Source: a virus
IMG/VR virus record: IMGVR_UViG_3300042731_006565
Location: 1 to 34,080 of that record
Direction: 5' to 3' (one strand)
Length of the DNA stretch: 34,080 bases
Part shown: in pieces, positions 1 through 34,080 of the stretch
Layout: the number at the start of each line of letters is the position of its first letter
How positions within the stretch are numbered: position 1 is the stretch's first letter
Notes under the pieces: model-generated
What the model was told of the DNA's origin: nothing
Database searches by the model: none
The model's input: the letters and a program-made list of their open reading frames with translations, nothing else
Position numbers and translations under genes: made by a program

Positions 1-1
1 G

Positions 2-2554
2 GATGAGGCAATTGGTACTCCTGGATCTACCACCGATAACGCGTTGTCGCGTTGGGACGGCACAGACGGCGGTGCAATCCAGAATTCTGGAGTCACGCTT
101 TCCGATACTGATGCAATGGTCTTCCCAGCCTCCGGGTCAATTTCTAAGCCTTCGCTGCAATCGGGTGCAGAAGCTTATGGAGCAAATGCAGTTGCTGACG
201 CTTTGGACGGTCTGGCTGTTGGTAAGGATGCGACCGTAGGAAATAACGCGTATAATTCGACAGCTATAGGCCAAGGAAGTTCAGTTAGTGCTAGCTCCTT
301 GGATTGTGTGGTAATCGGGCAAGGTTCTACAGTTACAGGTGGAAGTAACGGAAGTTATTGCACGGTTGTGGGTGCCCAAGCAACGGCAGCGCGATTGCGA
401 TGCACAATCATCGGTGAAGGGGCTAAAGGCGACGACTTTGACAACACAGTGGTAGGTCAGAGTGCGGCCGTGTTTGCTCCCAGTGCCGGGAGCAATCAAG
501 GCGCTATAGCCATTGGGCATGATGCTGAGATTGGCAACACTGTTCCAGGTGCAGCGAATGGGGCGGCTATCGTTATTGGCACAGACGCAAAAATTGCGCC
601 AGGTGCGGCAAATGCGGTTTCCATAGGCCCAAACGCAAAGGCCAATACTCCGTCCAGCGGTGATAACAATTATGTGATCGCAATTGGCAGTGACGCTTTG
701 GTTAATTATGACAGCGGCGCAGGTTGTACTAGTGCAATTTGCATTGGTCATTCTGCTGCCATCTATGGCGGTGGCGCTCGAGCGGTATGCGTTGGTGAAA
801 CGGCTAGTTCATTAGGTGGCGCAAATCAAGTTGTTGTCGGTTACGGGGCTAAGGGTGATGTCGATGACGGGATCGTGTCTGTTGGCCACTATGCTTGGGC
901 GTATCCGGAATTCTCGATAGCAATTGGGTCAACATCTAGAGTTTATGAAGAAGGGGCAGGTGACTCTAGCGGTGCAATTGCGCTTGGAAAAAGTGCGGTC
1001 GTCGGTAAGTCTGGCACGCCCGAGGCTGGGTGTGGTGGTGCGATTGCGATCGGTTTGAACAGTTTGGTTAATTATGGATCAATAGGATCTATTGGCATTG
1101 GTGCTGGGTGCAATGTTTCTCATAGTTGTTTGAATACTGTTGCCCTTGGGGCTGGCGTTTCCGTATCTAGTGGTTCTGAAGATTGTACCGTCGTCGGGCA
1201 AGGCGCAACTGTGACAGGAGGCGTTGACCGGTGCACGATCTTGGGTAAAGGCGTTAGTTCGGCATCGGCTGATGTTGTCGCGATAGGGTACGGATCAACC
1301 GTTTCTGCTGGGGCTCAGGAGTCGGTTGTCGTTGGCTCTGGGCTTACTTGTGAGGAAGGTAGGTCTGTATTAATTGGGCTGGATTGTACAATCCACAACA
1401 CAACGGCTGGCGATAGCTTCAATTCTATATTGATTGGCAGTTACTCTTCTATCGCATCGGGTGGGGCTAACGGTTGCGACGCGGCAATCGGAATAGGCTC
1501 TTCTGTCAGCATAGGTGATGGCTGTTTGAATACGATTTGTATTGGAGCCAATGCAACGGCTGATGCAGGGTGTTACGGATCGGTAATCATCGGGCAGGGC
1601 GCTGACGGGAACCAATATTTCCGTTCGGTCGTTATCGGCCAGGTGGCAGATAGCCTGGGGAACAACGCAACGGTTGTAGGCTGGCAAGCTCAGGCCGGTG
1701 CATTGGCTGTTGCGCTTGGATACAGAGCAGCAGTGGCGCAAGCTGCGTCATCTGGGATAGCGATTGGCCGAGATTCATTATCTGACGGTGGCATAGCTTT
1801 GGGCTCTATTGCTAAGGCATTAACAAACAGTTCGATAGCGATAGGGTCCAACACTACAATCAATAGCGCGATTTCAGGAGATAGTGATTCAGCCATTGCT
1901 ATCGGGACTAATTCTGTAATTGGCGGAAGTGGTGAAGCTGGGTGTGGTGCTGCAATTTGTATCGGCTTCAGCGCTAGCGTGGCGCCATCTGCGGAAGACG
2001 CAGTATGTATGGGTGCATCAGCTTCGGCCGCGACCACGGCTAACGCCGCTATCTCGGTCGGTAGCAACGCAGCCGCAGCCGATACTGGTCAGGTAATCAT
2101 AGGCACCGGCGCAATCGGTGGATCGGCTGGTGAATACGGGGTGGCGCTTGGTGGCTCTGCTAGAGCTGATGGCAACCAAGGAACTTGCGTAGGTTATCAG
2201 GCTAGGGTTGATAACGATTATGGCGTTGCCGTGGGTCCTCTCAACCCAAGAGTCGAGGCGGACTTTGGGGTAGCGTTAGGCGCTAACGCTCGGGTCTTAA
2301 TTGGTCATACGGAGGCGATAGCTATAGGGCGCAGCTCGCGGTCTACAGCGGCACATCGCTGCACTATTGGCACGGTTAGCGGCTCGCAGGCCAAAGAGTT
2401 GCAAATTGGCCTCGGCTTAGCGGTCTGGGGAGCAACGCCGCCTGCGTCGCAACCAACCAAAATCAGTGATCCAACTGATTTAGCGTCAGCGTTGACCGCT
2501 ATAGCGTCAATTATTGATGTATTAGAAGGCGCTGGGTTATCCAGTGCGACATAG
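2..2554 (+). CDS. YadA-head-like repetitive fibre protein, 5' partial
   Basis: The frame is open from base 2, so the start lies upstream; at least 850 residues are visible. The first residues (GTPGSTTDNALSRWDG) match a style common near the trimerisation points of phage fibre proteins. The rest is built of about 14-residue units of the form AIAIGxxAxV, the pattern of trimeric-adhesin (YadA) head repeats, which fold as a left-handed beta-roll trimer. The C-terminal 60 residues leave the repeat and end in a helical segment (PTDLASALTAIASIIDVLEG) typical of phage fibre ends. It is unusually cysteine-rich for an adhesin (AICIG, AVCVG, TICIG). It lies upstream of the neck genes rather than next to the tail fibre, so a head fibre or decoration is possible. 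The role as an adhesin is inferred from the fold. The gene lacks the TCTGGA motif after base 91. Confidence 0.8.
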   Translation, partial: DEAIGTPGSTTDNALSRWDGTDGGAIQNSGVTLSDTDAMVFPASGSISKPSLQSGAEAYGANAVADALDGLAVGKDATVGNNAYNSTAIGQGSSVSASSLDCVVIGQGSTVTGGSNGSYCTVVGAQATAARLRCTIIGEGAKGDDFDNTVVGQSAAVFAPSAGSNQGAIAIGHDAEIGNTVPGAANGAAIVIGTDAKIAPGAANAVSIGPNAKANTPSSGDNNYVIAIGSDALVNYDSGAGCTSAICIGHSAAIYGGGARAVCVGETASSLGGANQVVVGYGAKGDVDDGIVSVGHYAWAYPEFSIAIGSTSRVYEEGAGDSSGAIALGKSAVVGKSGTPEAGCGGAIAIGLNSLVNYGSIGSIGIGAGCNVSHSCLNTVALGAGVSVSSGSEDCTVVGQGATVTGGVDRCTILGKGVSSASADVVAIGYGSTVSAGAQESVVVGSGLTCEEGRSVLIGLDCTIHNTTAGDSFNSILIGSYSSIASGGANGCDAAIGIGSSVSIGDGCLNTICIGANATADAGCYGSVIIGQGADGNQYFRSVVIGQVADSLGNNATVVGWQAQAGALAVALGYRAAVAQAASSGIAIGRDSLSDGGIALGSIAKALTNSSIAIGSNTTINSAISGDSDSAIAIGTNSVIGGSGEAGCGAAICIGFSASVAPSAEDAVCMGASASAATTANAAISVGSNAAAADTGQVIIGTGAIGGSAGEYGVALGGSARADGNQGTCVGYQARVDNDYGVAVGPLNPRVEADFGVALGANARVLIGHTEAIAIGRSSRSTAAHRCTIGTVSGSQAKELQIGLGLAVWGATPPASQPTKISDPTDLASALTAIASIIDVLEGAGLSSAT

Positions 2555-2565
2555 AAAGGGACGTC

Positions 2566-2838
2566 ATGAGTAAAGAAAAAATCGTGGAAGCTTTGAAATC
2601 GGTAAAGGGTGAGAACCTTCCCAAGATCGATCCAGAAATTCTGGAGCTACTCGTCACGCTCAAAGAAAAAGCGTTGATGCTTTCAATGGAGGCTCAAGAA
2701 GCGGACCTAGCTTTCCGTCGACACGTGGCAGGAGCGTGCAAGCAAAAAGGGGCGCCGATTGATCGGTCTATCGTGTGTCTCGGTTGTGGATCGATTAGAC
2801 CGGTACAAACCGAACGTTGCCCCAATTGCGTGGGGTAA
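2566..2838 (+). CDS. Small zinc-ribbon protein
   Basis: This encodes 90 residues. The first 60 are predicted to be helical and charged. The C-terminus carries CLGCG-x9-CPNC, a four-cysteine zinc-ribbon pattern that ends two residues before the stop. It begins 11 bases after the fibre gene with AAAGGGA as ribosome site, so it is probably co-transcribed. I do not recognise the family. A structural zinc in a virion-assembly or regulatory protein is possible. An inverted pair of the TCTGGA hexamer (2631-2645) lies inside the gene. Confidence 0.75.
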   Translation: MSKEKIVEALKSVKGENLPKIDPEILELLVTLKEKALMLSMEAQEADLAFRRHVAGACKQKGAPIDRSIVCLGCGSIRPVQTERCPNCVG

Positions 2839-2877
2839 ATGGAGTAGGAGCGGGCTCCATTGGATAGAGGTTGATCA

Positions 2878-3975
2878 ATGTCGACTTACCGTCATGGGAA
2901 AGAAGCTGATGCCGTCCTACTCCTACAGCTGGCCGATCCGGCATCTCGAGATCCGGTGACTGACGCAACGCCAGAGGTTCAAATCCGTAGGTATCGGCAC
3001 AGTCATACGGGAGCTCTTCTGGACGGCTGGTACTGGGACGGCGCCACGTTCACGCCTACTCCCACGTGGCTGACCATGGCGGAATTCGACGCCACCAACA
3101 CCCCAGGCTTGTACCTGTATCATTTTGAACAAAGCCTGGTGAGCGCCAACTACATCTACTTGGCCTATGTACGCCACACGTCAGTCCCCAAGGGCTTTGA
3201 CGTCGAGCAGCACATTTTTACGGACGAAATCACGATTTTTTCTGGAACTCCAGCGGTCCCCATCGCCCCAGACGATACGGTTATGGGCAAGCTTGCCGCC
3301 ATGGAGCTTTCAACCGGGGCCGTGGCTCTAGCGAACGCGGATGCCGTCTGGGACGAACCGATCGCGGAGCATGCGACTCCAGGGAGCACGGGAGCAGCGC
3401 TCAACCAATGCGCTGGCGGCGTGGGTGCCTATCAAATCGATCTTTCGGTGGTTGACGACGCGACGAGTGATCCCCTCCCAGGGGCTCAGGTCGATATCTA
3501 CCGGTCAGATGATTCGTTTCTCGCGAGAGTCTGGACGGATATCAACGGGGAGCGCTCGGTTGGTCTGGATTTGGGTGCCTACAATCTCATCGTGTTCGCG
3601 AGCGGGTACAACTTCACGGTGCCCACACCGTTGGCGGTCACGGCGAACGCCCCCTTCGAGATCCGGGGGACATCCGTAGTGCCACCCCCAGCCGGTCCAG
3701 ATTATTGCGTGATTTATGGGACGGTGCGTAATGTAGCAGGCGACCCCATCGTGAACGCATGCGTTGAGGCCTATTCGATCGTGCCCCAGGTGGTTGGCGG
3801 CGTGCAACAGAGTGAGCAGATTGCGTCCGTGAACACGGATGTCAACGGTCAGTTTACCATGCCGCTGTTGCGTAACACTGTGGTCCGGTTCATCATCGAG
3901 TCGACTGGAGTGGATGAGATCAGAACGGTGCCAGACGCGGATACGCAGGACATCGCAACGTGGACGGCGCCATAG
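2878..3975 (+). CDS. Virion protein with carboxypeptidase-regulatory-like beta domains
   Basis: This encodes 365 residues and starts at ATG 2878 behind an AGAGG site. Residues 1-120 form a beta-rich domain with many aromatic residues (YRHGKEADAVLLLQL, then GWYWDGATF, and DATNTPGLYLYHFE). Two domains follow, around residues 185-265 and 282-362. Each has the pattern of a CarboxypepD_reg/transthyretin-like beta sandwich: an opening like GTVRNVAGDPIVNACVEAY, a central TDxNGxFTMPLL turn, and closing strands. Such sandwiches are common as surface decorations on phage capsids and tails. Its position between the YadA-like fibre and the neck genes suggests a head-surface or neck-associated protein. 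I am confident of the fold class but not of the location. Confidence 0.7.
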   Translation: MSTYRHGKEADAVLLLQLADPASRDPVTDATPEVQIRRYRHSHTGALLDGWYWDGATFTPTPTWLTMAEFDATNTPGLYLYHFEQSLVSANYIYLAYVRHTSVPKGFDVEQHIFTDEITIFSGTPAVPIAPDDTVMGKLAAMELSTGAVALANADAVWDEPIAEHATPGSTGAALNQCAGGVGAYQIDLSVVDDATSDPLPGAQVDIYRSDDSFLARVWTDINGERSVGLDLGAYNLIVFASGYNFTVPTPLAVTANAPFEIRGTSVVPPPAGPDYCVIYGTVRNVAGDPIVNACVEAYSIVPQVVGGVQQSEQIASVNTDVNGQFTMPLLRNTVVRFIIESTGVDEIRTVPDADTQDIATWTAP

Positions 3976-3985
3976 GAGTATAGAC

Positions 3986-4324
3986 GTGTCGTTACAGTCC
4001 CGCACCAGCAGACTCACTCCTGGAACCTGGATTGCTTTGGTGGGGGCCTTTTTGGGTGTTTCTGCTGCTGTAACCGGTAGTTACACGTACGTTTTTGCGA
4101 CAAAAGGGGAGTTGAAAAGGGTCGAGCTGAAACAGGCGGATAAGGCGGACCAAAAGCTGAACGAATGGAGGTTGAAAACTCTGGAAATCCAGGTGGATAA
4201 TCTGGAAATGCGGATGCAGCGGATGGACCGAAATATCGTGACGCTATTGGAGCGGTTCCGTTTGGAACCGGACCCAGCTCCGGCCTACAAGCCGTTGCCT
4301 CAACGCCCAGGGGGGATCCCATGA
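3986..4324 (+). CDS. Small single-pass membrane protein with coiled coil
   Basis: The start chosen is GTG 3986, preceded by GGAGTATAGAC. A longer in-frame extension back to 3839 would overlap the preceding gene, so I rejected it. The product is 112 residues. It has one hydrophobic segment (about 12-33, TWIALVGAFLGVSAAVTGSYTY), then a charged heptad-rich stretch (about 38-90) typical of a coiled coil, then a proline-rich tail. The stop overlaps the next start as ATGA. The architecture resembles XhlA-like or spanin-like proteins. Because it lies among structural genes, a membrane-associated role in infection is equally possible. I do not recognise the family. Confidence 0.65.
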   Translation: MSLQSRTSRLTPGTWIALVGAFLGVSAAVTGSYTYVFATKGELKRVELKQADKADQKLNEWRLKTLEIQVDNLEMRMQRMDRNIVTLLERFRLEPDPAPAYKPLPQRPGGIP

Positions 4325-5409
4325 GCTGCCCAAAGACGCAACCGATTCTGGTCAATATCGAGGTGCCCGACCCCGATGCCGTGTTGGAGAGCTACAACCA
4401 GATCCAAATTTTTCGGAGCGTGACCGATTCCGGTGGTCCGTACAAAGAGATCACGGGGCCGGGAACGCGTATCACGGTTGAACCTTGCTTGACTGAGTAC
4501 CAATACGAGGACGAAGCGGGATCTCCAGACTTTTGGTACAAATTTCGGTTCTTCAACGCCCTCAGTTTGGCGGTAGACGTCTTTTCGGAGCCACAGCCGG
4601 GGGAGCTCGATCCCGCGCTAAGCATCATCAGTATCGAGGAACTCAAGACCTACTACTTGTTCGGCCTGGACCTCACCAACGACCTCGGCGAGGAATATCC
4701 AGATTCCTTGTTCGCTTTCTGGATCCGAAATGCGGTCGATTGGCTGGAGAGAAAGCTTGATATCCCAATTCTGCCGGTGACGATCGATGAGGAGCGGCAC
4801 GACTACTACCGAGACGACTACGACAAGTACATCTATATCCAGCTGAACCGGTATCCGTTGATCTCGGTCGAAGAGGTCAAAATGGTGCTGCCGGGGGAAC
4901 AGGTCGTCCAGACTTTTGATCAAAACTGGCTGCATCCAGAAAGACATTCTGGACAGCTACAACTTGTCCCGGGCACAGGTACGGCGGGCTCGATCCTGCT
5001 CGGGGCCAGCGGGGCGTGGTTACCGCTGATCTACGGGAACAACCGGTTCATCCCAGACGTTTTCCGGGTGAAATACACAGCCGGTTTCGGGCGGCCACCG
5101 CCTTCAGGTTGCAGCACGTCGATATCGTATTCGGACCCCCAGCTGGACAAGGTACCGGCGATCATCGGTGAGTTGGTCGGGAAGGTGGCGGCATTCGGTC
5201 CGTTAAATATCGCGGGCGATTTGCTGGGTGGTGCGGGAATTGCATCGCAAAGTATCTCAATAGACGGACTTTCGCAAAATTTCAACACAACGTCAAGTGC
5301 GACAAGCGCGGGCTACGGCGCACGGCTCATCCAATACAATAAAGAGATAAAAGACCAAATTCCTACATTGTACCGTCATTTCCACGGTAACCGGGTGATT
5401 GCGGTTTGA
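4321..5409 (+). CDS. Neck / head-tail connector protein
   Basis: This encodes 362 residues and overlaps the previous stop by four bases. Residues 1-100 look like a beta domain of the fibronectin type (phrases such as YNQIQIFRSV and YKFRFFNALS). Residues 101-362 carry features seen in predicted head-tail connector or adaptor proteins: a helical segment with AVDWLERKLDIPILP, a strand-rich middle, YTAGFG, and a C-terminal segment with SISIDGLSQ, SGYGARLIQY and helical residues. It is the first gene of a neck run (4321-7718) that ends just before the sheath gene, in the usual order for contractile-tailed phages. The call rests on pattern and synteny, not on a catalytic motif. Confidence 0.65.
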   Translation: MSCPKTQPILVNIEVPDPDAVLESYNQIQIFRSVTDSGGPYKEITGPGTRITVEPCLTEYQYEDEAGSPDFWYKFRFFNALSLAVDVFSEPQPGELDPALSIISIEELKTYYLFGLDLTNDLGEEYPDSLFAFWIRNAVDWLERKLDIPILPVTIDEERHDYYRDDYDKYIYIQLNRYPLISVEEVKMVLPGEQVVQTFDQNWLHPERHSGQLQLVPGTGTAGSILLGASGAWLPLIYGNNRFIPDVFRVKYTAGFGRPPPSGCSTSISYSDPQLDKVPAIIGELVGKVAAFGPLNIAGDLLGGAGIASQSISIDGLSQNFNTTSSATSAGYGARLIQYNKEIKDQIPTLYRHFHGNRVIAV

Positions 5410-5410
5410 C

Positions 5411-6226
5411 ATGGCGACGCTGAGACCAAAAGCGGGGGCCATTGGGCTCCTAGAAGGCCAGAAGGAAGCCGGCAAGCGGGTTGACTTTAAGCCGGATGAC
5501 TTCGTGTTGCTCGTTGAGACAAAGGGTTACCGTCTAGCTTGGTCGAGGACAGCTTATTGTCCATGTCAACCCATCAACAGTCAGACCGAGCAGCCAGACC
5601 CCACGTGTGCCCTGTGTGAAGGCTCAGGGTGGGTACGGTTTCGTCCCGAGGCGGCGGTCACCAACGTAGGCACCATTGGGGAGCTCGACGACCTCCAGCA
5701 GGCCATCGTGGACGACAACGCCGCAGTGATCCGTGGTATCATGACGTCCATTACGAATACCAAGGTGCCATACGACCAGGTTTTGCCGAGGCTAGAAGGC
5801 ATGTTGCAAGTAACGACGCGGCATGAAAACAAGCTTGGCTATTACGACCGGTTGGTAAACCTGGATTCGACCATCATTTACGCGCAGGTGTACGATTACG
5901 AGGGCGAGGGCGAGACGTCGTTGCGTTACCCCGTGCGGTACGTCAACTTGCTCCAGAGCACGGCGAAGACTTTTCTCGAAGTCTCGACCAGCAACCCAAA
6001 CGGTGATTACCGGCTCGTTTCTGGAAAAATCGTTTGGGAGTCTGGAAAGGCTCCACCCAACGGAACGCGGCTAGCGGTGCATTACCTCACGCATCCGACC
6101 TGGCGTGTGATCGAGCATCCGCATGCAATGCGCACCACCCCCGTGAAGTACAAAACCACAAGCGCGGTCGGTGACCCCGAGTCACTCCCAGTCCAGGGGG
6201 TCTGCAAACTGGAGTTCATGCTATGA
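5411..6226 (+). CDS. Neck-region virion protein with four-cysteine zinc motif
   Basis: This encodes 271 residues from ATG 5411, one base after the preceding stop. An in-frame TTG at 5399 would overlap that gene. After about 45 residues it has CPC-x12-CALCEGSGW, a zinc-knuckle pattern like those in many neck or head-closure proteins of large myoviruses. A helical segment and a beta-rich C-terminal half follow, with strands around RYPVRYVNLL and RLAVHYLTHPTW. The stop overlaps the next start by ATGA, so the pair is probably translationally coupled. A structural role in head closure or tail attachment is inferred from position. Confidence 0.6.
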   Translation: MATLRPKAGAIGLLEGQKEAGKRVDFKPDDFVLLVETKGYRLAWSRTAYCPCQPINSQTEQPDPTCALCEGSGWVRFRPEAAVTNVGTIGELDDLQQAIVDDNAAVIRGIMTSITNTKVPYDQVLPRLEGMLQVTTRHENKLGYYDRLVNLDSTIIYAQVYDYEGEGETSLRYPVRYVNLLQSTAKTFLEVSTSNPNGDYRLVSGKIVWESGKAPPNGTRLAVHYLTHPTWRVIEHPHAMRTTPVKYKTTSAVGDPESLPVQGVCKLEFML

Positions 6227-7050
6227 GCGTGGAAATACTAAACCTGGACAAGATCATTCCGCAGGGCTTGATGGACATGTACAGTCCGAAGCTCGCTGAA
6301 ATGGTGTTGGGCGATATTGCTGATGGTGCCCGAAACGAGTGGATCCGGCTCGCTGAAAAAGAGCTCAAGACCACAGCGGAAGACTACACCGGAGGCATCC
6401 AACCAGTAGCAATGAAGCAAGGTGCGGCTGTAATCACGTTGGTAGGGGAATTACCGAACGTAATTGAACAAGGCCAAGCGGCGTATGACATGCACGATAC
6501 GTTGCTTGGGCCTAACGTTCCGATCTCACCCCCAGGCGAGTTCGGGAAGCATCTAAAAATCGATCCGAAAACGTTCAAAACCGGATATTATCGAGCGATT
6601 CCGTTTCGGCATGCTACGCCTGGGACGAAAAAGAAGCCACGGGGCGGTGCTGTCGGCGTTGAGATGGGAAAGGCTTACGCCGGACATAGAGAGGTGGAAG
6701 ACGCTAAAGCACTGGGCAAGAAGGTTTATGGCAAAGCAAAACGACTCAAGGGCACAGTTAGTGATCCATATGGCAAGACGACCTACGGCGGTCGACTGCC
6801 TGAGGGGTTGGCGCCGAAACTAAAACCTCACCACAAGACGGACATTTACGCGGGTATGATCCGAGAGCGTAAAACGTACGAGAAAGCAAGGCAAAGCCAG
6901 TATATGACTTTCAGAATGATTTCCACGGGTAGCCCAGGTTGGCGGCGTAAAAGGACAGAGGGTAAGTTTTTCGCGGCTAAGGTCAGCAAATACGTTGAGA
7001 AGGTAGCACCCCAGGCGTTTGCTGCTCTGTTGGGGGGTATGGACGAATGA
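6223..7050 (+). CDS. Tail-completion / neck structural protein
   Basis: This encodes 275 basic residues. The N-terminal part is helical (KLAEMVLGDIADGARNEW). A glycine/proline and lysine-rich middle follows (FRHATPGTKKKPRGG). The C-terminus has TFRMISTGSPGWRRK and VSKYVEKVAPQAF, a pattern seen in tail-completion or HK97 gp10-like proteins of large phages. It overlaps the flanking genes by four bases on both sides. No TCTGGA/TCCAGA hexamer was found in this gene, although its neighbours carry several. Confidence 0.6.
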   Translation: MSVEILNLDKIIPQGLMDMYSPKLAEMVLGDIADGARNEWIRLAEKELKTTAEDYTGGIQPVAMKQGAAVITLVGELPNVIEQGQAAYDMHDTLLGPNVPISPPGEFGKHLKIDPKTFKTGYYRAIPFRHATPGTKKKPRGGAVGVEMGKAYAGHREVEDAKALGKKVYGKAKRLKGTVSDPYGKTTYGGRLPEGLAPKLKPHHKTDIYAGMIRERKTYEKARQSQYMTFRMISTGSPGWRRKRTEGKFFAAKVSKYVEKVAPQAFAALLGGMDE

Positions 7051-7718
7051 TTCAACGGTTACTGTATCAGCAGTTGAAAGACGGCATTCAGATTATTCTG
7101 GATGACCTGACAATTCTGGATCAGCTTTTCGTTGACCTGTTCGAGTTGACGCAAGCAGAAACCGACAAGATCAAGACGGCGTTTACGACGCAAACCCCGC
7201 ACGTGATTCACGGATACGCAAGGTCAGAATCCGATTTCCCCTTATACTCAGTGGTACTGGGAAATGAAGCGGAAAGCGATACTTATCTATCCGATGACGC
7301 GGGCATGATCGATGATCCAGAAAACCCGCTTTTCGGCACAGACGCGTATTCCTCGATTTGGGACAGCGAATTTCACATTTTGTGCTACACTGAGCATCCA
7401 GATTTGACTCTGTACTATTACGAAATAGCAAAATCGATTTTGATATCATCCGATTTCACGTCTTGGGGTGTGGTCGACTACAGTATGTCTGGATTAGACT
7501 TGATGCCGGACCCCAGGTATATTCCAGAACATCTGTTTGTCCGGCAGATAAATTTCGATGCCAAGTACGAATTTTTGCGACTGGGGCAAGGTAGCAGGCT
7601 CGGCAAAGCGTGGAAGGTCCGAGGGATTCACATTGACAAGTCTGGAAGTCCTAGCGATGTTGGAGGCGTGAAAACGCTGGTGTACCCTGCGGGAATTCTG
7701 GAAGAAGAGGAAGGGTAA
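7047..7718 (+). CDS. Tail terminator-like protein
   Basis: This encodes 223 residues, overlapping the previous stop as ATGA. The first 45 residues form an amphipathic helix. A mixed alpha/beta body follows, with strands around FPLYSVVLGNEAES and SEFHILCYTEHPDLTLYYYEIAKSI. The one-small-protein-upstream-of-sheath position, the acidic character and the alpha/beta pattern fit a tail terminator or tail-sheath stabiliser. No diagnostic residue is visible. It ends in an acidic EEEEG, two bases before the next ATG. Confidence 0.55.
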   Translation: MIQRLLYQQLKDGIQIILDDLTILDQLFVDLFELTQAETDKIKTAFTTQTPHVIHGYARSESDFPLYSVVLGNEAESDTYLSDDAGMIDDPENPLFGTDAYSSIWDSEFHILCYTEHPDLTLYYYEIAKSILISSDFTSWGVVDYSMSGLDLMPDPRYIPEHLFVRQINFDAKYEFLRLGQGSRLGKAWKVRGIHIDKSGSPSDVGGVKTLVYPAGILEEEEG

Positions 7719-7720
7719 GC

Positions 7721-8077
7721 ATGGCGAAACGAAAGAAGATCGAGGTTCCAGAAATTCTGGATGACTCACAGGACGAAACCGCGTCTCCACAAACGGACGA
7801 GGTGAAACCGGAAGTGGCTGCTCGCGAACCGTCAGAGCTTTTTGGGACGGTAGATCCAAAGGAGATGTTATTGGTGGCCCCGAAAGAATCTCCAAAAGAA
7901 GTTCCGAAGGCTGACGGGTTGCCGAAGGTAGCTTTGCGCGTTTTCATCGCTTCAGGTGGTATCCGTTGGGATCAGATGGCGGGGTTCAAATATTATGCTA
8001 CACGTTTGAAGATGGGGCCGCTTTCGATCCCGGAGTGGCGTGCTGCTTTCAACAAGTTCATGAAACGTCCAGTATGA
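7721..8077 (+). CDS. Small pre-sheath protein of unknown function
   Basis: This encodes 118 residues. The first 70 are low-complexity and probably disordered, rich in Pro, Lys and Glu (EVKPEVAAREP, KESPKEVPK). The last 45 form a compact conserved-looking domain (RVFIASGGIRWDQMAGFKYY, then MGPLSIPEWRAAFNKFM). It lies directly between the terminator-like gene and the sheath gene. I do not recognise the family. It could be a tail-assembly helper or a minor virion protein. A TCCAGAAATTCTGGA inverted pair lies at its 5' end (7747-7761). Confidence 0.6.
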   Translation: MAKRKKIEVPEILDDSQDETASPQTDEVKPEVAAREPSELFGTVDPKEMLLVAPKESPKEVPKADGLPKVALRVFIASGGIRWDQMAGFKYYATRLKMGPLSIPEWRAAFNKFMKRPV

Positions 8078-8094
8078 TCTAGGAGGAATGTCAA

Positions 8095-10410
8095 GTGGCC
8101 ACATCAGTCTTTTTTAACGGAAGGGTCATCTCGGTTCCAGGAAGCTACTCTGAGGTGGACGCCTCGGGGCTCGAAACGGTTGGGCTAGGTGCGGCAGGCA
8201 TTGTAGCTCTGGTCGGCACTGTTGAAGGCGGTCGACCGGTTTCCGATATCGAGGAGGTCAAAGATTTTATTCGGGTGAAAAAACCTGAACAGGCCAACAC
8301 GTTTTTCCGGAGTGGCGATATCAAAGAGGCCATTCCGATGTTGTTCGCCCCAGGCAAAGACCCGAATATCTTGGGCGGTGCGGTCGAAGTAGTGGTGATG
8401 AAGACCAATCCTGCGACAAAAAGCACAGGCGCCTTTTCCAATGCGCAAGGGCCAGCGTTGGAGGTGGAAAGCCTCGATTATGGCGCTTTCACGGAACAGA
8501 TCAACGTCAGCATTGCAGATGGCACCACCCAAGGGAAGCTGCTGACCATCATCTTTGAAGACCAGATCGAATCGGTGGACGACCTAGGAGGTGACGACTT
8601 CTTCAATTTGAAATACGTCAAGCCTACAAACGGTTGGGACACCATGACCGCAGAGGTGTTGGCCGGTGGTATCGTCCAGACCAACGCTACACGGGATGTG
8701 GGTGGTCTTGACGGTGACGTAGGCACCCCAGCCGGAGCGGTGGCGGTTGATGTTGTCAGCACCAGTGGTGCTGACATAGGTCAGGTGGTGACGGTCTACG
8801 GTCTAGATGGGTCAGGTGATCCACAAAAAGAAACCTTCGTGCTCAACGGCACCACGGCTCAGGTCGGTTCTCAGATCTGGGGGGCTGGGGACGTGCTCGG
8901 CGTGAAGGTGGATGGTACGATTGCGGGCACGGTGACCGTGGAGCCTACAGGCGGTGGCGCGGCAATCTTCAGCCTGGCGCCAGCCGCAGACCCGGTCAAA
9001 GGCTTGGTGCGTGGTGTGGCCATGTTTGGCGCCAGCGTGGTCAGTTTGGTGGCCGATGGGGCAACCGTCAAAGACGTGATCCTGGTGGGCACCAATTTGT
9101 CTGGCGCCCAGATTCTGGAAAAGGTGACGCTGACGGGCGCGGTCGGGGTGGACAGCACGGGGGTCTTCGCCACTATTACGGCCATCGTGCTCGGGGATGT
9201 CGAGGCGGCGCGGACCATCACAGCATCCGCAACGGCGGTAAAGCCCACCCCAGCCGTCCACAACACGATCGTGAAAGTTCGAGACTACTATAACGCGCGG
9301 CAGGTGATCCAAGGCGTTACGGTCTACGGCTTCGTTTTCACGCTCGTGACCGGAAAAACCAGCTTTGATCCGGCAAATCTGGATGTCACGGTGAGCGCGG
9401 TGAATTGCCTTAGCCCAGCAGATCCAGGATTTAAGGCGGATTTGTGGGCCATGGTAGATTGGATCAATCAAAATAGCGTGCTTATGTCGGCCACAGCAGT
9501 GAGCGGCGCAAGTGGGGGAGCTGTCGACAATACGGCGGCTCCGGTCTTTTTGACTGGGGGTACAGAGGGGACAGCCCAATTTTTGGATTACCAGACGGCG
9601 CTCAATCTGCTCAAAAAGACGCGCGTGAACAGCATTGTGGTGCTCACGGGTGATCCAGCGGTTCACGCGGCCCTAGACGCGCACTGCGCGTACATGGGCG
9701 GGATCGGGCGCAGCGAACGTGATGGCTTCGTTGGGTTGCTCAACGCGGGTTTAACGGACGTCCCCACCAAGGACGAGGCCAAATCCCAGATTGTGGACCT
9801 CAACACGAGGCATATCCGAGCCTTCGCCCAGGCGATTGAGCGGTTCAACACGGTGGGCGAGCGACAAGAATTTTTGCCACCCTTCCACGCGTGCATTGCT
9901 GCGGGTATGCAGGCGGGCTCAGCGGTCGGTGAAAGCCTGACCTACAAATTTGCCAACGTTGTTGGGTTCCGGCAGCACAACACGTGGAATCCCACGGATG
10001 ACGCCGAGGAGATGATTCAGGCGGGTCTGATGTTCATGGAGGACGTCGAGGGAGTAGGTCGGCGTTTTGTTCGAAATATCACCACCCACTTGTCCAGCAA
10101 CAACATTGCCTACATCGAAGGGAGTGTAAACGAAGCGGTCAACTTCGCCACATTCAATTTCCGCACCAACATGGAATTTGCGGTGGGCCGGAAGGGCTTT
10201 GCGGGTACCATCACGGCGACGCAGGGTATTGCCATCGGGACGTTGGGGCTCTTGGTGGATGCGCAGGTTCTGACCACGTGGCGAAGTTTACAAATTGAGT
10301 TAATTGTTGATGTTATGGAAATTGGTGTTGAGATCGCCCCTGTGATTCCTATAAATTTCGTAAAATCAACAATTCACCTTGTAACGGTGGCACAAACAGC
10401 GGCAGCATAA
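8095..10410 (+). CDS. Contractile tail sheath protein
   Basis: This encodes 771 residues from GTG 8095, 7 bases after a strong CTAGGAGG site. The sheath is the outer tail tube that shortens to drive the inner tube into the cell. The N-terminal part (about 1-200) has the sheath-type phrase YSEVDASGLETVGLGAAGIVAL. The C-terminal third has the conserved region DAEEMIQAGLMFMEDVEGVG, then RNITTHLSSNN, EAVNFATFNFRTNMEFAVGRKG. Between about residues 202 and 395 lies a Gly/Val/Thr-rich beta domain, presumably an inserted surface domain. The tube gene follows 24 bases later. The identification as sheath is firm; the domain boundaries are estimated. Confidence 0.88.
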   Translation: MATSVFFNGRVISVPGSYSEVDASGLETVGLGAAGIVALVGTVEGGRPVSDIEEVKDFIRVKKPEQANTFFRSGDIKEAIPMLFAPGKDPNILGGAVEVVVMKTNPATKSTGAFSNAQGPALEVESLDYGAFTEQINVSIADGTTQGKLLTIIFEDQIESVDDLGGDDFFNLKYVKPTNGWDTMTAEVLAGGIVQTNATRDVGGLDGDVGTPAGAVAVDVVSTSGADIGQVVTVYGLDGSGDPQKETFVLNGTTAQVGSQIWGAGDVLGVKVDGTIAGTVTVEPTGGGAAIFSLAPAADPVKGLVRGVAMFGASVVSLVADGATVKDVILVGTNLSGAQILEKVTLTGAVGVDSTGVFATITAIVLGDVEAARTITASATAVKPTPAVHNTIVKVRDYYNARQVIQGVTVYGFVFTLVTGKTSFDPANLDVTVSAVNCLSPADPGFKADLWAMVDWINQNSVLMSATAVSGASGGAVDNTAAPVFLTGGTEGTAQFLDYQTALNLLKKTRVNSIVVLTGDPAVHAALDAHCAYMGGIGRSERDGFVGLLNAGLTDVPTKDEAKSQIVDLNTRHIRAFAQAIERFNTVGERQEFLPPFHACIAAGMQAGSAVGESLTYKFANVVGFRQHNTWNPTDDAEEMIQAGLMFMEDVEGVGRRFVRNITTHLSSNNIAYIEGSVNEAVNFATFNFRTNMEFAVGRKGFAGTITATQGIAIGTLGLLVDAQVLTTWRSLQIELIVDVMEIGVEIAPVIPINFVKSTIHLVTVAQTAAA

Positions 10411-10434
10411 AAAGCCGATAGCAGGAGAACGCAA

Positions 10435-10881
10435 GTGGCTGAAAAAGGAAGACTTTTTACTGGCGCTCGGGCGCGCTTCAGCATCAACGGCGTGAAGGTC
10501 GGCTATGCCCGCAACGTGGCCGTGACAGAGGAGATCCAATACGATCCGGTTGAAATTCTGGATAACATCGAGGTCGAAGAATACGTGCCGGTCGCCTATC
10601 GGGTGACCTTCACAGCATCGCAATTTCGGATCATCGGCGAAACGGTCAAATCGTTGGGCTACTTCCCGAACGTCGGCCAAAACGTCGAAGAGCATCTGGA
10701 AAACATTTTGATCAGCGGCGATTTGACGGCGACCGTCGAGGACACGAAGACCGGAAAGTTGTTCGCGACTTTGGAGCAAGTCAAGGTCGCTTCGCACAAC
10801 TGGACCATCGATGCGCGCGGTGTGGTCGGGGAGGACCTAACGTTCGTCGCAATTCGCGTCAAAGACGAATCCGAGATTTGA
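10435..10881 (+). CDS. Tail tube protein
   Basis: This encodes 148 residues from GTG 10435 behind AGGAGAAC. It forms the inner tube through which DNA passes. The sequence is a short beta-rich fold (GARARFSINGVKVGYARNV, PVEILDNIEVEEYVPVAYRV, WTIDARGVVGEDLTFVAIRV) of the size and pattern of T4 gp19/phage-tube family proteins. Its position directly after the sheath gene supports the call. It is followed by a noncoding interval with hairpins and a terminator, which would allow tube mRNA to accumulate separately from the chaperone and tape measure. Confidence 0.85.
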   Translation: MAEKGRLFTGARARFSINGVKVGYARNVAVTEEIQYDPVEILDNIEVEEYVPVAYRVTFTASQFRIIGETVKSLGYFPNVGQNVEEHLENILISGDLTATVEDTKTGKLFATLEQVKVASHNWTIDARGVVGEDLTFVAIRVKDESEI

Positions 10882-10886
10882 AAAGT

Positions 10887-10915
10887 TTGACCTCTGATCT
10901 TTCTGAATGTATCTA
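10887..10915 (+). promoter_or_regulatory. Promoter-like site after tube gene
   Basis: TTGACC (10887-10892) and TATCTA (10910-10915) are separated by 17 bases, a sigma-70-like arrangement. Overlapping it, TATACCTAG (10914-10922) shares the -10 half of the repeated element at 27,770 and 29,693. It could drive the chaperone/tape-measure genes or a short RNA. This is sequence resemblance only. Confidence 0.35.
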
Positions 10916-10945
10916 TACCTAGACGATTCCATCCATCCAATCTGC

Positions 10946-10989
10946 GTGCGTACAGCGCACTGCCCGGGAAGCGATGGGGCTTCCCGGGC
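10946..10989 (+). other. Tandem hairpins after tube gene
   Basis: A 5-bp stem (GTGCG/CGCAC, loop TACAG, 10946-10960) is followed one base later by a perfect 11-bp stem (10962-10972 with 10979-10989) that closes the loop GATGGG. A run of five T follows about 10 bases further on. It may be an mRNA 3' end, a processing site, or part of a small RNA running to the terminator at 11,136. The loop sequence matches that of the hairpin at 26,555. Confidence 0.6.
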
Positions 10990-11100
10990 CGGGCATTGCA
11001 TTTTTCTTCGCGTTTCGGCTATCACGGTCACCGCAGGTGTTTGGCAGCTTATGATCTAGGTGGTCTGGATCAGACGTTGCCGGCGCCACACTCCGTTTGG

Positions 11101-11136
11101 CTGGGGGCCTGAACCACCATGCCCCCAGTCTTTTTT
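11101..11136 (+). terminator. Intrinsic terminator upstream of chaperone genes
   Basis: An 8-bp GC-rich stem (CTGGGGGC 11101-11108, GCCCCCAG 11121-11128) with a 12-base loop is followed by TCTTTTTT. This is the strongest classical rho-independent terminator in the window. It closes the sheath-tube transcription unit. Confidence 0.8.
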
Positions 11137-11201
11137 CAGCCCGTGACTACCTCACCAGTTGTCTGCCATGGTGAAGCTCAACCTTGAACAGGAGAGCGAA
11201 C

Positions 11202-11696
11202 GTGGTGGAAAGCATTGAAGACCGGTTAACGCCGAAGCATTTGATTCTGGAAGCTCCGTCAGATGAGGAGCTCAAGGAGCAAGTGGCCAAGGCGGCCCTT
11301 CCAGAAAAACCCGAGGTAGATCCAGACAAACCGGATCCCAGGGGCGAGAAGCGGTACACGTTCCAGATTGAGTACAAAGACGCACGTGGAAAAGTCTGGA
11401 AAGGCCAGTTCAGCAACAAAATTCTGAGCATCCACGAACGGCAACAGGTTGGCGTCATGCGCTCCATGTTGAGCGGTGGGCAACCTCTCCCCAGTCTGGA
11501 TGCGATGACGATGGAGCTGAACCTGATGGTGGCCCATATGGCGTACAGCCTGACAGAGAAACCGGACTGGGCGAGCAACCTGAGAAGTCTGGAGGATCCG
11601 GGCGTGCTTCAAGCGATCTACACGGAGGTGGACTCGCACGAGTCATATTTTCTCGGATGGGGAGCGCCTCAAAGCTCGGGCGAAGAAAGCGCTTGA
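11202..11696 (+). CDS. Tail assembly chaperone, first frame
   Basis: This encodes 164 residues from GTG 11202 (a GTG at 11205 also fits), seven bases after CAGGAGAG. A TTG at 11184 lies in front of the ribosome site and was rejected. It is a charged protein with a proline/lysine-rich segment (PEKPEVDPDKPDPRG), a beta portion (RYTFQIEYKDARGKVWKGQF) and a helical C-terminal half. Genes in this place, between tube and tape measure, normally encode the chaperone that coats the tape measure, made in a short and a frameshifted long form. It ends in a tail (GWGAPQSSGEESA) that looks unstructured compared with the sequence encoded by the +1 frame over the same DNA. Confidence 0.72.
   Translation: MVESIEDRLTPKHLILEAPSDEELKEQVAKAALPEKPEVDPDKPDPRGEKRYTFQIEYKDARGKVWKGQFSNKILSIHERQQVGVMRSMLSGGQPLPSLDAMTMELNLMVAHMAYSLTEKPDWASNLRSLEDPGVLQAIYTEVDSHESYFLGWGAPQSSGEESA
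11643..11658 (+). other. Candidate +1 programmed frameshift site
   Basis: Frame 0 reads TCA TAT TTT CTC GGA TGG. Skipping the C at 11652 gives TTT TCG GAT GGG GAG and enters the long open +1 frame. The frame-0 product stops at 11696. The site lies in the overlap where tail chaperone frameshifts normally occur, although most characterised ones are -1. A shift elsewhere in 11584-11694, or -2, is formally possible. Confidence 0.45.
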
Positions 11697-12012
11697 TGAC
11701 GGGTTGGTGCAAATCAAGCGGTGGTGGGTCGAACGTTACAAGCTACCGCCAAACCATGAGCTTTTCTTGAACATGAGCTTGGCCGAGCACACGCAAGAAA
11801 TGTACGAGGATTTGATGTTCCGGCGTGACGAGATCGAACGAAGTCTGGAAGAAGGAGCTGGTGACAAACAAGCGTTGATGCGACAATTTGCTGCCATCAA
11901 CAAAGTGATCGAAGGCACGGACGAATCAGAAGATGATCTCTTTGACCAATGGGAGCGTGACCTAGAAGAGGGTCGGATTCCAGATTTGGACGCGATGCCC
12001 GGGGGTGACTGA
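11653..12012 (+). CDS. Tail assembly chaperone extension, +1 frame
   Basis: The +1 frame is open from 11584 to 12012. From about 11653 it reads as a plausible helical protein (DGERLKARAKKALDDG, then QIKRWWVERYKLPPNHELF). This continues into an acidic helical domain (LMFRRDEIERSLEEG, ESEDDLFDQWERDLEEG). The only independent starts, TTG 11704 and GTG 11707, lack a good ribosome site and would cut the amphipathic helix in two. The best reading is that ribosomes shift +1 near TTT-C at 11649-11652, giving a fusion of about 269 residues. Its stop overlaps the tape measure start by one base. The role as the tape-measure-binding half is inferred from the common gpG/gpGT arrangement. Confidence 0.68.
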   Translation, partial: SDGERLKARAKKALDDGLVQIKRWWVERYKLPPNHELFLNMSLAEHTQEMYEDLMFRRDEIERSLEEGAGDKQALMRQFAAINKVIEGTDESEDDLFDQWERDLEEGRIPDLDAMPGGD

Positions 12013-14195
12013 TGCCGCGCGAAGTACGGACAGACCTACTGCTATCGATGAAAACCCAGGGCATGGCCCAGGGGCAGCAAGAGACTGCTCGGGTCGCCCG
12101 AGAAGCACAAAAAGCCATTGATGCGCAGGTAAAGGGATTCGCGACTTCTGGAAAGTCGATGCAGGCGGTCGAGAAAGAGATCGGACGTCTGGAAGAGACT
12201 CTTCAAGGTCTGGCCGTACGTCAGGCGGCAATCAACCGGGAAATGGAGAAGGTCGGCGATACAGGGACCAAGGAATACAAGGCCCTATCGCGAGAGCTGA
12301 AGCAAGTCCGGCAAGAAGCTGGACAGGTAACCGGCGCGATTTCGAGTCTGGATCGTGCCTTCCTGAAGGCCAAGGCGTCTCGCCAAGGTTTCGCTCAGGG
12401 CCTCATGCAGGGTTTCGCCCCAGGCGTGGCAGGCTACCTTCAGCGTGGCCCGGGCATGCGCCAGCAAATGATGGGAGCGGCTATTGGCGGATTTGCCCGT
12501 AGGGGGTTAGGGGCCGTGGGGGGCGGCTTACGGGCGGCCGGGACCTCGTTGACTGGGGGAATGTTCGCAGGTGCTCAAGGTGTAGCGCAAGGTTTGGGCG
12601 CCATGCCGCTGGTGGGGGGCATTTTGGGTCCTGCGGCGTCTCGCGCATTAGCGCAGGCTCAGCAACGGATGCAGGCGCAACAGGTCGAGCTCCAGACCAT
12701 GCCCTTTGTGGGAGGTATCGGGCTGCGTGGTGAGGCGGCGCGCGCGGGTGCGCGGGCGCGAGGAACCATTTCCGATCAGGAAATCGCGGGTCGAGTTGCG
12801 CAGGCGGGAACCCTTGGACGGCTTCTGCCTTCCGAGGAGAATTTCGCCCGGGCGAGGAAGGAGATCCAAGCTCAGCGGGGCGCGCGTAGGGAGCAATTGC
12901 GTCCCTTCATGGCCGGCAAGATGGGCGGCCCGGTCTTTGGCATGCGGGAAGCAGGGGAACGCCTTGCTGGGGGGCAAGAAGACGAGGGCGCAATAGAACT
13001 ACGAGCGATGGATCTGGCCGGTAAAGAAGCTGAAGAGAGAGTGCAGCGCGGTTTGCAACGTGAACGTGCAAGCCGTGGTCAACGAGCTCGGCGACGCGTC
13101 ATGGGCCGGTTAGAGCTTGGGATGGGTACTCAATTCGGCATGGACATCAATGCCGAACGCCAATTTCGGGCTCAGGTGCAGCAGGTCGGCGGGGGTTACG
13201 GGGATACCGCACAAGAAGTCAGCATGTCGCGTACCGCTATGGCGGCGCAAACGGCGTTCGGGATAGGCGGCGACATTTCTGGAGCTTTCCTCCAGGCGGG
13301 GCGTCGTGGGGGTCTTGTAGGCGCCGAGGGCGGCGCTTCGCGCATGCTTACGGATTCACTTGCGGATGCCATGAAAATGGGTCTGGAAGGGTCTGAGGTC
13401 ACCGATTACTTGCAGCAGATGGCAGCGGGGATCAGTTCCTGGAAAACGACAGGGATCCCATTCAACAAGCAATCCATGGCCGATATCGCGGGGACGCTGG
13501 GCACCATGGGAATGGGCGGCGTGCGCGGGATGGCGGTGGCTGGGGGAGTTTCCAGAGCGGCCGAGCAGCTTTCCAGAACTGGCCCGCAATCGGTGGGCCA
13601 GTTGATGATGCTCCAGACATTGGGCGGAATGACTCCCGGCAAGAGCGGGATGGAGGCGATGGAAGAAGCGCTCATCAAGCTCGAAGAGAAGCAGTTCAAG
13701 GGTGAGGATTTCAAATTGCTCATGGAACGGCTGACCACGGCCGGGGGAGGTGGCGCCGAAGGGCGGCGCGTAGCTTACGGCGTGTTGAGCAACATGGGGA
13801 TCAATATCACCCGGGGCGAGTTGAAACGTCTGGATGAGGGTGTGCCGATCCAAACCTGGGAGCAAGAACGCGAACGCCGCATGCAGGGAGAAAAATTGGC
13901 CGGAAAGGTGGCACGTGATCCACAGGCGTTGATTAAGGCGGCTGCGGACGCGGTCCCGAATGCTCTGAAAGAACAAGCGCGGCTGACCAACCGACAGATC
14001 GCCAACGGCGCAAAACTCATCGACTCAATGTCGCAGTTGGAAGCTGTCGCTCAGAAGATGACCGAGCTGATGACTGAGCTACTTGCTCCGGTATTCAAGA
14101 AATTGGGCGTGGTGACTGAAGACCTTTCTGGGAATATCGCGGGCATGCAGGCGCAAGCCAAGAATTGGGTAGAATCAATCGAAACGGGGCCGTAA
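12012..14195 (+). CDS. Tape measure protein
   Basis: This encodes 727 residues; its ATG overlaps the previous stop by one base. The N-terminal 110 residues are coiled coil (EKEIGRLEETLQGLAVRQAA, KALSRELKQVRQEAGQV). Gly/Ala/Met-rich stretches follow (GAAIGGFARRGLGAVGGGLR and VQQVGGGYGD regions), then more helices, with a C-terminal coiled coil (SQLEAVAQKMTELMTELLAPVF). No lysozyme or peptidase domain is evident. It sits in the canonical place after the chaperones and before the hub. The tape measure sets tail length; at about 1.5 Angstrom per residue this would suggest a tail of about 110 nm, a rough estimate. Confidence 0.82.
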   Translation: MPREVRTDLLLSMKTQGMAQGQQETARVAREAQKAIDAQVKGFATSGKSMQAVEKEIGRLEETLQGLAVRQAAINREMEKVGDTGTKEYKALSRELKQVRQEAGQVTGAISSLDRAFLKAKASRQGFAQGLMQGFAPGVAGYLQRGPGMRQQMMGAAIGGFARRGLGAVGGGLRAAGTSLTGGMFAGAQGVAQGLGAMPLVGGILGPAASRALAQAQQRMQAQQVELQTMPFVGGIGLRGEAARAGARARGTISDQEIAGRVAQAGTLGRLLPSEENFARARKEIQAQRGARREQLRPFMAGKMGGPVFGMREAGERLAGGQEDEGAIELRAMDLAGKEAEERVQRGLQRERASRGQRARRRVMGRLELGMGTQFGMDINAERQFRAQVQQVGGGYGDTAQEVSMSRTAMAAQTAFGIGGDISGAFLQAGRRGGLVGAEGGASRMLTDSLADAMKMGLEGSEVTDYLQQMAAGISSWKTTGIPFNKQSMADIAGTLGTMGMGGVRGMAVAGGVSRAAEQLSRTGPQSVGQLMMLQTLGGMTPGKSGMEAMEEALIKLEEKQFKGEDFKLLMERLTTAGGGGAEGRRVAYGVLSNMGINITRGELKRLDEGVPIQTWEQERERRMQGEKLAGKVARDPQALIKAAADAVPNALKEQARLTNRQIANGAKLIDSMSQLEAVAQKMTELMTELLAPVFKKLGVVTEDLSGNIAGMQAQAKNWVESIETGP

Positions 14196-15787
14196 TGCCA
14201 GGACGCCAAGACGACTACAGACCTACCCCAGGCTTTCAGGGTTCCGAGACGTCGAGCGTTGAAGTCTGGATTTACAGTCAAGGCGGCGATCGAATCATCT
14301 TGACTCCGAGTAACAGGACGCTGGGATTCCAGAAACATCGGTACGGACCAAGAAGCAATACGGAAACAGCGAATTCCTGTTTGACCGGTGTCAGTACGAC
14401 TAAATCAATAGGTAGCCCGAGCGGTAGTTTCTCATTGACCGCAAAGTCTGCTTTGCCCACGGCTGATTATTTCGATCTTTTTGACCAGATCGTGGATGAC
14501 GATTGGGTGGACATCGTTTTCAAACGGCATGGGCGCAAATGGCACGTGATGCGTGGGCTTGTGGACGAGATACGCCAGGATACGCGGGTTTCTGGAACTG
14601 GGGCCACGGCGATAACCTTCACGATTACGGGAAGGGATTTTGGCAAAGTCTGGGAGCAAACCCCAGTTTGGTTTTCGACACAGGCGGCTGAAAATGTCCA
14701 TGGACATGTAGCGGCACGGGTTTTTACAACTAAGGTTGACCAAGAAGATAGCAACGTTTCCGGGGATTCCCTGATTCTGCGAAGTCCTGCGGCAGCGGTT
14801 CGAGGCTACCTTTTCGGTTTTCTGGAGCAGTTGGAGGGCTTTGGTCGGGCAAACTGGAACCCACCGAAGACGATGCCGAACATAGCAACCGATGACAACG
14901 GGTTTCCAAGCTTCATCAACAGTCTATTCTTCAATCTTGCGGGCTTTAGCGATCTTCCGAAGCGAACGTGTATTGACCCCAATTTCATCATGGCCGGCGG
15001 TACCCTTTGGGATCTTGCAAAGGAATGGTCGGATCCACTGTTCACGGAGTTGTTCGTTGACCTGTTCGTGCAAGGTAGCCAGGCGTTTCAGGGCGTGGAA
15101 GCTCCAATTGATGATACTACGATGACCGTGGTTTTCCGTGATAAGCCTTTTCCGATTGCCAGGGATCCAGAATTCTGGACGGGTTCGAGTGGGAAGGATA
15201 GCTACTGGTTTTCCCTTCCAGAATTTATTATCCCACGGGAAGCTATCGTGGGAAAAAGCATTGGCCGAACGGGGTTGGAAAGGTACAACGCGTTTTTCGT
15301 CAATTCCCCGCTGTATCAAGAAACCCTGGGCGGTAACGCCATCGATATGGTTGCCCCTCTTTGGAATAAGGACGAGATTTTGCGTCATGGTCTACGTCGC
15401 TTTGACGTCAACTCCAAATATGGAGTTCCAGGGACTGACGAGAAAAAGCTGCTAAACCTAGTGGAAGAGCAGCGAGAGATCATCCGTGATTGGTACGTAA
15501 TGAATCCGTATCTCCGAAACGGGACTATAGAGCTTGGTGTGGGTATGCCTGATATCCGCGTAGGCTCGCGGGCTCGCATACCTGGCGCGAAGTCAAAAGA
15601 CCAAGACGAAAGTTATTATATTGAAACGGTGAGCCATAATTGGGCGTTCGGGCCTGGGACGAAGACCAGTCTGGGGGTAACACGTGGCTGGCGCGGAACG
15701 GATGAATCCTATTTGGATGCGCTGGATCAGCTTAATCGTACCTACGAGATAGAACGTACGGCAAGAGCGTCAGAAGCGGGGAGTTGA
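14195..15787 (+). CDS. Baseplate hub protein
   Basis: This encodes 530 residues from ATG 14195, which overlaps the tape measure stop as TAATG. An upstream in-frame TTG (14165) was rejected because it lies inside the tape measure gene. The N-terminal 170 residues are beta-rich (SSVEVWIYSQGGDRIIL, KWHVMRGLVDEIRQD, AITFTITGRDFGKVWEQ). The phrase TITGRDFGKVWEQ is typical of gpD/gp27-type hub proteins. The C-terminal part has another beta domain (TIELGVGMPDIRVGSRARIPG, SYYIETVSHNWAFGPG) with the late strand pattern of hubs. It is followed at once by the spike gene, as expected. The hub forms the ring on which the central spike sits and which connects to the tube. Confidence 0.72.
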   Translation: MPGRQDDYRPTPGFQGSETSSVEVWIYSQGGDRIILTPSNRTLGFQKHRYGPRSNTETANSCLTGVSTTKSIGSPSGSFSLTAKSALPTADYFDLFDQIVDDDWVDIVFKRHGRKWHVMRGLVDEIRQDTRVSGTGATAITFTITGRDFGKVWEQTPVWFSTQAAENVHGHVAARVFTTKVDQEDSNVSGDSLILRSPAAAVRGYLFGFLEQLEGFGRANWNPPKTMPNIATDDNGFPSFINSLFFNLAGFSDLPKRTCIDPNFIMAGGTLWDLAKEWSDPLFTELFVDLFVQGSQAFQGVEAPIDDTTMTVVFRDKPFPIARDPEFWTGSSGKDSYWFSLPEFIIPREAIVGKSIGRTGLERYNAFFVNSPLYQETLGGNAIDMVAPLWNKDEILRHGLRRFDVNSKYGVPGTDEKKLLNLVEEQREIIRDWYVMNPYLRNGTIELGVGMPDIRVGSRARIPGAKSKDQDESYYIETVSHNWAFGPGTKTSLGVTRGWRGTDESYLDALDQLNRTYEIERTARASEAGS

Positions 15788-15794
15788 GGTTATC

Positions 15795-17072
15795 ATGAGT
15801 CAGGCGTTTAAAAGTAGGGTATTGCGCACTGGGACACGGCTTCAATCGGGTATCCCGAAAAAGAATCCGATGCCAAATCCTATTGATGCTACCGGCATGC
15901 TTCTGCGCGGCGTTGTCACGGCAACCTACGTGGTGGATGACGAGAACCATCCGCTTGCCGACAAGACGGACGTGGTACCCACGGCGGTCTATTGCGATGT
16001 GTTGACCTTCGGCCGGCAATGGCGGTTTCTTCCGAGGTGCATCGTAGCTCAAGAGCGTAGCGGTCTTCATTCTGGACATGTCTGGAAACCTCGGGCTTGT
16101 TCAATGACTTTGACCGGTGATCCTGTCGACATGAACGCGGGGACGAATCCCGCAAATCTGGACGGGGATCACGTGTTGGTAGGGTTCATGGATGGCAACT
16201 CGAACCAGCCGGTTATCATGCGGGCGTTGCCTCACCCAGCCGCTGACGTGGGAAACGAGGAGTTTGGCGTTGGTCATCGATTGAAGCTGAAAGTGGCAGA
16301 CGGTGATCCAGACTTTTACAAGCACAATGGCAGCTACTACGGGATCCACAAAAACGGAGATTTCTACATTGATACAACCCACGCGAATGACGGGCAACTA
16401 CTGGATTCAACAGGTGAATGGGGCCACGAACCGGAACCACCAACGGATGGCAAGGGCTCAGTGGTTTGCGAGCTGCCTCAAGATGCACGTTGGACCGTGA
16501 AATTGATGGACATGAGTGACCCGTTGAACCCGGTTCCGGTACTCATCAAAGAAATGACCAAAGACGGGAACGTAGATCTCTACGGCGAAAACTACGTCTA
16601 TGAGATCACCATCAACGATTTGAGTGATCCAGAAAATCCGGTCCCCATCAGTCTGTTCCGGCTAAAGAAGGATTCTTTCGAAGCCGAAATCGTGGACAAA
16701 GCCGTAATGCGTCTGCTCGAAGGCAAATGGGAGGTAGAGCTAGACGATTTGACCAAACGAATTATCGTTACCCCCAGTCTGATCGAGCTCGGAGCAGAAG
16801 GCGCTAGCGATAAAGCGGTTTTACATTCATTGGTTCAAGCTGAATTGGATTCAATCTCAGACGCTATTGCTGGGCTCAAAGATGACATCAATAACCATAC
16901 GCATCCGTTGCCTGAATACATTATACCGTTGATACCGATAAATACGGGACCAGTAAACCCTGCTTCCGATCCTTCGGATGATGGACTCGTGTGCACGACT
17001 CCCCCGCTTCAGTCTCTTACCGAGTATTCCCCAGGTGATACGGCTTCATCATTGGTTACAATCGATTCTTAG
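15795..17072 (+). CDS. Baseplate central spike protein, OB-fold type
   Basis: This encodes 425 residues, seven bases after the hub gene. Around residues 110-150 it has a small beta barrel pattern (NLDGDHVLVGFMDGNSNQPV, then IMRALPHPAA), typical of the OB fold of gpV/gp5 spikes. The middle is beta-rich with short repeats ending in DLYGENYVYEITI and FEAEIVDKAVMRLLEGKWEV, suggesting a trimeric beta helix. A NHTHP motif lies near residue 373; HxH pairs coordinate metal at the tip of several phage spikes and fibres. A 50-residue Pro/Ser-rich tail follows. No lysozyme domain is seen. The spike pierces the outer membrane; that role is inferred from family. Confidence 0.7.
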   Translation: MSQAFKSRVLRTGTRLQSGIPKKNPMPNPIDATGMLLRGVVTATYVVDDENHPLADKTDVVPTAVYCDVLTFGRQWRFLPRCIVAQERSGLHSGHVWKPRACSMTLTGDPVDMNAGTNPANLDGDHVLVGFMDGNSNQPVIMRALPHPAADVGNEEFGVGHRLKLKVADGDPDFYKHNGSYYGIHKNGDFYIDTTHANDGQLLDSTGEWGHEPEPPTDGKGSVVCELPQDARWTVKLMDMSDPLNPVPVLIKEMTKDGNVDLYGENYVYEITINDLSDPENPVPISLFRLKKDSFEAEIVDKAVMRLLEGKWEVELDDLTKRIIVTPSLIELGAEGASDKAVLHSLVQAELDSISDAIAGLKDDINNHTHPLPEYIIPLIPINTGPVNPASDPSDDGLVCTTPPLQSLTEYSPGDTASSLVTIDS

Positions 17073-17083
17073 GGGAAAAGCGT

Positions 17084-17290
17084 ATGGCAATGGACAAGAC
17101 CGCACTGGTTAACGCTATCAAAGCTGATTTAAAACAACGGCTGTATGATGATTTAAATCCACCAGATTCAGCTACCGTGGATGACTTTGCACCATTGGCA
17201 ACGGTTTTGGCGGAAGAGATAGCAGGGGCAGTCATTCAGCATATTCTGGATAATGCGGAAACTGATCCAGGCGGTGAAGGGATCCTCTAG
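17084..17290 (+). CDS. Small helical baseplate-region protein
   Basis: This encodes 68 acidic residues behind AGGGGAAAAG. The ATG at 17084 is followed by a second in-frame ATG at 17090. A single helical region (ALVNAIKADLKQRLYDDL, LATVLAEEIAGAVIQHIL) covers most of it. It lies between spike and LysM/gp25 genes in a tight operon. The function is not recognisable; a minor baseplate or chaperone role is possible. Confidence 0.6.
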   Translation: MAMDKTALVNAIKADLKQRLYDDLNPPDSATVDDFAPLATVLAEEIAGAVIQHILDNAETDPGGEGIL

Positions 17291-17301
17291 GAGGTATTGC
17301 G

Positions 17302-19233
17302 ATGGCGACTAGCCCGATAGCTTTGGTCCAAGAACGAGTAAGGCAAGAGCTTACCAGTGATTCCAATTTTTTCCGGAAAATGACCTACTATTTTGAGTTG
17401 CAAGTCCCTCAAGGGGCAACTCAAGATCAGCGGAACAAATACCTGATCCCTTTGATCATTCCTCCAGAATCCTATTCCATGGAAGAGCCTTTTACGGTCG
17501 AAGTCACCCCTACCCAAGGGGGTGGGCTTTACGTTGAGGAAAATGGAATCGTTCAGCGGCCGATCAAGCTTGAAGGCACTACGGGTTTCAAGCCGCGTCC
17601 CTACCCTAAAGGCTTTGCTGGAACTCCGGTGATTTCAACAGAAAAGCGGAGTTACAGCCGGATACTACCAACCTTGGTAGAGGGCAATATTTCTGGGCAT
17701 CGTCATTTTCAATACCTGCAAGACAAGGTTTTCCGGACTTACGCTGATTTGAAGCGTGATCCTGCAACTTCCGAGGAAACGTTTCTATTTTTCCACAACC
17801 CAAAAGACGATGAGCATTGGCTCGTTATACCGCAGAAATTTGCTTTGACGCGTTCCTCGGACAAGCCGGTGATGTATCGATACAGTATCGAGCTGCTGGC
17901 GGTCGACAAAGCTGCTTCCGTGGATGATGCGTTTTCGGAAGAAAAAGGAATTCTGGACACCATTAAAGACGCTACGGCGATGGTAAAATCTGGATTGGAT
18001 CTGGCTTCTGGAGCCTTGAATGATCTGACGGCGATTACCTCTGAGATAGCAAACTTCGTGAAAAATTTTGGAAAGATAGTGGACGGCGTGACCTCAATCC
18101 TGACCGCAACCAGAAATTTTGCAAATGGGTTGTCGACGCTGATCCAGGTGCCCTATTCGCTGTTGACGTCAACCGTGGAATTACTGGAAGCGGCTGGGGA
18201 GGCTATCCAGGCTTTTGAGGACCTTGAGACCGATATCATCCGATTTCCAGCTTCTGTCAGGCAAAAAATGAAGCAGATGGAAGACGGTCTGGACCGGATT
18301 GGTACTCATCCAGAAGTCTTCGAGACGCCAGCACAACGGAAGCTGCGTGAAACGCGGAATTCGCAGGAGCTGCTGACGGCGGCAAGCTCGGAAACCATTG
18401 CAGCGGCTGAGGCATCAAGCCCACCCCAGACGCTATCGGAGGTCAACGCCTTGGGAACGGCTATCACGCCTGGGGATGTGGAGTCAGCTCGCGGGGAGTT
18501 AGGCATTGGTCGGGCAGTAGTGCAATATACCAGTTCGCGCCAAATCGAGATCACGCAAGGCGATACCCTGGTGAACCTGGCGGCTAAATACCTCGGGGAT
18601 GCCAGATTGTGGCAACAGGTTGCGGTGCTGAATGGGCTGAATCCGCCCTTTATCGATGACTTGGCGTCGTCCCCATTGGATTCAGACGAATCCGTTTTTT
18701 CTGGAGTGCTCGGGCGGGGGTCCAAGATCCTGATTCCCAGTTTTGGGACGCCGCCAGAACGCCAACCGCTGTTGCCCGTGCTCGGAGTCGCCAACGAAGA
18801 GGATGCCGAAGTACATCTGCTCGGACGGGACCTGAAGCTAGAAATCGTCGGCGGGCGCGACGGTGCGCCTCTATTTGATCTGGCTATCGACGTGGCCGGG
18901 GGTTCGGTAGACGCCAAGAAGGTGAGCGGGGTTGCGAATATCAGCCAAGCGTTGCAAAGCCGGGTGCTTACAGAGAAGGGATCCGATATCCTGTTCAAGC
19001 GGATGGGATTGGATCGGATCATCGCTCTCAATATCACGCCAGTTGATCTGGAAACGGCGCGGTTTCGGTTCCGTGAATGTCTGGAACAAGATCAGCGCGT
19101 AGCGGCAGCGCCACGAATCACATTTGAAGCTGGAACAGAATCTTCCCCAGTCGATGGGGTGGTGATTGACGCGGACGTGGAGCTAAAAGGCTTCAGCCAG
19201 AACTACACGGTTCGCTCAGCAATCGGAGGTTAA
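17302..19233 (+). CDS. Baseplate protein with LysM domain and C-terminal gp25-like region
   Basis: This encodes 643 residues behind a good AGGAGGT site. The N-terminal 210 residues are a beta domain (MTYYFELQVPQGATQD, MYRYSIELLAVDKA). A long helical region (about 215-400) with a coiled-coil look follows. Around 412-455 is a LysM fold (QIEITQGDTLVNLAAKYLGD, WQQVAVLNGLNPP). The last 140 residues resemble gp25/W-like wedge proteins (LKLEIVGGRDGAPLFDLAI, VANISQALQSRVLTEKGSDI, RFRFRECLEQDQRV). In T4 the LysM-bearing wedge gp53 and gp25 are separate. It is immediately followed by the J/gp6-like wedge gene. The domain call is good for LysM, moderate for gp25. Confidence 0.75.
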   Translation: MATSPIALVQERVRQELTSDSNFFRKMTYYFELQVPQGATQDQRNKYLIPLIIPPESYSMEEPFTVEVTPTQGGGLYVEENGIVQRPIKLEGTTGFKPRPYPKGFAGTPVISTEKRSYSRILPTLVEGNISGHRHFQYLQDKVFRTYADLKRDPATSEETFLFFHNPKDDEHWLVIPQKFALTRSSDKPVMYRYSIELLAVDKAASVDDAFSEEKGILDTIKDATAMVKSGLDLASGALNDLTAITSEIANFVKNFGKIVDGVTSILTATRNFANGLSTLIQVPYSLLTSTVELLEAAGEAIQAFEDLETDIIRFPASVRQKMKQMEDGLDRIGTHPEVFETPAQRKLRETRNSQELLTAASSETIAAAEASSPPQTLSEVNALGTAITPGDVESARGELGIGRAVVQYTSSRQIEITQGDTLVNLAAKYLGDARLWQQVAVLNGLNPPFIDDLASSPLDSDESVFSGVLGRGSKILIPSFGTPPERQPLLPVLGVANEEDAEVHLLGRDLKLEIVGGRDGAPLFDLAIDVAGGSVDAKKVSGVANISQALQSRVLTEKGSDILFKRMGLDRIIALNITPVDLETARFRFRECLEQDQRVAAAPRITFEAGTESSPVDGVVIDADVELKGFSQNYTVRSAIGG

Positions 19234-19238
19234 AGACG

Positions 19239-20651
19239 ATGCCACGATTCACGCCGAAGCGGTACGAACAGATTCTCCCGCAGATGATTGCACGCGTCGT
19301 CACGCGTTCCGATATGAGTGACGTTGCGGATTCTGCGGCTGTAAAACACGTGCTGGCGGCAGCTGCTCGGTCTGATGACGAGCAATACTATCAGATGAGT
19401 TTGCTGTTGCAGCTGTTTTCGATCGACACGGCGCAAGGAGAAGATCTGGACGAGCGGGCGAAGGATATCCAACCCGCTGTGGTGTCTCGACGACAGGCCA
19501 CGAAATCGACCGGCGTCGTGGTCTTCTCCCGAGTGGGTACCACGGGAACGGTGTCGATCCCGATCGGTACGAAGGTGAAGACCTCGGATGGCGTCATTTT
19601 CGTGACCACAAGTGTCGGAACCATCACACCGACCAGTCCAGAAAAAATTTTTGGACACGGCGTTGGGCGAGACTCAAACGATGTGGCGGTGGTGGCGGAT
19701 CAGCCTGGGACTTCTGGAAACGTGGTAGCTACTACCATCATCAAGTTTGATACGAAGCCAGCCGGCGTGGACGAGGTGACCAACCAAACGGCGATCATCA
19801 ACGGTTTGGACAAGGAAACCGATGATGCGTTTCGGAATCGGCTCAAGAATTACGTGGCGTCACTCGCGCGTTGCACGCTGGATGCGCTTGAAGTGGGCGT
19901 CATAGGGCAACAGGACCCCACTACGGGGCAAACGATTCTCTTTGCCAAAACCGTGGAGGACATAATTGACCGTGGCGATGTGGTGCTCTACATCGACGAT
20001 GGGACCGGGGCGGCCGAGGCAGTCGATACGGTGACTGGGGAAAATGTCACTGAAGGTCTTCAGGGGCCTCCCCCAGACTCAGCAGTGGGCGGCGAAGAGC
20101 GGCTCTACCTGAACGAGTATCCGATCAAGGAGGTGGACCCCATCACGGTCACCAGCTCCACGCGTGGAGCTCTCACGATCAACGTGGACTACTACCTGAA
20201 CCCAGCATCCGGGCAAATCAATTTTGATCCACCCTTAGTGACGGCTGAGGTGATTACGGCGAGCTACACGCATTATGTGGGGCTCATCAAACTCGCTCAG
20301 ACCATTGTGGATGGGGATCCTAACGACCGGATCACCTATCCGGGCCTACGCGCGGCAGGCGTGCTCGTACGCGTACGTACGCCTCAAATCCTACTCCAGA
20401 CCGTCACCGCGGTGATCACCACGGCCGAGGGATACGAGTTCACGACGACGAGGGATGCAGTTGTGCAAGCGGTAAAGGATTACATCAACAATCTGAGCAT
20501 TTCGGACGATGTGATCAGAAACAAATTGATTGCCCAAATGATGGGGGTGCCAGGCGTGATCAACGTCTTGGTTTCTTCGCCAGCAGCGGATATTGCAATT
20601 CTGGACGACCAGCTGGCACGGACCCAAACCGCAAACATTACGATCACGTGA
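19239..20651 (+). CDS. Baseplate wedge protein, gpJ/gp6 type
   Basis: This encodes 470 residues, six bases after the LysM/gp25-like gene. It carries the pattern of Baseplate_J proteins: an N-terminal helical region ending in QLFSIDTAQGEDLDERA, a beta core with GTVSIPIGTKVKTSDGVIF and a long sequence of strands and turns, and a C-terminal half with DAFRNRLKNYVASLARCTLDA, IANATTTDEST-type strands and a closing helical domain. J-like proteins form the wedge dimer that holds baseplate rings together. Order (gp25-like, J, I/gp7-like) matches many contractile systems, which supports the identification. Confidence 0.82.
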   Translation: MPRFTPKRYEQILPQMIARVVTRSDMSDVADSAAVKHVLAAAARSDDEQYYQMSLLLQLFSIDTAQGEDLDERAKDIQPAVVSRRQATKSTGVVVFSRVGTTGTVSIPIGTKVKTSDGVIFVTTSVGTITPTSPEKIFGHGVGRDSNDVAVVADQPGTSGNVVATTIIKFDTKPAGVDEVTNQTAIINGLDKETDDAFRNRLKNYVASLARCTLDALEVGVIGQQDPTTGQTILFAKTVEDIIDRGDVVLYIDDGTGAAEAVDTVTGENVTEGLQGPPPDSAVGGEERLYLNEYPIKEVDPITVTSSTRGALTINVDYYLNPASGQINFDPPLVTAEVITASYTHYVGLIKLAQTIVDGDPNDRITYPGLRAAGVLVRVRTPQILLQTVTAVITTAEGYEFTTTRDAVVQAVKDYINNLSISDDVIRNKLIAQMMGVPGVINVLVSSPAADIAILDDQLARTQTANITIT

Positions 20652-20660
20652 GGTGAGGCC

Positions 20661-21083
20661 ATGGCGATATCACTTACTAGGATCGATCCAGAAGCCGTTC
20701 TTGCGGACGGTGGCGCCAGGCTGATCATTACGGGGGATTTTTCTGGAAAACTGGGGGTACCATTTCGAGTGCACGTGGGGCCGAACGGCGATGACACGGA
20801 CACGCCCTGTTATTCTGGAATTCGCGGACAGGGGACCGTCATCTATCCGCTGTCCGAAGAGGAAATGTGGTGCTACCTCCCAGTCCTGGCGGTGACAAAC
20901 GGATCCCCCCATGATGTCTACGTGGAAAATGTGGACACGCCTGCGGAAAATGACGGCTTGGCTGGAGCGTTAGAGGTGCTGCCCGCGCAATTCTATAGCA
21001 AGGTTTTTGGGTTGAGAGGCGTTTTTCCTAGGTTCTACCGTATGGGACCACGGAACATGAGGGCGCTGGAGCGATTACCATGA
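20661..21083 (+). CDS. Small beta-sandwich baseplate-associated protein
   Basis: This encodes 140 residues, ten bases after the J-like gene. The first 95 residues are beta-rich with an immunoglobulin/IPT-like look (LIITGDFSGKLGVPFRVHVG, VIYPLSEEEMWCYLPVLAVT, DVYVENVDTPAENDG). The C-terminus is short and basic (RFYRMGPRNMRALERLP). It overlaps the next start as ATGA and is probably a baseplate accessory. No known family is assigned. Confidence 0.6.
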   Translation: MAISLTRIDPEAVLADGGARLIITGDFSGKLGVPFRVHVGPNGDDTDTPCYSGIRGQGTVIYPLSEEEMWCYLPVLAVTNGSPHDVYVENVDTPAENDGLAGALEVLPAQFYSKVFGLRGVFPRFYRMGPRNMRALERLP

Positions 21084-23419
21084 CGCAAGGACTTCTAGAA
21101 GCCGTTTCTGGAGCCATCGGCGAAGCTGACAACGAAATCGGCGGTTTCGTTCTGACACGGTTGACCGAAGCCATCGGCCCCACGATTGCTTTATCGGCCA
21201 CCTATACCTGGAACGGTACCACCACGGTGACGACCTCGGACACGTCAGAGGTGGAAATCGGGGATTGGATAAGTCTGGACGCAGACGGGCAACTTTTTCA
21301 GATCGTGAACGTCACGTTCAACACGAGCGTAGAAATCGACAATCCCGAAGGTTACGCCATCCCTAGTGGTACCTCGCAATCGTCCAAAGCCCGCAGGACT
21401 CTCCCAGTCGAATCGGTTTTGGACTGGGACGAAGAGGGTAGAGCCGGTATTGACGGCGTGTTGTACCGGTACGATTCACGGACAGATACCGAGCTGCAAG
21501 GGATCACGCACCTGCGTGGGGGCGTCCTTACGGTTGGCGTGAAAAAGGTTCACAACGTTGAAGCTCCGGTGATGGATCTGAACCGGAATCGATCGGCTAT
21601 CGAGCTGTTACGGCGGGCGATGCTTGTGGCATACGCCGAAGGCGATGATTTGAACGCGATTGGTCGGAATTTGGGAGTCAATCGGAATCCCTTTTTGGCC
21701 AGTGACGATATTTTTCGGCAAATCGTCCAAGCCGTAGCCTACAATCCAAAAGGGACGGTGTTCGGGTTAGAGCTAGCCCTAGACGCGATACTTGGCCCAG
21801 GTAATTACGAGATTGTAGAGGACTTGATCACCGACCCGTGCACGGTGTTTATCAGATTTCTGGGTGCGACGCTTACCGAAGAGATTAGCGCTGGAAAAGC
21901 CTTCTTGACTGGTCCAGAATATCAGCCGCCTACGTCTAACACGACAATCGAGATTGACAACGAAGTCGTGGAACGTGGTTCAATCGGCGGTGTTCGCTGG
22001 AAAGATGAAGACCTTTTGACGGACTGTCGAACGGATTACCCTACGGCAGATCTGATCACGGAATATCCAGGAGATACTCCACACGCTGCTTGGTTTCTCG
22101 TAGGGTCTGGCGTCAATTTGGGAGTTGATATTACGCTGACCGGATCAGCGGTTGAATTCACCAATCCTGCGCCTGCGTTCAATATGCTGTTCAGGCGGTT
22201 GTTGCGAATCGTGGAAGAATCAGAAGCATCCGTGTCAGCGCTTCTCACTGTTCCTACGGGTGCCACCATTGAAACGCAAATCAACACGGGCCTATCTTTA
22301 GATGACGACACGAGGCGTTGTATTGCGGGCGTTTTTGCGGATACAGCCAGCACGTTTAAGGTCGGAATAATCAATTCCTCGTGGGCGTTTGTAGCTGGGG
22401 GAGTGCAGCTAAACCGGGATCAATTTTACGCTGTTACCATTCGAAAACGAGGTAACGACTACTGGGAGCTTTACATTGATGGCGCTCTAGTCGAAGAAAT
22501 CAGCTATACGGGTTCTTGGCCAACGTCTAGCATCCATAATGTCTGTATCGGTCATTTTCGCGTTGGTGCCACTTCCAACAAGTTGCAGATCAAGCAGCTG
22601 TCAGCGTGGACCCATACGACCACGGACTATTGGTCGGGGCGTGGGACGGGGAATGTAGCAGTAGGCGGTGATCAACGTTTGGTAGTAAGTACATCCTTTT
22701 TCAACGCAGGTGACCTCGGGAAAATTGTTGAGATCAAAAACGCGACAATATTAAAGAACAATGGGCGATTTGAAATCGAAACCGTGTTGAGCTTTCAGAT
22801 CGTCCAATTGCGTGGCGTTTTGAATTCAAACCTGCAAACACAGTATTTGGGTTCACCGGTACGCGTGGCTGTTCCAGAAACTGGGCAGCTTTTCCAATAT
22901 CCCGATGACATTGGAAAAAAGCTAGTGATTTCTGGATCCACACTTGGGAATGACGGAACCTATTTCATTGGCGCTCTTCTCCAGTCAGGGACCTTGCAAG
23001 ATCTTAGCTCTGGAGCTACACCGATTCCGGAAAAAACGAATATCGCTGAGGTAACAGCGGCAAGTTTCGTTCCAGAAACTGGTTTGAACTGGAGGCTTTC
23101 CCCATCTTTCACGCTAGAAAGCAATGTCGACTGGGAGATGTCGGACGCTGGTAGTATATCCGGTACTTCGCTTACGCTCCGTCAAGCGTTACCGATCAGC
23201 TCGTCACAATGCTATCGCGTTTTGGAGGTGCTCTACAGCAACGTGCTTTCAGCTCAGATATTGCTCAATTCCCTGGTCGAGAACGAAGTCATCCAAGAAT
23301 TTCCAGACTTGTGGTTCTCATACTATCCGTTTTATCTGTCGGACCCCTTAGGTTACGTACGGTCTTATCTGGAGGCCCTTACGGCGGCAGGCGTAATCCC
23401 AGAATTCTTGGTGGTGTAG
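21080..23419 (+). CDS. Baseplate wedge / tail-fibre attachment protein with inserted lectin-like domain
   Basis: This encodes 779 residues. The N-terminal 260 residues contain the gpI-like elements of wedge proteins that link J to the fibres (RSAIELLRRAMLVAYAEGDD, NPKGTVFGLELALDAILGPG). Around 334-510 is a beta-sandwich segment resembling concanavalin/LamG-type domains (VGIINSSWAFVAGG, FYAVTIRKRGNDYWELYIDG, VCIGHFRVGA). The remainder is beta-rich and ends in a helical tail (YVRSYLEALTAAGVIPEFL). The gene lies between the J-like wedge and the tail fibre, as gp7/I genes do. The inserted domain might bind cell-surface glycan; that is an inference. Confidence 0.65.
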   Translation: MTQGLLEAVSGAIGEADNEIGGFVLTRLTEAIGPTIALSATYTWNGTTTVTTSDTSEVEIGDWISLDADGQLFQIVNVTFNTSVEIDNPEGYAIPSGTSQSSKARRTLPVESVLDWDEEGRAGIDGVLYRYDSRTDTELQGITHLRGGVLTVGVKKVHNVEAPVMDLNRNRSAIELLRRAMLVAYAEGDDLNAIGRNLGVNRNPFLASDDIFRQIVQAVAYNPKGTVFGLELALDAILGPGNYEIVEDLITDPCTVFIRFLGATLTEEISAGKAFLTGPEYQPPTSNTTIEIDNEVVERGSIGGVRWKDEDLLTDCRTDYPTADLITEYPGDTPHAAWFLVGSGVNLGVDITLTGSAVEFTNPAPAFNMLFRRLLRIVEESEASVSALLTVPTGATIETQINTGLSLDDDTRRCIAGVFADTASTFKVGIINSSWAFVAGGVQLNRDQFYAVTIRKRGNDYWELYIDGALVEEISYTGSWPTSSIHNVCIGHFRVGATSNKLQIKQLSAWTHTTTDYWSGRGTGNVAVGGDQRLVVSTSFFNAGDLGKIVEIKNATILKNNGRFEIETVLSFQIVQLRGVLNSNLQTQYLGSPVRVAVPETGQLFQYPDDIGKKLVISGSTLGNDGTYFIGALLQSGTLQDLSSGATPIPEKTNIAEVTAASFVPETGLNWRLSPSFTLESNVDWEMSDAGSISGTSLTLRQALPISSSQCYRVLEVLYSNVLSAQILLNSLVENEVIQEFPDLWFSYYPFYLSDPLGYVRSYLEALTAAGVIPEFLVV

Positions 23420-23428
23420 GAGATAACC

Positions 23429-26131
23429 ATGCCAAACGATCTACTTCGTGCCTACGCAAACGAGCGTGTCGACCTCGTCGACTTCGATTTTTTAGCTGAT
23501 AGCGGTTTACAGGCCAATATCCGGCAACCGAATGAACAGTTTTTTACGGATCCGTCCGGACAACGTGCTTGGATCATTGACGGTTTTGAAATTGATAATC
23601 CGTCTGGAGATCAAGTGCGCGTGTTCAAAGGGCGCGCAATTCTTGGTCAGCGTGAAGGCGCGCTGGTGCACTATGGCGCGTTGACGGTCGAGGGCGACAC
23701 CGAAAAGATCGTCGACATGAGTACGTTGACCCCAGCCGCGAATTACGGGCTCTACGTGCGTTTTGAATTTGTGGATGGGAATACCAGTTCTAGAATTTTC
23801 TGGAATCCGGCTGGGACAGGTACCGAGGTCGCCCAGGCGGTTGCGACTAGGCGTAACGCCAACTGGTCGATCCGTATCGAGCTGACCAATCCGGGTAGCG
23901 AATATTTGAAGATCGCAACACTCGATAATACGGGCGTTGGCGTAGCTATCACGGACGAACGGCCTATGTATTTTGAGGGTGAGATCCACAACTCCTACGA
24001 AAGCGGGTGGAGCACTGACGGTGGTGGAGGATCAAACGACCGGAACGCAGATCGTCAGCAGTACGGCGTGAAGGATTTCCAGACTTTTACGGCGGCGATG
24101 CGTCAATGCTTGGAGGACATCAAGGGTCGAGGACTTCGGCGTTGGTGGGAACGTGATATTGGTGGACTGAACGTCGGATTTGACGCTGACCCTGTAGAGA
24201 ATAGGGTTGCCGTGGGTGACGGCAACTTCAGCCTGTACTACGATGGGACCGACCCTTTCATCTATTTCGGCGCAGATGATTACCTCCAATTTGATCGGTC
24301 GCTTACCGCGTTTTATTTAGCACCGAACAATAATAAATTGTTTCGGGTTGATACATCTGGAACCAGAGTAAACGGGATTGCGATTCATGATACTCTATCG
24401 TTGCAACCGGAAACCGATAAAATTCTCATCCATGACGTAAATTTTGGGTTGACCTGGGATGGGACTGATCCAAATTTCCTCTGGGATTCTAGTGATTATA
24501 CCACGTTTGACCGGTCAGAAAATTTTCTACAGACGTTTATCGCTGGAACGAAAGAACTCCAAGTCGAAGAAGACGGCGTTCGCGTCCGAGGCCTTGCGAT
24601 CAGTAGCAATAATTCAGTGAATCCTGGTGTTGGTGGTATGTATGTCGGTGATGCGAATTTTGTACTTTATAGCGATGGTAGCGAGCCGTATATCAAGTTT
24701 GATGGCGCTATTTCGACTCGTGACGAGCTCCGATATTTCCGATCAACGAATCGTCTGATTGTCTACATCAGCGGGAATACGATTTGGGAGGCGAACGCAA
24801 TCGGCACTAAAAGCCGAGGGTTATCCATTTCTAACGATTTAAGTGTAGCAGCCATCACGGATGGCCTCACGATTGGTGACTCCGGTTATTACTTATTTTG
24901 GGATGGGATTGACCCGTACCTCTATTTTGATACGAACGACTATTTGTGGTACGACCGCGATCTCGATACGCACGGGGGCCTTAACGTCGTAATCAATAGC
25001 GCTGTAGAGGCAAAGCTGAGCAGCAACGGACTAATTGTAAAAGGTCTGTCCGTGGATTCGACGCTTGCTTCTGCGCCTCCTGCTGATAACACGCTAAAAG
25101 TCGGTAACTCCAATTTCAGCTTGTACTGGGATGGATCCAATAGCTTCATTTACCTGGGAGCGTCTGACACCTACTTCACGCACGTTTCCGCAGCAAGCGT
25201 TCTTGACCTCTACATCAACGGCTCTGCTATGTGGCAGACGGGAACCGTCGGCACCAAAGTTAAAGGGCTAGCTGTTTCCTCCGGTTTGAGTCTGAACCCT
25301 GTAGCTGGGAGAGTCACGGTCGGTGACGCCGACTTTTATTTATACGATGACAGTACCGACGCCTTCATCCACTTCGACGGTACTTCGCCTAATGATGCCT
25401 ACCTAAAATTTGACCGGAGTTCTACCGGTTTTGAGTTTTATACGTTGAACACTAAAAGGCATGCATGGACGTTTGACAGTGGGTGGATGCTTGGTCAATC
25501 CGGCCTTACTGGTCTAGTCGATGAAGGGGAGTACACTTATGACAGCTCTAGGGGTCTGTGGGCTGTTCGAGACCAGAATAACACTGGGTCTGTGAATACG
25601 CATGTGAAGAAGGGTTCTTCGTCACTGATTCGTAAAGTTTTTGCTTACCCTTTGACCATAACAACCACTGAAACAATCATCGCAAACGCTTGCGTTAAGG
25701 CTGGAAGGCAAGGCTCGAAAGTATTTCGATTGATCACCTGGGGAACTGCTGTAGGGAATGCGTCCAATAGACTTTATTTGAGGCTTGGGGTACGGGAAGG
25801 CGTCACAAACCAGGAAATTCAAAACTACTTTTTCGAGCCTGACGCCCCTAACACCGATGACGACGTTAGGGATCAATGGTGGGCCGAATGTTTATTTGAC
25901 ATGGCCACTGGCGGTACGAGCGCGAGAATCAAAACGTTCTCTCGGATGGCAAAGCACGAATCATCCGGTGTTGCTGCCACAACGATAAACGCCTCCACTA
26001 GTTATGATAAGGTAGTTGGTGTCAATATGGATTCATCAGACCTGATACTGTATCTCAGTGCTGATACCGACGTGGGGACAGTGACTGTTAACGTGCGGAG
26101 CTTTTTGGTAGAAGAACTGTTCGGGCAATAG
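23429..26131 (+). CDS. Tail fibre protein with six tandem beta repeats
   Basis: This encodes 900 residues. The N-terminal 240 residues (MPNDLLRAYANERVDLVDFD) look like an attachment domain. From about residue 259 to 710 there are six degenerate repeats of about 71-76 residues, each with VGDxxFxLYxDGxDPyIYF, a DYLxFDR-like turn, and a GTKVxGLAxSxxLS segment. A C-terminal 190-residue region (LIRKVFAYPLTITTTETIIA, VVGVNMDSSDLILYLSAD, VRSFLVEELFGQ) is a likely receptor-binding tip. The start sits ten bases after the baseplate gene, with GGAGATAACC in front. The TCTGGA motif stops at 24361 within this gene. Receptor binding is inferred from position and architecture. Confidence 0.78.
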   Translation: MPNDLLRAYANERVDLVDFDFLADSGLQANIRQPNEQFFTDPSGQRAWIIDGFEIDNPSGDQVRVFKGRAILGQREGALVHYGALTVEGDTEKIVDMSTLTPAANYGLYVRFEFVDGNTSSRIFWNPAGTGTEVAQAVATRRNANWSIRIELTNPGSEYLKIATLDNTGVGVAITDERPMYFEGEIHNSYESGWSTDGGGGSNDRNADRQQYGVKDFQTFTAAMRQCLEDIKGRGLRRWWERDIGGLNVGFDADPVENRVAVGDGNFSLYYDGTDPFIYFGADDYLQFDRSLTAFYLAPNNNKLFRVDTSGTRVNGIAIHDTLSLQPETDKILIHDVNFGLTWDGTDPNFLWDSSDYTTFDRSENFLQTFIAGTKELQVEEDGVRVRGLAISSNNSVNPGVGGMYVGDANFVLYSDGSEPYIKFDGAISTRDELRYFRSTNRLIVYISGNTIWEANAIGTKSRGLSISNDLSVAAITDGLTIGDSGYYLFWDGIDPYLYFDTNDYLWYDRDLDTHGGLNVVINSAVEAKLSSNGLIVKGLSVDSTLASAPPADNTLKVGNSNFSLYWDGSNSFIYLGASDTYFTHVSAASVLDLYINGSAMWQTGTVGTKVKGLAVSSGLSLNPVAGRVTVGDADFYLYDDSTDAFIHFDGTSPNDAYLKFDRSSTGFEFYTLNTKRHAWTFDSGWMLGQSGLTGLVDEGEYTYDSSRGLWAVRDQNNTGSVNTHVKKGSSSLIRKVFAYPLTITTTETIIANACVKAGRQGSKVFRLITWGTAVGNASNRLYLRLGVREGVTNQEIQNYFFEPDAPNTDDDVRDQWWAECLFDMATGGTSARIKTFSRMAKHESSGVAATTINASTSYDKVVGVNMDSSDLILYLSADTDVGTVTVNVRSFLVEELFGQ
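24202..25580. repeat. Six tandem degenerate repeats in tail fibre
   Basis: At protein level six copies of a 71-76-residue unit run head to tail, beginning at about 24202, 24415, 24640, 24868, 25096 and 25312. The shared core is GD-x-FxLY-x-DG-x-DP, then DYLxFDR and GLxVSxxLS. The DNA of the copies has diverged. Start positions are estimated to within about 20 bases. Confidence 0.65.
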
Positions 26132-26146
26132 AGAGGAAAAGTAGTA

Positions 26147-26449
26147 ATGACGAGTAGAGAAGAGCAAATCAAATTTGAAAAAGAAAAAGACCAGTACGTC
26201 CAGAAACTCTTGGAGGGCAAAGAACCGGTACCAAATGAGGTATCCTCTTTTTTGCTGGAAAAATTGAAGGATACAAATGCGGAATTCAAGGCCGTGCTCC
26301 AGACTTTGCAGCAAGCTGAACAAGTGGTGGCGCAAAGCAAACAACGCGGGATCGAAATCCGAGGCGTGCTGAAACAATATGCGGACAATCTTTACGAGCA
26401 GCGAAAAGACGCTGACTCCCCAGACGAAAAACGCATAGTCACTCCGTAG
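26147..26449 (+). CDS. Small coiled-coil protein after tail fibre
   Basis: This encodes 100 charged residues behind GAGAGGAAAAG. It is almost wholly helical with heptad character (EEQIKFEKEKDQYVQKLL, FKAVLQTLQQAEQVVAQSKQ). Its position directly after the fibre gene would suit a fibre-assembly chaperone; a baseplate or lysis accessory is also possible. No family is recognised. Confidence 0.6.
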   Translation: MTSREEQIKFEKEKDQYVQKLLEGKEPVPNEVSSFLLEKLKDTNAEFKAVLQTLQQAEQVVAQSKQRGIEIRGVLKQYADNLYEQRKDADSPDEKRIVTP

Positions 26450-26462
26450 ATTTCGACAACCC

Positions 26463-26503
26463 AGGCCAGCTGCACGCCTGGCCTTGACCTAATCTGGCCT
26501 TTT
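26463..26503 (+). terminator. Terminator-like hairpins after tail fibre operon
   Basis: AGGCCAG (26463-26469) can pair with CTGGCCT at 26478-26484 or with a second CTGGCCT at 26494-26500. The second copy runs directly into a T tract. This probably ends the tail operon, with alternative pairings. The surrounding 26450-26603 interval has no gene. Confidence 0.55.
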
Positions 26504-26554
26504 TGGGACCCTTTCTACAAACCCTTTGAACCGGCGGCTCCCCGTTCAGGTGTA

Positions 26555-26584
26555 TGGCAGGCTCGGAATGGGCCGAGCCTGCCA
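26555..26584 (+). other. Perfect 12-bp hairpin before holin-like gene
   Basis: TGGCAGGCTCGG (26555-26566) and CCGAGCCTGCCA (26573-26584) close the loop AATGGG. No T tract follows, so it does not look like a plain terminator. It lies 19 bases before the holin-like start and shares its loop (RATGGG) with the hairpin at 10962-10989. Possible roles are RNA processing or transcript stability. Confidence 0.6.
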
Positions 26585-26603
26585 AGCTACAAGGCTGGGG
26601 TGA

Positions 26604-26861
26604 ATGAAGACGCTAATCTGGAAATACCTTGGTGCGATGTTCATGGAGCCTAAAGGCCCTAACGGTGAACAGGCTGTCAGTTTCACCCGATTTTTGGGCT
26701 TTATTCTGTTCATTGCGTGCCTTTGCATTTGGGTGGCTGGTACCTTTACCGCAGAGCCTTTGACCATTGCAGATGGGATGCTCTACACGCTGTGGGGGCT
26801 GATCGGGATCAAGGGGGCGAAGGACGTGGCGATCGGATTGCGTCGAGAGGGCAAGCCGTGA
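26604..26861 (+). CDS. Holin-like small membrane protein
   Basis: This encodes 85 residues with two hydrophobic segments, about 26-49 (VSFTRFLGFILFIACLCIWV) and 55-73 (ADGMLYTLWGLIGIKGA), and a basic C-terminus (GLRREGKP). This is the size and topology of class II holins, which open the inner membrane at lysis time. Its stop overlaps the next start as GTGA. No endolysin is visible in this window. The call is inference from topology and position. Confidence 0.6.
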   Translation: MKTLIWKYLGAMFMEPKGPNGEQAVSFTRFLGFILFIACLCIWVAGTFTAEPLTIADGMLYTLWGLIGIKGAKDVAIGLRREGKP

Positions 26862-27196
26862 TCCAGAAAATAGTCAATTGGCTTAGAGACTACTGGCAAT
26901 TGACTTTACTGATCCTGGTATCACCCCTGTTGCTCCTTTTCTGGATCACCAAAAAGTCTGGAAAGACGCCAGCAAACACGCTTGAGACGGAGTTGGCGGC
27001 GATCAAGGCTAAACAGGAAACCCGAAAGGTTCAGCTCGCGCATGGCGCTGAGAAGGCAAAGCGGCTCGTAATGTTCAAGTACGCGCAGAAGCGTCAAAGT
27101 CTGGACGCCAAACAGCGAGCTCGGGTCAAAAGTCTGGAAAACAATCCCGAGGAACTCGCGGCGCTTCTGGAGCGTTTGACACGGCGACCGGATTGA
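26858..27196 (+). CDS. Inner-membrane spanin-like protein
   Basis: The start chosen is GTG 26858, four bases back over the preceding stop. A longer extension to 26717 runs inside the previous gene and was rejected. The product is 112 residues: an N-terminal transmembrane helix (about 12-31, LTLLILVSPLLLLFWI) and a highly charged coiled coil ending in a short acidic-basic tail. This is the architecture of Rz-like i-spanins, which span the periplasm and destroy the outer membrane. Its immediate partner order (holin-like, then this) supports the call. A classic embedded lipoprotein (o-spanin) was not recognised. Confidence 0.55.
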   Translation: MIQKIVNWLRDYWQLTLLILVSPLLLLFWITKKSGKTPANTLETELAAIKAKQETRKVQLAHGAEKAKRLVMFKYAQKRQSLDAKQRARVKSLENNPEELAALLERLTRRPD

Positions 27197-27211
27197 GTTG
27201 CGATTGCTCAC

Positions 27212-27274
27212 GCCTAGTGCGACGGGACACCGTCTTTGCTCCCCTTTTTTGTTCTCTCCGGGGAGGCACTAGGC
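27212..27274 (+). ncRNA. Predicted three-way-junction RNA element
   Basis: Read as RNA, this 63-base segment has a perfect outer stem (GCCTAGTGC 27212-27220 with GCACTAGGC 27266-27274). It encloses two hairpins: GACGG-GACA-CCGTC (27221-27234) and CTCCCC/GGGGAG (27239-27244 with 27260-27265), with a 15-base loop containing six T. Only TTTG separates the two inner stems. All 20 base pairs are Watson-Crick. It sits 20 bases before the next start, so it could be a 5' UTR control element, a processed RNA or a transcription signal. Confidence 0.6.
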
Positions 27275-27293
27275 CCAAAGACTGGAGGACCCC

Positions 27294-27731
27294 GTGAGAT
27301 TGCTCCCAGGCATAGCCCTGAGCGTCGGTTTCAGCCTGTTCTCGGGCTTGGCAGGGGCTCAGACAGCCTGTGACCCTAATGACCCCCAGGATTGCGTCCA
27401 AAACGTCTCTATGGGCGAATCCGTACCCTTCCCGGGGATGCTCCTGAGCTATCGACGGGCGGCTCGGATGGTGGCCACCACCGAGCTGTGTACCGAGCAG
27501 AGAGCCCTCGACCGCGCCCAAGCCGAAGAAATCCACCAAATTGAGCTTAACTTACTGAAAGAACGGCAGAAGTTGGAAAAAGAGGCGTTTGAGGCCCAAA
27601 TTGACATGATGCGTCAAACGATCGTCCCGAGGTGGTATGAGCAAAATTTTTTTGTGGCTGGGGTGGCTGTGGTGGCGACCATCGGTATTTTTTTTCTTGC
27701 TACCCAGGCCGTGAATTCGGCTGCTAAGTAG
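27294..27731 (+). CDS. Exported coiled-coil protein with C-terminal membrane anchor, possible spanin
   Basis: This encodes 145 residues from GTG 27294 behind CTGGAGGAC. It has a signal peptide (about 1-22, LPGIALSVGFSLFSGLAGAQ), with a cysteine close to the cleavage region (QTACDP). A periplasmic region contains a coiled coil (NLLKERQKLEKEAFEAQ). The last 30 residues include a transmembrane helix (NFFVAGVAVVATIGIFFLAT). A signal sequence at one end and an inner-membrane anchor at the other is the layout of unimolecular spanins, although QTAC is not a good lipobox. The position after holin- and spanin-like genes supports a lysis role. The function is an inference. Confidence 0.6.
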   Translation: MRLLPGIALSVGFSLFSGLAGAQTACDPNDPQDCVQNVSMGESVPFPGMLLSYRRAARMVATTELCTEQRALDRAQAEEIHQIELNLLKERQKLEKEAFEAQIDMMRQTIVPRWYEQNFFVAGVAVVATIGIFFLATQAVNSAAK

Positions 27732-27769
27732 CTGTGATTACTGGTGAACTTTTTTTTTGAAAAAAGAAC

Positions 27770-27804
27770 CTGACCGTTTTCCGGGTCCGGCGTTATACCT
27801 AGGT
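27770..27804 (+). promoter_or_regulatory. Promoter-like repeated element, copy A
   Basis: CTGACC (27770-27775), an 18-base spacer, TATACC (27794-27799) and TAGGT. The same layout, with 14 of 18 spacer bases matched and the segment GGCGTTATwCCTAGGT nearly identical, occurs at 29693-29727. A 6-bp hairpin (TAGAGC/GCTCTA, 27804-27820) and a tandem GCTAGTC repeat (27821-27834) follow at once, where a transcript's 5' end would lie. It is probably a promoter for the replication genes. Confidence 0.55.
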
Positions 27805-27925
27805 AGAGCTTGTCGCTCTAGCTAGTCGCTAGTCGTTTCGTTAACAATTAACCGTGTTTTGTCTCTTGAACCGTGTTTGGTGAAATACTCACGTAGTTCG
27901 TTGAAATCATCAAATGAATCAAATT

Positions 27926-27973
27926 CCCGCCCGTTGCCCCCGGAAACGCTTCCCCAGAGCGTTAGGGGGCGGG
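27926..27973 (+). other. GC-rich imperfect hairpin in control region
   Basis: AACGCT (27945-27950) pairs with AGCGTT (27958-27963), and CCCCC (27937-27941) pairs with GGGGG (27965-27969) across a small internal bulge. Outer C and G runs may extend it. It lies in the 460-base gap between lysis and replication genes. The function is unknown. Confidence 0.5.
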
Positions 27974-28017
27974 GATCCGTTAGACCTCGAAAAGGGATTT
28001 CTAGTAGTCAATATTAA

Positions 28018-28151
28018 TTTCCGTTCAGAACCGATAAACGGAAAGACGATTTTTTAGAAGTTTTAACAGTGGCCCGATTAACGGAAAAATGGTCACTTCG
28101 TGCCCATTTTCCGTTAATCGGGAGGCGGGGGGGCCTACGGCCCCCCTCGCC
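28018..28151. repeat. Cluster of inverted repeats carrying TTCCGTT/AACGGAA
   Basis: Three hairpins stand in a row. TTTCCGTT/AACGGAAA (28018-28025 with 28037-28044) is followed by a T run at 28050-28055, so it may terminate transcripts. CCCGATTAACGGAAAA (28073-28088) pairs with TTTTCCGTTAATCGGG (28107-28122). A G7/C6 stem with a TAC loop occupies 28124-28151. The heptamer TTCCGTT occurs four times in alternating orientation, like iterons at an origin or operators. The block ends 40 bases before the helicase gene. Confidence 0.6.
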
Positions 28152-28191
28152 ATTTGGAATATCTACGTAATGACTGGGAAGAGAAGAAGCT

Positions 28192-29700
28192 ATGATTCTG
28201 AAGGTTACCATACCTAAGACCTATATCCAGTCATGGTCCTACCAGGAGATCAACCACCTAGATTTAGAGTTACGGTACCCAACGGATATGGCTGAGGCTA
28301 TAGCTTCTGGATTTGCTAGGTCTTTCCCCGTAGGGGAAGGTCAATGGGATGGGTGGATTAAGCTCCTTCATCGGCCTATGACTATGGATCCGTGGTTCCC
28401 TACTGGTCTTCTTCCTCGGGTACTCCGGATTTGCTCCAAGATGGGCTTCCCAGTCCAAATCGAGGACCAGAGGTTGCGTCCAGAAGAGGGATTTCCAGAA
28501 TTCGTCAAAAAACCCATTGTAGATCGGGCATATCAGTTGAAGGCGGTGGATCTGGCTATCCAGAAAGGTTCCGGTGTTCTGGATATGGTACCTCGTTCTG
28601 GAAAGACGAGGTGCGCGTGCGAGATTCAACGGCGTATCGCTCTGCCGACGCTGTGGATTGCTCCAACGGATCGAATCGTGCGCCAAACGCAAGGAGTTCT
28701 GGAAAACTTTTTCGGCCGTAACTACGCGATACATCTGGTAGGAACGGCGAAAACTGAGGAAGTGATGTTCACCAACGTTGTGGTTTGCACGGCGGCCACC
28801 GCTGTGCGCCTCAGTCCAGAATTTTATCAGACCCGGAAAGTCATCATCGTGGACGAGTTCCATCGGTCGGCCGCGAAGACGTACAAGCAGATCTTCGCCA
28901 AATGCGCCCATATCTACTACCGGTTTGGGATGACCGGTACCTTCTTTCGGTCCGGTCTGGATGGCATGGCCATGCACGCGTTGCTGTCCGATACGATCTA
29001 CCGAGTGACCGCGAAAGAGCTTCTGGAATTGGGATTCCTGGTCCCCACGAAGGTGGTCTTTCTCCCAGTCTTATCGCCTCGCTTGCGGAACTTACCGGAT
29101 CAGAGCTTCCAGAATGCTCATGGCAAATTCGGTATCCAGAATCATGACCATCGCAACCAGCTTGTGACGATGGCGACGGTCTATTTGTACCAGGCGGGAA
29201 AACGCGTGTTGGTGCTCGTGGGCACGAAGGCGCACGGCCGGCGCCTGCGAGATGCGATTCAAGGCTACATCCAACCGGCTCCAGAAAAAGCTAGATTCCA
29301 GAGCGTGGAGTTCCTCAACGCGGAAACGCCTCGACCGATCCAAGGCGAGGTGATCGAAAGTTTTCTGGAAGGTAGGGAGGTGAAGGTATTAATCGGTACC
29401 AGCTTGCTCGGCGAGGGCGTGGACCTCCCGAGCGCGGATGCGCTCGTCTATGCGCGCGGGGAGAAAGCTCGGGTATCGCTGACCCAAAACGCCTATCGGG
29501 TCGGGACTGCCACCCCAGGCAAAACGCAGGCTCTGCTCGTGGATTTTGCTGATCGCCACAACAAGCATTTGATGCGACACAGCTTGAATCGTCTGGAAGT
29601 TTACCATGCTGAAGATACCTTTTCAGTTGAGGTGTTACAGGATCCCAATGGGTTTCTTCCTTGGCTTCGAGAGCATAGCGGTGAAAAAGTGTCTGACTGA
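28192..29700 (+). CDS. SF2 DNA/RNA helicase, UvsW-like
   Basis: This encodes 502 residues. It has the helicase core motifs in order: motif I MVPRSGKT (132-139), motif II IIVDEFHR (218-225, a DExH box), motif III MTGT (247-250), a second RecA-like domain with KVLIGTSLLGEGVDLP, and motif VI QNAYRVGT (432-439). The N-terminal 115 residues are an accessory domain. Family members remodel replication forks and R-loops in phages such as T4. Motif VI lacks the usual second arginine (a Thr is at that place), and motif I uses PRSGKT instead of GTGKT/GSGKT. It is the first gene of the replication cluster. Confidence 0.85.
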   Translation: MILKVTIPKTYIQSWSYQEINHLDLELRYPTDMAEAIASGFARSFPVGEGQWDGWIKLLHRPMTMDPWFPTGLLPRVLRICSKMGFPVQIEDQRLRPEEGFPEFVKKPIVDRAYQLKAVDLAIQKGSGVLDMVPRSGKTRCACEIQRRIALPTLWIAPTDRIVRQTQGVLENFFGRNYAIHLVGTAKTEEVMFTNVVVCTAATAVRLSPEFYQTRKVIIVDEFHRSAAKTYKQIFAKCAHIYYRFGMTGTFFRSGLDGMAMHALLSDTIYRVTAKELLELGFLVPTKVVFLPVLSPRLRNLPDQSFQNAHGKFGIQNHDHRNQLVTMATVYLYQAGKRVLVLVGTKAHGRRLRDAIQGYIQPAPEKARFQSVEFLNAETPRPIQGEVIESFLEGREVKVLIGTSLLGEGVDLPSADALVYARGEKARVSLTQNAYRVGTATPGKTQALLVDFADRHNKHLMRHSLNRLEVYHAEDTFSVEVLQDPNGFLPWLREHSGEKVSD

Positions 29701-29727
29701 TTTTCTGGATTGGCGTTATTCCTAGGT
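29693..29727 (+). promoter_or_regulatory. Promoter-like repeated element, copy B
   Basis: CTGACT (29693-29698), an 18-base spacer, TATTCC (29717-29722) and TAGGT. It matches the element at 27770-27804 across the whole length and overlaps the end of the helicase gene. Its transcript would start near 29,729, giving an untranslated leader of about 120 bases to the next gene. The leader contains a small GGAAG/CTTCC hairpin. Confidence 0.55.
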
Positions 29728-29851
29728 GATGGGAATTGCTGCGATGGATTTGACGTGCTACTTGGGAAGGGTGCTTCCTTGGCACGCGATGCCCGCTGGA
29801 CCTCAAGCGTCCCGCGTATTGGTCTGGCGGGCAATTTTTTCTGGAGAAAAA

Positions 29852-30244
29852 ATGAGAGAAGAGCGACAGATTTCAGCCGTGGAGCTGTCTGAACGACAAA
29901 TGCGTGTGGCGATGACAAGCCCTTCGCATTTGAAGCGCTGGATGCATGAATCAAATCGGCGGTGGGTGGTTTTGAATGGCGATCACCTAGTAGACGCGTT
30001 ACCTTGGCCGGATGGCGTGGAGTCGTTCATGCAGTTGGTAGCTTGTTATCGGGATCATCGGTCGACTTTGCCGACCGGTGATACTGAGGTTGTGGTACAT
30101 CCAGAAACGGGAAAGAAGCATGAGGTTCCGTTGTACCATCCAGAAACGTTGACGGTGACTGAGCTTGACCGAGCGATTCGTTGGATGATTGGGCAAGTAA
30201 CGGCGTTGGACGCTACGTGGAGAATCGAAAATGAACCGTTGTGA
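29852..30244 (+). CDS. Small protein of unknown function in replication cluster
   Basis: The start chosen is ATG 29852, seven bases after TCTGGAG. In-frame starts at 29726 and 29729 would add 41-42 residues but coincide with the predicted transcription start. The product is 130 residues with an N-terminal helical segment (QISAVELSERQMRVAM), the phrase HLKRWMHESNRRWVVLNG, a polar middle, and a C-terminal helix (ELDRAIRWMIGQVTALDATW). It does not match a family I know. Confidence 0.6.
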   Translation: MREERQISAVELSERQMRVAMTSPSHLKRWMHESNRRWVVLNGDHLVDALPWPDGVESFMQLVACYRDHRSTLPTGDTEVVVHPETGKKHEVPLYHPETLTVTELDRAIRWMIGQVTALDATWRIENEPL

Positions 30245-30278
30245 CAACGGTTAGCTAAAATAAAGGGGGCGCACGGTC

Positions 30279-30533
30279 GTGCCAAAACGGAAGAAGTATC
30301 TCGGCCCGGAATCGGATTTTTTTGACAATCTGAAGGGTCGTATCGTCAAGATTGAGTTCAACACGGTTCCTGCTCGGAAGGGGCTGCTTGCTCGATTGGA
30401 CTGGGTTGATCGTTATACTGTTGGTGTCCGTGACCCTCAAACCGGACGTAGGATCATGTTGTACAAGCAGAGCATTCACACTCTTGAGAGGAGCGATGGC
30501 GATGGAACTGCAATCAATTCTGGACGATTATAA
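30279..30533 (+). CDS. Hfq/Sm-like small RNA-binding-fold protein
   Basis: This encodes 84 residues from GTG 30279, ten bases after AAGGGGG. Residues 1-15 are basic; from about 16 to 72 a five-strand Sm pattern can be drawn: GRIVKIEFNT, then GLLARLDWVDRYTVGVRD, then a TGRR turn and IMLYKQSIHTLE. The last phrase resembles the YKHAIST motif of Hfq, and LDWVDRYTVGV resembles its FDQFVILL strand. Hfq pairs small RNAs with mRNA. The gene lies among helicase and DNA-replication genes and overlaps the next start by about 32 bases. The fold is inferred from pattern; the RNA-binding role is unproven. Confidence 0.55.
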   Translation: MPKRKKYLGPESDFFDNLKGRIVKIEFNTVPARKGLLARLDWVDRYTVGVRDPQTGRRIMLYKQSIHTLERSDGDGTAINSGRL

Positions 30534-31140
30534 TTATTACCGGTCCTATACGGCGCACGTGCAGCAGATGAGGGCCAAGGGCGGTTACGTTCGGCAATTG
30601 AAAATGCGAACCAAGAAGGAAGATCGGCAGCCATTTTTTCAGGCGATGGCTGATTTTTGTCAGCAGCATCGTCTCGACCCGAAACTCTGGCTCTATCTAC
30701 TTTTCAAGATACGGGGTTGGCGCGCGGCACCACGTGTTGATCAATTGGTACCCAAAAGCAAGAAAACGCTCCAGAAAAATCTGGAACTCTACGCCGACCT
30801 ATCCGACCTTCCTCTTTTCCAGAAACACCGACATGAGAAGCAGCAGACGGCAGCGGTCCAGAATGGTACGGCTTGGGACGTCAACCGTGATATCGGTTAC
30901 AGCACCGAGGCTTTAAAACGGCGGTACATCAACGAGGGCGATGCAGAGCGTTGTTTGAGTGAGCTCGAAGAGCGCACCTACGGGTTTCATCCCCGAAGTC
31001 TGGTATGCGCTCGATGTCCGTTGAAAACGGAATGCACGCAGAAACTCGAAGCGAAATTTGGCGCGCATATCGTGCCGTTACGTCGTGGAGACATCACGAT
31101 CCAGCAGGCTCAGCAACTGACATTGTTTAGAAATGGTTAA
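30502..31140 (+). CDS. Replication-cluster protein with C-terminal cysteine cluster
   Basis: The start chosen is ATG 30502, eight bases after AGAGGAG. ATG 30496 is too close to that site. An extension to 30352 falls within the previous gene. The product is about 212 residues: helical and basic, with a tryptophan-rich centre (DPKLWLYLLFKIRGWRAA) and a C-terminal CARCPLKTEC at about residues 171-180. A C-x2-C-x5-C pattern is seen in zinc or iron-sulphur sites of nucleic-acid proteins. Its 3' end overlaps the helicase start by eight bases. Loader or nuclease-accessory roles would suit the context but cannot be shown. Confidence 0.6.
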   Translation: MELQSILDDYNYYRSYTAHVQQMRAKGGYVRQLKMRTKKEDRQPFFQAMADFCQQHRLDPKLWLYLLFKIRGWRAAPRVDQLVPKSKKTLQKNLELYADLSDLPLFQKHRHEKQQTAAVQNGTAWDVNRDIGYSTEALKRRYINEGDAERCLSELEERTYGFHPRSLVCARCPLKTECTQKLEAKFGAHIVPLRRGDITIQQAQQLTLFRNG

Positions 31141-32545
31141 TAGGACACCGATCGAGGAGTCCCGTCATTTTCCGTTTGATATAGCCTTTCAAGGCAGCCT
31201 ATTGCGGTTGCTCTGCGAAGATGACGGGTTTGCGCATGCTCTGGGGAAATACCTCCAGCCGCATTACTTCGAGAACGAAGTAATGGCGTGGGCGTATAGC
31301 TATTCGCAGCGGCATGTTGAGGAATACGGAAAAATGCCGTCATTGGGCGTGTTGCTCCAGAAAACCAGGACCATGGATGCCAGGGTGGCCCCAGTCTACA
31401 CGGCGGTAATTGAGCAGGTGATGTTTGCGCCGTTGGATGATGAGCAATGGTTGAAAGATAACGTTCTGGATTTTGTGAAGCGCAACATTTTTGCTCGAAC
31501 CTTTCACGAAAGTAGGGAGTTGTATAATTCTGGAAAGATAAGCTCTGCTTATGACCTGATGCAGGAACGGATGGAAGAGCTTTATCGGGTAAGCTGGGAA
31601 GAAGTCGATGATGGGTGGATCGCCGACGAGTATGGCGCTCGGGAAGTACGGCGTTCAATTGAAGATCCTGGTGATAACGTGGTTCCGACTGGGTTCAACT
31701 GGCTGGATCACATCCTAAACGGTGGCTTGAGTTTGGGTGAGCTGGGTATCTGGATTGCTTACTCAAAGGTCGGGAAAACGACGATGCTCGTCCAGCATGG
31801 CAAATGCGCCGTTCGAGATGCGTTCGTGCCCACTGCCCATTTCGTTTTCGAGAGTTCCAGAAAGCAGGTGGAAAACCGCTATGACGCTAGTTTTTCTGGA
31901 GAGCTGTACGCCAAGGTAAAATCCGGAAACACTGATGCCGAGCTCTATCAGAAGGCGTTTCGCAATTATCAGTTGCTCAAGGGTAAGTTGGTGGTGTCCG
32001 GGTTCGTCGAGCGTTGGAACTACACGGTCAAGGACATCGACGACAAGCTGAAGGAATTGAAGCGCTCACACGGTTTTCGGCCACGGTTGGTAATCGTTGA
32101 CTACGGCGATTTGTTGACGGGTCGAGAGCGGCGTTACAATAACGAGTACGAGCGCCAAAAAGCGGCATTCCGGGACCTGAAGAGCTTAGCTAATAGAGGC
32201 TACGCTCTGTGGACTGCTTCCCAGGCGCAACGACCCAAGGCGGGTGTTGAAGAGCAAGCCCACTTCGTCAAAAGTCGTCAGATTGCTGACAGCTACGAAA
32301 AGATCCGGGTGTCTGATTTCATTGGAAGCTTGAACCAAACTCCTGATGAGAAAACGGACGGCGTGATGAGGCTTTATGCGGAGTTGTATCGCGAAAATTC
32401 GGCGGACTGTTGGATACCGGTGAAGGCTGACATGGCGCGAATGACCATCGAGCAACAGGACGGTATTGCGTCGCCATCGATGCCTGTGCAGCAATCGGCG
32501 TCTCTTGGCTTTGTGCCACCGACTCAGCTACATGCGCCGATCTGA
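31133..32545 (+). CDS. Replicative DNA helicase, DnaB type
   Basis: This encodes 470 residues. An N-terminal helical domain (about 1-150) is followed by the RecA-like core. The sequence VPTGFNWLDHILNGGLSLGE leads into a Walker A with AYSKVGKTT (209-217), then LVIVDYGDLL as Walker B (Asp 323), then WTASQAQRP as the later Q/S motif. This order is diagnostic of DnaB/RadA-type ring helicases, which unwind the replication fork 5' to 3'. The first glycine of Walker A is an alanine here. The gene directly precedes a primase gene with a one-base overlap, as expected for a helicase-primase pair. Confidence 0.88.
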   Translation: MVNRTPIEESRHFPFDIAFQGSLLRLLCEDDGFAHALGKYLQPHYFENEVMAWAYSYSQRHVEEYGKMPSLGVLLQKTRTMDARVAPVYTAVIEQVMFAPLDDEQWLKDNVLDFVKRNIFARTFHESRELYNSGKISSAYDLMQERMEELYRVSWEEVDDGWIADEYGAREVRRSIEDPGDNVVPTGFNWLDHILNGGLSLGELGIWIAYSKVGKTTMLVQHGKCAVRDAFVPTAHFVFESSRKQVENRYDASFSGELYAKVKSGNTDAELYQKAFRNYQLLKGKLVVSGFVERWNYTVKDIDDKLKELKRSHGFRPRLVIVDYGDLLTGRERRYNNEYERQKAAFRDLKSLANRGYALWTASQAQRPKAGVEEQAHFVKSRQIADSYEKIRVSDFIGSLNQTPDEKTDGVMRLYAELYRENSADCWIPVKADMARMTIEQQDGIASPSMPVQQSASLGFVPPTQLHAPI

Positions 32546-33552
32546 TGCTGTTACGCACTGCTATCCAGAATTTCGATGTGGCGAACTACGTGCTGGGCCA
32601 TGGTGCTGAGCCTGGGAAGACTGACGAGTGGGTGCTGACATGCCCGATGTGCGGTAAGAAAAAATTGGCCGTTCATATCGAGCGGCGCACCTGGCATTGC
32701 TGGATTTGCGAGCAGTACGCGGTGGGTGCGGATGGTCGTAGGCGTCCGGTTCGTGGCGCTGGGGGCGTTCTGGATCTGATCCAGCTCCTGGAGGGCGTCG
32801 AACGCGAGAGGGCTATCGACATGGTGCTGAGCGGTGCCATGTTTGGCTACGTGGATATCGGGTTGGTGCCTCCCGAGGAGATGGCCGACGATATCCATCG
32901 AGCGTACAAACCCGCGCCATCAATACCTTTTCCAGATTTTTGGAAACCAGCTACCGGCATATTGCCGTTTTGCCAAAAACGTGGTATCTTGGATGCAGAT
33001 ATCCGTATGTTTGGGATTGGCTGGTGTGATGCTGGCCGTTGCGCGGGGCGTCTCGTGTTTCCTGTCTGGGAAGAGCAGCGGTTCGTGTACTACCAAGCCC
33101 GGGCGATGTGGCCCCTTCGGGCGGGAGATATCAAGGCGCTGAATCCTCCGGCAACGGAGGGTGCAGCCGTGAGCAGTGAGGTGCTGATGAATCTGGACCA
33201 GGCGAGGCACTATCCTAGGGTGGCGGTCGTTGAGGGGCCTACGGATCTTGTCAGGACCGGACCGGATGCCGTGTGCACGTTCGGGAAGCAAATCACGGCG
33301 CCTCAGATTGCTAGGCTCAGACGTGCTGGCGTCCGAGCGTTGGATTTGATGTGGGATGGCCCGAGCTCGACTGAGCCTCGGGGAGCATGGGATGAGATGC
33401 TGGCGGTAGCGCCAATGTTGGCAGCGTTGTTTGATCTGCGATTGGTTTGGTTGCCGCATGGTGATCCAGGGGACCATTCCAGAGAGGCATTGAACTGGTT
33501 TCGGTATCACGCTCGATCGGTGGGTGGGGCATCCGATATCCAGGTATTATGA
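32545..33552 (+). CDS. DNA primase, zinc-finger and TOPRIM domains
   Basis: This encodes 335 residues; its ATG overlaps the helicase stop by one base. Residues 33-55 contain CPMC-x15-CWIC, the zinc finger that reads the primer start site. Residues 120-215 form an alpha/beta linker with KRGILDADIRMFGIGWC and GRLVFPVW, typical of the DnaG RNA-polymerase basin. VEGPTD (Glu 230) begins the TOPRIM fold, with MWDGPSS as a reduced second acidic motif. Primases of this type make RNA primers at the fork with the DnaB-type helicase. It is about half the length of bacterial DnaG. Confidence 0.8.
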   Translation: MLLRTAIQNFDVANYVLGHGAEPGKTDEWVLTCPMCGKKKLAVHIERRTWHCWICEQYAVGADGRRRPVRGAGGVLDLIQLLEGVERERAIDMVLSGAMFGYVDIGLVPPEEMADDIHRAYKPAPSIPFPDFWKPATGILPFCQKRGILDADIRMFGIGWCDAGRCAGRLVFPVWEEQRFVYYQARAMWPLRAGDIKALNPPATEGAAVSSEVLMNLDQARHYPRVAVVEGPTDLVRTGPDAVCTFGKQITAPQIARLRRAGVRALDLMWDGPSSTEPRGAWDEMLAVAPMLAALFDLRLVWLPHGDPGDHSREALNWFRYHARSVGGASDIQVL

Positions 33553-33568
33553 GGTGCGAGGTGCGAGT

Positions 33569-33811
33569 ATGAGGGCTTTGAACGAACGTGTAAAAACAGA
33601 CATGAGGTTACCGCGCCGGCTGGTCGTGCTCATCGAGGAGGCCTCGCTTCAATTGGGAGTACCCAAGAACGCTCTCATGGTGATCGCTGCCGCGAAGCTG
33701 GTGGCCGAGTTGTCCAAAGGCGTCACCCCAGGCAAAAAACGTCTGAAAATGTTGGATGAGCTGGAAGAGGAAGTCCAGAAAGTTTTCGATGATGCCAAAA
33801 AACGTGCGTAG
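33569..33811 (+). CDS. Ribbon-helix-helix-like small DNA-binding protein
   Basis: This encodes 80 residues from ATG 33569; an extension to 33524 would overlap the primase. The start follows two GAGGTGCGA-type sites. A short strand (TDMRLPRRLVVLIEEAS) and two helices (LGVPKNALMVIAAAKLVAE, MLDELEEEVQKVFDDAKK) follow the order of ribbon-helix-helix repressors. Such proteins bind operators as dimers, so regulation of this cluster is possible. The identification rests on pattern only. Confidence 0.5.
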   Translation: MRALNERVKTDMRLPRRLVVLIEEASLQLGVPKNALMVIAAAKLVAELSKGVTPGKKRLKMLDELEEEVQKVFDDAKKRA

Positions 33812-33825
33812 ATTCAGTTGATTTG

Positions 33826-33863
33826 CGGGCATCGAAAAAGTTGCCCGATGTCATCCTTTTTTT
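33826..33863 (+). terminator. Weak terminator-like hairpin after RHH gene
   Basis: CGGGCA (33826-33831) pairs with TGCCCG (33842-33847) around a loop of 10 bases. Nine bases later comes a run of seven T (33857-33863). It could end the replication transcript. The spacing to the T tract is longer than usual. Confidence 0.4.
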
Positions 33864-33870
33864 GTTGCAT

Positions 33871-34080
33871 ATACCGGCGTTCTGCCGGTATGCGCCTCTC
33901 GTAGGCAAAAGATCTTTGACGCGGTAGGTCGATTATTTGCGCGGTGAAACACCGGCAAAGTGACGAACTATTTTTTGCGTCGGATCGGCTGTCGAGTTAT
34001 GGCAGGCGGAATGCAAATTTGCGGGCTAAATGGCGTAGGTAATTGGGTTGGGGGGTTGTTATACTCAATATCAGATCGTC
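33871..34080. other. Noncoding right end with one hairpin
   Basis: ATACCGGC (33871-33878) and GCCGGTAT (33884-33891) close a five-base loop. Beyond it, to the window's end, I see no gene, terminator or tRNA. TATACT (34060-34065) could be a -10 element, but no matching -35 is visible at the usual distance. Confidence 0.4.

Follow-up and report, generated by a model that had tools for sequence, protein, structure and literature searches.

Hyper-iterated DNA words are known from bacteria, in which the way they are maintained is debated. The stretch analyzed here, a viral DNA of 34,080 nucleotides (hereafter the window), raises the question of why a single short word, TCTGGA with its complement TCCAGA, is repeated along phage DNA, and of what could read it. 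An earlier note, made from the sequence alone, had put the number of copies at about 140, against some 17 expected by chance, and had assigned the signal to the level of DNA rather than to that of codons or proteins.

Enrichment of TCTGGA in the Window

Exact counting gave 86 copies of TCTGGA and 58 of TCCAGA, 144 in all, distributed over both strands between positions 78 and 33779 (first start at 78, last start at 33774), compared with 16.4 expected from base composition, which confirmed the observation of the earlier note. A maximal-order Markov model, which expects 88 copies, still ranked the word as the top hexamer of the window, and synonymous-codon shuffling, with every protein and the codon usage held fixed, yielded 28.6±4.8 coding copies versus the 135 present, the most extreme excess among all hexamers. 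In every test the word leads all hexamers. When the synonymous opportunities in the open frames of the window were considered, TCTGGA was used at 138 of 352 (39%), whereas the corresponding values were 4% for TCCGGA and 8% for TGCGGA.

The copies, at a density of 4.2 per kb, occupy all six frame/strand classes (27/9/42 for TCTGGA and 4/22/31 for TCCAGA), as had been claimed for the coding frames, and the TCC-AGA noted in the 13,550s is found at 13551–13556 on the minus strand, reading in frame as Ser-Arg. According to the exact count and the gene map, three copies of TCTGGA are intergenic on the plus strand, at 11064–11069, 17245–17250 and 29704–29709; two of these had been placed at 11,049 and 29,703, close to their true positions. 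In addition, a cluster of six copies (26862–27171) lies outside the listed genes, partly in an unlisted open reading frame at 26717–27196. The core comprises six bases, with a softer TT- ahead and A behind, which gives the extended word TTTCTGGAA. Of the earlier description of mixed orientations and free flanks, the first part stood, the enrichment being alike in both orientations relative to transcription and free of orientation bias, and the second held only roughly, as T occupies position -1 in 58% of the copies and positions -4 to -2 are A/T-rich. Words overlapping TCTGGA, such as CCAGAA and CTGGAA, are likewise enriched in the window, and its one-mismatch neighbours occur at chance level. 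The gaps between copies are near random or mildly clustered, which rules out regular spacing.

A few regions are poor in the word. From 87 to 2630 (plus strand) there are 2545 bases to the next copy, and the first open frame (2–2554) carries copies at 78 and 86 only. A second gap of 1843 bases (24362–26198, plus strand) falls within the gene for a 900-aa protein (23429–26131), in which copies are nearly absent, and they are sparse in the tail sheath gene. The record L001 is the window's own virus with 972 additional bases upstream and overlaps the window without mismatch; these upstream bases (1–972 of L001) contain neither TCTGGA nor TCCAGA.

A Family of SPO1-Like Phages Carrying the Word

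The window, taken from IMG/VR, is a piece of an SPO1-like myovirus with a genome of about 110 kb. Its structural and replication genes are syntenic with those of SPO1-like phages: it encodes, on the plus strand, a tail sheath protein (8095–10410), whose profile served to find relatives in genomes, an adjoining 148-aa protein (10435–10881), here called the tube protein, and, as identified by protein scan, a DEAD/UvsW-like helicase (28192–29700), a DnaB-like replicative helicase (31133–32545) and a DnaG-like primase with a zinc-ribbon (32545–33552), the last being a candidate reader of the word; baseplate J is encoded as well. In Pseudomonas phage Dolphis the protein syntenic to the 148-aa gene is annotated as the major tail protein. 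The replication genes of the window are ordered as in SPO1-like Herelleviridae, with protein identities of roughly 23–38%. About 100 mid-protein residues of the SPO1-like homologues are missing from the UvsW-like helicase.

Single-sequence searches for relatives of the window returned none, or the same virus only. When IMG/VR was scanned for clustered TTCTGGA without any use of homology, the only standout besides the window's own virus, among the matches listed, was L032; most of the other contigs listed in this first motif scan carried one-strand, one-frame repeats and were not true carriers. The 63.7 kb record of L032 (G001) contains 150 copies, versus 21 of the reversed word, and shares gene-by-gene synteny with the window, at protein identities of about 28–74%. 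A profile of the 148-aa protein retrieved 44 relatives. In two further motif scans the top-scoring locus among the matches listed was L379, whose 110 kb record (G404) holds 514 copies and is a member of the same phage family. Another contig, L404/G406 (L501), was rejected as a carrier, with TCTGGA in tandem copies 7 bases apart, clustered at several places in the contig. The high-scoring, low-GC contig L472/G408, of which a 12.3 kb piece gave no family match, has 41 copies of TCTGGA versus 11.8 expected and may be an independent carrier outside the family. Literature searches on the TCTGGA word and on primase sites over-represented in phages gave nothing relevant.

Dialects of the Word among Relatives

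In many members of the family TCTGGA ranks first, and others have TCCGGA, TGCGGA, GAGCTC or none. With codon control, TCTGGA leads in G013 (272 vs. 87), G009 (278 vs. 97) and G404 (450 vs. 131), TCCGGA in G014 (299 vs. 58) and TGCGGA in G012 (342 vs. 97); only one- or two-base differences separate these three words. Another clade of relatives uses GAGCTC, a looser CTGGA word was observed in G007, and the loci L135–L137 are without TCTGGA though their 148-aa protein is 82–83% identical to that of the window. When the dialects were placed on the sheath tree, 19 changes were required, versus 24.3 for shuffled labels, so the word is partly tied to phage descent, yet changes often; many of the dialect loci are short, and the labels of small contigs are uncertain.

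Several further observations concern individual phages. GAGCTT, GAGCTC and GCTCGAG are enriched in the additional relatives L514, L515, L521 and G012, which form a second dialect group. Phage Dolphis (L125) shows a codon-controlled excess of TGATCA (31 vs. 10.8) and CGATCG (55 vs. 25.4) and is thus another phage with over-represented palindromes. G014 (L187–L192) encodes an S-AdoMet lyase, a ddrB-ParB domain and a zeta-toxin domain, and G013 (L181–L186) encodes intein/Hint domains, an ADP-ribosylglycohydrolase and RuvC.

Selection on the Sites

G009 and G013 can be aligned over 66 kb at 70.6% DNA identity, and in this alignment 49% of TCTGGA occurrences are kept, versus 16% for the mean hexamer, which shows that purifying selection holds the sites. 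TCTGGA ranks fourth of 1556 hexamers in conservation, and the three above it are overlapping parts of TTTCTGGAA. In nine overlapping pairs pooled, TCTGGA is conserved at 58% versus 23%, and in pairs that include a relative without the word the excess is small or absent. Conservation in relatives thus agrees with the codon shuffles and with the occurrence of the word in every frame and on either strand, and the placement of the signal at the DNA level was borne out. A drive at the level of amino acids was rejected: opportunities for TCTGGA, compared with shuffled proteins, are similarly high in phages that use other words, so that most of the pressure is synonymous. An origin of the word from a methylated TCCGGA palindrome that decayed through deamination was also discarded, as, by frame pattern, copies for which P-to-L would be required outnumber synonymous ones, and as more than 140 ancestral sites would be needed.

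Candidate Readers and Hosts

The methyltransferase gene that the earlier note had suggested seeking did not come to light in the TCTGGA phages searched for two methylase families. C5 methylases (PF00145) are absent from all seven relatives searched, an N6/N4 methylase (PF01555) was found among these seven only in G012, whose word differs, and no methylase was seen among the scanned proteins of the window. A RecA-like recombinase is encoded by six of the seven relatives searched, and only the partial record G001 yielded none. In a tblastn comparison of 35 genes in ten genomes, primase similarity followed dialect best, with a gap of 0.082 (next gene, 0.040). With more loci this gap fell to 0.035, tied with a neighbouring gene, and L176 is without TCTGGA although its primase and that of G001 share 84% identity; the primase is thus kept as a candidate only. 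An insertion in the primases of TCTGGA phages was dismissed as a marker, being present also in phages without the word.

Among 379 Myxococcota genomes (TTCTGGA counted) and 299 Pseudomonadota genomes (TTTCTGGA counted), none came near the phage density, and twelve high-ratio Myxococcota genomes showed no clear codon-controlled excess in the parts that were read. The closest relative in the genome collection is located in a Myxococcales MAG, CP070713.1, in which family contigs (L216, about 3182000–3262000) are joined by 100-N scaffold gaps within the 'chromosome'. As the phage contig stands between 100-N joins, its link to the MAG is one of binning, and a binning or scaffolding artefact is likely, rather than a prophage. 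The MAG that holds a GAGCTC phage itself favours GAGCTC, more weakly (357 vs. 176); a composition common to phage and MAG is partly expected because of binning.

Explanations for the Word

The presence of the word, its retention and its lineage swaps point to a sequence-reading system acting on the phage's own DNA. We infer that the site has a protein reader, of which the phage is a more likely source than the host, and that this protein takes part in a process on phage DNA. The reading that we prefer, with a probability of about 0.4, is that TCTGGA (TTTCTGGAA) is a putative genome-wide site for a factor in phage replication, recombination or genome maintenance. A sequence-specific DNA-binding factor would recognise the sites on both strands and, once bound, would act on phage DNA in one of these processes; the reader may be a phage-encoded factor, and among the candidates is the phage primase. 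The balance tips slightly toward such a factor because motif searches showed the word to track the phage family and did not find it at phage density in the bacteria sampled; as host sampling is incomplete, phage-encoded and host-set readers are both to be considered. For the close relatives without the word (L135–L137 and L176), a reader that is exchanged quickly, or an influence of the host, would have to be assumed. It appears unlikely that the phage goes as far as specifying its own address code, in which reader and hundreds of words would co-evolve into new dialects (TCTGGA, TCCGGA, TGCGGA, GAGCTC) and would label the phage's DNA, its bases unmodified, as a target of replication, recombination or protection.

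The main rival, which we regard as conceivable though rather doubtful, is a host-set Chi-like signal, by which a RecBCD/AddAB-type nuclease would spare word-bearing DNA, the phage would accordingly load its genome with copies, and the word would change with the host. Over-representation of Chi in E. coli phages without recombinases (PMC3784561) provides a precedent. Also consistent with it are the differences of the word between relatives, which a change of host would bring about, the purifying selection and the GAGCTC preference common to a phage and its MAG. However, RecA-like genes in most relatives weaken a model built on recombinase-less phages, the word has no orientation bias, its density far exceeds the 0.2 per kb reported for Chi (PMC3784561), none of the 678 Myxococcota and Pseudomonadota genomes reaches the phage level, and the GAGCTC link itself depends on binning. 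Protection by modification, with copies of a phage- or host-encoded methyltransferase target being kept because the modification shields the DNA, is improbable: the methylase of G012 and the palindromes TCCGGA and GAGCTC, which are of the restriction-site kind, would suit it, but the methylases sought are absent from the TCTGGA genomes searched, and G014, with its TCCGGA word, has an S-AdoMet lyase instead. More improbable still is an uptake or transfer signal of a competent host, in which biased uptake and recombination would enrich the word in host and phage; dialects one or two bases apart and A/T-rich flanks resemble those of uptake sequences, but the 678 genomes of two phyla include no bacterial carrier. 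Codon, codon-pair or compositional bias alone, with a functionless word, can hardly be entertained, since, despite the enrichment of the overlapping words CCAGAA and CTGGAA, it is contradicted by the codon shuffles, by copies on both strands, in all frames and between genes, by neighbours at chance level and by site conservation three times the background; it is largely refuted.

A factor reading the word on phage DNA, the preferred reading, can be pursued within a phage family of about 110 kb genomes in which the word is present, absent or changed by one or two bases among relatives. Purifying selection, together with the finding of no methylase in TCTGGA members, opens the question of the reader to comparison and binding assays.

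Comparison with Known Systems

The window resembles SPO1-like Herelleviridae in gene order and in distant homology of the adaptor, baseplate J, UvsW-like helicase, DnaB and primase, whereas the SPO1-like reference stretches (L122–L124) are without a hyper-iterated hexamer. The earlier note had likened the word to highly iterated motifs while leaving its role unassigned, and this likeness is supported by an enrichment far beyond what composition and codon usage predict, in every frame of either strand, and by the conservation of the sites among relatives. Chi of E. coli is GCTGGTGG. Like Chi in phages, which is short, non-palindromic, over-represented in some phages and expected to vary with the host (PMC3784561), TCTGGA is a short non-palindromic word; unlike it, TCTGGA is about 20 times denser, lacks strand bias, both orientations being similarly enriched, occurs in phages that encode RecA-like proteins and have relatives with palindromic words, and is without a bacterial carrier among the 678 genomes sampled. 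With the Neisseria DUS and Haemophilus USS the word has in common a high density, copies on both strands, dialects and A/T-rich flanks, but it was found in phages and in none of the bacterial genomes sampled. HIP1, the highly iterated palindrome GCGATCGC of cyanobacteria, is likewise a hyper-iterated word at the DNA level that occurs in all frames; by contrast, the word described here belongs to a phage family, is non-palindromic in the window and in most members, and has diverged into the dialects of distinct phage lineages.
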